64,000 bases of DNA, from positions 685,656 to 749,655 of the forward strand of contig KN832565.1 in assembly GCA_000827205.1 (NCBI GenBank). Direction: 5' to 3'. Every line of letters starts with the position of its first letter. The first letter of the stretch is position 1. The translations under genes were made by a program, and so were the position numbers. The notes under the pieces were generated by a model. It saw only the letters and a list, made by a program, of their open reading frames with translations, had not been told where the DNA came from and made no database searches. This document shows, in pieces, positions 1-64,000 of the stretch. The stretch comes from Plicaturopsis crispa FD-325 SS-3 (Eukaryota > Basidiomycota > Agaricomycetes > Amylocorticiales > Amylocorticiaceae).

Positions 1-137
1 CCGCGTCTTACTATACACTAGCGCGTGGCTCATCAAAATCCTGCAAACGCTCATTTGCAGACATCGCGTGCGAAGACGATGTCGAAGACCAACTAGAGCT
101 TGGTGTGCCTTCCAAACGGACTCGGATCGGCTTCTAA
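1..137 (+). CDS. HNH-like family copy A, 3' end only (partial)
   Basis: The reading frame open from the window edge ends at TAA 135-137. It encodes a charged tail with a CKRSF block, an acidic stretch, and the ending SKRTRIGF. The same layout (KRxS/F, acidic patch, then K/RRTK) ends copies B, E, F, G and J, so this is the last exon of another member of that family. Everything upstream lies outside the window, so intactness cannot be judged. It shows that the family extends to the left of this window. Confidence 0.7.
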   Translation, partial: ASYYTLARGSSKSCKRSFADIACEDDVEDQLELGVPSKRTRIGF

Positions 138-499
138 CACTCTGGTGGGCATATATATCTTGTGAATACTATATTTCCTTTTTTGTTTGCGTCTCAGATG
201 TACATGTACCCTATTTAATGGTATTGGACTCGCATGGCGCTGGTTGAATCTGAGTTCTGATAGTTCTGCTACAGTCTTGGAGTTCCGCAGAGTCGATAGA
301 CCTCTGGTAGGCCCTGGTAATACGGGTTGAGCGTCGAGCGTTGAACTCTACACCTTCCTGTTATAGATGCAATGTTTCGTCGCTTTGCCGACACTACTGG
401 TACTCAATAAACTTGAAGCTAGCTCGAAAACCCGCGAGGCAGTAAAGAACGACAATTATTAGTACAGTGATTGATACACGCCCATCTATTTTACTATGC
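138..499. other. Intergenic: 3' flank of copy A
   Basis: Convergent 3' regions. An AT-rich stretch with a poly-T run lies around 165-190. No reading frame, repeat or RNA gene is recognised. Confidence 0.5.
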
Positions 500-1105
500 T
501 TACGACGACCATCCGAAATCAACGATGAGATCTAACCCATGCGAACGAAGGTCATACTCCTTGCGCAACGGGGGTAATGCGAAAGTTCCAACGGACAGTC
601 GCTCGGACGAGGACGATGTTTCGTTGACCGTGATCGAAGTCTCCGGTGGGTCCGAATGCGATTTCCGAAATATGGATCGCAGTGTAGATAATAGCGCGGC
701 TGGACCTGTCCTGACAGGCGCGGATGTCGAGGGAAGCGTCGCGGTGACTACATCCTCCTCCGTGTCCACGGACGACTCGTTTCTCGCCCTCGCCTGCTCC
801 TCCAACTCGGACTGCATCTCTCGCTTCTTCCGCGAGAGCATATGAGCTGCGAGCCGCTGCACGCTGGTGAACTCCCAGTCCGTCACGTTGAATGGCGCGA
901 AGACACTGCCGGATCGGAGGTCGCACCAGCAGCGGTCTTGAAGACGTATCACCGGGGGTTGTGGCATTTCGACGACGGGGTAGATAGATGCGTTAAGTGC
1001 GTCTCCGAATGTCTTTATTTGTGAATCCCAAGGCGCAGATAGCTGGGCGTCGAGCGGGAATGGCTGCCAGTGACACGAGGACCAGAAGATTGCGGAGAGC
1101 AGCAT
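500..1105 (-). CDS. Hypothetical protein, 201 aa
   Basis: Single open frame on the minus strand. The N-terminus is weakly hydrophobic, about residues 1-12. A middle part has several Trp and Cys (near DRCWCDLRSG), followed by a charged helix rich in K/R/E (SRKKREMQSELEEQ), a Ser/Thr/Pro-rich linker, and a C-terminal block PLRKEYDLRSHGLDLIVDFG that has the look of a conserved motif. I do not recognise a family. The ATG at 1105 is the first in frame, but an upstream exon is possible because the N-terminus does not look like a clear signal peptide. The gene is transcribed away from the p23 gene (starts 482 bp apart). Confidence 0.55.
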   Translation of the reverse strand: MLLSAIFWSSCHWQPFPLDAQLSAPWDSQIKTFGDALNASIYPVVEMPQPPVIRLQDRCWCDLRSGSVFAPFNVTDWEFTSVQRLAAHMLSRKKREMQSELEEQARARNESSVDTEEDVVTATLPSTSAPVRTGPAALLSTLRSIFRKSHSDPPETSITVNETSSSSERLSVGTFALPPLRKEYDLRSHGLDLIVDFGWSS

Positions 1106-1586
1106 GATGCAGTAAAAGCTGGACGAGAGTAAGCGCGTACTTTCGGGAGCCGTTTAATTGATAAAAGGACAGACCATGGTCGAGCGTGCATCATCAAGGA
1201 AAACAAGAAGAGGATCAGAAAGTAGGGTTGCGCTGTTGGCATCGGCAGCAGCAGCAGCGGCAGAAACCAGCGTGTGCACCTGGAGTTTTGTGAGTAAGTC
1301 CTCAGCAACTATGTGAGCTTCATAGACTGACCACATATCAGCGTATCATTCAAAGACAAGGACCACTAATCTCGAGTAAATGAAGTGGTAATGAAAGACT
1401 TGAACTTTCAAGTTCGTGCGCAATGTGCAGCGGCGCCGAGGAGCGTGTTGACCTGCCCTAAACACTCCAGCCGCGCACGCTGCTCTCAGACGCTTCGCCG
1501 AGGTTCTGGTGTTTTCCAATTTGACTTGTCTTTGCCAAACCACTCTTTCCTCGACTCCCATCTCCCTCTTCACGAAACGACACGCG
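1106..1586. other. Divergent intergenic region (hypothetical gene / p23)
   Basis: Shared upstream region of two divergent genes. Pyrimidine-rich tracts precede the p23 start (about 1530-1580). No clear TATA box or coding sequence is seen. Short minus-strand frames at 1154-1336 could be an unrecognised 5' exon of the gene at 500-1105. Confidence 0.4.
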
Positions 1587-2625
1587 ATGGCTATTCATCC
1601 TGAAGTACTGTGGGCGCAGCGAAGCTCTGAGACCGACGAAACCAAGGTGCGTACGATATCCATCGCGATCGCGGCGGAAAATAATGAGGCGCTAATAAAT
1701 ACACGAATGCTCGTCCATCGCAGAACGTGATATTCTTGACAATCAACCTCCCAGATATCCAGGAGTCGACGCTCGACTATGAGCTGACCCCAACTACCAT
1801 CTCGCTGAAAGCGAAAGCCGGAGAGTGCGTGCGGCTATTTGCGTCATAGACACCGTCTAATGTCTTCTCCCAGAGCCGCAAAGGGTCTTGAGGAAAAAGA
1901 CTACGCTTTCAACCTCACATTCTTCGATGAGGTTGTTCCTGAGGTTCGTCTATGCGGCCAACACTCGTGATCCAGCTACTCATGTGTAGTGTGGCGTGGT
2001 GTCCACAGCAATCCACAAAACGTCTCTCGAGCCGGTCGCTTTACCTTGTTCTCCGTAAAAAGGAGCCCAAAGCCGAGTTCTGGCCCCGCCTCACAAAAGA
2101 GAAGGTCAAGACGCCGTTCGTCAAGACCGATTTCTCGAAATGGGTCGATGAGGATGAGCAAGACGGCGAAGAAATCAAGGCGGAAGAAGAGCCTGATCTA
2201 AGTGGTGCGCTGATATGCATTCAATATATCCACGACGCGTCATTGACGACCGAATTGTATAGCAATGGGTGGCGGAGGAATGCCCGGTTAGTGGAAATCA
2301 GAGACGTGAATAATCTCGCTTGCTGATATTTTCCAGGAATGCCAGGCGGTATGGGCGGCATGGGTGGTGAGTCAAAAAGCTCTCAGTTATCTTTTTTAAT
2401 CGGCTCACATATATACTAGGTATGGGCGGAATGGATATGGAAAAACTGATGGCGCAAATGGGTGGCGCAGGCGGCCTTGGCGGCTTGGGCGGTGGTGGCC
2501 TTGGTGGCATGGACTTGGGCGGCCTCGGAGGGGGCGCAGATGCCGGTCCCTCAGGCGTCGAAGATGACTCGGACGACGACGACGACGGCCCACCACCTCT
2601 CGAAGACGCGGATGCTCCCAAGTAA
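1587..2625 (+). CDS. SBA1: Hsp90 co-chaperone p23 (Sba1/Wos2 type)
   Basis: Exons 1587-1646, 1724-1824, 1874-1943, 2009-2204, 2263-2286, 2337-2366 and 2420-2625 join in phase to 228 aa. Residues about 1-110 form the CS (CHORD/Sgt1-like) beta-sandwich: the start HPEVLWAQRS, then NVIFLTINLPD, YAFNLTFFDEV and SLYLVLRKKE. The p23-specific segment FWPRLTKEK plus KTDFSKWVDEDEQD follows. The tail has Met/Gly-rich repeats (GGMGGM) and ends in an acidic run with PPPLEDADAPK, as in fungal p23 proteins. p23 binds the ATP-closed Hsp90 dimer and slows client release in the cytosol and nucleus. Two very small exons (24 and 30 nt) encode the GGM repeats. All seven exons are consistent, so confidence is high. 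Confidence 0.95.
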
Positions 2626-3179
2626 ACGCCGCAGGAATTGTGTAATATACTGCCACGGCGCTCTCGAGGATCCAAAAATCCGTAGGAGATGGTGGGCGGC
2701 GCGTGCGACGGTTACTGGACGATGAAACATACATATATGACCCTTGTGAAATCTACGCTCTACGCTGTAAAAGCCAACAATCTAACGCGGTCCGCATCGT
2801 TTCTTGTCAGTTGACGCTGCTCGTGCACTTGACACAGATGGGCAGCCTGCTCAGTTGGATATTCAACGTCAACGACGTTGAACGCTGGACGATTACCCCG
2901 CTGTACAGAATGGATGAACGGCTGATGGTGTCTGTCAGGAAAGACCAAGTAGACCATGCTGAGCATTTTGCCTCGCCTTGCCAGGTATGTATCCTCTTTC
3001 ATATGGAACAAATGGAACGATCGGTTAACATGGGTCCTCCCTTAGGCATGCACACGTCCGTGTGGTACAGGCCCACGATATATGCCTCTGAAGCAACACG
3101 CTTGTTCATTAGCGGCCAGCTATGACATGTCTATGATTGTAATTGCTACTGCGCAGAACTGCGTCAAGCACGTACCAGA
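2626..3179. other. Convergent intergenic region
   Basis: Lies between the 3' ends of p23 and the F-box gene. Open frames here show no family features and overlap on both strands, so they are taken as chance. Confidence 0.45.
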
Positions 3180-4643
3180 TCACACCTCCATTTCATCTGT
3201 ACACTCCACCACCGTCGCAAGAGTATTCAAACGAGAGAGCGATGCCGGGATAGCATCCATGATTGTACGAGTGGAGATGTAAATCGGGGGGATATCCTGC
3301 TTCGTCTCCTTCCAAAAACTCAACACGTCGCACATATCATTCAGTCTGTCAGGAGCACGGCGTATCGCTGCCCAGCCTGCCCGAGCCTGCACTAGTACCG
3401 GACAATGCATCGAGATTTTTTCCAACCGCCACCCTGCAGACTCCCGGTTTTTGCGGCACGGTAAGCACTTGTGGAAACTGCGATAGGAAGCTCCGAGCGA
3501 TAGGTGCGATACCTCGGGAAACGCCTCCGCGAGTACCGTTGAGTTCTGTATCGTCATTGAGCCATTTTCTATCACTAGTGTGCCCACCGTCGGGTAACAT
3601 CTGGTTGGGACCGAAGCATCGAACGGATGATGGAGGACGTGGTCCACGACGACAGTTTCTAGAAGCGAAGCCCGGACTATTGCAAGTATGTCCCACATCC
3701 TGACTATCCCGAACTTGACCCATCAAAGCGCAGGAAGCGTCACCGAGTCGTAAAACGGGGAGATATCCTCTGGCCAATCGTTAATCAGCCATTCCCTAGC
3801 GTAGAACTTTTCCAATGCGACGAAGTTACGGAGAAATTCTCGCAGGCCACTGAAATTCTGCGTTCGTTCATCCAAGCAGTATACGCTGAGAGAGGTGATC
3901 GAACGGTAGTGCAAGGCGGCGCAGGGAATGACACGCCAGTGAATGTCGTCGTAATCCAGGGAGCGAAGGAAAGGTGCACCTCCGCTGAATAACGGGTTCT
4001 CGTACTGATAACTCAGGGAGTGGTGCGAGTAGCGCCCACGCAGTGCCAAAGTTCTGAGAACAGGCGCAGACAAAGGCTCCAGGCGGCGGAGCACGTCTGG
4101 AGGGACATATACATCCTGCGTTTTGATAACAAGCTGCCTGACACGGTATATCTGGGAGCAGACAACGTCCATAAACGCGGTGGTGCGAGTATCCGATATA
4201 TTGTCGTAGACACGCGCAAGGAGGGTTAGGGAGAGCTCCGCGGTTCCGGTTCGCCTGAGGATATCTTCAAGTACCGATATCTCGTCCACGGGGAACGACG
4301 TGTCGATGGAGACGGTCGTCCACAGCTCGACCGAGCTTACGGCGACTGATTTCCAGTGTCGTGAAACCAGAGTGACGAGAGTCCGAAACCTGGCGTCCAT
4401 CCGAGCGCCTGCCTCGAAAATCATGCAGAGTAGTTCAGGAGGGAGCGATGCGATGGGGGCTTCAGTGTTCTTGATCTCGGCCATATCAGCCAGACCGTGG
4501 GCCAGGGACGACTCCACCACTTCCTGCTGACGTTTGAGCTCATCCCGTTGGCACTGGAGAACATCTCTGGTGGCACGAAGCCTCTCTACGCGTGCACCAA
4601 TTTCATTGAGCCGGTTCTGAGCTGAGACGCTAAGAACTGGCAT
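3180..4643 (-). pseudogene. F-box protein gene split by an in-frame TGA
   Basis: The first 306 codons (4643 down to TGA 3723-3725) encode an N-terminal coiled coil (about residues 5-50, rich in R/E/Q) and an F-box (about 60-110: PIASLPPELLCMIFEAGARM, then VSRHWKSVAVSS and ELWTTVSID), typical of Agaricomycete F-box proteins. The same frame continues past the TGA without another stop to 3180, adding about 180 codons of LRR-like C-terminus (PTVGTLVIENGS, EVSHLSLGAS). No intron fits, because the only local GT...AG pairs break phase or are too short. The context CTT-TGA-TGG suggests a CGA-to-TGA change. It is either a recent pseudogene, a naturally truncated 306 aa protein, or a sequencing error. 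F-box proteins are substrate adaptors of SCF ubiquitin ligases. Confidence 0.7.
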
Positions 4644-5115
4644 GGTCTATCTATATCGATGTCATTTGGGTTGCTTTGCGACACTTGAAAGCATGAGTGC
4701 TACGCACATGTAGCCTTGGCTTGTTGTAAAATACTGATGGCTCTCAGTACTCAGTTCCGGATACAAGGCTACATGTCAAATTGTCAGCCTTGATAGGCAC
4801 ACATCGTGGTTGAGATGGGATAGAACACACCAGGATGCTGCTGAGTGGGCGTCAACAGTCTCGCGTCGGGTGGGTAGGTGATCGATTCAACCTCGGCAGC
4901 AGCGTTCAAAAGGTTGTCAAGTCTTGCAAGTTGAGACAAGTCAACACGCGTTGGACACGCGACCACGGCTAAAAGGGGAGCTCTCAAATCGCTTTCGGAG
5001 GTGAACAAAACAACTCAAGAACAAAATAGAGACGAAGTCTATGTGAGGACTATATTCCTGCTTTTCCCAGCACTCACTAGTGACGTAGATATAACTTTGA
5101 AAATGCGGACGGTGG
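4644..5115. other. Intergenic region, possibly with a small unrecognised ORF
   Basis: A 74-codon minus-strand frame at 4784-5008 has protein-like composition but no recognised motif, and another frame overlaps it. It is not called as a gene. Confidence 0.35.
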
Positions 5116-6443
5116 CTAGTCTTCGCTTTCGTCAATGCTAATTTCCACCTTCCCGTCGATCCATTTCGCAGATACCCTGTACAAAATGGAGGTCAGTCAC
5201 GACTCGGTATGAATGCACTTGAGGGCATTCAAAGCCAAAGCGATACGAATCTAGCCATGGCAAAATCCGAGAAGCCAATCAAACGCACCGAGTAAGGTCC
5301 TTGACAATCCAGTCAGGCTTCGCGCCGGAATCGACGATGGCTTGACGCGTATGGGACGTGCACACGGCGAGCGTCTTCGCGCCGGCTGCGCGCCCCGCCA
5401 CGAGCCCCGACGGCGCGTCCTCCACTACCAGACCTGAACGGCCATCAGCTCGGCCGTGCATGCCTCTAAGCGGCACAAAGCGTACATTTGGTGGGATCAA
5501 CCGAGCACTTGAGCGCGCCTGCAAGGTACGGACCGGGGTGCGGTTTACCCCGCGCGACATCGTTGGAAGTGATATATCCGGCGGGGGGAATGGGGATCTT
5601 GCAGCGCTCTAGGGCGCGGGGTGCGTATATATTCGTCGCTAGGTCGGGGTGTTAGAGATATGCCGCATACACGACTGTGGGTGCGTCAGACGTACCGGAG
5701 GTGACAATCGTCCATCCATGCGCGGTTTCGTGGGCGAGCTACGTTCAATGGGCTCGTCAGCAACCTCTCGACAACTATTTAGGTTCCGTTTGCCGGAGGT
5801 ACCTGATTCAGCAGTTCTATGGCCCCAGGGAGAGTTATCGGTCCTCCTTCAATGACCTCTTCTTCAAACCTTATGATTTCTGCCTGGGTGTGATCCAAGA
5901 TATCAGCATGTCGTCATTAAGGGAACGCTAGATCATATTCCCAGACACACAGCCTTATTGGATGGCCGACTCACCTGCAATTTGGCCTCGTCGTCAATGC
6001 GGCAAAACTCCTTGAGCGTGTCGTACAGTCGGCGTCCATGGGTTGCGTGCGCAACTTCCTCGGCGTCGAGGTTGTAGTCCTTCGCGAATGTTTTCCATGC
6101 TTTCACAACACCTGGCGTCGAGTCGATGAGCGTCCTGTAAGTACAGCCACGATCCGATTAGCGGTCAATTGATGCGGATTGCGATAAAACGGGGGCTGAG
6201 CAGGGGTATGTATGTAGCACAGCTACGCTCGAGAGAATGCTGTTTAGGACATGGAAACCGCGAGTTTCCGCTGCTCGACGGGGAACGTGGTATGTACGCG
6301 TATTTGAGCACTTACCCGTCCATATCGAACAACACCTACAGACATCCCATTGGCAGGTTAGATAGCAACAACTCGCGACTGGGCTCGAATCATATGAATA
6401 GGCTTGCACACACCGCATCCACGGTGACCGTTGTCGATGGCAT
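5116..6443 (-). CDS. HAD-family phosphatase (glycerol-1-/2-deoxyglucose-6-phosphatase type)
   Basis: Minus-strand exons 6414-6443, 6316-6335, 5975-6134, 5803-5883, 5696-5738, 5486-5638, 5289-5433 and 5116-5176 give 230 aa with every junction in phase. Haloacid dehalogenase motifs are present: motif I VLFDMDGTLIDS (nucleophile and acid/base Asp, split over exons 2 and 3), motif II WTIVTSG, motif III Lys in GKPHPGPYL, and motif IV VVEDAPSG with the Mg-binding acid. The cap helix segment (KAWKTFAKDYNLD, HATHGRRLYDTL) and the end WIVKDL...SAKWIDGKVEI match fungal GPP/DOG enzymes. The expected reaction is hydrolysis of a small phosphate monoester (glycerol-1-phosphate or 2-deoxyglucose-6-phosphate) in the cytosol; the substrate cannot be decided from sequence. 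Exon 2 is only 20 nt. Confidence 0.9.
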
Positions 6444-7092
6444 TTTCGCGGCAAGTTGACTGCGTGTTTATTCTGGGAGCTCGAGGGGATTGTGAGCAGA
6501 TGGCTGTAGAGATGGACCACGCCAGGTGCATATTGAACAATCTTGATCAATACAGCCAATGTCGTGACCACGCGGGAATCAACCGGCCTCCGGTGCCATT
6601 TCCGCGAATATGAAGACCCGTGGCAGTGCCAGCTAGTGCCAGACGCTGTTTCCAGTGCCCTTTACGCTGCAACAAGGCGAGCAGGACCATTGACAAGCAA
6701 AAAGTAAACACATTTTGTTACGACAGCGACGAGGACAATAGGCAGGAGGACAAAGACGCCGGCTCGAGGCAGACTTAGAAGGAGGAACAAACAGCCCGAT
6801 GCGCTGCTTACCTAAGAAAAACTTCCTAATTTGGCACGAACAATGATCTGTTTTATCCCTTTCCTCGCGGTCAACGAAAGATTTCAGGGCAATGTTGTCC
6901 GCCCGTATAAAGGCACGGCGGCTTGGCAGATTGCTTTTCTCTTTACCCCCTCATCCTGGTCCTTTACCGTTTCTTTCTGTGCTGTCGCTCACGAGCTCAA
7001 CGATCAGGCATCGTCTCTCTTTTTTCTCTCTCTTCTAACTGCATACTCGTCAATCCGACCCTCACATTCTCTCCGAACGTTATCACGAAAAC
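6444..7092. other. Divergent intergenic region with promoter of the secreted-protein gene
   Basis: Upstream region shared by the phosphatase and the secreted protein. It contains the TATA box annotated separately and long pyrimidine tracts at about 7010-7040 just before the 7093 start, common before strongly expressed fungal genes. Confidence 0.5.
6906..6913 (+). promoter_or_regulatory. TATA box upstream of the secreted-protein gene
   Basis: TATAAAGG lies 187 bp before the ATG at 7093 and is followed by a CT-rich tract (about 7010-7040) that probably carries the transcription start. Confidence 0.5.
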
Positions 7093-8604
7093 ATGAAGTA
7101 CTCTACCGTTATCGCTTTCGCGCTCTCCGTCGCTTTGGCCGACGCGCGCCCTATGCGCCGCGCAGATTTCACTCTCAAGAACGGCCAGGATGCCATCGCG
7201 CTCAAGTGGGTTTCCTTTGTCGTTCTTCAGCACGCGCAAACACTAATTGTGGCGTGCAGCGCTCAATTTGCCGGCTTAAACGCTAACTCTCCCTGCACTT
7301 CGGGACAGAACGCCTGTGTGAACAGTCAGTTCGCGCAATGCGTGAACGGCAAATTTGTCACCACAGGCTGCGCAGGTGGAACGGTATGCGCCGCATTGCC
7401 CCTCGTCAACTCTGCCGGCACAAGTATCACTTGCACGACTGCCGCAGACAGGGATGCGCGTATCGCGGCCACTGGTGCACAAGGTGCCGCCGCCGCACCC
7501 GCCGTACGTATCTACATTATCGAGTTTATCAGGAATCGCATCTAACGGGATCTTATCATATACAGGGCTCTGCTTCTGCAGCAACTTCCTCCGTTGCCGC
7601 AGCCACATCAGCAAAGGGCGGAAACAACGCGGCTGCTTCTTCGACTGCTGCAGCGACTACCAAGGCAGCTGCGTCTGCATCTTCGGCGGCGCCCCCCGCC
7701 GCTACCAGCGCTGCTGCTGCTGCCGGCGGCGACATCCAGAAATCGCTGAGTACGTTTCCTGAAAAATTTATATGCTCTTCCCTGTACTCATCTCGTTGCA
7801 GCTCTTGACCCGTCCGTCATCAACAAGGGCTTCGCACAAGATGGATCTGGCAATGGCGCGGAGGCCGGACAAGTCAACTCGCTGACATCGACGAACAACT
7901 TTATCAACTTGTAAGCACTATCTTTTCCATGTCATCTCGGCTCTTTACTTATTGTTCCTGCAGCTGCGCGAGCACGAAGCAGGCGCTCACTGACGGCAAG
8001 CAAGTGACAGCGGGATCGTGCAACCAGACCCCGATGGGTCAGATTCCCGCGCAGTCGTCGATGCCCACCGCCAAGTTCTCCGTACGTTTCTATCTCACGT
8101 ATCCTGTCGTACAAACCCGGACTAACACGACATCCACCAGAACCCCAAGAACATGGACACCATCCCCGCAAACAAGGCGTTCACGATTTCGCTGAACATC
8201 CAGGGGATGGAGACGGGCAACTTCGTTAACGCCGCCACCAACTACTTCAGCGCGCCGCAGCAGCTCAACGCGCAGGGCCAGATCATCGGCCACACGCACG
8301 TCGTCATCGAGCAGATGACCTCCCTCACGCAGACGACGCCCACCGACGCCACGAAGTTCGCGTTCTTCAAGGGCCTCAACGCCAAGGCCGCCAACGGCGT
8401 GCTGACCGCGGACGTCACCGCCGGCCTCGGCCCCGGTGTCTTCCGGTTGTCGACCATGTGTGTAGCGTCTGTGTCTTTTTTTCGTGGCCTCGTTACTGAC
8501 CGATTGTTCCTCGCAGCAACACCGCCGCCAACCACCAGCCTGTGGCCCTCCCCGTCGCGCAGCACGGTGCTTCTGATGACATGGTTTACTTCACCGTCCA
8601 GTAG
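7093..8604 (+). CDS. Secreted protein with Cys-rich CBM19-like module and basidiomycete 'ribosomal protein s17'-labelled domain
   Basis: Exons 7093-7205, 7260-7503, 7566-7749, 7802-7910, 7964-8081, 8141-8457 and 8517-8604 give 390 aa. Residues 1-19 form a signal peptide (MKYSTVIAFALSVALADA). A compact Cys-rich module (about 35-110; AQFAGLNANSPCTSGQNACV, then QCVNGKFVTTGCAGGTVC) resembles small fungal chitin/carbohydrate-binding modules. A low-complexity Ala/Ser/Thr linker (about 120-185) follows. The C-terminal domain (NFINFCAS, GNFVNAATNYFSAPQQL, GHTHVVIEQM, KFAFFKGLNA, QPVALPVAQHG) matches a widespread basidiomycete secreted family often labelled 'ribosomal protein s17' in databases, a label that does not fit a secreted protein. 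The biochemical role is unknown; a wall- or substrate-bound extracellular role is inferred. Confidence 0.88.
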
Positions 8605-9201
8605 AGAATTGTTGTTGACGAGCGCTAATGGATGCCTACGCATCCTCTTATCATTATGTCACGAAACAATGTATATACTTACCCTACTCACTCGACGTGT
8701 AGTACTTTTTACTTTCTTTCTAGGGCAGCATAGTTACAATAATTGACGTGTATTGTATCTCTTGGGTCACAACGAGGTTATATTGTACCAGGAGGTCACC
8801 ATTACTGGTTCAACGTTGGAAACCTAAGGTTGGGCACCAGATTCGCGCCGCCGGTGCTACTTCGCTAAGTAGATGTGAACATCGTGTGGCGTACCGAACT
8901 ACATGTGCACGATGACGACAATAAGCAGGGCGTAAGCTGCCAGTTGAGGACCGGTAGCGGAGAAAGTCATGATCAGAGTACTTAGCATCCATAGAAGGGA
9001 GGCGTAGAGTTCACGGGACACTTGGACGGCGTCTCGTGGACATACTCAGAGCACAGGATGCCTGAGGAAAGCTGAAGCCATGAGCCTGACGCAGCATAAG
9101 GACGCTAGCACACTGCGAATGCCTGAACCAATAAGTATATATAAAGTACAACCGGAACGCAGAGAAAAAATCTACAAAATATGAACTGCTCCGAGCCCTA
9201 A
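8605..9201. other. Convergent intergenic region
   Basis: 3' flanks of the secreted-protein gene and HNH-like copy B. No gene or repeat is recognised. Confidence 0.45.
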
Positions 9202-11151
9202 TCAAAATACGACTCTAGTCCGCTTGCGCCTTGGCAGAGCAGACCACTCCTCCCCATCCGCAATATGGACATCCGAGCCCGCACATTCCAGCGGGACGTC
9301 GTCCCCGCCCGATATCTCGACGAAGGCGCGCTTGCGGTACTTCTGTCCTGAGCTGGGCGCGAGATGGGACGCGGAGCCCATCGTGCGGTACGGGCCTGGA
9401 GGTGGCGTGAGTGGACCGGGTGCAGTCTGTGCGCCGGACGGGGACGTGGACGGGGTATAGGAGGATGGGGATGAAGAGTCGCGGGGAGGTAGAGACGAGG
9501 CATCGCACAGGGATTGCGGGGACGAAGCTGTCTCCGCGTAGGTTGGCGGCATCGAGCGGGCACGGGATGTGGACCTTGATACTATAGTCGCCAAGGATGT
9601 CAGTGTGACGAAGCATGGGTGAAGATAAAGGGGACGTACAAATCTCCGCCTGCAGAACATCTTCGCCCACACCGCCGTCTCCGAACGTATCCATGTCGAC
9701 GTCGGCAGAGTCAACTGTAGTGTCGACTGAGCCCATGTCGACGTCGCATTCCAGGTCACAGAGATCGTCGTCGTCGTCCTCGACTTCATCCGAATCTGTG
9801 TCATATTCTTCTTCTGTGCAAGATGCGAGCTCGCAGAGCGTCTGCCAGCGCGTTATTTTGACGTACCAAGGTACGGAGTCTTTGGAAGAGCTGTCCTGGA
9901 GTTCCTTCAGGTTCCATTTAGACAGCCGGGGCATGCCCGGGTCGTTGGTCGTGCTCATTGATGTAGCGATTATGCGTCTCCGCCTGGTTTGTTGACTTGA
10001 TGAGATCGATGGCGCCGCGCCGAAGTCTAGTCGCGGGCGCGGGGGTAGGTGCTGCTGGCTCCATTTCTCGTAAACACAACCTGCATGCATGATCCTCGAC
10101 CCTAATTCAATCCGCGCGGGACGGTCGATGGCGCGGGTGTCCTCTAGCTTCCGCAGTGTCCTATGAAACTCGAAGAACGTCTTAATAACTTTGCGCCCGA
10201 GATCGCAGATGACAAAGCGCGGGTGGAGATGTGATCTGACGATGCCAAGAGTTGCGAATGGATAGGAATGGGCGGCAGTTTCCTCGAAAAGTGGCAAGGA
10301 TTGGTCTCCCGTAGATCGCTTTGTAGAAGATCGATGAATGGTCGTGCCTTCCATGGAGCGGCGTGACAGTAGAGTATACTCGAAAATTCCATTCTATAAG
10401 TTATGCAATGAGCCCGAGACACCAGGGACTGACGTAGTACATACCGCCACTTGAGGGAAGTCAGCTCCGACAGGTATCATCTCATCTGCGTAATATGTTT
10501 CTACTGTCTGCGCGGTGGGGACGAGAATCCAATCCCCAGCATCGAATAAACGGCCCAACGCTCTAGTGACTGCAGGGACAATTGGTTAAAAAAATGCTCC
10601 GCACGAGAAAACAGGACAACTTACCGGGAAAGATGTTGTAGCGGCTGTCGGTATTGAGCGACCCGTGGTTTAGGTTCCACGCAGATTCAAGATTGTCGAG
10701 CTAAAAAGCTGGGGGTGAGTCGAAGTACATAAGGAATGGTCAACAGACGGACCTTAGAAGGGTCCAAGTCTCGCGGGATGCAGTACGCCAGCTGGATATC
10801 CGAGTCTGTGTTGGTAAGTAGGCAGCGACCTGCGTTGGGATCGACGGCGTGGGCACGAGCCATGGCGCTTGTAGGGGCGACTGCTCTGCTCATGGTTGAT
10901 GTTGTATCCACCAACGATGTTGTCGAGGACCGGTCGTCGGAGAAATGACTGCATGCGACGCGCAGCGGTGGCGTAGATCCAAGTGGTGTACGCCAGTATT
11001 CATCGCGACCGCTCTTCGACAAAAGAAGACGGTGTCTTTCGCTTGAACCTGCGCGTACGCTCGAGGTGCCATCGCCGCACGATTTGTCGCGCGACTGCTG
11101 GGGTAGAGACGAGTGCGGTGCTGAGTCAACGAGCTTCGAAGACGAGGCCAT
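9202..11151 (-). CDS. HNH-like family copy B, 577 aa, catalytic His replaced
   Basis: Minus-strand exons 10753-11151, 10625-10700 (76 nt), 10445-10569 (125 nt), 9640-10393 and 9202-9581 join in phase. Order: a low-complexity Ser-rich N-terminus; GRCLLTN and QLAYCIPRDLDP (the position of the Agaricomycete 'H-C-L-P-R' HNH motif, with Tyr for His); LNTDSRYNIFP; RLFDAGDWILVP (Gly where the second His is expected); ANGIFEYTLL; LGIVRSHLHPRFVICDLGRK; and the basic motif APSISSSQQTRRRR. A long acidic stretch of D/E and the tail PRRKRTRVVF follow. The fold matches the HNH nuclease-like proteins of mushrooms. Loss of both His argues against nuclease activity. It is divergent from copy C (starts 573 bp apart). 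I chose the ATG at 11151 over 11172 because it begins the conserved-looking part. Confidence 0.82.
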
Positions 11152-11656
11152 TGCAGTATTTTGATGTGTCAAAGCGACCGTTCCAAAGTGTAGAGAATTG
11201 TGACAAGTTCCGCAGTGCGTAAAGTCAGGAAGAGAGAGCAGTTCTGTGTGTTTTTATGAGAAAATGCGGTGTGGACCAAAGGGTGGCCCGGCGATCTGCT
11301 TTCGATCTCGTTTGGATCTCATTGTCCCAGTTTTTGGACTCCGACGAAATGGCTTCAACGTCGATCACATGAACTTCACCTGCATCGTTCGCAGCGCGTC
11401 TCCTGGTCAAGTTCACGCTCATTTTCGCGACTTTGAAAGACATTTTTGTTAACAGAGACTAAAATATATAGAATAACATGCAATAAAACATATACACCGT
11501 GTTCAATCGCGAAACCTGCAGTATGTGGCACGCTTTCCAAGTTTACTGACGTCCGGTGCCGTAGGTTCGCTTTGGCAGCACGCGGAGAAGGCTCTGCGAT
11601 GCCACCCCGAAGCCTGCATTAGGTGCATGCCACCTATTGTCCATTGTTCAGGGCAA

Positions 11657-11663
11657 TATAAAA
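11657..11663 (+). promoter_or_regulatory. TATA box of HNH-like copy C
   Basis: TATAAAA lies 68 bp before the ATG at 11725 and is followed by a pyrimidine-rich leader. Confidence 0.5.
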
Positions 11664-11724
11664 CCCGGCGCCTGCTCTATGGCCTCCCTTATCCTCTCTT
11701 CTTCCCCACCACCATCTTTCCACC

Positions 11725-13177
11725 ATGTCGCGCTCTGGAAGCGCCACCACCGACAGCAAATCTCTTTCTTCCTCTGCTTGTCCTCCTCGTCAGAAGCCTT
11801 CCGGAAGTGGTCACCACGCGGCCAAGAACGTCCCTGCTGGAGATCACGACGCGCCCCCTCCCGACAAAGACGAGGGCAATGCCACATCTTCATCCGATGA
11901 GGACACATCCTCGTCCGACGAGGATAATCATCCCGCCAAGAATTTCCAGCAACATGACGACAGGGGTAACTTCAACCCCCTCACCGACAATTCACATATC
12001 ACCACACGAACTCCCCGCGGACGCCAGCCGCGGAGCAAGCACATCAGGCACGCTACGAAGGAGCGCGTTAATGCGAAGGCTCCGAATAAGAACCGATGTG
12101 CTCTTGAGAACATTGACCCGAACGTGGCCGAAATCCAATATGCACACTGCCTCCCTAGGGCTGCTGGTCTTGAGGTGGTGTGTCGCTGCCTTATTCTTGT
12201 GCCGTATCGTATACTGAACATATCCCGTCTGCTGGACAGCTTGACTCCGTGGAATTCGTCCGTAACATGGAGCCCAATAGCTTCAATGTCGATACCCGCT
12301 GGAATATCTTCCCCTGTATGTCACTGTCAATCCCTCGACATTGTTAAAGATTCGGGTCCCTGATGTGTTATGTCTCATTTTTTTCAGTAAGCAAGCGTTT
12401 CCACAAGAAGTTTGATGCTGGAGAATGGCTTCTTCTTCCGGAGAAACGGTACGTCGAGGCCTACTACAACAACGGCGATGTACTCGTCGCAGAGCGATTC
12501 CCCAAGTTCAAGGTTAGTGGCAGTAATCTATGTTCTTCACTTCAACGCAAGTACTTACGAACTCTGACGTATAGAACGGTGTCTTCAATTATACAGTCGT
12601 GCCGTTACCAAGTATGCAAGAAGACAACATCATCCAGCATCCTGCCCCCGGAGCTGCTACTTCGACTGCTGTTGTCCACCATCACCCATACACGGGGCTC
12701 GTATTACGATCGCACCTACATCCAAGTTTTGTTTTGTGGAACACGGGGAAAAAACTCTCCGACGATAACGCGCATTTCGCCTTTTCAAAGGTGGCCACGA
12801 GAATCATGAAAAGTTCGGACTCGGACACCGATCTGGTTTCAATCATGGACAAAGCTGCTGAAATCTACGAAGTGTGGAATACGCGTATCGACGTCCCATT
12901 GCCGGAGAGACTGCGATCAGTGAAGCAGCCTGGAACAGGCTTAGAGTCCTCTACGCGCTCCGTCAAGCGCCGTCGCGTTGAAGACGATGTAGAGCATGGC
13001 ACCGCTTCCGCAACGTCACCTATGGCCCCTCCTCAGTCGACAGCTCCATCATCGTCCCGGATTCTCTCGCTCCGCCCCCGTACATCTAGCCATCGGGCTA
13101 TCACTACCTCTGCACCAAGCTCTGTGCCAGTGTGTCGCGGAGACCAGGAGCCTAGCACGAAGAAGACCCGCAAGTAA
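11725..13177 (+). CDS. HNH-like family copy C, 417 aa, retains both His positions
   Basis: Exons 11725-12174, 12240-12315 (76 nt), 12388-12512 (125 nt) and 12575-13177. The N-terminal ~130 residues are Ser/Asp/Lys-rich and disordered. The core reads RCALEN, IQYAHCLPRAAG, NVDTRWNIFP and KRFHKKFDAGEWLLLP: Cys, His, Asn and His at the positions expected for the HNH_2-like fold. Then come NGVFNYTVVP and LVLRSHLHPSFVLWNTGKKL. The tail is basic and Ser/Pro-rich (VKRRRVEDD, ending TKKTRK). This copy lacks the extra 3' exon of the other members and is the most divergent. It is the only copy here that could still be a nuclease; substrate and role are unknown. The dispersed repeat at 13208 follows it directly. 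Confidence 0.82.
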
Positions 13178-13207
13178 GCCACTCAAGCCTTCTCTAGGTT
13201 ATTTCCG

Positions 13208-13655
13208 CATATTTTCCTTCTACGTCGCCATGTCCTATATTCCCCTCGTTCCTTCATCCTTGCACCCGTCACATCTCGAGCGACGTTCACCCTCCTTATA
13301 TTATCCGATCCTCGCCGGTCGGTCGCCAGCGCGAGCGATATCCACTTTCCTTTCTGTTATCAGGTTTCCTACTTCTTCAACTCACGAATCAAGGCGAGCG
13401 ACACCCCCCTCCTTTGTATCCTCAAGCTCCTTCTCCAGTCACGAATCATCAAGCCCGAGCGACCCCCACCTTCCCTTACTTACAACGACTCACAAGTCTC
13501 TTGATTATCCGAACTCCCTCGTCGGGCTCCTCCCTAGCGGAGTGAGCATTATATAGGTTATGTTATAGGTTATGCAGAGATCTGCTGTTGTAGCACATAC
13601 TTACTCTGCTTGTTATCGTTACGAATTTTAATGAAATGTGTTAGGCAATACGGGG
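13208..13655 (+). repeat. Dispersed repeat with internal ~65 bp units, copy 1
   Basis: This stretch is homologous over its whole length to the reverse complement of 63527-63995. It carries about four degenerate tandem units, each with a GAGCGACACCCACCTTCC-like core, TTGTATTATCC-like and CTCACGAATC blocks. Both copies end with a CGGAGTGAGC-like block, two TAGGTTATG motifs, and CTGCTTGTTATCGTTACGAA then ATGAAATGTGTTAGG. It has no protein-coding content. Family unknown. Confidence 0.7.
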
Positions 13656-14009
13656 AGTTTGAGTCAATCGCTATAAGCTGTCGGGTTACGCGGTGAGGTT
13701 TTGAGTAAGAATGCATCGACCGTGGCGCTGAAGCACCTGGCACAACTGTTCAGGTCATCTGCGCATGCAATCAACAGTTGCAGTGATCAGGTGCAATTAC
13801 ATACAGTAATTACATTCAGCTTGCACTTAGTGGAAGCAGAGTCAATGATTGTTTTGACTCTTAGTGAGGGATGCTTACGAAGGAGTCCGACCAGATCTCA
13901 CCCAGCCTGAATGCAAAAGGCACATGGAAGGCCCAAAATTATGCTGATAGCGACTCTGTACAGGTAAGATGCACGACAATCAATGCATATACGGCGAACA
14001 AGTGGGAAG

Positions 14010-15843
14010 CTAGACCCCGAATTTTGTCCGTCTGAGTGGTAAACCCCAATCGACTCCTTCCACGCCTACGATGGACGCACGCTTGCAGGATGTCTGAGGC
14101 ATCCCGAACTGCTATGCTGGATTGTATGTTGGATTGAGCGAATTCGACGACGTGTCGTATGGATCGAGAGGCGGCGTGACAGCTCCGACTGGCGTTGTCT
14201 GAAGGGTCGGGGGCGACCCATCCCGGGAGGGTGGCGTGCCCGCGCACGATGGTGGTACAGAACGCGTATCGGTAGCAGGTGCTACACCACACAGGGAGGT
14301 CAGGCTCAAGAGAACAGAGGACAACGGGTGAGACGTACGGAAGCATCACTATGGAGCGCCGTCGCCGTCCATTTTGGCATCGCATTCGGATCCAGAGGCT
14401 TCGGAGGCGTCGGTTTTGAGCGCATCCTCGTCGACGTCGTTGACATCGATAGACTCGTACTCGCAGGCGACCCGCCAGCGCATGATGCACAGATTGGTGG
14501 GTGCCGATCGCTCGGAATAACTGTTCCGGAGGGCCTTCAGGTTTCTGGCAGTCAGCGGAATGATACCTGAAGCACGAGCTGAGCCCGCTCCAGGACTCGG
14601 ACTCGGTCGCGGAGTAGCGCGCCTGCGTTTCGTTTGTTGGCTCGATGATATCGACGGCGCTATCCGGACATCGTCGGTCGGGCGGCGACGTGGTAATCGA
14701 CCGTGCTCCGTCCATTTGGTATACAACATGCCACTATGGGCAATTATGTGACTCAAATCCAGGCGCATATTCCAGTCGACGGGATGAATGTCCTTCGCTC
14801 CGCGTATAAAATCCCCCAAATGCGCCTGGACTTTACGGCCTAGGTTCCAGATGACGAAACGAGGGTGAACGTGCGATCTCAGCACGCCCAGTTCACGGTA
14901 AGGGTACTCGTGAAGAGAATGGGCTTGTGGTAGTGGGCTAGCATTTTCAGCGCTTTCAGGGAGCGGGAAACGACGGATGGGATAGTCCTTCATGCAATGC
15001 CGTGCTAGTAGCTTGTACTCAAAGATTCCATTCTGTAAGAGACAAGCAGTACTGAGACACCAGGCAGGGGTATTTGTGGGACACAGCATCACGTACCGGG
15101 ATATCGGGAAAGTCGCGTCCGATCGGCATTGACCCAGACGCCCAGTAGATATTTAGTTGCTGCATTGTCGGCAAAAGAACCCATTCACCTGTGTCAAATC
15201 GAGAGCGTAGTTCTGCGGTGACTGTGGAAAGGACTTCGTTGACGATATAACAGAAAGGCATAGAAAGAGCGCACCTGGGAAGATGTTATAGCGACTGTCA
15301 GTATTCAAGGTATCGTGTCCCATATTCCAGGCATACTCTAGACTATCAAGCTATGCATAATCAGATGATGAAAGCTTATGAGCGGCCATCGAAGACGAAC
15401 TAGTAACGGTTTGAGTTCTCGCGGGACACAGTATGCAAACTCGACTGCATCGCGCGTGTTTGTAACGAGGCAGCAATCGACACGGGCTTCGACGAGCTTG
15501 TGCATGCGGGCCAGTGCATTTGGGGAACCGTGCCATTGTTCGCTGCTGTGTCGGTGATTATCGAGGTTTTGGTCAATGAGCTGCAGTCAGAAGTCAATTG
15601 GTTGGCCAGTGCAATGCGCAAAGGTGGCGTCTGAATCGCGCTGAGTTCGGATGAAGGTGACAGTGGAGGCGAGCTGTTGCTATTAGGCTCTAGTAGGTAG
15701 GTGCTGGGCACGCAGTCTTGCCAGCTTGGTTCGGCGACCAAGTCCTTGTACCTTGCCCGGCATGGTCGCCAGATTTCTTGTGCAATGTGCGTAGGTGGCA
15801 GTCGACGGGGAGCCGGTTCAGAATAGAAGGATGTCACAGTCAT
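14010..15843 (-). pseudogene. HNH-like family copy D, degraded
   Basis: The exon frame of the family is preserved (15401-15843, 15275-15350 of 76 nt, 15097-15221 of 125 nt, 14339-15032, 14010-14281) with good splice sites. Lesions are visible. Exon 1 has a one-base deletion near 15523 (GGGG where copy G has GGGGG plus C) that shifts frame before the core. In-frame TAG TGA occur just before the exon 4 donor (about 14346-14351), and a TAG lies in exon 5 (about 14115) before the otherwise intact tail GLPLRRTKFGV. The core motifs FAYCVPRELKP, NTDSRYNIFP and APSISSSQQTKRRRA are still recognisable. The few breaks and intact splicing indicate recent inactivation. Exon 1 resembles copy G (SSELSAIQTPP). 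Confidence 0.75.
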
Positions 15844-16043
15844 CCGACTCGCGAGAGGTTAAGCGCTTGAAACTATCGAAGGCAATGGAAGGCGGCGCGT
15901 CATCAAAATCGTCGAGATATGTTCTGGCAAAGGCAAGGTAGACGCTCGACCTCTTCTGTGGCCTTGGAATTAGATTTCCATCAATATTGTTCGTCCGCCT
16001 GCCACCAGTCGACGCGATGCGAACAGGCTGTTCGCATTTCTTG

Positions 16044-16224
16044 CGACACGTGGCATCTGCGAAAGGCAGTCATGGTGTTCACTTTTAGGGTTGTCGAATA
16101 TCACAATGCGACAATTACATGTAACTCAACGAGCTGAAGTGCTGATGTAGATAGAACATACGATGTGTGAGACCATGGTAGCTACAGTTGAGTGTGCAGC
16201 ACGACAATCTATGTATATATACAG
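16044..16224. repeat. Shared intergenic block of the D-G array, copy 1
   Basis: A ~180 bp block begins CGACACGTGGCATCTGC, runs through TTTAGGGTTGTCGAATATCA and ACAATTACATGTA, and ends in a TATGTATATATACAG. Near-identical copies lie at 18255-18390, 18923-19082 and 22840-22997, with a fragment at 25068-25110. It is the 3' flank of copy E and the upstream region of copy D, so the tandem duplication unit included it. Confidence 0.75.
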
Positions 16225-16236
16225 AAGGTGAGAGTC

Positions 16237-18047
16237 CTAGGCCTCCATTTTAGCCCGCTTGGGAGCTAGTCCCCAACTGTCTCCTTCCACGACTTCGACA
16301 GACGTGCGCTTACTGGACGCCTGAGGCGGCGCAAGCTGCTTCGCTGGGTCAAGCGCATTGGAATCCGTGTCGTATGGATCGGGAGGCAGCGTGACAGGTC
16401 CTAGCGTCGTCCCGAGGCTGATGGGCGACGCATTGCGAGGGGGCGGTGTTCCAGCGCGCGATGGCGATGCGGAACACGCATCGGAGTCAGGTGCTACAAC
16501 ACACCGAAGTCAGCCTGGATAAAGCGGACGGAAACGGGTGAGACGTACGGAAGCATTGTTGGGGATCGCCATCGGACATACCGTTGACATGGCCGTCCAT
16601 TTCAATGTCGCATTCGGACCCAGAGGCTTCGGATGCGTCGGTTTCGAGCGCATCCTCGTCTACATCTTCAACATAGATGGACCCGCACTCGCAAGCGACC
16701 CGCCAGCGCATGATGCGCAGATTAGTGGGGACCGACTGCTTGGAATAACGGCTTTGGAGGGCCTTGAGGTTCCTCGCAGTCAGCGGGATAGCACCTGGAG
16801 GAAGAGCTAAACCTGCTTCCGGGTTCGGTTTAGGTAGCGGAGTCGCGCGCCTGCGTTTCGTTTGTTGGGACGATGATATCGACGGCGCGATCCGGACATC
16901 GTCGGACGGTCTCCGGCGTGGCAGCTGACCATGTTCCATCCATTTACTATATATCCTGCCGCTATGCGCAACTGTGTAGCCTATGGCCAATGATGTATCC
17001 GAGTCAAGGGGATGTCTGTCTTCCGCGCCGTTGATAAGCTCCCAAAAGTGCGACTTGACTTTGCGGCCAAGGTTCCATATCACAAACCGAGGGTGTAGGT
17101 GCAGCCTCATGACGCCTAATTCTTCGTATGGGTACTCGTGAGCGCGATGTTGCTCGTCGGGTGTGGTAGCATCATCGGCGCTTCCTAATCGCGGATACTG
17201 CCGGATGGGGAATCCCTTCATGCGCCGCTGCGCCAGTAACGTGTACTCGAAAACGCCGTTCTAAAGCAGAGAAACAGGAATGGGTTCTGGGAAAGACATT
17301 CACGAGATAATTAGTTGCGTACCGGGATATCAGGAAAATGTCGTCCGATCGGAATCGAACCGGACGCCCAGTAGGTTTCTACTTGTTGTACCGTAGGCAG
17401 AAGAACCCAGTCTCCGGTTTCAAATCGAGAGCGAAGCTCTGCACTAACTGCAAAAAATGACTTCATCAGCGACGAGCTAACAAGAAGGGATAGGAGTTCA
17501 ACGCACCTGGGAAGATATTATAGCGACTATCCGTGTTCAATGTACCGCTCTCCATGTTCCAAGCAAATTCGAGGCTATCGAGCTGGTGTTTGTGAGAGCT
17601 AGCAAAAGAGGCAAAGAAATGACGACAAACCAGTGATGCCTTCGGTTCTCGCGGGACACAATATGCAAACTCGACGGTATCAAGCGTATTGGTGATTAGG
17701 CAGCGATCAATGCGGGTTTCGACGAGTTGCATACGCGCTAGTACATCGGATGGTACTGTGCCGTCGTTCGCGGTTGTGTCGTTGGTTGTTGAGGATCTCG
17801 TTGACGGGCTGTCGGACGTCGACAGGCTGCACATTGTGTTGCACATGGGTGGCGTCGAGCTAAGTTCGCGTGAGGGGGGCGGTGAGGGCTCGTTGTCGCG
17901 CTCTACGATGGTGATGGGTACGCGGTCTTTCCAACTTGGTTCGGCGACTAAGGCCTTGTATCTTGCAACGCATGGTCGCCAGATATCCTGTGCGAGGTGC
18001 GTAGGCGGCAGTTGACGGAGAGCCGGTTCAGAATGGATGGATGTCAT
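16237..18047 (-). CDS. HNH-like family copy E, 528 aa, intact
   Basis: Minus-strand exons 17631-18047, 17507-17582 (76 nt), 17323-17447 (125 nt), 16549-17260 and 16237-16493, all in phase. The N-terminal region starts MTSIHSEPALRQLPPTHLAQ, followed by IWRPCVARYKALVAEPSW, a block shared by D-G and not by I/J. The core reads DRCLITN, FAYCVPREPK, LNTDSRYNIFP and LRSRFETGDWVLLP, with Tyr and Arg where HNH nucleases have His. Then follow NGVFEYTLLAQR, LGVMRLHLHPRFVIWNLGRK, APSISSSQQTKRRRA, an acidic segment near EDVDEDALETD, and the tail LAPKRAKMEA. A likely nuclear localisation is inferred from the basic clusters. The ATG at 18047 aligns with the starts of F and G; an earlier in-frame ATG at 18074 exists. 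Confidence 0.82.
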
Positions 18048-18254
18048 TCGAGTTGCGAGAGGTTGCCAAAGCAAAATACTTCAAGTTGAAGGCAAGCTGA
18101 CAAGTCATGAGATGGTAGAAAGAAAGAGAATGCACTAGATCATTGTGATGTGTTCTTGCCAAAGGCAAACGCGCGACCTTTTCCGTGAATTTCCTGTGTT
18201 CGTTGTAGGTTCGTCGACGCGACGCGAATCGGAACAGGTTGTCTCGGATTTCGT

Positions 18255-18390
18255 GCAACACGTGGCATCTGCAAAAGGAAGTCATAGTGTTCGCTTTTAG
18301 GGTTGTCGAATATCACAATGCGACAATTACATGTAGCTCAACAGGGCTGAACATGGTAGCTACAGTTGAGTGTACAGGTAAGATGCAGCA
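18255..18390. repeat. Shared intergenic block, copy 2 (runs into the N gap)
   Basis: Same block as at 16044-16224, upstream of copy E, cut off by the run of N at 18391. It is also part of the sequence repeated after the gap. Confidence 0.7.
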
Positions 18391-18651
18391 NNNNNNNNNN
18401 NNNNNNNNNNNNNNNNNNNNNNNNNNNNNNNNNNNNNNNNNNNNNNNNNNNNNNNNNNNNNNNNNNNNNNNNNNNNNNNNNNNNNNNNNNNNNNNNNNNN
18501 NNNNNNNNNNNNNNNNNNNNNNNNNNNNNNNNNNNNNNNNNNNNNNNNNNNNNNNNNNNNNNNNNNNNNNNNNNNNNNNNNNNNNNNNNNNNNNNNNNNN
18601 NNNNNNNNNNNNNNNNNNNNNNNNNNNNNNNNNNNNNNNNNNNNNNNNNNN
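18391..18651. other. Assembly gap (261 N)
   Basis: A run of undetermined bases. The sequence before it (17982-18390) and after it (18652-19058) is the same ~407 bp with only a few one-base indels, so the two contig ends probably overlap and the gap may not exist. Confidence 0.95.
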
Positions 18652-19058
18652 GATATCCTGTGCGAGGTGCGTAGCGGCAGTTGACGGAGAGCCGGTTCAG
18701 ATGGATGGATGTCATTCGAGTTGCGAGAGGTTGCCAAAGCAAAATACTTCAAGTTGAAGGCAAGCTGACAAGTCATGAGATGGTAGAAAGAAAGAGAATG
18801 CACTAGATCATTGTGATGTGTTCTTGCCAAAGGCAAACGCGCGACCTTTTCCGTGAATTTCCTGTGTTCGTTGTAGGTTCGTCGACGCGACGCGAATCGG
18901 AACAGGTTGTCTCGGATTTCGTGCAACACGTGGCATCTGCAAAAGGAAGTCATAGTGTTCGCTTTTAGGGTTGTCGAATATCACAATGCGACAATTACAT
19001 GTAGCTCAACAGGGCTGAACATGGTAGCTACAGTTGAGTGTACAGGTAAGATGCAGCA
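18652..19058. repeat. Duplicate of 17982-18390, probably a contig-overlap artefact
   Basis: Almost base-for-base copy of the 5' part and upstream region of copy E. Small one-base deletions (for example GTAGCGGC for GTAGGCGGC) cluster near the gap edge, as at low-quality contig ends. The partial frame on this side should not be counted as another gene. Confidence 0.7.
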
Positions 19059-19082
19059 TGACAATCTATTTATATATACAAA
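18923..19082. repeat. Shared intergenic block, copy 3
   Basis: Same block as at 16044-16224, here forming the 3' flank of copy F. Confidence 0.7.
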
Positions 19083-19094
19083 AAGTTGTGAGTC

Positions 19095-20885
19095 TTAGGC
19101 ATCCATCTTAGTCCGTTTGGCAGGTAGTCCCCAACTGTCTCCTTCCACGACTTCGACAGACGTGCGCTTGCTAGGCGCCTGAGGCGGTGCAAACGGCTTC
19201 GCTGGGTCGAGCACATTTGAAGCCGCGTCGTATGAATCGGGAGGCGGCGTAGCAGGTCCCGGCACCGTCTGAGCGCTAACGAGTGACCCATGGCGAGAGG
19301 GCGGCGTGCCAGCGCGCGATGGCGGCACGGAACACGGCGCGTCAGACGTAGACGCTGCGACAAACAAGGAAGTCAGTCTGGTGGAAAACGGGCAGTAACA
19401 AGTGGGACGTACGGAGACATTCCTGGGGATCACCTTCGGACATACCGTCGACGTGGTCGTCCATTTCGTCATTGTCGATCGCATCCTCGTCCACGTCATC
19501 AACATCGATGGACCCGCACTCGCAGGCCACCCGCCAGTGCATGATGCGCAGGTTGGCGGGTACTGATAGCTCGGAATAACTGTTTCGGAGGGCCATGAGG
19601 TTCCTCGAAGTCAGCGGAATGACACCTGAAGGACGAGCTGAGCCCGCTCCAGGACTCGGTTTCGGTCGTGGAGTAGCGCGCCTGCATTTCGTTTGCTGAC
19701 TGGACGATATGGAGGGTGCTATCCGAACGTCGTTGGACGGTCGCCGACGTGGCAGCCGACCGTGTTCCATCCATTGTGCATGCAACTCGCCGCAGCGGCC
19801 GAGTATACTAATCAGCTCCAGGCGCGTACTCATGTCGAGAGGATAACCTTCCTTCGCTCCGGCCATAAATTCCCATATGTGCGCCTGGACTTTTCGGCCT
19901 ACGTTCCAGATCACAAAACGAGGGTGAATGTGCGATCTCAGAACACCTAGTTCGCGGTAAGGGTACTCGTGAACGCAATGGGTTTCGGGGAATGGGCTGG
20001 CATTTTCGGCGCTTTCTAGGAGAGGGAACCGACGGATGGGATAGTCCTTCATGCAATGCCGTGCTAGTAGCTTGTATTCAAAGATTCCATTCTGTAAGAG
20101 ACAAGCAATAATGAGACACTGGGCAGAAATGCTTCTGAGACCCGACGTCACGTACCGGGATATCAGGAAAGTCGCGTCCGAACGGCATCGACCCAGCCGC
20201 CCAGTAGATATCCAGTTGCTGCATTGTGGGCAAAAGAACCCATTCACCTGCTTCAAATCGAGAGCGTAGTTCTGCGGTGACTGTGGAAAGGAGTTCGTTG
20301 ATGATATAACAGCAAAGCATGAAAAGCGCGCACCTGGGAAGATGTTATAGCGACTGTCCGTATTCAAGGTATTGCGTCCCATATTCCAGGCATACTCCAG
20401 ACTATCAAGCTGAGGATGATCAGATGACGGAGGCGTACAGATGAGCATTGAAGACAAACTGATGACGGCTTGAGTTCTCGCGGGACACAATATGCAAACT
20501 CGACTGCATCGCGCGTGTTTGTAACGAGGCAGCAATCAGCACAGGGTTCGACCAGGTGCATACGAGCCAATGCATCTGAGGGCACTATGCCATCGTTCGC
20601 TGCTGTGTCGTCGATTGCCGAGGTTTTGGTCGATGAGCTAGAGTCAGAAGTCGATTGATCGGATAGGGTGATGCGCATCGGTGGCGTCGAGCTGAGTTCG
20701 CGTGAAGGTGGCGGTGGATGCTCATTGTCAGGCTCTTGGTAGACGCTGGGCACGCAGTCTTGCCAGCTTGGTTCGGTGACCAAGGCCTTGTACCTTGCTT
20801 TGCATGGTTGCCAGATTTCTTGTGCGAGGTGTGTAGGCGGTAGTCGACGGAGAGCCGGTTCAGAATGAATGGATGTTACAGTCAT
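19095..20885 (-). CDS. HNH-like family copy F, 521 aa, intact
   Basis: Minus-strand exons 20460-20885, 20334-20409 (76 nt), 20156-20280 (125 nt), 19413-20091 and 19095-19354, all in phase. The N-terminus is MTVTSIHSEPALRRLPPTHL. The core reads DCCLVTN, FAYCVPRELKPSS, LNTDSRYNIFP and LRSRFEAGEWVLLP, so both HNH His positions are replaced (Tyr, Arg). Then NGIFEYKLLARH, LGVLRSHIHPRFVIWNVGRK and APSISSSQQTKCRRA. The acidic region is shorter than in copy G. Tail GLPAKRTKMDA. Exon 1 looks most like copy E while exon 5 is almost identical to copy G, suggesting exchange between paralogues. A 1.9 kb insertion separates its start from the shared upstream block. Confidence 0.82.
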
Positions 20886-20921
20886 CCGACTCGCGAGAGG
20901 TTAAGCGTTTTGAAAGAAGGC

Positions 20922-22804
20922 CATCAGGAAAACCCCGCATTCTTAAAAATCCTTAAGGCTCACTAATTTCGCATCAATTTTGCATAACAGTGGTAAAGGG
21001 CACTAATGTCTCTAAGTCTCTAGGTTTTCATAAGTTAGAAAGCTTCATGCTAAGTAGTCTCACTGTTGTACAAGTATAATTGTAATGGGTATCAGTGTAT
21101 GTCCACTGTAGCTCATTGTGATGGCATTTGAAGCCGAACTCCAAATTGTATCTATGGTCTTCAGATGCAACATTTCTCGAAAAAAGCATATTCTATTGTC
21201 AAGTAGCTTGGTACAGGATAGCGTAAATCAGGATGTACGAGCCCTCTAAACAATGCTAGTGTACGCAAAGCGGTACACCTGTCGCTGACATCCACCTACA
21301 TGGTGCATACACGGTCCATCATGATGTCGCGACGCGGCACATCTGCGCGGGCGACGGGGAAGTGCGGCAGGACGTCAACCGGCACGCGCTGCTTGCGCGC
21401 AAATTGAAGCAGCTATGCGGCGGTCGCGAGGCGCGGCGGGACGAGGTTGTAGTGCGAATGCGTGGGCACGGATGTGCGCACACGCGAGAGGCGTAGAGGG
21501 AGGAGGAGAAGATGGAGGGCGGGCAGGAGATGGGTGATGGGTGCGCAAGTCCTATGTCGCAGCCGTCAACGTGGGTGCCTTGAAGTCGAAAGGCGATACT
21601 GGCTTGCACAAACAGGATGAGCGTGTTAGATAACTGTAGAAAAGTTAGGACTCACCATGACTATAGAAAGAATGTGCCCCCGAGACATTCAGTGCGACGT
21701 TCGTCGTCTAGTGTGCCCTGCGCTGCATATGGCGGCAACGAGGTCGGCGGACGAGGAATGAAGAGTGCTTGACGTGGCAGAAATCAGACAAGGACACGAC
21801 GTGGCCGTGTGGCGCGCCGGCGCTAAAAGTTTAAACTCCGCTTGAACTTGCCTGCCACGTCGATTATTCGACTTCGCGTTCATGTTCGTCTTGCTTTCCT
21901 CCCTGTTTCCTTCCATCTCCTTTGTCGTCGCTGTCCATCTACCATTCGAGGTTTGCGCAGCGTTGTATTCGCTGGCTCGGCGTCACGGTGAGACCGTCCT
22001 CTTCGAGCTTATCTCTTTCTTGCAATTGCTCATACATATCATAGCACACCTTGTCTGACCCCCGCACTAATATCTACACCAGCTCGTGACTATCGTGTCA
22101 CTATACACGGCATCTCGCACTGTTTTCTTGTCGGACGGGAGCAACGTGATGGCCTGGTGCGTGATGAGAAAGCTATCTCGGTTCATCGTCCACTAACTGC
22201 TTGTTTCACAGATTTTTGCTGCCCGCCGCATTGTGCGTCGTTGCATACCCACGCGTTCGTGGCCGTGCTCAACCCTTACGTGGCTTGCACTGCGCTAACG
22301 ACAGTGCGCTCTGGAGGTCGTCGTGTGCATTTGCGCTGGAGGTAAGTTGATTGCTCGTTGACAGAAGCACATATTGTCTGACCTTCAACACACTTAGATG
22401 CCCCTGTTATCATGGCATGGTTGCGGATAGGATACATTAGATATATTATGTGTTGTGTGATACTGTCTCATGTGTATTTAGTGTAGAGCAATGCAATGTA
22501 TGTTTTTCCCATCTACCTCTAGTCCTTGATCCACCGCATTGTACCTATGTTGAAGAAAGTATCTGTTTGTATAATGCCCATAAGCATTAAACTGCATCAA
22601 ATGGCTATTAGCTTTGCTCTAACTGGATGATAATAACCCGAAATTTGTAGCAAAGTCTACTAATGCTCTTAATGTGATGCTAAATTAGAGGGGGGGGGTA
22701 GCTAAAACCTCTAATTTTATTTACTGCAAATTATTGCTAATTAGCCTTAATTTTCGATAATTAGGATATCTTCACGGAATTAAGGATCCCCCTTTTTCCT
22801 GATG
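20922..22804. mobile_element. 1.9 kb insertion with short terminal inverted repeats, probable DNA transposon remnant
   Basis: Copies D and E join directly to the shared upstream block, but here 1.88 kb of unrelated sequence lies between copy F and that block. The ends are inverted copies of CATCAGGAAAA, followed inside by similar AT-rich stretches (TAAGGCTCACTAATTT and TAAGGCTAATTAGC read inward). The interior is GC-rich in the middle, with no recognisable transposase and a homopolymer of ~9 G near 22691. No clear target-site duplication is visible. Best read as a non-autonomous or decayed cut-and-paste element; a capture of other DNA cannot be excluded. Confidence 0.5.
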
Positions 22805-22839
22805 ACCAGTCGATGCGAACAGGCTGTTTGCATTTCTTG

Positions 22840-22997
22840 CGACACGTGGCATCTGCAAAAGGCAGTCATAGTGTTCACCTTTAGGGTTGTCGAATATCAC
22901 AATGCGACAATTACATGTAGCTCAACAGGGCTGAACATGGTAGCTACAGTTGAGTGTACAGGTAAGATGCAGCATGACAATCTATGTATATATACAG
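22840..22997. repeat. Shared intergenic block, copy 4
   Basis: Same block as at 16044-16224. It is the 3' flank of copy G and, before the 1.9 kb insertion, the upstream region of copy F. Confidence 0.75.
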
Positions 22998-23010
22998 AAA
23001 GTTGTGAGTC

Positions 23011-24846
23011 TTAGGCATCCATCTTAGTCCGTTTGGCAGGTAGTCCCCAACTGTCTCCGACTTCCACGACTTCGACAGACGCGCGCTTGCTAGGCACTTG
23101 AGGCGGCGCAAACGGCTTCGCTAGGTCGAGCACATTTGAAACTGCGTCATATAAATTGGGAGGCGGCGTAGCAGGTCCCGGCACCGTCTGAGCGCTAACG
23201 AGTGACCCATGGCGAGAGGGCGGCGTGCCAGCGCGCGATGGCGGCACGGAACACGGCGCGTCAGACGTAGGCGCTGCGACACACAAGGAAGTCAGTCTGG
23301 TGGAAAACGGGCAGTAACAAGTGGGACGTACGAAGACATTCCTGGGGATCACCTTCGGACATACCGTCGACGAGGTCGTTTTCCACGTCGCATTCCGAGC
23401 TACAGGCATCACAGTCGCCATTTTGGATCGCATCCTCGTCCACGTCATCAACGTCGATGGACCCGCACTCGCAGGCCACCCGCCAGCGCATGATGCGCAG
23501 GTTAGCCGGTACCGATGGCTCGGAATAACTGTTTCGGAGGGCCTTGAGGTTCCTCGAAGTCAGTGGAATGACACCTGAAGGACGAGCTGGGTGCGCCCCA
23601 GGACTCGGCCTAGGTCGCGGAGTAGCGCGCCTGCACTTTGTTTGTTTAGTTGATGATATGGAGGGCGCCTTCCGAGCGTCGTCGGACGGTCGCCGACGTG
23701 GCAGCCGACCGTGTTCCATCCATCGTGTATACAGCATGCCGCTGTGTGCGAGTATGTTATTGAAGTCCAGGCGCGTATTCCAGTCGAGGGGATAACTGTC
23801 CTTCGCTCCGGCCACAAAATCCCACAGGTGGGCATGGGCTTTCCGGCCTAGGTTCCAGATGACGAAACGAGGGTGAATGTGCGATCTCAGCACGCCCAGT
23901 TCGCAGTACGGGTACTCATGAATGTAATAGGCTTGGGGGAGTGGGATAGCATTTTCAGCTCTTTCTGGGAGAGGGAACCGACGAATGGGCAAGCCCTTCA
24001 TGCATTGCCGTGCCAGTAACTTGTACTCAAAGATGCCATTCTGTAAGAAACAAGCAGTGATAAGAAACCAGGCAGGGATATTTGTGGGACCCGGCGTCAC
24101 GTACCGGGATATCAGGAAAGTCGCGTCCGATCGGCATCGAACCAGACGCCCAGTAGATATCCATTTGCTGCACTGTGGGCAAAAGAACCCATTCACCTGC
24201 TTCAAACCGAGAGCGTAGTTCTGCGGTGACTGTGGAAAGGACTTTGTCAATGGAATGATAGCAAGGCCGCATGGGAAGAGCGCACCTGGGAAAATGTTAT
24301 AGCGACTGTCCGTATTCAATGTACCGCATCCCATATTCCAAGCATACTCCAGAATACCAAGCTGTGTATAATCAGATGATGAAAACATACGAATGAGCAT
24401 TGAAGACAAACTGATGACGGCTTGAGTTCTCGCGGGACACAAAATGCAAACTCTACGGCATCGCGCGTGCCTGTGATGAGGCAGCAATCGACACGGGCTT
24501 CGACGAGCTTGTGCATGCGGGCCAGTGCATTTGGGGGCACCGTGCCGTCGTTCGGTGTTGTCTCGTCTATTGTCGAAGTTTTGGTCGATGAACTGCATTC
24601 AAAGGTCGATTGGTTAGCCAGCGCGATACGCATAGGTGGTGTCTGAATCGCGCTGAGTTCGGATGAAGGTGACAGTGGAGGCGAATTGTTGCCAGGCTCT
24701 AGTGGGTAGGTGCTAGGCACACAGTCTTGCCAGCTTGGTTCAGCAACCAGGGCCTTGTACCGTGCAGCGCATGGTTGCCAGATCTCCTGTGCAATATGCG
24801 TAGGCGGCAGCCAGCGGAGAGGCGGTTCGGAATGTATGGATGCCAT
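23011..24846 (-). CDS. HNH-like family copy G, 535 aa, intact
   Basis: Minus-strand exons 24412-24846, 24286-24361 (76 nt), 24105-24229 (125 nt), 23332-24040 and 23011-23273, all in phase. The N-terminus MASIHSEPPLRWLPPTHIAQ is followed by the shared IWQPCAARYKALVAEPSW. The core reads DCCLITG, FAFCVPRELKPSS, LNTDSRYNIFP and LRSRFEAGEWVLLP. The first His position is Phe here, against Tyr in the other altered copies. Then NGIFEYKLLARQ, LGVLRSHIHPRFVIWNLGRK, a slightly diverged APSISSTKQTKCRRA, an acidic patch with clustered Cys (DCDACSSECD), and the tail GLPAKRTKMDA. It is the last member of the minus-strand array before the ABC transporter. Confidence 0.82.
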
Positions 24847-25067
24847 TGCGTTTGCGAGAGGTTTTCAGTGCGCGAGCGTACTACGTTGCAAAAGCCAGTT
24901 GATAGGAGGCAATGAAGGCAATGTATCAGACAGCAAGGCAGCAGATTGTCGAGTCTTGCTATGGTGAAAGGCGAGGCAGACAGGCGACCCTTTCCATAGC
25001 GTTCAAGAAACTAAGTTTCCATTGTTCGTCCGACCGAGTCGACGCGACGCGGCCAGCCATTTCGTGC

Positions 25068-25110
25068 GACACGTGAAATCCGCAAAAGGCAGTCATAGTA
25101 TTCACTGTTG
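25068..25110. promoter_or_regulatory. CACGTG-containing upstream element of copy G
   Basis: A fragment of the shared block survives 222 bp or more upstream of the copy G start and keeps the palindrome CACGTG. The same hexamer sits about 205-215 bp upstream of copies D and E. CACGTG is the known site of bHLH factors; its use here is inferred. Confidence 0.4.
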
Positions 25111-25239
25111 AGGCTTTCCTTCCATGATCACGCTACTAGTCTAACACTGACTCATTGACGACTCGGGGTCGGAGGCCTGAGGACCAGCGCCCGCAAAAAG
25201 TACCTTGTAGTTCTTTGAGATTTGCATTGTAATTCATAT

Positions 25240-28200
25240 CTAGACTACAGAGGCCTTGTCAGCTGCCAAGGCGTACAGCTTCTCTTTGTCACCACTCTCG
25301 TCGACAAGTGCACGTAGTAGACTCTTCTCGTTTCGCAGGAGTTCTGACGGTCCATCGAATTCGGCCTGGAGAAATTAAATGTCAGCTCAGTCCTTGGCAT
25401 GATTAAGACGTGCAGGAGTACGCACTATCCTTCCAGCATCAAGTACCATCTGTGACAATAAATGAGCTAGGGGATCTACCTCGGGAAGCCCAAGAATGTA
25501 CTCACAATTTTATCAGCATCCATAATTGTCTGAAGACGATGCGCGACAGTGATAACCGTGACATCTCTGCCGAGCGCACGCCTCAGGGTGGATTGAATTA
25601 TGGAGTCTGTCTTGTAGTCTGGACAGAGCTTAGTGAGCACGAAGGAGCTCTTCAGTTATAAACAATGGCTCGCGAACCTATAGCAGAAGTGGCTGGAAAG
25701 AGACACGACTATTGAGTTCCCCCGTAGTCAACGTCGGGTCTAAGTACACACCTTCATCCAATATAAGCAACTTGTTGCCTCTCACGATAGCGCGTGCTAA
25801 CGCGATGATTTGCCGTTGTCCGACGGATAGATTGCCACCCGCACTGGCGATCGGGCTCTCCAATGTGATCCGCCCGTCTTTTTCTTCGGCTTGGAGAGAG
25901 TGCAGGCCCGAAGCACGTAGTGCATCGTTCAGGACAGCATCGTCGTATTGTCCTAACGGGTCCAAATTCTGGCGGAGGGTTCCGCTGAGGAGTTCAGGCT
26001 GACAACGAGGCTCAAGTTCAAGGAGTAGTTGAAGAAACAACAATTTGCTCACTACTTGTGGAATGATCGTGATACTTGAGCGGAGAGCGTCGAGGTTGAT
26101 AGAGTTGGTTGGGAGTCCATCGTAGTATACAACTCCATCGGTGAAAATGCAACGCAGTAACGCCAACGTCAGCGAGCTCTGAAAGATATTCAATACATAT
26201 TCCGGAGAAGGTAGCAAACGCACATACCTTTCCGGAGCCTGTACGACCCACTGCGAGAATAAATCGTGACATATATTGACAATGGTAAACGTGTACGGAA
26301 AAATGAATGAACTCACCCACACCAATACGTTGCCCGGATCTGATGTCGAATGAAATATCATGCAATACGTCGGGACCGTTCTGAGAGTATCGCGCGGAAA
26401 GCTTCTCAACCTGCAGGCTACCACTGGAGGGCCAATATGCTGGCGGAATACCGGCTATGGTGGGTTTCGGTTCCTGTTCGATGTTGAGATAGCCTTGGAT
26501 CCTTTCCAGGCTAAAGGGAAAACGATGATCATCATGTCTACCCGTAGGCAGTGACTCACTAACCTATTACCTATAATTAGGTTCAGTTGAGCGCATGAGC
26601 TGCGAAGACACTTCGCGCGGACACTCACCGCTCACTTCAAAATCGTTCAGATTCTTGATCCACCAGAGAACTAGACTACCGAGGAAGGCTAATAGATGTA
26701 TGAGCACGATTATGAGCAAAAGAATCAAGGTTACTCACCAGCCATATTCAAAGAGAAGCCGGTGTCGTGTGCTTTGGAGCTGTCTTTCCAATAGATGAAA
26801 TACGCTGCCAGAAAGGATGCAAGGACTCCACCGAGCACGTCAAGCCGAAGACTTATCCACCTTCAATGCGGCATTCAGGTTGAATACGGATCATAGAGAG
26901 GACGTGACTTACCGATTTAACTCGAAGTAAACTTTGTTTGCGCGGGAATACCTATCAATTCGATATAGAGATTCCCGCTTGAACGAATCTTGGGTGCCAT
27001 AGGCACGGACAGATGCTGTTGTAGCCATAAATGAGCCTAGAACCTCACCAGAAAAACGAATGCACGTACTTAGTCCTGCCAGTGCGCCTCCGACGTGTGC
27101 TAGCACAGGGGCCTTTGCATTGCTTGTTTCGCGCTTTACGGAGAGCTGGGCTTTCATGTATATCCCTCCAAGCCAAATACCTATAGCCCCAGTTATTATA
27201 CCCACAAAAACGAAGATAGGCGTCAAGAGAGCGATGGCGGCAAACTTGACGATCATTACGGCCGTAATCTCCATTAGATTTGTGAGGTACAACGGCATTT
27301 CGCCTGGACATAATGATATTAGTTCGATAGTACGACCTCGAATGACCAGTGGCGTTACCGTCCACTATAGAAGCGGTATTGAGTGGACGAACTCATACTA
27401 CACAGGAGCACAAAACGTACCAGTACGGATATCAATAGTGCATCGAGTAATCACTGTAAGAGAATATGGGTCAATCAAGTATTCATGGTGCATCAAAAGA
27501 TATGCAGGCAGACCTCGGGACACAGGCGTCTTATCGAGCCATTGCAAAGTAGTTCCAAGCACGGACTGAATTAGTTTCTGATGAATCAACCTCGACGCTC
27601 GCAAAGATCCTTGCGTGAAAACGGCGTAGGTGAACGAATATAGGAATATAGTCCCGAGTAGGATGGCGCCATAGATGGATAGATAGCTTGAACCAGGCCT
27701 CCGTTAGTAGCGAGCACCATATGCCTCGTAGACAATGACTACTCACTAAGGAACCGAGACCTCGGTCGACGGCATCTCGGAGTATCTAGAAGACCAATAA
27801 CCAAGCCACCATATTTGAGTAGTCTCGAGCATAGTATACGAGAAGAAGGCGGCCAGTGTGATGGTCCAAAAGAGGAGAATGTGGGCGCCACCGACGCTAG
27901 AGAAGAAAAGTTTCACTGCATGCCAAATCAGTACTTATACGAACTCGACGTTTATTCTGAGGAGCGAAAACCTACGGGACGGCCAATTGACATGTCCCAC
28001 GTCTATTTCTTCGGCAGTGATTAGTTTGCCGTCTGCTTTTGGATTGGGTGCAATCCGCTTGATTTCTTCCTGGAGCTCTTCAGCGTCGGCGTCGTTTTTC
28101 ATCTGCTCGTCGAACGCCTTTTCCCTAGCGTACTCTGCAGAAAAACATGTGTCACTTGCAAGGACGTCTGCAACGGTGCCTTGACTGAGGACATTGCCAT

Positions 28201-31200
28201 CTGATCCCATTGACACTACGTTATCGGTAATAGGGCTCGCCAGAGCGACATTGTGCGTCTGCAGTCGTCGGTAAGAACGTCACTCATATAGCCTAGGCGT
28301 CGAATGGAACACGTACGACAAGAATGACGGTCCGTCCGCGGATGAGGTCTCCAGCAAAACACTTTTCGATGATCCACTTAGATGTGTGAACGTCGAGGGC
28401 CGCAAGCACCTGTCCCAGGACATGTCAACGCTGGAGCATGAGGACATAGAAATCAACGAACATCGTCCAAAAGAAGGATGTCCGCTGTCGAGTACACTGC
28501 ACGGGCAAGTGTGATGCGAGCCTACAGTGCGGGATTGAGATACATGCCCATGCGGTGAGTCAATTCGGGATACCTTCTGTCCACCGCTGCCACATCACGG
28601 TCCCGTCAGAAGGGCTGAATGCTCTAATCTTTTAGGAAACCGAACCTGAGCGTGAGGCCTTTCTCGCCGACTTCGGTTGCATCTCCAGCTTCGAAGAGAT
28701 CGATATCGCGTCGGAGCGCACACTGGTAAATGACTGGTACAGAAGTTGAGTTACCGGCATGCTATATCATATAGGAAACACCTTACCTTTATCATAGCGA
28801 GCTTCATCGTACGGAGAGCCAAACAGAATATTGTCCTGTGTCATCTCCGTCAATAAGGTGCAAACAGTCTCACAGCATAAACCTCACTCTAATTGTTTCA
28901 TTGTGCACCCAAGATTCTTGGGCGGCGTACGCTACACCGCCATCACGCGGTAGGTTGTACCATGATTCCGGGCCCGTGGCGATGAAATGCATTTCCCCTA
29001 TGCAGTGTTGTACACTCAATCAGACGGTTTTGCGAAAGAAATATGTTTACTTACCAAGAAGCGCCATTAGCAAGCTGGTCTTTCCGCAGCCCGTGGGGCC
29101 TACCACCAAATTAATGCCGCCTCGCTGAAAAATCAGTTTCTCCTCGATTCGCAGGTGGAATTGTTTCGTCGGCACGCCAGCATCACAGCCATCGTGTTCA
29201 GCGTTCGACCAGGAGAACCTCGCATGACAGATGCCGATGTCGTTCTGCATACCCTCTGGTACAGCAAATTTGATACCCTCAGGTTGTAGGGTGTTTGCAT
29301 ACGAGTCGAGGAGTTCTGTCTGTTGAGGAAATATGTTGGTTAGATGAGGGTTGATACTCCGAGAGTGGCAATACGTACGTCGTGGAGAAAGTCGCTTAGT
29401 CTATCGAGCGAAACCTTTGCTACAAGTCGAGGCAATCTTAGGCCGATATCACGAGCGAGTGCTAGCAAGCGGCTTACCTTGTATCATCCAAGGTACCATT
29501 TTAAACATCAAACGGAGTTGTTCTTGAATTATGTTGAACACTGTCGGTGACACGATCAGAAGTTAACGATGCAAATGCTGATAAAGCTTACCAGTCATAG
29601 CGGAGAATACGCGGGACGCGTCCAGATCGCCCTTCATGATCATCGTCTGCGTGCCCGGAAAAATGTTTGTGAGTACTTCTCGAGATAAAATCTATTTACT
29701 TACATATGTAACGAATGTTGTCATCATGGTAACACCAGGTATGAAGGCACTATGTACCGACGTGAGCGTGTGGCGACCACCGATCTAATTGAGTACGCAC
29801 TTCAACATCTCGATGCCGACACCGTACATCTTACGCTTCCATATTGACTTCAGCTCATCCTCTCGCTTCGCATCCACTCGATCACTCATTTTGGACTCCC
29901 TGCATAGTGAGGGTGTCAATCGGGGACTATGCAGTATAGGACACATCGTACGCACCAGCCAAACAGCTTCACCATGCGTACAACATTCATGACTGCAAAA
30001 TGTTATCAGAATGTATAAGATAGAAAGACACCATAGAGCGAGCACACCTTCGCTAACCGCTTGCACTCGAGCGTCCATCTACTGCCGTCAGAACCATTCC
30101 ACTATTCATCTTGTTCAATGAACTGACCTTCTTCATGGCGTCGATTTGAACACCTTTGATCATGCTGGCGATCCGGATGGGCACAGGGACCAGCACAAGC
30201 ATAGCGGCAAACCCAACAAACGCACTCCAGCCGAGAATTCTGTACCTACATATACGGGTCAGCTACGAGGGGGCTTGGTCTCAGAAGGGTACTCACAAGA
30301 AACCGATGCACAGGATGATCTGCAGCGGCGCGTATAGTACGGAAGGGAACTCTCGTCCAGCATTGATGTTCCCCAGATCAGAGGACACGAGATTACTGAT
30401 TTTCCCCACGATGTTTCGGGCACTCGCCTCGGTGGGCTTTTTGACCGATGCTTGACTGGTGCTCGGGTTCTGTGAGGCTGACGGAGGGGCATCCGCGACC
30501 ATTCGTATGCGTAAGGAGTGCTCGAAAACGAGTTGGGTGAGTATAGCCTCGATCCGCACCAGAAGAGCGCCCTGGCATCGCGACGATAAATTTATGAGTG
30601 ATAAAGTATAGTAAGACCGCACGTACAGAGAGGTAGAAATACCCCTGCATGGTGAGCGAACGGATCAAAGGGCCTAAAAAGAGCCAGGAGATCCAAACCC
30701 ACGGACGGACAACAACGCCTACGTCACCGTGTTCCATATAGCTACGATAGCCCGTGGTTAATCGGTGTATATCGCGGGCAAACACGACGGGACACGCACT
30801 CTAGAAGGCGGTTGATGGCAACGGGGCTGGCTAGCACTCCCAGTGAACGGATGATGTTGAGTATCGCAATAATGATGTACTCGCGACCTACGTTCTATGT
30901 TAATATCGGTGTCACGAGCAGTATACTACGACTCTTACGAAAGATCTTGAAGAAGCCTCGAATCATGCCGACTTGCGCGGCTCCTGTCGCGAACGGGTCG
31001 AGATACTTGCCACAATAAGAGTTAAGATGTACGTTCAAAAACGGAAGCAATCAGCACGCTTACTTGAAAACTAATGGAGACGAGGTTTCGAGCATAATCC
31101 CTGTCGGAAAGAGGCGGTAGCTGGCTGTGGGGAACGTGTAGGACGCGAGAAGCGATAGCAAGGAGCGGGTCGAGAAAACCGTATGTGGCAAATGAGAACA

Positions 31201-31914
31201 GACTACATGTCTCCTCTGGACTTGGCTCTCTCGGGTCCTACGCACGAGCGAGTAAGCTTCACGGCAGCCCTCATACGGCTAGGTGAACGTACAGAAGCAT
31301 TGAACGGGACATATCGGCGCGGCGAGAAGAGCGGTACGACAATTGAGACCGAAGTAAGGACAACGGCCTTTGCCCAGAGTAGCCATCCATCAGCACGATC
31401 TCGTGGGACCAGCGTAAAGGTCGCAAGTGGCCATAGATTGCGGTAAGAAAAAACAGACCACGCGACGAGAAGGACGACGACAAGGTGAAGCTTGACATGC
31501 CTACTTCGTTTTGAATCCAATAGGACGGAAGACAGGCTGAGCAGAGACACATATGCCTGAGAAGAAAGGGCCTAAGTTGCGGCAAACGCAAGGAGAATTG
31601 GAACATACGTAAATTAGACAATGTCCCGCAGCTGCTTGAGTTGCCTCCGGCCCCACATTTTCAACCAACGAAAATATGGACAGACACAGTAACAAGAAGC
31701 ACCCCGATGCTCGAGCCACGTCAAAAGCAAATATAATGGTCTCGCCGCGTTCCTTGACCGTAGGCGATGAATCGCTACTGCTTGGATCATGGACGGTCAC
31801 GGAGGGGGAAATTGGAAGGTGGAAACGCGAGAGAGCCCTTTTGACAATCGAGGATGCAACGATAGCTTTGAAGCCGATAAGTAGGGCCGACGCGACCGCA
31901 ACGTATGCTGGCAT
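25240..31914 (-). CDS. ABC transporter, ABCC (MRP/cadmium-factor) type
   Basis: A long minus-strand gene with about 30 short introns. The N-terminus (from about 31914, MPAYVAVASALLIGFK) has extra membrane segments as in long ABCC proteins. Then YVPFNAS and DPREPSPEETC, TMD1 (VFEHSLRIRM, KISNLVSSDLGNI), NBD1 with Walker A GPTGCGKTSLL, signature SGGQKARITLARAV and Walker B LLLDDVLAALD, TMD2 (about 26900-27900) and NBD2 with Walker A VGRTGSGKSSL, signature NLSVGQRQIIALARA and Walker B LLILDEATSAID. It ends RALVDESGDKEKLYALADK then ASVV. All catalytic motifs look functional. The expected role is ATP-driven export or vacuolar transport of glutathione conjugates or other organic anions. Two exons are tiny: 28574-28586 (13 nt, signature) and 25678-25692 (15 nt, ATSAI). 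The exact start is uncertain; a small 5' exon near 32060 is possible. Confidence 0.85.
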
Positions 31915-32653
31915 AGTTGCGGAATCCGTCCAAGCAGACCTAGGACTGCCTACGGGTGAGAACGTTGTCAAATATACCAAGAACTTCGAAAGGCTCACAT
32001 ATCATGGCGGCGACTATGTCTTGTATAGACGGCGGAGGTGCTCAACGCGTCCCATCCGTTAAAGCCAAGCTCCAAACGGGGCATTGAACCACTGGGCAGG
32101 AAGCTTGGCATTCCTATAGACAGGCGTATGTCGGGACGATGCTAAAGAAATATTTCCGCAGTTCACAGTTGGATGCAAGCGCCCCTAGAGGAGAAAAATT
32201 GTAAGTAGTAGCTGCCACGGCCATGTCGAGTCGATCGCGCGGAGTCATGTAGAAGGAGCGATGACTCAAATGCGCAATCACGCGTAGATAACCGTCCAGT
32301 GGCTAGATATCGAGTCGCTACTTATCCTGAACGTTTCAGCTATACCGTAGTACAAGTTACCGAAGGGCTGCGTGAGAATGGTGGAAGGAGTACAAGTTGC
32401 AGGCAGAATGGATCACAATTAATGCCGCGGCAGATTTCAACGTGATCCAGAGCTTCACCCTTCAGCGCTTCATCCATAAAATGTAAGCCCCGACGTGTGG
32501 CGTGCAATGCAACGTTGGGCGACTCAAAAAATCGTGAATTCAGACAGCCTTGAGGACATCGCGGAGTGTGCGGACGAACAACTATGCTTACAGCGATTTA
32601 TACTGGATTTAACGAAATAAAAATGAAACTGCACTGCTTCCGACGACTGCAAT
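31915..32653. other. Intergenic region
   Basis: Between the ABC transporter start and the 3' end of the next minus-strand gene. It may hold a small first exon of the transporter near 32030-32060. Nothing else is recognised. Confidence 0.4.
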
Positions 32654-35125
32654 CTATCTGGCAGCGGATGGTGCTGCCTGGTACGCGCCGTAGAAACTAG
32701 GTTGCTGATAACCTCCACCAGCAGCGATTGGCTGAGCCGCCACGCCACTCGTACGAAGGTGCGGAGGCAGCGTCGGCGGTGCGTATGCTCCTGGCGTCCC
32801 AACCCTAGGTCCAGGCGCAGACCATGTCGCCGGGCTGAAAGACTTGTTCGCGGTGGCGGATAGCACCGTGTTTGCGACCGCCCGCCCTTGTTGTGCAGGT
32901 GGCTGGCCATTGAAAGACCCGGTATAACTCGGAGGTGCTACCGGCGTAGCAGGCTGAGGGGTCCCACGCCCTGAGTTGGATCCCCCAGCGTTGGCCGTAT
33001 TTTGGTTTTGATAACCGTACCATTGATTACCAGAGCCATACGAGTACTGCTGTTGGCCAGGGGTGCCGTATTGTGGCTGCGAGGGATAGTAGCTGGGAGC
33101 ACTAGGCGTTGGAGACCCTGCACCTTGGCCCTGCGCATTATATCCACCCGAATATGCCTGTGCAGGCTTGTAGGGAGTGGCGTAACCTCCAGCACGATAA
33201 GGCTGGGAGGCATAATTTGATTGTGAATAGCCCGGGTATGATGGCACTGGAGCTGCTGGCGGTGGTGCGGGTGTACTTGTATGATTGGGTAGTGTTGAGC
33301 GGCTTGCGGCGGTGGATTTGACGCGTAACGTCGAGTCATCGCGAAGGGCGGATGGATGAGAGGGCGGAAGGGTTCCATGCCAGCCTTGAGAAGGGGCCAA
33401 TGGGAGAGTGTGATGCAATTTACGCAGAGTAGACGTCGACGGAATTAGTGGAGGGTACGGAGTAGTGGATGATCTAGGGCGTAATGAGGCTAGCAGAGTA
33501 AGAGAGTCTTGTATGCCTTTGGCTGCAGATTACAATTGAGGAACATAACCTCTCAGGCATCGTGAAGGTGGACTTACCAGTCTCCCACTCTTCAGAGTCG
33601 ACCTGTACGGCACTTGATCCACCTCTATCTCCACCCAATCGCTTCTTCTGAAGTTCCACCAGCCTCTGCAGTGCTCTCCTGTTTCTATCGAGGAGCTCTT
33701 GCACCGCCTCCTCTAGCTCGAGACTGCCCATGGCTCCCTTGATCGCTGCGATCTCGTCAGGAGGGAACAGGTCGTCTAGCTCATCAATGCCATCGTCCCG
33801 TGCTTTCTCCTTTCCCTTGTCCCTTTTGCGTAGTCCTTTAATGTCGTCTTCCCCGCTCTCGGGCCTATTAATGTCCATGGGGGAAACGTCTAGCTCCGCA
33901 ACCTCTTCGATGATGCCCGGCGTTACTCTTTCAATATCTCTAGCCCGTTTCCGCTGCGCCCTCGCTGATAAGACTTCCCCAAGCACATCGCGCCCAACTT
34001 CAACGCCCTCCTGGTCAAACGTGGGCGCAAAGCTCGCATAGGGCCCGTAGTCCAAGAAACTACCTGAGCTCAAGATACGGGGACCAGGCAGCTTCGGCCT
34101 TAGCGCAGGGGGCCTTTTTGGCGCATAAGAGCCCAGTTTCGGCAGGGGTGCGAGAGTGGAGTCGGATGCTGATGAAGATATGATAGCAACAAGCTCAGCA
34201 TGGGCCGTTGGTAGCTGTTTCAGCTCTCGACCGTCGGCGGATGGTAGAGCAAGCTCAGAATTCAGAGATGTCCACCAATCTCCGGTTGGCAGGTGCTGTA
34301 GTAAGGCATATTTGTGCTTGTGAATGAGGTCGAGCGGCGGGTCGACGGATGTGCTTGGCTGGGAATCATTGCCAGATGTCTGGCCGTGGGTCGTAGACGG
34401 TTCGGAGGGATCAAAGAGGTTGTCGCGATCAAGAGGAATCGGGGCTGAATGGAATGACGCTTGGTCCAAGAGGGATAGAGCGAGGTTGCAAAAACGAAGT
34501 TGCTGGGCCGCTGGGGTCGAAGGTCGAGAGCGGGGATGGGACGATATCGGTAGGAGGTGTCTAACAGCGGACTGAAAATACTGGATTAGACCCCGCTTGA
34601 GTAGAACATGTATGCGACTCACACGAAGGACGCATAACGGATGCTGGGAAGATTCTCGGAGGAGTGTACGGACTGAATACGACTGCGAAGACGGAGGGGT
34701 ATCGGACGTCGAAGATTCCGACGTTTTTTCGGGCAGCGGGAATACTCGGTCCAAAAGACCTTGCGTATCAACCCTGGAAGCCATGTTGTCAGCAGGGATC
34801 GTTTCAACTAGGCGTGGACTCACATCTCCAATATGTCCAGAATCTTTTGCGCGTCATCCGAGTTAATGGGCACGTCGCCTGCGCCCTGCAGAATGGTCGG
34901 CTTAGCTTCATCGTCCTGTTGCTCGAGTTCTCCTTCTGGTTCTTGGCTGCCCTCCTCCTTTATCGACGAATCACTGCGCGCCTGTTTGGCATTGGGCTGA
35001 CCGTCACTATCGGCAAGTGACTGTCGCTTGCGTTTTTTGGACCCAGCTTTGGGACGCGTCGGGGGGACGGAGGAGGACGCGGAATCTGTTTCCTGTTGCG
35101 TGGCAGAACGAGTTGCACGGGCCAT
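32654..35125 (-). CDS. Predicted nuclear protein, 771 aa, function not recognised
   Basis: Minus-strand exons 34824-35125, 34623-34773, 33578-34571 and 32654-33522 join in phase. The N-terminal ~90 residues are basic and disordered (MARATRSATQQ, KKRKRQSL, likely nuclear signal), followed by a helix-rich segment (AQKILDILEM, DTQGLLDRVFPLP, SVRTLLRESSQ). A middle region contains FLDYGPYASFAPTFDQEGVE and a helical charged part (IDELDDLFPPDEIAAIKG, LEEAVQELLDRNRRALQRLV, EEWETAKGIQDSLTLLASL). The C-terminal ~250 residues are Pro/Gly/Gln/Tyr-rich low complexity (YGTPGQQQYSYGSGNQW). The composition suggests a chromatin or transcription subunit, but this is a guess. Start at ATG 35125, divergent from mL43 with 340 bp between starts. 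Confidence 0.75.
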
Positions 35126-35465
35126 GATAACAGCAGTTGAAAAAACTGCCAGAGGAAAGGTAGGCAGGCGAACGGTTGCTGTGGATTGCCACTAATTACT
35201 GGGACAAAACGCGTCGAGTGAAGGCCAGTCGCGTCGCTGAAAGTTGTTGCCGCAAAAGATACCAAACTGAAGTTGGGAGACAGCAAACGACGGAAAATTA
35301 AACAGAGGCAATTGTCACTGCGGTCCAATTTCAAACTCAGCTGAAGACTTTTGTTGACTTGACTACAAATATTTCGCACTCCGACTGTGACATTTGTAGT
35401 CTTCACTTCAAACCCAACTTACGAAACGTTGAAACTTGACGCGAACGCGCCTTTCCTCCACCACC

Positions 35466-35974
35466 ATGGCATCTACGTCGCCTTTGAAAAGGGTCATCGG
35501 GGCCAAACCTATATTCAGAGGTCAACTACGCTCAAAACCTTCGAATGGTCATGTCGCCTTCATCCCCCAAATACGGAAGCTCGTCTTCGAGTACTGTCAA
35601 TCCTGGGCCTCTTCACACAACACGCGAACATTTCTCGTCCGGGAACTCGCAAATGTCGCCCGACAAAACCCCCACGTCGAGGTGGTTGTAAAGCAGCGGA
35701 ACTTCCACGAGCCGATCGTTAGAGGCTTTTACCGTATGTGTCGGTTTCTCTCGAGCACACGGATCAATTTGCTAACTCTGTCGCAGTCAATAACCGAGAA
35801 AAAGTCATCCCGTTAAATGGCTTCGAGGTCACTGGCATCCAGAAGAAGGTGGAACTATTGCTTGATTCTTCGGGCGCCAAAATCAAGCCTTTGAAGCGTC
35901 GGACGGTCGAGAGTACCACGGAGTCTACGAGGGGGATATGGAGCGGACTGCACGACGCACCATACAAAATATAG
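35466..35974 (+). CDS. MRPL51: Mitochondrial ribosomal large-subunit protein mL43 (yeast Mrpl51)
   Basis: Exons 35466-35733 and 35787-35974 give 151 aa. The protein carries the thioredoxin-like L51/S25/CI-B8 domain: IPQIRKLVFEYCQSWASSHN, RTFLVRELANVARQNPHVEV, VVKQRNFHEPIVRGFYLNNR, EKVIPLNGFEVTGIQKKVEL, LLDSSGAKIKPLKRR, and the ending RGIWSGLHDAPYKI, typical of mL43. It is a structural component of the mitochondrial large ribosomal subunit. ACCACCATGG gives a strong start context. Confidence 0.93.
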
Positions 35975-36656
35975 GTGTATGGTCGTCTATATACTAATAG
36001 AATGGTATGGCCCCGACCCTCTCGTCCAATCTCTGCAGTCAACTTACACTGCGCAACTTGCCAGCTTTCTTAATAACGGTTCGGTAAACTGAGGTACCCA
36101 TACTCTGAGTCGTGGGAAGCCGGGCTAGACGCGCGAGCAACATGCGTTTGCCTCGAGTCTTTGCACGGACCGTAAAATGAGTCATCGCTCCTGCAGTAAC
36201 TTTTTTGCTCAAGTTACCGTGGCATACCCAACACGTGTGGAACGTTAAGTATAGCGAGAACACGCCCTGCACTGGCATCCCTTTCTCCCCTCCCTCACCC
36301 CTCCCCCTGTTCGCCTCTCGCGGGTGATTGCTGCGGTAGGCCTTCATAAGTACTGACGAGGGACATGGTACATGGCCATTCGTAACAGCACCTTGAAGGC
36401 CCCGCAGACAATCGGTCTGCCCTCTTGACGAGTTCCGATCGCGCGATGAGGCAAGCCAGGCCCCGCAAAGACGGTTTCTCCACGGTACATTGGCTTCAAT
36501 GCATCCCTTTTATGTATCGTCACTCATGTTTTTGTTGTATAGCATTCGCCTGCACCGACCCGGAGTTACGTTGAATATCATGTACGTTGAACATGTTAGT
36601 CAGGGTTTAGGGTATCAAACACATGTACGCCACAGAGCGCTTCAAGTCAAGGCAAT
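35975..36656. other. Intergenic region
   Basis: Open frames on both strands overlap and show no family features. A minus-strand frame 36039-36347 is basic (KKVTAGAMTHFTVRAKTRGK) but is not recognised. Confidence 0.4.
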
Positions 36657-37490
36657 ATGCACAGTGGCTTCATGCGACCACCGCGAAGTCCCACAGCGAG
36701 TCTGCCGCCCGTCGCAGTCAAACCTGCCTTTCCCAACGACACCCACAACAAGACATACTCGCACCGCAAAACTTCAGCGCAAATACCGACAATGCCTCGC
36801 CATCGACATTTTTCACAGTCATCTTCGGGCTCAAATTCAGACTCGACCGTTCGTTCACCACCCTCATCCCGTCGTATCCAGCGGCCATGCGCACAAGATG
36901 CTCATCGGCATGATCGGGATAACGAGCATACAATCCACACAACTTGGCCGAACGTTCTACGGCCTCGTCCGTCACGTTCAAGAGTCGCACCCGTAGTTCT
37001 TACGGGGCCTCCGCCAGTCCACAAACGTGCGGAATCCACCTCCACCGCCTCGTCTTCCGCATCGCTTTCATCACTTTCATCCTCCCGCACAAAACCCGCA
37101 CCAGCAAAATCTTCCATGCTACATCGGACGTCGTCCGTGTCGACCAAAAACTCCGCCGCCAAATCCGTAAAGTTCGTCGATGCACCGATGGTATACTACG
37201 ATTACGCATGGAGTGCGGATGCCGAACCATGGCCCCGGCCTGCACCATCGCTACCACCTGAACCAAAACCTCCACGCACAGGCAAGTTCCTTGCGTTGAA
37301 GCGCCTCCTTCGCCAAATCACCTCCGGCAAACCGCCAGCTGCAGCGCGGCCAGCGATATCGGGTCCACATCGACTGAGCAGTATCTCGAGTGAAGCTAGT
37401 CTTCGTTCTGCTGCCTCCAAGTCGAGTGTAGCACCCCCGGGGCGATCGCGTCTGGGTTCGATTTTGGGCAGGGTGACATGCATGATATGA
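36657..37490 (+). CDS. Hypothetical Ser/Pro/Arg-rich protein, 277 aa
   Basis: A single open frame with strongly biased composition. Long disordered Ser/Pro/Arg segments (SSSASLSSLSSSRTK) surround one ordered-looking motif, KSVKFVDAPMVYYDYAWS, followed by a basic helix (GKFLALKRLLRQITSG). The motif suggests a real protein because it stands out from the low-complexity context. No signal peptide or membrane segment is seen. An upstream exon cannot be excluded. Function unknown. Confidence 0.55.
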   Translation: MHSGFMRPPRSPTASLPPVAVKPAFPNDTHNKTYSHRKTSAQIPTMPRHRHFSQSSSGSNSDSTVRSPPSSRRIQRPCAQDAHRHDRDNEHTIHTTWPNVLRPRPSRSRVAPVVLTGPPPVHKRAESTSTASSSASLSSLSSSRTKPAPAKSSMLHRTSSVSTKNSAAKSVKFVDAPMVYYDYAWSADAEPWPRPAPSLPPEPKPPRTGKFLALKRLLRQITSGKPPAAARPAISGPHRLSSISSEASLRSAASKSSVAPPGRSRLGSILGRVTCMI

Positions 37491-38110
37491 CTGGGACATC
37501 TTGGTATGGGCAAAAGTGCGGCGATCGGATATGCGGTCTACAGCTCGGAACCCAGCGCGGGGTCTCCTCGAGCGTGGCAGGATGCGGCGGTGGTACCTGT
37601 TCTTTACCACTGAAGCCTCGAGCTCGGAGCCTTCGACAAGCGCATCCTTGAGCTCGGCCTGGATATGGTGGCGGTTCTGTTATGTCGAATGCTTCATGCC
37701 GCCGAAGTCGGGACGTCGGCCACGGGTCGAAGTATGTTCTATGCGCCTATGCACAAGATTTCGCTTACCCTCGTTCTGTACTTACATTCATCCCAGGATT
37801 GATCTCCTGCCCTTGTTCATTAATGTTCATTGTTGCTGGCCCTACACTTCTTACTTACGCGCACCGCGCATACGCACATGCCTTCGCACATAACCCCCAT
37901 ACGCACCGGACATTAGACAGTTTACCTTAGTGTTACTTACCTGTATGTCAAGCAGCAACGCAGAAAAAGCCAAATGTACCTTCTTTCAGCTTCGTTGGCT
38001 AACGGTGGAGGATAAGGTTGATGCAAAGAGTAGGGTTATTAGGTGTAAATGTGCATATAGTGGCAGATACGTTACAGTGCGCCAAGGAGCGCGAGCGAAG
38101 GAGCGCAAAG
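37491..38110. other. Intergenic region
   Basis: 3' flank of the Ser-rich protein gene and of MGR2. A frame at 37501-37893 shows no protein-like features. Confidence 0.4.
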
Positions 38111-38721
38111 CTATGTCGATGTTGCTCGGAGCCTCCTCTCCTCATCCCACCGCCTCCGCATGAGCATTGCGCCCTCTTGTTTTGAATGCACCGTAGGCAT
38201 TGATGCGAGTAGCTGCATGTGAGCAGCCTGGTAATGAGGGGGAAGAAGTGAATCGTTGCGAATCACCTGCACGCCAAACTGATGAGTGTAAGCGTGCGCG
38301 GACAAGTACAAGTAGCGTACCGATCCAATAGAAAGGAAGAAGGAGAACGTCGCGGCACTACTCAGCATATACTGCGAGAGTGTTGCCAAGAACCCGCGCG
38401 GTCCTGAGCCGCCTCTATAGATCCAAAGCCATGAGCACGTCTGCAGGTACACTAAAGGATGCAACCGCACCGTATAATGCTATAGGATCCAAATATGAAC
38501 CCAATAGTAAGCCCTACACCACCTCCCATCAAAGCACCCATCCTAGAAGACAAGCAGCAGATTCAATATGCCGTTCCGGAAATGACAAGGACGTGGCATC
38601 TTACTTCACTGAAAAAAGAGTGCAAATGTGAGTTCCGTGTTTTGTTTAGGGACGCAGGTGTGGACCTACTCTTCTGGAACACCGAAGGCTCTTGAGGTCG
38701 ACGTTGAGGTACCGCAGCCAT
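38111..38721 (-). CDS. MGR2: Mgr2/ROMO1-type subunit of the TIM23 translocase
   Basis: Minus-strand exons 38666-38721, 38471-38542, 38321-38414 and 38111-38266 give 125 aa. Two membrane segments with glycine zippers are diagnostic: MGALMGGGVGLTIGFIFGSY and then RGGSGPRGFLATLSQYMLSS, SAATFSFFLSIGSVIRND. The rest is a short polar N-terminus and a charged C-terminal extension with clustered Arg (MRRRWDEERRLR). In yeast Mgr2 couples Tim21 to TIM23 and gates lateral release of proteins into the inner mitochondrial membrane. The exon 1 donor (AG then GTCCAC) is weak but is the only one in phase. Head to head with PEX10, 101 bp between start codons. Confidence 0.88.
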
Positions 38722-38822
38722 GTTCAAGAAATTATGAAGGTCGTAGTCCAGGAGCAAAAAGTCCTGCTCGACTTTACGCGCCGCGCCGGGGCCTAGAAGT
38801 GACGTCCGTGCGTTCCGCCACC

Positions 38823-40001
38823 ATGGCTTCCGCCTTGCCCTCTTTCCCCGCTGCTCAGCAGGCTCAAATCAGTCCGTTTTCCTATCGCTAATGCCTGACA
38901 ATATCTGAGCAGATAAATTTGTACAGTTCGGGCAAACCAAAGGGACACCTACCATGTCTCGTCGTTAAAAGACCAGACAGAGTCCGTGCTGCGCTCATGG
39001 CTTGGGACGCGCTGGCTAACGCGCTGGGACAAGGAGGTGGAGCTCCTTACGAAAGTCCTTTACTATGGTATCACCACTGGCCGGGGTCAGTGCTTGTATC
39101 TTCTCTAGTCTGGACCGTAGCATTGAAATTTACGCAGCAACGCAGACCCTCGGTGAGGAATACACGGATATCTGGCAACACTCCTCCTTCACATCGTCAA
39201 CGCCCCCCTCAACGCGCCTCCGTGCCATACTAATACTTCTACCCACTTTGCCTTCTTATGTCCATGCACGCTGGGGTCAACGGACGTCTGGCCGATTGAG
39301 CACGTTCCTGCGTGCGTTGCCTACGACGGTCGAGGTCATTGCAGAACTCAACCTCGCAATATTCTACTTGCGAGGCACCTACTACGACCTTTCGAAGCGT
39401 GTACTCGGCATTCGACATGTGCGGCTAACACTTGGGGCACGGAATGTTGGATGCTGATATTTTGCCGTCACAGATATCTTCTCTGCCCCAGGATCCGCAC
39501 ACGCGCCCTCCATCCTACGCTCTTCTCGGCATTCTTCTAGGCGTCCGACTGATTCATCGATTCATTGGTCTCGTCCGTTCTCGTGTCGCACCCGAACTCG
39601 AGAAAGGGAAGGGACATACGCTATCGTCTTCGCACGAAACGTACTTGGACTCTCAACCTGTCTCCTCCTTCTTGGGACCTGTAGATCCTGAGGGTGCACC
39701 TGCTAAACCTGCAGAGGAGGATACCCGTACCGCTCTCGATATCGCGGTTATCCCCGCGGCCCTGCGAGCAGGCCGAAACTGTACACTATGTCTGGAAGAG
39801 CGGACGGACAGCTGTGCGACCGAGTGTGGACACCTCTTCTGCTGGAGTTGCATCGTCGGTTGGGGCAGAGAGAAGGTGCGTTTTCCGCCTCCTGCATAGC
39901 AGGAGTGACTGTACTGATAAGTGCTGCATTTTAAGGCTGAGTGTCCATTATGTCGGCAGTCATTGAGCCTTACCAGGCTCTTGCCAATATACAATCTGTA
40001 G
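38823..40001 (+). CDS. PEX10: Peroxisome biogenesis E3 ligase PEX10
   Basis: Exons 38823-38871, 38927-39085, 39138-39418, 39474-39875 and 39936-40001 give 318 aa. The N-terminal Pex2/Pex12-type domain reads FPAAQQAQIIRANQRD, VLRSWLGTRWLTRWDKEVEL, YYGITTGRATQTLGEEYTDI, membrane helices, TYYDLSKRVLGIRH and SYALLGILLGVRLIHRFI. The C-terminal RING is C3HC4: CTLCLEERTDSCATECGHLF, CWSCIVGWGREK, AECPLCRQSLSLTRLLPIYN, which is close to invariant in fungal PEX10. With PEX2 and PEX12 it forms the retrotranslocation channel that ubiquitinates PEX5 at the peroxisomal membrane. The start sits in GCCACCATGG context. Confidence 0.95.
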
Positions 40002-40146
40002 TCAGATCGATACCCACGAAGCGAAAGCAATATGTACTAAATTATACATTCAGGCAGCTAGAGAGATGGCAAAGTGGAACAGGGCGAGTGTCAGCCGTGG
40101 AAGAGTTTTACAAAATGTGGTAACCGAACCCTCAGGTTACAAACCG

Positions 40147-40726
40147 TCATACGGCTTGCTGGATGAGGGTGATATTGTCGCCTTTTAACAGTATGCGTCC
40201 TGTGTGCACGACGCAGTCAGCATTTACAACCTCAGAATGAAGGGAGTAATGCACCTAATTCTCGCCGTGGCTTTGCATCCTTGACAAACACCTCCGCCGC
40301 ATCGTCAATAACTACGTTCATGAATTCATCGAATCCCTGAAATATAGAAAACGAGTCAGTGAGCCTGAAGGACATCGATGGTCAAGACTGGCATGCACAG
40401 TAAACAATATAGAGTCTCAACCATCTGTACGTGCGACCAATATGGCTGCACTAGCATATGGAAATGAAACACGCACAATGATCGTTCCCTCAATCCGCAT
40501 CTCGATATTGTCGTATAACCATATCACGACTTTTGCTCTCTGTTTTTCGGGGAGAAATATCAGCGGATGGTGCGGTGTAGTTCGTGCACTACGCACTTGC
40601 TGTAGGTTTTTGAAAATAACATTCTGTCGCGGTTGTGGCTGGAATCAGTACATGCATAAAAGTCGAACTAAGAGCGATCGAACTTACGATGGGCTGGACC
40701 ATCACACGCTGCTGGCGGCCTGACAT
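40147..40726 (-). CDS. SME1: Small nuclear ribonucleoprotein SmE
   Basis: Minus-strand exons 40688-40726, 40597-40623, 40477-40539, 40255-40336 and 40147-40199 give 87 aa, the usual size. Sm motif 1: VVIWLYDNIEMRIEGTIIGF followed by DEFMNVVIDDAAEV. Sm motif 2: GRILLKGDNITLIQQ. The N-terminal MVQPINVIFKNLQQ is typical of SmE. It is part of the heptameric Sm ring on spliceosomal U1, U2, U4 and U5 snRNAs. Convergent with PEX10 (145 bp between stops) and divergent from the dynein gene (194 bp between starts). Confidence 0.93.
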
Positions 40727-40920
40727 GGTGGGCGAGAATACAGAGGGGAACAGGGGAGATTTTCCGTCAAAAGTCGTAAAGAATGGTCGCGGTGTGCAGG
40801 AGAGGCGGTAAGACAGCTGCAAGGCGTGCAGCGGCAAGGTTTTCGGGTCGCCATCCGCGTTCCGACAGCCAAATTTGAAGTGCACGCCGCCAACGCGTCC
40901 TCTCTACACCCGTTACCACC

Positions 40921-43900
40921 ATGGAGGTCCGTATTCTATACTCTTTGGCCCAGAAATGGTCTCCGCTCACGACTTGCTGCTCAGGCATTTGCTCCAGGTA
41001 GCACCAGCAGCACCGCAGCCGCGGTCACCTTCATCACTTTCGTGCAGGATCTCAAACGCAAGACCAAGACATGGGGCCCAATGATCGACCTGTGCGCCAA
41101 CGGAGAGAAGACACTCGAACGTTTCCGATACCAGTTCCCCGATGACTGGCTATATAGCGACCAGCTGCGCGGGGAGTGGAGTGCATATAATGAGATCCTC
41201 AAGAGGAAGAACGATTCCATTCAGGAACAACTCGGTGCGTTGTCAACTTGCTCAGGTGGAAAGCGCGTTTTGGCTGAAGATTAATGGTACAGCGGGCCTT
41301 CAGCTCAAGATTGTCGCTGAAGACAAGATCGTGGAGAACAAAATCAACGATATACTCCAGGAATGGGAGCAGACACGGCCCGTACAGGGAAGCATGCGCG
41401 CAGACACCGCCATGAACACCATCAACGTTTTCGAGGGCAAGTTGACGCGTGTACAAGAAGAGTACGACCTCGTTTGTCGCGCAAAGGAGGCGCTTGACCT
41501 TGACCTTACGCGACACACGCGCCTCGATCCCGTCTTTGAGGAGTTACGCGACCTGAAGGCTGTCTGGACTGCGCTCTCCGGGATTTGGAGCCAGATCGGC
41601 GAGCTACGCGAGATGGCATGGGCTACCGTTCAACCGCGGAAGCTCAGGCAACAGATAGACGGTCTGTTGTCATCGACAAAGGAAATGCCTACAAGAATGA
41701 GGCAGTATGCGGCGTTTGAATATGTCCAAGAGCAGCTGAAGGGCTTGCTGAAGTCGAACACCGTCGTGTCCGAATTGAAATCCGAGGCGCTGAAGGACAG
41801 ACATTGGAAGCAATTGTTCAAAGTCTTGAGATTGCCTTCCCAGATTAGCCTGACGCTGTGAGTCGACATTTCTAGTTTATATGTATATTTACTAACTGTC
41901 ACTGCAGCATGACCCTGGGGCATGTCTACGACCTCGACCTCAAGAAGAATGAGGCTTTGATCAAAGAAGTCATCGTGCAAGCTCAGGGCGAGGTAAGCAT
42001 ATCTATGAGGACAAGAAAACAATTGCTGCTTATTCTGTCATATAGATGGCTCTGGAAGAGTACATAAAGCAGGTGAAGGAGATATGGACCAACTACACGC
42101 TGGACCTGGTGAACTATCAGAACAAGTGCCGCCTCATTCGGTAAGGTCTTAATGCGTGTGTCTCTGTTTATGCGCTAATGCCCGTTCTAGAGCATGGGAT
42201 GATCTCTTCAATAAATGCAGTGAGAACTTGAACTCACTCACAGCGATGAAACTCTCGCCGTACTACAAAGGTGACCGAGACTTGGCATAGGTTCCCGATG
42301 CCTGCTAACGATTCTCTCCAGTTTTTGAAGAGGAGGTAGTTATGCGCTGTTTGATCCTACCATTTTTCCGCTAACGATGAATAGGCTGGTTCGTGGGAGG
42401 AGAAACTCAACAGAATCCACGTCCTTTTCGGCGAGTGCTTCATCTAACACGTCCTGCAACCTGTCCTTACATTTTCATAGATGTTTGGATCGACGTTCAA
42501 CGCCAATGGGTCTACCTCGAGGGCATCTTCTCTGGCAGCGCCGACATCAAGCATCTGCTCCCGGTCGAGAGCTCTCGTTTCCAGAACATCAACTCGGAGT
42601 TCCTCACGGTCATGAAGAAGGTGTACAAGTCGCCCTTCGTTCTCGACGTCATGAATATTCAGGGTGTTCAGAAGAGCCTTGAACGCCTTGCCGATCTCCT
42701 GAACAAAATCCAGAAGGCGCTCGGAGAGTACCTCGAGCGCGAACGTTCTTCGTTCCCTCGCTTCTATTTCGTCGGTGACGAGGACTTGCTGGAAATCATT
42801 GGTAACAGCAAGGATATTTTGCGGATAATGAAGCATCTGAAGAAGATGTTTGCTGGCATTGCGACGGTCAAGCTCGACGAGGATCTCACGCAAATAGAGG
42901 GCATGGCGTCCCGCGAAGGAGAGGAGGTCCCATTCCGGGAGCCCATTCTCCTCAAGGACTTCCCCAAGATCAATGACTGGCTTGCCAAGATCGAGTCGAT
43001 GATGTGTCTTTCATTGGCCGAACTGCTTTCTGAGGCCGTCGCCGAGCTTCAAGTTTTCTATGGAACTGGCTCCAAGCTGCCTACCGACCAGCTTATGGCT
43101 TGGATGGAGAAGTATCCTGCGCAGCTCGTAACGCTCGCCGTCCAGGTCGCATGGACAGCGTCTGTAGACTCTTCCCTGGAGGCCGGTGCCGTCCCTGAAG
43201 GCTCCCTAGAGACTGTACTCCAGGCCCTTGATCTCCTAGCCGACATTGTCTTGCAGGACCTCAGTCCAGTGACGCGCCGCAAGTGCGAGCATCTCATCAC
43301 GGAGCTCGTGCACCAGCGTGACGTTACGCGTACGCTTATTGCGCAGCGCGTCTCCGACCCGAAGGCTTTCGTGTGGTTGTACCAGATGCGCTTTTACCTG
43401 GACCGTGCTATTGAAAACCCTCTCGACCGGCTAGCCATTAGGTGCGCTGATGCAACGTTCCCATACGGATGGGAGTATCTTGGCGTACCCGATCGTCTCG
43501 TTCAGACCCCCCTCACGGATCGCGTCTATCTCACTCTGACGCAGGCTTTGGACAACCAACTCGGTGGTGCGCCTTTTGGACCAGCAGGAACGGGAAAGAC
43601 AGAATCCGTCAAAGCGCTTGGTGTCCAACTGGGCCGATTTGTGCTCGTCTTCTGTTGCGACGAGACCTTCGATTTCCAAGCTATGGGCCGAATTTTCGTT
43701 GGATTGTGTATGGTTGGCGCGTGGGGATGCTTCGATGAGTTCAATCGACTCGAAGAGCGTATTTTGAGTGCCGTATCGCAGCAGGTGCAGAGTATCCAGC
43801 AGGGTCTCGCGTCTTTAGTAAAAAATCCGAATACGGAGATCGAGCTGGTTGGGAAGAACCTCAAGATTAACAAGAATATTGGTCAGTGGAAACAACATCA

Positions 43901-46900
43901 CTGCGGTCGACGTCTTACTCATTTCTTGGTCCATAGGCATTTTCATTACCACCAATCCAAACTACGCTGGTCGATCCCAACTGCCCCCCAATCTTACGAA
44001 ACTGTTCAGACCGTCAGTACTTCCCTCTTTGAAATCGCATACGCCCTGGATTGATATCTTTGCAATAGAATGGCCATGACGCGTCCCGATCGCGAACTCA
44101 TTGCACAAGTCATGTTGTTCTCACAAGGTTTCCGTACTGCGGAGTCATTGGCTTCGAAGATTGTCCCGTTCTTCAACCTGTGCGACGAGCAGCTTTCGCC
44201 CCAACCTCATTACGACTTTGGTCTCCGTGCGCTCAAGGCAGTGCTCGCAAGTGCCGGTATCTTGAAGCGCGAGCGCCTGGCGAATGTGAGGGCCGCCGCT
44301 GCGGATGGAGGAGAGACGGACCTCGGCGCGCTTTCCGACACTGTGTCTGAACAGATCATCCTTATTCAAAGTGTTACGGAGACGATTGTGCCAAAGCTTG
44401 TGGCAGATGACGTTCCACTTCTCACAAGGTGATGACTTTGATTCTTGCCATTACCATTGTATCTGACTTCCCTTCAGTCTCCTTGCGGACGTCTTCCCCG
44501 GCGTTGACTACGTTCCCGTCGATCTCGATGCACTACGCGAGCAAATTCTCAAAGTCTGCGCAGAGCGGCGTCTCATGGATGGTGAACGCTGGATAAACAA
44601 GATCCTCCAGTTGTATCAGATCCAGAAGATCCAACACGGTCTCATGATGGTAGGCCAATCGGGAACGGGCAAGACGAACGCATGGCAGGTCCTTCTTGCC
44701 GCCCTTGAGCGGCTCGACGGGGTGGAGGGGGTGTCCTATGTCATTGATCCCAAGGCAATGCACAAAGATGCGTTGTACGGGACACTGGACCAGACTACAC
44801 GTGAATGGAACGACGGGTTGTTCACGCACGTACTTCGGAAAATCGTAGACGATGTGCGTGGGGAGAGTGGGAAGCGACACTGGATCATTTTCGACGGTGA
44901 TGTTGACCCTGAGTGGGTTGAGAACTTGAACAGGTCAGTCTCTCAGACCCACACCCACAATATCTTCATTGACGCCAAATTTAAGTGTTTTGGACGACAA
45001 CAAGCTTTTGACACTGCCCAACGGTGAACGTTTGAACTTGCCACCGAACGTCCGCATCATGTTCGAGGTGGAGCATCTGAAGTATGCGACACTCGCAACC
45101 GTCAGTCGTTGCGGAATGATCTGGTTTAGCGAAGATATCGTTGAGCCTTCCATGGTGTACCGACACTATCTCGAGACGTTGTCAACTGTCCCACTTGACG
45201 CTGATGACGAAGACGCTCTCGATGTCCCTGGCCGCCGGGATACATCCGAAACGACGTCGGCCAACCTCACCACCCAGAAGGAAATCGCCTCTATTCTAGA
45301 ACGTTACTTCGCTGATGGTGAGCTCGTGAGCTCGGCGCTTAGCTTTGCAGAAACAATCGAGCATATCATGGATTTCACCGTCACTCGGGCTCTCAACACC
45401 CTTTTCTCGTTATTGAACAAGACAGTCCGCAATGTCATCGAGTACAACTTCCAGCATTCCGACTTCCCTCTCTCGCCTGAGCGGGTCGAACAGTATGTGA
45501 CGAAGCGCCTTCTCGTCAGCATTATCTGGGCATTCTCTGGCGATGCCAAGCTCGACCTACGCGCAGAAATGGGAGAGTTCTTGCGGAAGCAGACCGGCAT
45601 CGACTTGCCTCCCTTAACGCCTGGTAGCTCACTCATCGACTACGACGTCCAAGTGTCCAACGGCGAATGGATGGCTTGGCAATCCCGTGTCCCACAAATC
45701 GAGATCGAGGCTCATGCGGTCACGGCCGCAGATGTCGTTGTGCCGACGATGGACACAGTCCGTCACGAAGAAGTCCTGTATTCGTGGCTGTCAGAGCATA
45801 AGCCCCTCATGCTATGTGGTCCTCCTGGCTCCGGGAAGACTATGACGTTGTTCAGCGCCCTCAGAAAGCTTCCGGACATGGAGGTCGTCGGCCTCAACTT
45901 TTCAAGCGCTACGACCCCCGAGCTCATTCTCAAGACATTCGAGCAATACTGCGAATATCGCAAAACACCCAACGGCGTCATCCTAGCTCCTGTTCAAATA
46001 GGAAGATGGCTTGTGGTATTCTGCGATGAGATCAACTTGCCGGCCGCGGACAAATATGGAACCCAACGAGTCATATCATTCATTCGGCAGCTTGTAGAGT
46101 GTGGCGGATACTGGCGATCTAGCGACATGGCTTGGGTCAGACTAGAGCGCATCCAGTTCGTTGGAGCCTGCAACCCCCCTACAGACCCTGGCCGAGTTCC
46201 TCTCAGCCATCGGTTCTTGCGACATGCCCCTCTTGTCATGGTCGACTACCCTGGCGAGGTCTCACTCAAGCAGATTTACGGCACGTACAACCGAGCCGTC
46301 CTCAAAGTAATACCAAACCTTCGGGCATATGCAGAGCCATTGACAGATGCGATGGTCGCATTTTATCTCGCATCGCAAAAAAGATTCACCACCGATATTC
46401 AGGCCCATTATGTTTATAGTCCTCGTGAACTTACGCGCTGGGTTCGTGGTCTCTACGAAGCGATACGACCTTTGGAAATGCTCCCCGTCGAGGGCTTGGT
46501 GCGTGTATGGGCACACGAGGCTCTGCGTCTCTTCCAAGATCGACTAGTGACCGAAGAGGAGCGGCAATGGACGGACGAGAACATTGATGCCGCGGCATTA
46601 GAGCATTTCCCTACGATCAACCGCGACGAGGCACTTAGCCGGCCCATCCTGTTCTCGAATTGGACGTCCAAGAACTACATTCCTGTCGACCGCGAGGTGC
46701 TCCGCGAATACACTAAAGCACGCTTGCGCGTCTTCTATGAGGAAGAGCTCGATGTGCCACTTGTACTTTTCAACGACGTTCTGGATCACGTACTTCGTAT
46801 CGATCGTGTTTTCCGTCAGATCCAAGGCCATCTGCTGCTTATCGGTGTAAGCGGAAGCGGAAAGGTACGTCGATGCTCAAATATTTCGTTGCGGCGCTAT

Positions 46901-49900
46901 TTGTTTAATTTTCTTTGAACAGACCACTCTGTCGCGTTTCGTTGCATGGATGAACGGCCTCAGCATCTTCCAGATCAAGGTGTCCAACAAGTATACCGGC
47001 GAAGATTTTGATGACGATCTACGAGTTGTCCTTCGCCGCGCTGGTTGCAAGGGCGAGAAGATCGTCTTCATCATGGACGAATCCAATGTGCTAGACTCTG
47101 GCTTCTTGGAGCGGATGAACACCCTTCTGGCCAATGCAGAGGTCCCTGGTCTTTTCGAGGGCGATGAGCACGCTGCTCTCATGACTGCTTGCAAAGAAGG
47201 CTCTCAGCGAGATGGCCTGATGTTAGACTCGCATGAAGAGCTCTATCGTTGGTTCACTCAGCAGGTCGCCAAAAATCTGCATGTCGTGTTTACTATGAAC
47301 CCGCCCGAGAACGGTTTGGCCTCCCGTGCTGCGACGTCCCCCGCTTTGTTCAATCGATGTGTGTTGGACTGGTTCGGCGATTGGTCTGATCAGGCCTTCT
47401 TCCAAGTTGGTATGGAATTCACCAACACCCTCGACTTGGATTTGCCCTCCTACGCTCCCCCTGCCCTCTTCCCGATCGCTTACCGAGAGCTGTCCATGCC
47501 TCCTGTTCATCGGAGTGCTGTTGTCAACGCTTTCGTTCACGTTCACTCCTCGCTGCATCAAATAAACCAGCGGCTCAGTCGCCGCCAAGGCAGATACAAC
47601 TACGTCACGCCTCGTCATTATCTGGACTTGTACGTTTTTCTTGCAAAGATACGCTCGTTGGTACTCACTGATCACAAATTTCCAGTATCAATCATTATGT
47701 CCGGCTGCACAACGAAAAGCGCGAAGAGCTTGAGGAACAGCAACGCCACTTGCACGTAGGTCTCGACAAGTTAAAGGACACCGTGACTCAAGTCGAAGAC
47801 CTACGGAAAAGTCTTGCCATCAAACGGACTCAACTTCAAGCCAAAGACGCCGAAGCAAACGAGAAGCTGAAGCGTATGGTCTCCGACCAGCAAGAGGCTG
47901 AGCAAAAGAAGGCGGCTTCCATTGAGATCCAAGCTGCGTTGGTCGAGCAAGACAAGCACATCGAGCAACGTCGTTCCGTGGTCATGGCGGATCTCGCCGA
48001 TGCTGAACCTGCTGTCCTCGATGCGCAGGCAGCCGTCAGCAACATCAAAAGGCAGCACTTGCAAGAAGTCCGGAGTATGGCGAATCCCCCCGAAACTGTC
48101 AAGATGGCCATGGAGTCCGTCTGCACGATCCTCGGTCACAAAATCGACAGCTGGCGTACGGTCCAAGGTATCATTCGTCGCGATGATTTCATCCAAAGAA
48201 TCGTCAACTTCGATACCACCAACCAGATGACGAAACAACTTCGTGAAACCATGAAGAAGGATTTCCTCAGCCGGCCATCGTACAAGTTCGAGACTGTGAA
48301 TCACGCCAGTAAAGCCTGCGGTCCGCTCGTAAAGTGGGCTCTCGCGCAGGTCCGCTTCTCCGAGATTCTCGACAGAGTCGAACCCTTGCGCAACGAGGTG
48401 CAGTCTCTCGAAGTGCAGGCAGAGACCACGAAGCGCCAAGCAGGAGAGATCATAACGATGATAGGGGAGCTCGAAGCCAAGATCGCACAGTACAAGGACG
48501 AATACGCCTTGCTCATCAGTGAAACGCAAGCTATCAAGTCCGAAATGGAGCGCGTCCAGGGCAAGGTTGACCGGAGTATGAAGTTGTTGGAGAGTTTATC
48601 GTCGGAACGAGGACGTTGGGAGTCCGGGAGTCGTACCTTTGACGCTGAGATGAGCACCATCGTAGGAGATGTCTTACTCTCCGCGGCATTCTTGGCGTAC
48701 GGCGGTTTCTTCGACCAACACTATCGTGAAGTCATGTGGCAAGAATGGTCCAACCACCTCGCCGAGGCTAACATCAAGTTCAAACCCGAGCTGTCTCTCA
48801 CCGAATACCTCTCTTCTGCCGACGACCGTTTGAGCTGGCAGTCCAAGTCGCTGCCCTCGGACAATTTGACCACAGAAAACGCTATCATGCTCAAACGCTT
48901 CGCGCGTTACCCACTCATCATCGACCCCACTGGGCAGGCTACGACGTTCTTGCTCAACGAATACAAGGAGCGCAAAATTACTGTCACTAGCTTCTTGGAC
49001 GAGGCTTTCCTGAAAGTATTGGAAAGTGCCCTTCGATTCGGAAACCCTCTTCTCATTCAAGATGTCGAGCACCTGGATCCGATCCTCAACGCCGTCTTGA
49101 ACAAAGAAATTCGTCGCACGGGTGGACGAGTGCTCATCCGCCTCGGTAGTCAGGACATTGATTTCTCTCCTTCATTCACTATGTTCCTCTCCACGCGTGA
49201 TCCGTCTGTCGAGTTCTCCCCCGATATCTGCAGTCGAGTCACTTTCGTCAACTTCACCATGACGAGGAGCAGTCTTCAAAGCCAGTCGTTGGATCAGGTC
49301 CTCAAGGTCGAGCGTCCTGATACAGAACGCAAGAGGACCGACCTTATGAAAGTCCAAGGAGAGTTCCGTTTGCGGCTTAGGACATTGGAGAAGCTCCTGC
49401 TACAGGCTCTGAACGAATCTAGCGGGAACATCCTCGACGACGACAAAGTGATCGACACCCTCGAGACTCTGAAGCGCGAGGCTGCCGAAATCACCTACAA
49501 GGTTGAAGAGACGGATCTCGTAATGAAGGAGGTTGAGCAAGTGACTGCCGAATACCTGCCCTTAGCGCAGGCGTGCAGCTCAGTGTTTTTCATCCTTGAG
49601 CAGATGAATTTGGTGAACCACTTCTACCAGTTCTCTCTTCGCTTCTTCCTCGACATCTTCGACTACGTGCTTCATCAAAACCCCAATCTCAAGAACGTAT
49701 CGGACCATGGGCGGCGAAGGAACATCCTGCTCAATGATCTCTTCCTCATGGTCTACAAGCGCACGTCTCGGGCACTTCTCTTCCGCGACCATGTCATGTT
49801 CGCCGTCCTATTAGCTCAGGTCAAATTGCGCGGTACGGAGGAAATTGGGGATGAATTGGAGTTCCTACTAGAGAGTGGCGAAGGCATCGTTGCAGCGAGT

Positions 49901-52349
49901 GCCTCCAGTCAGCAAGGCTCCTCCGTGTTGACTCCTGACCAAGTTATTCGCCTCGAAAACTTTGCGAAGCATTCAATATTCAAGCCGGTTCAAGCGCACA
50001 TTACCGAGCATGAAGACGACTGGCTACCTTTCTTGCAGTCCAGTACTCCAGAGAAAGATGTTCCATCTCCGTGGGGGCCTAGCACTCGTGAGTATCTGCG
50101 TCATTGCTTCATTTATGATACTAATTTTTTACTCTACCTTAGCCGCGGTTGAGGCTATGCGCGCTCTCCTCATTATCAAATGCCTGCGGCCTGATCGCCT
50201 CTTACAGGGGACGGCTGCATTCGTGCGTGTCGTGTTCGAAACCGAGTTATCCAACGTGTCCAGTTACGAATTGAGTGCCATGGTCTCGGAGGAGGTCCCT
50301 GCAGCGACACCCTTGGCTCTTGTGTCTGTCCCGGGATACGATGCCAGTTACCGAGTCGAGAGCCTGGTGTCGAACACAGGCGCCCGATCTACGTCAGTCG
50401 CAATGGGCTCGCAGGAAGGTTTTACGCTGGCCGATCAGGCTATCGCAACTGCCTCGCGTCAAGGTTCCTGGGTCCTACTCAAGAACGTCCATCTCGCGCC
50501 CTCGTGGCTTGGCCAACTTGAGAAGAAACTGCAGACGCTCAACCCTCATCGCAACTTCCGCCTATTCTTGACCATGGAGGCCAATCCTTCGATTCCCGTC
50601 AACATTCTCCGGCAATCGCGCCTCATCATGAACGAGCCTCCCCCCGGAATCAAGGCCAATCTCCTCGACTCTCTCCGGAGCATCCCCGGTACGCGTCTTG
50701 CGCAGGGCCCCGCGGAGAAAGTCAGGCTGTATTTCCTGCTTGCGTGGTTCCACGCCGTCGTCCAGGAACGTCTGCGCTATGCCCCGCTCGGCTGGAGCAA
50801 AGCGTACGACTTCAACGACTCCGATATGGCCTCTGCGTTCGGCACGATCGACACCTGGCTGAACACGGTGGCGAAAGGCCGCACGAACATCGACCCTGTG
50901 TCGATTCCCTGGGACGCACTGCGGACGCTGGTCAAGCAGTCCGTGTACGGAGGCAGAGTCGACAGTGATTTCGACCAGCGGATTTTGGACGCGTTTGTGG
51001 ACGGCCTGTTCACCCCTTCGGCGTACAATGTGGACTTTGATCTCGTCCCGAGTATCACGGGCTCGCAGTTACTTGCGGCGCCGGATGGGACGAAGATGGA
51101 CCACTTCCTGTCGTGGGTGCAAGGACTCCCAGACCGTGAGCCGCCATCGTGGCTTAGCCTGCCACCGACCGCCGAGAGGGTCATTGCAGTCGCGCAAGGC
51201 AAGTTTAATTGTTTGGGACTGCTCTTATCATGCTAATTCGCGGGATAGGAAACGAGCTGCTTAGCAAATTGCGGAAGATGAGAATGCTGGCGGACGATGA
51301 CGACGAGGTGACGCCGGCCGCGGGGCCCGCCAAGGGCGCCCCCTCCCAGCAGCCCGCATGGATGCGCAACCTCTTCGAGCGCTGCGGCGAATGGCTCTCC
51401 CAACTGCCCTCCGTGCGTCCCTCCCTTCCTTCCTCCTTCCTCCCTCACACGCACTGACGGAGAGCAATGAATGATCATTTCAGACATTCCATACCCTAGA
51501 GAAGCAGACGGGCGAGAACCAGGACCCGCTGTACCGGCTGTTTAACCGCGAGGGCTCGATCGGGCGCAGGCTGCTCGAGCAGGTGCGGAAGGACCTCGCG
51601 GACGTGACAAGGGTGTGCCAGGGCGAGCTGAAGCAGACGAACCACCTCCGCACGCTCATGAGCGCGCTTACCAAAGGTCCGTCCCCCCTCGTTATCATCC
51701 CCAGTTTGATGGCTTGGCTAACGGTAAGCTGATTGTGTGCAGGCACGATCCCAGACCACTGGCGCCGCTACAAAGTGCACAAATCCATGGCCGTCTCCGA
51801 GTGGATCCCGAACCTCGCGCGGCGCCTCGCGCAGCTGCACTCCATCGCCTCCATCGCCACTGATACCAACAGCCTGAACAACGTGGAGGTGTGGCTGGGC
51901 GGGCTGTTCTTCCCGGAGGCGTATATCACGGCGACGAGGCAGGCGGTGGCGCATAGGAAGGGGTGGAGTTTGGAGACGCTGCATTTGAGGCTGGATATTG
52001 AGCGCGTGAATGATCCGGGGGCGTATATCGTTGATGGTTAGTCGTCTCTCCGCCCTTCCCCAATGAATTAGCTAACGCGTGCATTGATGTAGGTCTGGCG
52101 CTGGAGGGCGCGGCGTGGGCGACGGACCGGCTGGTGCTGAACGACGGGGAGGCCGTGCGCCTGAACCCGTCGCAGATCCGCTGGGTGCAGTCGTCCGACG
52201 ATGCCACAGATACGAATAACTTGGTGAACCTGCCGGTGTACCTGAACAACGACCGGAGCGACGTGCTGTTCACGGTAGAGCTGCCGTTCGACAGCAGCGC
52301 GGGGGCGTTGGTGGCGATGCGCGCAGTTTGCCTTACTGCGGGCGGTTAG
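40921..52349 (+). CDS. dhc2: Cytoplasmic dynein heavy chain, motor half (split gene, Dhc2 type)
   Basis: Twenty exons join in phase to 3461 aa (40921-40926, 40985-41234, 41293-41857, 41908-41992, 42046-42140, 42191-42270, 42322-42335, 42385-42430, 42481-43881, 43937-44012, 44069-44428, 44478-44933, 44986-46864, 46923-47629, 47686-50087, 50143-51198, 51249-51412, 51484-51676, 51743-52036, 52093-52349). Order: distal tail/linker; AAA1 Walker [10 protein letters not shown] (~746) with [12 protein letters not shown]2 GQSGTGKTN (~1051); AAA3 GPPGSGKTM (~1423); AAA4 GVSGSGKTT (~1765); stalk coiled coils and microtubule-binding tip (~2030-2330); AAA5, AAA6 and C-terminal domain ending AVCLTAGG. Full-length chains place AAA1 about 1000 residues later, so the cargo/dimerisation tail is missing. 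Agaricomycetes are known to encode the chain in two genes; this is the motor one. It drives minus-end transport and nuclear migration. Exon 1 is only 6 nt (Met-Glu) and two introns use GC-AG. Confidence 0.92.
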
Positions 52350-53846
52350 ATTTGCGTGCATATAAATACCTAGTCTTGACGATACACTCCTTTTTCTGTT
52401 TGCGTTACACATACCACCTCACGATACATACATACATACCTGGCCCCGTGGATATCACTGTAATTTACGACCGATACGAACTAACACGATCCGTCCTTTT
52501 TCCTCTCATTCAGCTTCATGCGCGTGAATCGAGATCATTTTTCATTATCATCGACAATGGACATTGTGCTGTACAACACTAGTACTGCTCCCCCCAACCA
52601 TCTCGCCTGAACCCGTCGCAGATCCGCTGGGTGCAGTCCGACGCCTCGACCTCCTCTGTATGAGGGTCAAACTGCATTAATTGACCGCGCGCGCGCGCAA
52701 ACTTATTTCGTGTCTACATCGAAAGTAAGACTCCGTGGACCTTGTGCAGTCAATGCGAAGTGTTTGAAAGCCATACCTAACCATAAATAAGCCTTAAACA
52801 CGAGAGAAACTTGGGCAAGTAGGGGATAGCCTGAAATTTGATAAACCACTAATATTTCTGAGGAAGACAGAGACCAAGTGGATGGTAAACAAATCAAGGA
52901 GGATGAATGTCAATGTACAGACCAGTATGCACGAGGAGAAAACAGGACAGGGACAGGCCAGCTATGGCTATGGCCAACCGGACAAGGTCCGAGTGTAGGA
53001 TGATATTCAGACATTAATTGCCGGACTTACTTTGCAGTCCAGGCATGTCTGTCCCATACCCTGTCTCATACCATAGCCCTGATGCCTGAGGAATATGCGG
53101 CTATGCACACACACAGGTTGGCAGGCCTGGTTGGGAAGGGGCCAGGGCCGAGTCCGAGTTAATGGACCAGAGTGGCGGCGGCTACAAGTGACCATACGCA
53201 AGGACCTAAGTAAGCGACGCGAGAAGGTCCATGAAGGTGATGTTGTCCTGCTTACCGCTAGCAGGCGTCCGCGGGCCCACAACCCTTCGTGCTATATCAC
53301 AGTGGTCGACGTTGAGGGCAAGCTTCAGTGGCCGTCGCGGTAGCCGGATATCGGAGTCGGCTCGGGATCCAAGCCGAACGTCGTCGTCGCCGTGACTGAC
53401 GACGACCTCGGGCTCACAGACATGGTCGATAGATGTCGGTGACCATCAGGGAAGGTACTTGAAGGCTCGGGATACCCTAGTATGTGGGTTCTGGTAATAC
53501 TCTCGATTTTGCGCGCGCACTTGAATTGCGCGCCCGAGTTATGCGCGGAAATAATCAAAAGTGCACTTCGCCCACCATATTTCTCTGCCACCACCACGCC
53601 GGTCGAGTCACTCCCGCTCATTTTCTCGACAAATCATCCTCGAGCGCTGCAGGTGCCCATGCAATAGCCTGCAAATAAGACGTGCGTTGTATATTTTGAC
53701 TGTGAGCTTCTCAGTTTTGTGCTGGATCAGTTGCAGTGCACCACTGACAGATAATTTTTGAGTGATCTGAACCATCCTTGCAATCTTGTAGCGCGAAGAA
53801 GGTACTCGAGCACGATAACAGCAAGAACGCAAACCGCACCCGAAAA
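52350..53846. other. Intergenic region with dynein-derived fragment
   Basis: 3' UTR of the dynein gene, a short dynein fragment (52604-52656), a (CG)n tract at about 52686-52698 and the promoter of the homoserine kinase. No further gene is recognised. Confidence 0.45.
52604..52656 (+). pseudogene. Short duplicate of the dynein last exon
   Basis: 35 bp (52604-52638) are identical to dynein 52158-52192. The following bases resemble the diverged copy on the minus strand near 55431-55480 (GCAGTCCGACGCC). It is too short to encode anything. Confidence 0.75.
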
Positions 53847-55031
53847 ATGTCGCGGTCCTTCACCATCCGCGTCCCCGCAACGTCCGCCAACATCGGCCCC
53901 GGCTTCGACGTCGTCGGCCTCTCCCTCTCCCTCTACCTCACCCTCACCGTCTCCATCTCCCCCACGCCCCACCCCGTCCCCGCCCCCGTCCTAACCTACT
54001 CCGGCGAAGGCGCCTCCGACGTCCCCCTCGACGCCTACAAAAACCTCACCACCCGCGTCGCCCTCTACGTCCTCCGCTGCCACTCCGTCCCCTCCTTCCC
54101 GCCCGACCTGCGCATCCACGCACACAACGAGATCCCCTTCGGGCGCGGGCTCGGCTCCTCCGGCGCCGCCGTCATCGCGGGCGTACTCCTCGGCAGCGAG
54201 CTCGGCCAGCTGCGCCTCCCCGCCGCGCGCATCCTGGACTTTGCGCTCATGGTAGAAAGGCACCCGGACAACGTCACCGCCGCGCTCGTCGGCGGCTTCG
54301 TCGGCTCGTACCTGCGCGAGCTCGATGCGGAGGCCACCGAGGCCGCGAGCGTCCCGCTGAGCGAGGTGCTGCCGGAGTATCCGGATGATGCGGGGGAGGG
54401 GTGGGGCGTGGACCCGCCGGTGCCGCCGCATGGGATTGGGCACTACGTGCGCTTTGGCTGGTCCGAGAGCATCAAGGCGGTCGCCATCATCCCGCGGTTC
54501 GAGCTGAGCACGGCGAGGGCGAGGGAGGTCCTGCCCACGATGTATTCTCGCAAGGATCTGGTGAGTCGCGTTTTTTCTCCCACTATGAATCTAACGCATC
54601 CCGACTGCAGGTGTTCAACCTTCAACGCTTAGCCGTGTTGACCACCGCATTAGCGCAATCCCCACCCGACCCGGAGCTCATCTACGAGGCAATGAAAGAC
54701 CGCGTCCACCAGCCCTATCGCAATGCATTGGTGGGTGACTTCCTGCCCCCGTCTCAACTCAGCGTGCGCAGCCCCGGCTCATTCTTGCGTTGCGCAGATT
54801 CCCGGTCTCCCGGAGGTAACGTCCACCATCACGCCCTCGAGCCACCCCGGCCTCCTGGGCATATGCCTCTCCGGCGCGGGGCCCACCATCCTCGCGCTCG
54901 CCACGGGCGGATTCGAGTCCATCGCCGAGGACGCGCGCGCGCTCTTCAGGAAACAGGGCGTCGAGGTCGACTGGAAAGTACTCGACGTGGTCGGTGGCAG
55001 CAGTGTACAACAAAATGACCATTCAAAATGA
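53847..55031 (+). CDS. THR1: Homoserine kinase
   Basis: Exons 53847-54560, 54611-54730 and 54798-55031 give 355 aa, usual for the family. GHMP kinase motifs: N-terminal FTIRVPATSANIGPGFDVVG, the phosphate-binding loop EIPFGRGLGSSGAAVIAGVL (residues ~94-113), HPDNVTAALVGGFVGSY, and the C-terminal GLLGICLSGAGPTILAL. It phosphorylates homoserine to O-phosphohomoserine in threonine synthesis. The first exon is very GC-rich with a strong C bias at third positions, unlike the neighbouring HNH-like genes. It lies inside an inverted duplication of the dynein 3' end (52200-52560 versus 55050-55491). Confidence 0.95.
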
Positions 55032-55049
55032 ACTCCACTCGCGCGCGCA

Positions 55050-55491
55050 CGCCCATGGGACTGAATGAGAGGAAAACGGACGGGTCGTTAGTTCGTATCG
55101 GTCGTAAATTGCATTGATATCCACGGTAGCCAGGTATGTATGGTGAGGTGCAGGTATGTATTAGAGAAAAAGTGAGGCCTATGTATCTACTATACGCACG
55201 CAAATCTATACGCGCCCACACCGCGCTAAGCTAACCGCCCGCAGTAAGACACACTGCACGCATCGCCACCAACGCCCCCGCGCTGCTGTCGAACGGCAGC
55301 TCAACAATGAACAGCACGTCGCTCCGCGGCCGGTCGTTGTTCAGGTACACCGGCAAATTCACGAGGCTGTTCGGCGGGTTGTTCGCGTCTATGGAGGCGT
55401 CGGAGGCGTCGGCGGAGGCGGAGGCAGAGGTGGAGGAGGTGGCGTCGGACTGCACCCAGCGGGTCTGCGACGGGTTCAGGATATCAGCCAT
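55050..55491 (-). pseudogene. Inverted duplicate of the dynein C-terminal exon plus 3' UTR
   Basis: The minus-strand frame 55231-55491 reads MADILNPSQTRWVQSDA, a Ser/Ala/Asp repeat insertion, then [33 protein letters not shown] and [10 protein letters not shown], which is the last ~75 residues of the dynein gene. Similarity continues past the stop into the UTR (ATTTGCGTGC, TTTACGACCGATACGAACTA). It is an 86-codon open frame with its own ATG. Expression is unproven, so it is listed as a gene fragment. Confidence 0.8.
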
Positions 55492-55551
55492 TCAACTTCC
55501 TCTTATACTTATCTTCCACCAGCAAAAGTTCGAACCAAAGAATCTCTGAAC

Positions 55552-57180
55552 ATGATCGCAGGATCGAGTAAACGGCACCGCGTCAATCTCGCAGCTTTGG
55601 CGACGAGTATCTGTAGCGATCAGCGGACAAAATGTATTCGACTCCGTCAATACGAGCGGAACGCACGGAGTCGCTATGAACCAGTGAGTGTTCGTCGTCA
55701 ACATCTTCGGCCTTGACGTCCACTACCACATCTTCATCGGCGCCCGGACACAAAGCCCACAACAGAACGAGTAATCACTCCTCCGGCTACGACGCATCAT
55801 GTACTTGCTGTTGATCCCAACGCCGGGCGGTACTATCTTCTCGCCAACACGGACGACGCTGTCGTTTACGCATATTTGTACACCAAGAGCTTTAGACCTG
55901 GTAGTCTCTGACGAATTTGTTGGTCTATTTCACCGCAAGGACTGGATTCTCGTCCCAACATCAGAGATAGTGAGGACGTATCAGGACCCCCGAATATTAG
56001 GCTAAATGCCGTTTGAATCATCCGGGCAAAATTTGCACTTTTCGCCCGAAGGCCATATGCCATCCGGGCAAAAATCTTGCCCTCTGCGAGGGAGGCCATG
56101 TCGCGTCCGGGCAAAATTTTTGCAGGGTGAAGGGGCGGCGCCGCCACCAAAATTTTGCGCTTATGCACGTGATCTTTTGGGTGGGTAAAGCGCCCGAAAA
56201 GGCAATAAGGCCAGTTGCCATCCGGGCAAAATGGGATCCGTCCCTCGCAAATCATCCGGGCAAAAAAAATCAGCTTTTGCGATTTTCATAACGGCATTTA
56301 CCCTAATATTCGGGGGTCCTGACGTATCACGCAGAAAGAGCGAATCCCATCGGACCTGACTTCCCTGACATCCCGGTATGCGTGCCACCCATACCGTACT
56401 AGCTAATATTACAATAGCTGACTATCTTCCCCGTAGAACGGCGTCTTCGAATATACCCTTCTGCCGCGGGTATCAATGAAAAAGACCGTCATACGCCAAC
56501 ATTCGTCTCGTACTGACCTCCTCTCGGAGTAAGTCGTCGCCCGCAAGGACGTATGCCCATTCGAAACATCGGGGTCCTCAGATAACACCTCCCCCCGCGC
56601 TTAGCCATCTGGGACCTCGGCCGCAAACTCGATAAGGACTGTGCGGATTGGATCTCCACGGCGCACTCGAGGATGTCCACCGCGCGGTCGAGGGTGCCGT
56701 CGGCGCACTGGAGGATGTCGACGGCGCTGTGCAAATGCCGATCCGAAACGCGTCGTCGAGGTGCTCGTGCGTCTCTTGCACGCGTGCCGGGTATACGAGA
56801 AGTGCGTTGGGTCTACGACACGTGGGTCTGCCAGCGCACACCGTGGGTCGGCCAGCGCGTACCGCCACGGCCCAGACAGGTCGCGCCGCCACGGCCCAGC
56901 CACGTCGCGCCGTCCACATTCGATCGTCCAGCCGGAAGACGCAGCGCAGGCGTGCATCCGACAAGCACGCGGCCCCTGGCTGTTCCCGACTGACCTCAAG
57001 CATTTGCGAGATAGGGAGGTCGACTGCGTGGACCTGCCAGCATCATCCATTGGCGACTAGCGACCGGCCTGCGAGCGCGCGTTGAATGATGAATGCCAAC
57101 TCGGGAGGCACGCGGCTGTTATGTTCGGAGGACCATGAGACGGCAGACATATGCCAACCCCGTCAACGATTGTGCAGCGT
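55552..57180 (+). pseudogene. HNH-like family copy H, degraded and interrupted by a MITE
   Basis: Similarity to copies I and J is clear but broken. A 5' part starts at ATG 55552 (compare ATGATCCCAAG in I/J), followed by remnants of the exon 1 core (LLANTDDAVVYAYL). Exon 2 (76 nt) is missing. Exon 3 is recognisable (VGLFHRKDWILVPTSE) until a 338 bp element interrupts it at 55983. It resumes at 56329 (IPSDLTS/GPDFPDIP region) with the splice sites and NGVFEYTLLPR of exon 4, after which several frameshifts and stops accumulate. The 3' end is not well defined (about 57180). Confidence 0.75.
55983..56320. mobile_element. 338 bp MITE with perfect 19 bp TIRs and 8 bp target-site duplication
   Basis: The ends are AGGACCCCCGAATATTAGG and its exact reverse complement, with imperfect extension inside (TAAATGCCGTT / AACGGCATTTA). 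The flanks 55975-55982 and 56321-56328 are both GACGTATC. The interior repeats CATCCGGGCAAAA-like motifs at least four times, on both ends, as expected for subterminal transposase-binding sites. No coding capacity. An 8 bp duplication and short TIRs fit a hAT-type non-autonomous element, though superfamily assignment is inference. Confidence 0.88.
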
Positions 57181-57431
57181 GCTTATTTGATCTCTTCTGT
57201 TTTTGTCCGACGAGTCTAGGGACTTGGTTTCTAGTATCAAGATGATGTATTACCCTTACCATGAACATCCTTAAGTCATGAACATCTTAAGGCAAGAAAC
57301 CGAGCGGAAACGGTAACGGTCAGGAGTCAGGACACCTTTTGTTCCAAGTAATCCACGGTGAGGAGAGACGATAGCAAGTAGCTTGAGCGCTTGACAAGTA
57401 CTTCGACGCGTAGCACTTGGAGTCTTGGACA

Positions 57432-57675
57432 ATGTTTGATTCAGACTCAGCGGCTCCCTTTGTTCAGTTTTCGATCTCCGCTCCCAGTTGCTTTCGCCGC
57501 TGTTTGACGCGACGCGCGCCGCACTTTCGACAATTCCACTCAGTACTAACCCAGCGACGGGGCCATTTCCGCGCAGTCGAGCATTAGAGAAGGCTTATAT
57601 CTACGGCCATCTTGTCCTTGCAATCCTGCTAGGCTCCTTACTGCCCTGTTGCGAACCGACTTGGAGACTCACAAC
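57432..57675 (+). promoter_or_regulatory. Upstream region of copy I, near-identical to that of copy J
   Basis: About 240 bp before the copy I start match 59597-59849 before copy J with only about four substitutions and one 8 bp indel (read by eye). It probably contains the promoter. Confidence 0.6.
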
Positions 57676-59083
57676 ATGATCCCAAGATCAAGCACACGTC
57701 GGCGGCCCGGGCACTGTTTTAAATCTCACAGCTTTGGCGACTCGGAGTGTCTCAGGCAGCCTTCAGCGCACAGAATCTTTGCGACTCCATCAATACTAGC
57801 GGACCGCACCGACTCGGAGTGCTCGTCGGCGACATCTTCGGCCTGGACGTCTACCACTGGCAGTACTGGCACATCCTCGGCGGCGACCACAGAAGGGACG
57901 ATAGAGCGCGAAATCGCGCCCCCGGGCGCGGCGCGTCGGGTACTCGCAACTGACCCCAACTCCGGGCGGTGTCTTCTTACGAACACAGACGAAGCTGTCG
58001 AACTTGCGTATTGCGTGCCAAGAGAGTTGGAGCCAGCCGTGGTAAGTCCCTGTGTATGTTCGATCTGGCCTGTTGTTCAAGTAGTTTTCTTTTCTAGCTT
58101 AACAGAATAGAATTTGCTTGGAATCTCGAGCACGGGACACTGAACACCGATAGTCGGTACAACATCTTTCCTGGTGCGTCAATCGCAGTTCTCTTTTTCT
58201 CTTCTTTCTAACGCAATCATATGTAGTCACCGCAGAACTTCGTGATCTATTTTATCATGATGAGTGGCTCCTCATTCCAAGCGCAGAAGTCGTGAACACG
58301 TACGATGCAGAAAGGACGATCCCAGTTGGACCAGATTTCCCTGATATCCCGGTATGTGTGTGAATCAACGTAGAAATCCGTGCTGACCTACGACCTACGC
58401 AGAACGGAGTGTTTGAGTATACTCTGCTACCACGGCATTCCATGACGAATACCACCATCCGCCGATATCCGTGCGCAGACGGTATTCGCTCTACACCACT
58501 TCCGCAAGAGTGCTCCAGTCATCAGTACCCATTCGAGCGGCTCGGCGTATTCAAGTCCCATCTGCACCCGCGATTCGTCATCTGGGACCTCGGCCGAAAG
58601 CTCGCTAACGAGTTCACGAATTTCCACCTTGCGTTAAGGGACATGTATGAGACGGAATATCACGCCGGTGACAGTCGCGCGGAGGTGCTCAAGCGGCTCT
58701 TGGCTGCGGGCCGGGTTTATAAAAAGTGGATTGGCCAGAGCACATTGCCACGGCCGAGGCAGGACGCCGAGATTGCGCGTTCTGTGTCGTCTAGCCGGCA
58801 AACTAGGCGCAGGCGTGCGGTGCCGCCGTCTGACTACGACTCAGCTTCTGGTGGGCTTCAATTGACCTCGAGGAACCTCAAGAGGCTGCGGGCTGGTGAG
58901 GCCGACTGCGCGGTGCCTGTTGACCTGGGCATTATCCATTGGCGATTCGCCTGCGAGCTCGCGTCGGACGCTGACAACAGCCTAGTAGATGATGGCCAAG
59001 TGGACGATATTTTCTGCTCAGAGGACCATGGGACGGTCGACGACGACATGTGCGATAACGATGCGCGGCAGCGATTGTGCTAG
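57676..59083 (+). CDS. HNH-like family copy I, 415 aa, lacks the last exon
   Basis: Exons 57676-58041, 58098-58173 (76 nt), 58227-58351 (125 nt) and 58403-59083. The core reads GRCLLTN, LAYCVPRELEP, LNTDSRYNIFP and LRDLFYHDEWLLIP, with Tyr for the first His and Arg at the second. Then NGVFEYTLLPRH, LGVFKSHLHPRFVIWDLGRK and ARSVSSSRQTRRRRAVPP. At the place where copy J has the exon 4 donor (CTGC then GTAAGT) this copy reads TTGTGCTAG, so the frame stops and the C-terminal Ser/Pro/KRTK exon is lost. No stops or frameshifts elsewhere. Its upstream region is nearly identical to that of copy J, while exons 3 and 4 differ strongly. Confidence 0.8.
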
Positions 59084-59596
59084 CTCAACATCTCCTGTTC
59101 TTATCTGGTGCCTTGGTTCTTAATGTCGCAACATATTGTACCCTCCCCATCAATACTCTTCAAGCAGGCACCGCGTGCAGAAATGCGCTCTGCTGGCTCG
59201 ATCGTATGATTCGTATCCATTCTCAGGGTCTTTGTGTCTGTCCAAGTCCACGTAGGCCTTCGTCTTGAAAAGCAAGTGCGGGTGCGATTGACATAGTAAG
59301 TAATGGGTTTGATGAGAGAAACGTGTTTAGCCTAGCGCAGCCTCGTATTGAAACAAGCTACTTAGTCCACTGTGGACGATGGGGTGGGAATAATTGTAGC
59401 ATGGAGGCAAACCACTTTGACGCACTGTGCTGTGACGCCGCAACCGTGCTGTCGCACAGTGGGTCCAAAAATACAGGGGCTCGTACCGTGAAGAGCCTGA
59501 TATGTTTTCTGCCCCTTCCAATAACTGTAAGTACTACTTCAGACTGCATGAAATTGTTGGACGCGTCGCGACGAGGTCTGACGAGGTCAGCTGGAC

Positions 59597-59849
59597 AATG
59601 TTTAAAACTTTGATTCAGACTCAGCGGCTCCCTTTGTTCAGTTTTCGATCTCCGCTCCCAGTTGCTTTCGCCGCTGTTTGACGCGACGCGCGCCACACTT
59701 TCGACAATTCCACTCAGTACTAACCCAGCGACGGGGCCATTTCCGCGCAGTCGAGCATTAGAGAAGGCTTATATCTACGGCCATCTTGTCCTTGCAATCC
59801 TGCTAGGCTCCTTACTGCCCTGTTGCGAACCGGCTCGGAGACTCACAAT
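59597..59849 (+). promoter_or_regulatory. Upstream region of copy J, duplicate of 57432-57675
   Basis: See the copy I upstream region. This copy has 8 extra bases near 59606 and a few substitutions. Confidence 0.6.
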
Positions 59850-61629
59850 ATGATCCCAAGATCAAGCACACGGCCCGGGCACTGTTTTAAATCTCACAGC
59901 TTTGGCGGCTCGGAGTGTCTGCAGCCTTCAGCGCACAAAATCTTTGCGACTCCATCAATACTAGCGGACCGCACCGAGTGCTCGTCGGCAACATCTTCGG
60001 CCTGGACGTCTACCAGTACTGGCACATCTTCGACGGCGACCATAGAGGGGACGATAGAACGAGAAATCGCGCCTCCGGGCACGGCGCGTCGTGTACTCGC
60101 GACTGACCCCAACTCCGGGCGGTGTCTCCTCACGAATACAGACGAGGCCGTCGAATTCGCGTATTGCATACCCAGAGACTTAGACCCAGCCATGGTAAGT
60201 CCCTGCGAATGTTCGGACTGTCCTACTCTCATGTCTTTACACGTGCAGCTCGAAAGCACTGAGTACTCCTGGAATATGGAGCACAATACATTGAATACAG
60301 ATAGTCGCTATAATATTTTCCCTGGTAAGCCATCTACGCTTTCTCCCAGTCCTGAAACTAACAGCATTTTAGTCATTGGAATGCTTGGTGATCTATTTCA
60401 CCGTAAGGATTGGATTCTTGTTCCAACCTCAGAGCAAGTGAAGACGTACTATGCAGAAGGGGCGATTCCCGTCGGACCTGAGTTTCCTGACGTTCCAGTA
60501 TGTGTGCTATTCAGTCCGCAGCCCATACAATAACAGCTAACCGAACTTCCCCCAGAACGGCATTTTCGAATATACTCTACTGCCGCGGGTGTCCATGAAG
60601 AATATCGTCATACCCCAACACCGGTCTCGCAATGATCTCTCTACACCACTCGCGGAGCAAGCGGTCGCTCACAAGTACCCATTCGAAAAGCTCGGGGTAC
60701 TCAAATCACACCTTCACCCGCGATTCGTTATCTGGGATCTCGGCCGCAAACTCGATAAAGACTTCCCGGATTTCCACGGCGCGCTCGAGGATGTCTACGC
60801 GACCGAAAGCCACGCCGCTGATCCGGAAAGCGTCGTCGAGTGGCTAGTGCGACTCCTGAACGCGTGTCGGGTCTACGAAAATTGGATAGGCCAGAGCACA
60901 CCGCCACGGCCGAGGAAGGACGCCGAGCTCGCGCCTTCCGTCTCGTCCAGCCAGCAAACCAGGCGCAGGCGTGCAGTGCCGCCGTCCGACCACCACTCAG
61001 CCAGTAACGCAGGCTCCGGCGCACCCCGACTAACCTCGAAGAACCTCAAGGCCCTCAGAGCTAGCGAGCCCAGCTGTTTAGTGCCCGCTGACCTGTGCAT
61101 CGTACAGTGGCGACTGGCCTGCGAGCGCGCGTCGAATGATGAAAATGCTTTTCAAGCTGAGGACCAACCCGGTTGCGACGTGGGCGATATCTCCTGCTCA
61201 GAGCACGGCTCCGACGACGATACATCTGATGTTGAGGCACAGCAGAGACTGCGTAAGTTCTTTATTTGGCATTCATTTCCGAGTCTCGGATACTGACATT
61301 CTTACACAGCATCGGAGCCCGACGTGTCTTCGATGGCGCCGTCCCGTACATCGTCGCCATCCCGCGACGTGTCTTTGCATACCTCGAATTCGTTGTCTCA
61401 TTTACCGGGCATCTCGTCGCCCCCTCGCAACACATCGTCGTCCAGTACTCGAACGACGTCCGACTCGCTGGAACCCGTTACCTCACCACTGTCTCCACGT
61501 GCCGTGCGGATGCCCGCCACCACAGGACATTGCGAATCCCCTCAAATACGTAGCAAGCGTGCGTCAGTCGAGCTCGACAATGAAGACGAAGGGGATCGCT
61601 TGCGCAAACGGACTAAAATCGGGGTTTAG
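59850..61629 (+). CDS. HNH-like family copy J, 520 aa, intact
   Basis: Exons 59850-60194, 60249-60324 (76 nt), 60373-60497 (125 nt), 60556-61252 and 61310-61629 join in phase. Residues ~93-110 carry GRCLLTN and FAYCIPRDLDP (Tyr for His). Exon 2 gives LNTDSRYNIFP and exon 3 GMLGDLFHRKDWILVPTSEQ (Gly at the second His position, although a His lies three residues further on). Exon 4 gives NGIFEYTLLPR, LGVLKSHLHPRFVIWDLGRK, APSVSSSQQTRRRRAVPP and an acidic segment. Exon 5 is Ser/Pro-rich and ends RKRTKIGV. Basic clusters suggest a nuclear protein. All indels against copy I in exon 1 are multiples of three, which argues that both frames were under selection. Confidence 0.85.
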
Positions 61630-61791
61630 GTTCAGATCCCTGACACACGCTGTAAATATACATAGATTTCTTGCATTCTACCTGTACATCGTAGTGTATA
61701 TCATTATTGTTTGGATTCGCCTCGGACCCACTTGTTATATGTAGTCTTCATCTGCTTGCAGTCGGACTTTTGAAAGCCGTTCGGTGACGCG

Positions 61792-63390
61792 TTGACGCGC
61801 CTCGACGCGCTGCGGGTGATATTGAAACTCTACGCCTACGCTGAACGCGGCTTCAGTCCAGCTCAGCGACTTCAACTCGACTTTCACCAAACTTCTCTAC
61901 GAGCATACTGCTGCATGGCGGTGACAACCCAAAACGACATACGGCATTTCGTGAGCACACCCAACATTTTAGACGTGCTACATCTCACGAAGAAACTGTC
62001 TGGCTAGGCCCTACAGAGGCCCGTGTTTGCAAAGGATTGGGATCGCTGTAGTGCATACGCCGGACGTGTGCATGTTTTGCAACAAGCTCATGAAGATATC
62101 TATATGGACGCCGATTCCTCATACGCCTTGATGATCTCTGCTCCCCCATCCCCATTCCTACCCAATCTCGAGATACTTGAACTGTGGACGGGATCCGCCA
62201 TTGAAACGCCCTTGTTCCCTGCTCGGATTCTCCTCGGTCCGCGCATCAGCACTATGCAGGTGATGCACACGAACGAAGGGTCATTGCTACACGACACTTC
62301 GCTTTTCTCATCGCTACCGGCTGCATGCACAGGGATGAGGCATTTCACCCTCAGCTCGTCCAGGTTGGCGCCCGAGATCGTCGCAGGCACAGTCGCTCGA
62401 TGGCCGAATCTTGAAAGTCTCCATCTCGACCATCTAGACTGCCGCTCCTTGCTGCACCTCTCCACTTTGGACAGTCTCCGTAAACTGAGCTTCGGCTGGA
62501 GCGATATGGCATCCGTGGCTCAAGCTTATCTGGCGACAGCTCCTCAACAGAAACGCTTCCTTGGGCTACAATCCCTTGTCGTCAAAGCTTTAGGCGATCA
62601 CGCGGACCTTTCCATGATGGACACTCTCTTGGGCCTCACAACTTGGTCTATATTGAAACATATAGATTTCTCTGTCGCATCAAGAGGCTCTCGCGTCTCG
62701 TGGAATCAGCTGTTCAGACGTGTGGCAGAACAATGCTCTGTTACTTCAATGTGCAGTGTATGGGTGGCTGCGCCAGCGGACCCTACTCTCCGAAATATCT
62801 CACGCGACGCAGACGAATGCATATCGCTTCCCACTTTGCAGCCACTACTCTCATTCCATCACCTCGTGTCTTTCATCTGCGAATACCTGGACGGTTTCGA
62901 TCTGGACGACGTCGGACTCAGAGTCATCGCCACTTCCTGGCCCAAACTGGAGACACTGGACCTCGCGCAGTGTGACGGATGGACAATACCCTCCAAGATT
63001 ACATTGAACGGGTTAATCGAGCTGTTGCAGCTGTGTCCTAACCTTACAGGGCTTGGGATAGTTGTAGATGCGACTGTCGGGATCGACCTTCAGCACACGC
63101 CCGTCTACGCAAACCGCCAGATTACCACCATTTTCCTCGGAAACTCGGCGGTGTCGAACGACTGCGCGTCTATTGCTGCTGTCCTGTCCGACGTGTTGCC
63201 GTGCCTGGAGTCCATTGTATCCTGGACGATGCTCGAGAAGCTTTTTGGGTCGCACTCTGCTCATGAGGTCGCTCGTTATCGCGAAAGTTGGAAGGAGGTC
63301 GAGAAACTGGTCAGCTCTTTTGCGGCCGTTCGTCAGCAGGAAAGAGCGAGAGCGGTGCTAGCGCAACAGCCCCAGGTGAGTTCGGAGTAA
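61792..63390 (+). pseudogene. F-box/LRR-type gene, N-terminally broken
   Basis: The open stretch after TAG 62005-62007 encodes ~455 codons typical of polypore F-box proteins: RPVFAKDWDRCSAYAGRVHV, LPNLEILELWTG, leucine-rich repeats (WPNLESLHLDHLDCRSLLHL, WPKLETLDLAQCDGW, LCPNLTGLGIVVDA) and a charged C-terminal helix (YRESWKEVEKLVSSF). The F-box itself is not visible. The same frame upstream (61792-62004) is open but separated by the TAG and does not resemble an F-box. The first ATG after the stop is internal (MDADSSYALM). It is either a decayed gene or a truncated one. F-box/LRR proteins normally recruit substrates to SCF ligases. Confidence 0.6.
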
Positions 63391-63526
63391 ATGCAATATT
63401 TCTGAGGCTCAATCATGGTTTAGGATGCGTCACTTGAATCACTTCAAAGTCAAACTTGAAGGCGGAGGCGTCGGATTTTCCATAGCTCCTGGTGTACTCC
63501 CGCAAAATAGTACGACTTATAGGTTA

Positions 63527-64000
63527 ACTCGCACATGTATAGCCTAACGCATTTCATTACATTCTGTGACGATAACAAGCAGGATACATACTATGTAAGC
63601 CAGTAGTGACATCCGCATAACCTATGAGATAACCTAAGTATACATTGCTCGCTCCGCCGGGGAGGAAGAGATCATGAAGAGACCTGTCTTCGGATAGAAT
63701 AGATGAAGGTGGGTGTCGCTCTGGTTTGTGGATTTGTGACTTGAGGTGGGAGGTCGGATTATACAACGGAAGGTGGGTGTCGCGCGCGCATGGATTCGTG
63801 AGTTCGAGAAATAAGAAACTGGATAATACAAAGGAAAGTGGGGGTTGCTCGTGCTGGCAACCAGGACGTGTTCGAGAGTTGATGGGAAAGCTTGGATAAG
63901 GAGGGTGGATGTCGATCGGTTGGAGATACGACGAGCGATTCAAAGGATGAAGATACCAAGAGGAAATAGAGTATGGCGACGGTGAAAGAGCGTATGACCC
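63527..64000 (-). repeat. Dispersed repeat with internal ~65 bp units, copy 2 (may run off the window)
   Basis: Read on the minus strand it parallels 13208-13655 from CACCGTCGCCAT through four tandem-like units with CGACACCCACCTTCC cores to TAGGTTAT motifs and CTGCTTGTTATCGTCAC, then ATGAAATGCGTTAGG. Identity is moderate, so the copies are not recent. The outer edge touches the window end. Confidence 0.7.

Follow-up and report, generated by a model that had tools for sequence, protein, structure and literature searches.

Divergently paired HNH_2-like genes and histidine-altered paralogues in the basidiomycete Plicaturopsis crispa

Introduction

In basidiomycetes, the HD1 and HD2 mating-type genes are related to each other, lie head-to-head in divergent pairs and occur as several such pairs within a cluster. 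The family described here, from Plicaturopsis crispa FD-325 SS-3, has two related gene types, B and C, that are also paired head-to-head and multiplied in a cluster, but a homeobox match was seen in none of the 11 family proteins scanned against Pfam. There is also a likeness to HNH_2 (PF13391), with which the C-types share a Cys at the start, an AHxxxR stretch, an Asn followed by a His at +9, and H-x-x-[FY]-D. The family differs from it in that all 11 scanned members score below the cut-off, the B-types lack one or both His, and the genes are divergently paired.

Three further systems invite comparison. In the fungal Dis3L2/Ssd1 pseudonucleases, as summarized in PMC8097288, a nuclease family lost its active site and the protein stayed in use; these are, however, RNase II family exoribonucleases, and a head-to-head active paralogue is absent from the published summary (PMC8097288). 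PacI is an HNH restriction enzyme in which Tyr replaces the general-base His (PMC4081073), but it is bacterial and its metal is held by Asp and Asn (PMC4081073), whereas the B-types of the contig studied here lack the second His. Crinkler (CRN) effectors include an HNH-like nuclease motif, with one nuclear example from a chytrid fungus in the account of PMC5289972; the model of the CRN N-terminal ubiquitin-like domain was absent from general Pfam scans of the 11 family proteins. No paper on this family was found among the matches listed in searches of an open-access library.

Results and Discussion

The window is the whole 64,000-nt stretch analysed, positions 685,656-749,655 of contig KN832565.1 (GCA_000827205.1), below called C12; other family loci lie on contigs C2 and C16. 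All gene models are predictions made from the sequence. Eight copies in the window have an exon 2 of 76 nt and an exon 3 of 125 nt, in frame, with GT..AG introns in the models, in agreement with the exon sizes first reported for the complete copies. A tblastn search of their eight proteins against the window (E <= 1e-3) revealed one further, decayed copy at ~55552-57093. The features are as follows; the copy letters do not match one-to-one the A-J of the earlier, sequence-only reading.

9202..11151, reverse strand: copy B, B-type, AYC, Gly at the second His slot; 5 exons, 577 aa; head-to-head with C
11152..11724, no strand: 573 nt separating the predicted B and C start codons; 93-96% identity to its equivalents in two other C12 pairs
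11725..13177, forward strand: copy C, C-type, H-N-H kept; 4 exons, 418 aa; His codons at 12145-12147 and 12402-12404
14349..15843, reverse strand: copy E, B-type, AYC, Arg; damaged, with a frame break in exon 1, an early stop in exon 4 and a stop in exon 5
16237..18047, reverse strand: copy F, B-type, AYC, Arg; 5 exons, 528 aa
19095..20885, reverse strand: copy G, B-type, AYC, Arg; 5 exons, 521 aa
23011..24846, reverse strand: copy H, B-type, AFC, Arg; 5 exons, 535 aa
55552..57093, forward strand: copy K, pseudogene with stops, lost parts and a MITE-like insert at ~55981-56322
57676..59083, forward strand: copy I, B-type, AYC, Arg; 4 exons, 415 aa; exon 5 not found
59850..61629, forward strand: copy J, B-type, AYC, Gly; 5 exons, 520 aa

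Ten copies had been counted originally; tblastn finds nine, and the stretch at 18652-19057, which repeats the 5´ end of F and the 3´ flank of G beside an assembly gap, could be the tenth. The flanks of this gap (18391-18651) are copies of one stretch, with 300 nt at 100% identity and small indels nearer the gap. An extra copy hidden in the gap is the less likely reading, because duplicated flanks are the pattern expected of an unmerged overlap. The array had also been described as kept open. This holds for B, F, G, H and J, five of the seven copies without the His pair, which have complete five-exon models, but not for copy I, which is without exon 5, or for copy E, in which exon 1 has a frame break and stops come early.

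The sequence-only reading held that all copies but one have lost both catalytic His. Within the window this is correct: YAHCLPR and RFHKKFDAGEW occur, as reported, in the copy at 11725-13177, the other seven have AYC (six) or AFC (one) with Arg (five) or Gly (two) in the second slot, and the structural Cys and Asn are conserved in 8/8. The statement fails beyond the window, where three more copies have both His, the 3´ end of the nearest lying 15 nt beyond the last window base. The family extends past both window ends and to two further loci, with at least 21 copies in the genome. Among the 19 modelled cores, all with Asn and Cys kept, four are C-type, with H-N-H kept, and 15 are B-type, with the first His replaced by Tyr (14) or Phe (1). 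The second His is kept in 5/15 B-types. These five are the B-types of C2 and C16 (Tyr-Asn-His); the 10 modelled on C12 have Arg (7) or Gly (3) in its place and lack both His, a double loss seen only on this contig. The stepwise losses, of the first His in all 15 B-types and of the second in the 10 on C12, show how a branch of altered enzymes may have formed.

In TagI, the His equivalent to the second slot is essential and is a ligand of the catalytic metal (PMC6212794). The B-types could still be nucleases with Tyr as general base, a reading that we consider very unlikely. It draws on the conserved nature of the replacement (Tyr in the first slot of 14/15 B-types), on the retention of the second His in all five C2/C16 B-types and on PacI, which positions a tyrosine as general base instead of His (PMC4081073), but it has to contend with Arg or Gly at the second position in the 10 C12 B-types and with the Phe in the first slot of copy H. 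The designation as pseudo-nucleases is plausible, and likely correct, for the C12 B-types with Arg or Gly at the metal-binding His, and less so for their Tyr-Asn-His relatives on C2 and C16.

An HNH fold had been proposed for the family, and the matches support an HNH-like core while stopping short of the curated HNH_2 cut-off of 21 bits. In Pfam, 7/11 core segments match HNH_2 at E <= 1 (best 3.9e-5), but none of the 11 longer proteins (B, C, F, G, I, J, C062, C068, C2b, C2c and B062b, with C2b and B062b lacking their last residues) reaches the cut-off; the best has 20.9 bits and copy C has 17.3. Five (C, C062, C068, C2b, C2c) match at E <= 0.02. Elsewhere in the genome there are two HNH_2 matches above the cut-off, and the Asn-to-His spacing of 9 that accompanies H, N and H in all four C-types also occurs in two HNH_2 proteins elsewhere in the genome. 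Three exons together encode the core. By hhalign, H, N and H fall in register, with a probability of only 3% and a P of 0.014. A PDB sequence search with two profiles returned no nuclease and only chance-level matches (E 0.43-0.73), an NCBIfam scan of three proteins gave nothing relevant, and no relatives of the exon-4 part were confirmed in viral and prokaryote contigs. The structure model of that part (window, 8 rows) is of low confidence (mean pLDDT 50.9, pTM 0.32). A basic SSxxxTKRRR-like block is present in 16/19 models and would suggest a nuclear location.

In a tree of the 19 cores, C-types and B-types fall on opposite sides of one branch (96/96), which persists after the two His columns are dropped (92/95). 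Among the B-types, those of C2 and C16 are set apart from those of C12, so that the pair seems to predate the divergence of the loci. Over the whole core, dN/dS is 0.16-0.47, with a bootstrap upper bound below 1 in all 11 chosen pairs. This range and these whole-core bounds hold for the nine B-type pairs; in the HNH part alone, the G-H pair reaches 1.09. The dS of distant pairs is saturated or undefined (among the 45 of 171 pairs listed), so that the close pairs carry the weight. The selection postulated for the altered copies is thus purifying, and dN/dS is not near 1, the value named at the outset as speaking against it.

Each of the four C-types has a divergent B-type in head-to-head order less than 800 nt away, with 574, 575, 575 and 725 nt between predicted start codons. 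The copies listed for the C12 and C16 clusters include no other head-to-head B/C junction, and 16 of 1365 arrangements in a label shuffling match the observed pairing. Most B-types are without a C neighbour of their own, and in the C2 cluster, which holds three B-types, no C-type gene or remnant was seen. In place of one active gene beside a dead array, we find two subfamilies arranged as divergent pairs at four places, with the altered type present in additional copies. The stretch of 573 nt that separates the start codons occurs at three places in the genome and has 93-96% identity among the three C12 pairs, far above most flanking genes; between the window pair and the other two, C exon 1 has 56-66% identity and introns 31-58%.

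As a tentative explanation, to which we give somewhat less than even weight, we propose a two-part HNH_2-like system. The C-type gene would encode a probable nuclear HNH-type endonuclease, with the general-base His, the Asn and the metal-binding His all kept. Its divergent B-type neighbour would be a paralogue that shares this core but has Tyr or Phe for the first His and, on C12, Arg or Gly for the second. Expression could be shared from the region between the start codons, such that both proteins are made together, and B may act as a partner subunit of C that is regulatory, inhibitory or target-binding. The proposal draws on the existence of two subfamilies, the head-to-head position of every C-type found, the shared exon structure, the purifying selection and the nearly uniform start-codon interval of the three C12 pairs. 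Against it, only two loci are independent, because three pairs of the four are copies of each other on a single contig; B and C partners show no visible co-evolution; no family protein reaches the HNH_2 cut-off; the three B-types of the C2 cluster have no C-type among them; and most B-types lack a C neighbour. If this pairing is functional, it would provide a directly testable case of a eukaryotic nuclease that an altered paralogue of its own keeps in check or guides. A more specific form of the idea appears rather doubtful: an undescribed fungal two-gene system with one shared promoter, where an HNH-type nuclease is held back or targeted by its catalytically altered twin and the pairs diversify while gene conversion keeps the promoter uniform, comparable to a poison-antidote or self-recognition locus.

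The arrangement may have a simpler origin in an ordinary family of tandem duplicates, with the B-types as a neofunctionalised branch and the head-to-head order merely inherited from one ancestral pair. The three C12 pairs are segmental duplicates, intervening region included, and members E, K and I are decayed or shortened, both of which would fit such an origin. On C16, however, the order is also head-to-head, with a region between the genes that has no DNA match to its C12 counterpart and with a very diverged C-type (branch 2.1), and we regard inheritance alone as rather unlikely.

Less probable again, and in our view distinctly unlikely, is a poison-antidote or self/non-self element in which the C nuclease is harmful unless a matching B binds it and extra B copies widen the protection. 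An apparently intact nuclease divergently paired with an altered homologue, the several diverged pairs and the higher copy number of the altered type are what such an element might look like. Against it, dN/dS exceeds 1 in none of the 11 pairs tested, and the pairs are not beside mating-type genes. Moreover, C062 and C063 have 95-100% identity over exons 1-3, but their B partners only 70-82% in exons 2 and 3; B and C partners do not visibly co-evolve, because near-identical C cores are found with different B partners.

A mating-type locus was considered as a candidate and rejected: STE3 matches are on C19 and C21, and the three Homeobox_KN matches in the genome are on C11 (one) and C2 (two). 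The C2 cluster of B-types lies ~0.2 Mb from the two matches on that contig.

The family in the window and beyond

Nine family copies were counted in the window, one fewer than the sequence-only reading had claimed: eight in-frame copies picked up by a search pattern (AG, 76 nt, intron, 125 nt, intron) and the decayed copy K, found by tblastn of these eight over the window.

9202-11151, minus strand: copy B, complete predicted model
11725-13177, plus strand: copy C, complete predicted model
14349-15843, minus strand: copy E, reading frame broken in exon 1, with an early stop in exon 4 and a further stop in exon 5
16237-18047, minus strand: copy F, complete predicted model
19095-20885, minus strand: copy G, complete predicted model
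23011-24846, minus strand: copy H, complete predicted model
~55552-57093: copy K, pseudogene with stops and an inserted element
57676-59083, plus strand: copy I, model terminating in a stop at the position of J's last donor site
59850-61629, plus strand: copy J, complete predicted model

Within K lies a MITE-like element (55981-56322; terminal inverted repeats of 33 nt, 97% complementary) with 20 more genomic places, 18 nearly full-length at 91-96% identity. An assembly gap (N at 18391-18651, in the region 18000-19057) lies between F and G, and its two flanks repeat one stretch with small indels, which makes a missing family copy less likely than an unmerged overlap.

Whole-genome searches that used the cores of J, C, C068 and C2c as queries located the family, among the best-scored candidates, on three contigs: KN832565.1 (C12; ~677.7-753.6 kb), C2 (2848-2853 kb) and C16 (305-311 kb). 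In the names of copies outside the window, C062, C063 and C068 are C-type (core with H-N-H kept) and the others B-type (first His replaced by Tyr or Phe).

C12, left of the window: C062, B062b, B062c and a 5'-truncated fragment
C12, right of the window: C063, B063
C2 cluster: C2a, C2b, C2c
C16 cluster: C16a, C068, C16b

The truncated B-type fragment (L062 1249-2089; C12:677.7-678.6 kb) lies at the left end of the C12 cluster. The family totals at least 21 copies, with cores modelled for 19; K and the fragment were excluded from core counts but included in the junction and label-shuffling listing. The shared 76- and 125-nt exons noted earlier hold for the eight window copies; over all modelled copies exon 2 stays constant (76 nt in 19/19 models) but exon 3 varies, with 125 nt in 14 models, 128 in both B-types of C16, 131 in each of C062 and C063 and 152 in C068. 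For the eight outside B-types exon lengths were imposed and splice sites then checked (GT..AG, except GC at the C2a exon-2 donor); the C068 model requires a GC donor after exon 3.

Active site and selection

The core is likely HNH-like, judging from its sequence. Pfam HNH_2 scores of C (17.3 bits), C062 (16.0), C068 (15.9), C2b (15.3) and C2c (20.9) all fall below the cut-off of 21, and B, F, G, I, J and B062b have no HNH_2 match. Scanned alone, 7 of 11 core segments match at E <= 1 (best 3.9e-5), and hhalign against two HNH_2 domains of the same genome places H, N and H in register, at low probability (3%; P 0.014). A search of PDB sequences with two profiles returned no nuclease.

Loss of both catalytic His had been ascribed to all copies but one. 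The pair is in fact kept in C, C062, C063 and C068, and both are replaced in all ten modelled C12 B-types. The first slot holds Tyr in 14 and Phe in one of the 15 B-type cores; the second is His in every C-type and in 5/5 C2/C16 B-types, and Arg (seven) or Gly (three) in the C12 B-types. Asn and Cys are conserved in 19/19 cores. In the enzyme TagI (PMC6212794) the nucleophile is activated by the first His and metal is bound by the second, and Asn may steady the motif; on these roles the C12 B-types lack both chemical groups and the C2/C16 B-types one. PacI (PMC4081073) offers a precedent for Tyr, the residue replacing the first His in most B-types, as general base.

The suggestion that open B-type copies are under selection was borne out. 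By Nei-Gojobori (1000 codon bootstraps; 11 chosen pairs, nine B-B and two C-C), whole-core dN/dS was 0.16-0.47, not near 1, with upper bounds below 1 in 11/11 pairs; for the HNH part it was 0.09-0.43, with upper bounds below 1 in 9/11 (exceptions G-H, 1.09, and C062-C063, 1.24). In distant pairs part of the bootstraps were undefined. Damaged copy E gave similar values (0.28, 0.37), so either the damage arose recently or the test lacks sharpness at this depth.

A proposed divergent two-gene unit

All four C-types are divergent and head-to-head with a B-type, at these distances between predicted start codons:

C062/B062b: 575 nt
B/C: 574 nt
C063/B063: 575 nt
C068/C16b: 725 nt

Among the listed copies of the C12 and C16 clusters there are no further close head-to-head junctions. 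Label shufflings equal the observed pairing in 16 of 1365 cases, although three of the four pairs are duplicates of one another. In the tree of 19 cores one branch divides C-types from B-types (support 96/96, 95% of bootstrap trees; 92/95 and 92% with the two His columns removed), and C2/C16 B-types stand apart from those of C12; the C068 branch is long and its position less certain. The simplest reading would be one ancestral C-type/B-type pair, copied later. The C-type 3' flank may belong to the duplicated unit, because an 88-nt inverted repeat (13321-13408 and 63775-63862, 77% complementary) lies downstream of both C and C063.

Between the three C12 pairs, the stretch separating the start codons (573-574 nt) has pairwise identities of 95, 96 and 93%, and these pairs are the only places matched in a DNA search. 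B exon 1 reaches 92% identity over its opening 200 nt. Against these stand lower values: comparing the window pair with the other two gives 56-66% for exon 1 of C and 31-44% for its introns, and B introns share 45-63% in the three comparisons. The near-identity extends into the C-type gene too, since C062 and C063 share 95-100% in exons 1-3 (exon 4, 71%). A block of this kind is also shared by I and J, with 86% identity in 300 nt of upstream sequence, 92% in exon 1 and 45-63% in introns. G and H lack one, at 38% upstream and 81-96% in exons. The near-uniformity between the start codons is more probably due to gene conversion or recent recombination than to strong constraint.

We favour a reading in which a C-type putative nuclease would be co-expressed with an altered B-type partner, the two acting jointly in the nucleus, a setting proposed because 16/19 models, of both types, carry after the core a basic block resembling SSSQQTKRRR. 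The partner may serve in regulation, in targeting or as an antidote. What was formerly a list of degenerate copies becomes a defined two-gene unit, and hence worth follow-up.

Genomic setting

The assembly comprises 33.2 Mb in 49 contigs (window, C12:685656-749655), and introns of the family models are ~50-70 nt, a size that agrees with a fungal origin. A scan of 10 of 75 listed ORFs identified these window neighbours:

3.7-4.6 kb: F-box-like protein
25.7 kb: ABC transporter piece
~42-51 kb: dynein heavy chain
53.8 kb: GHMP kinase

A 103-nt inverted repeat (52254-52356 and 55224-55326, 92% complementary, 2.9 kb apart) flanks the GHMP kinase reading frame. STE3 pheromone-receptor genes are present in the genome, likewise as in a fungus. 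Two Homeobox_KN matches at C2:2637189-2643176, outside the window, possibly mark the HD mating locus; the B-type cluster on C2 is ~0.2 Mb away.
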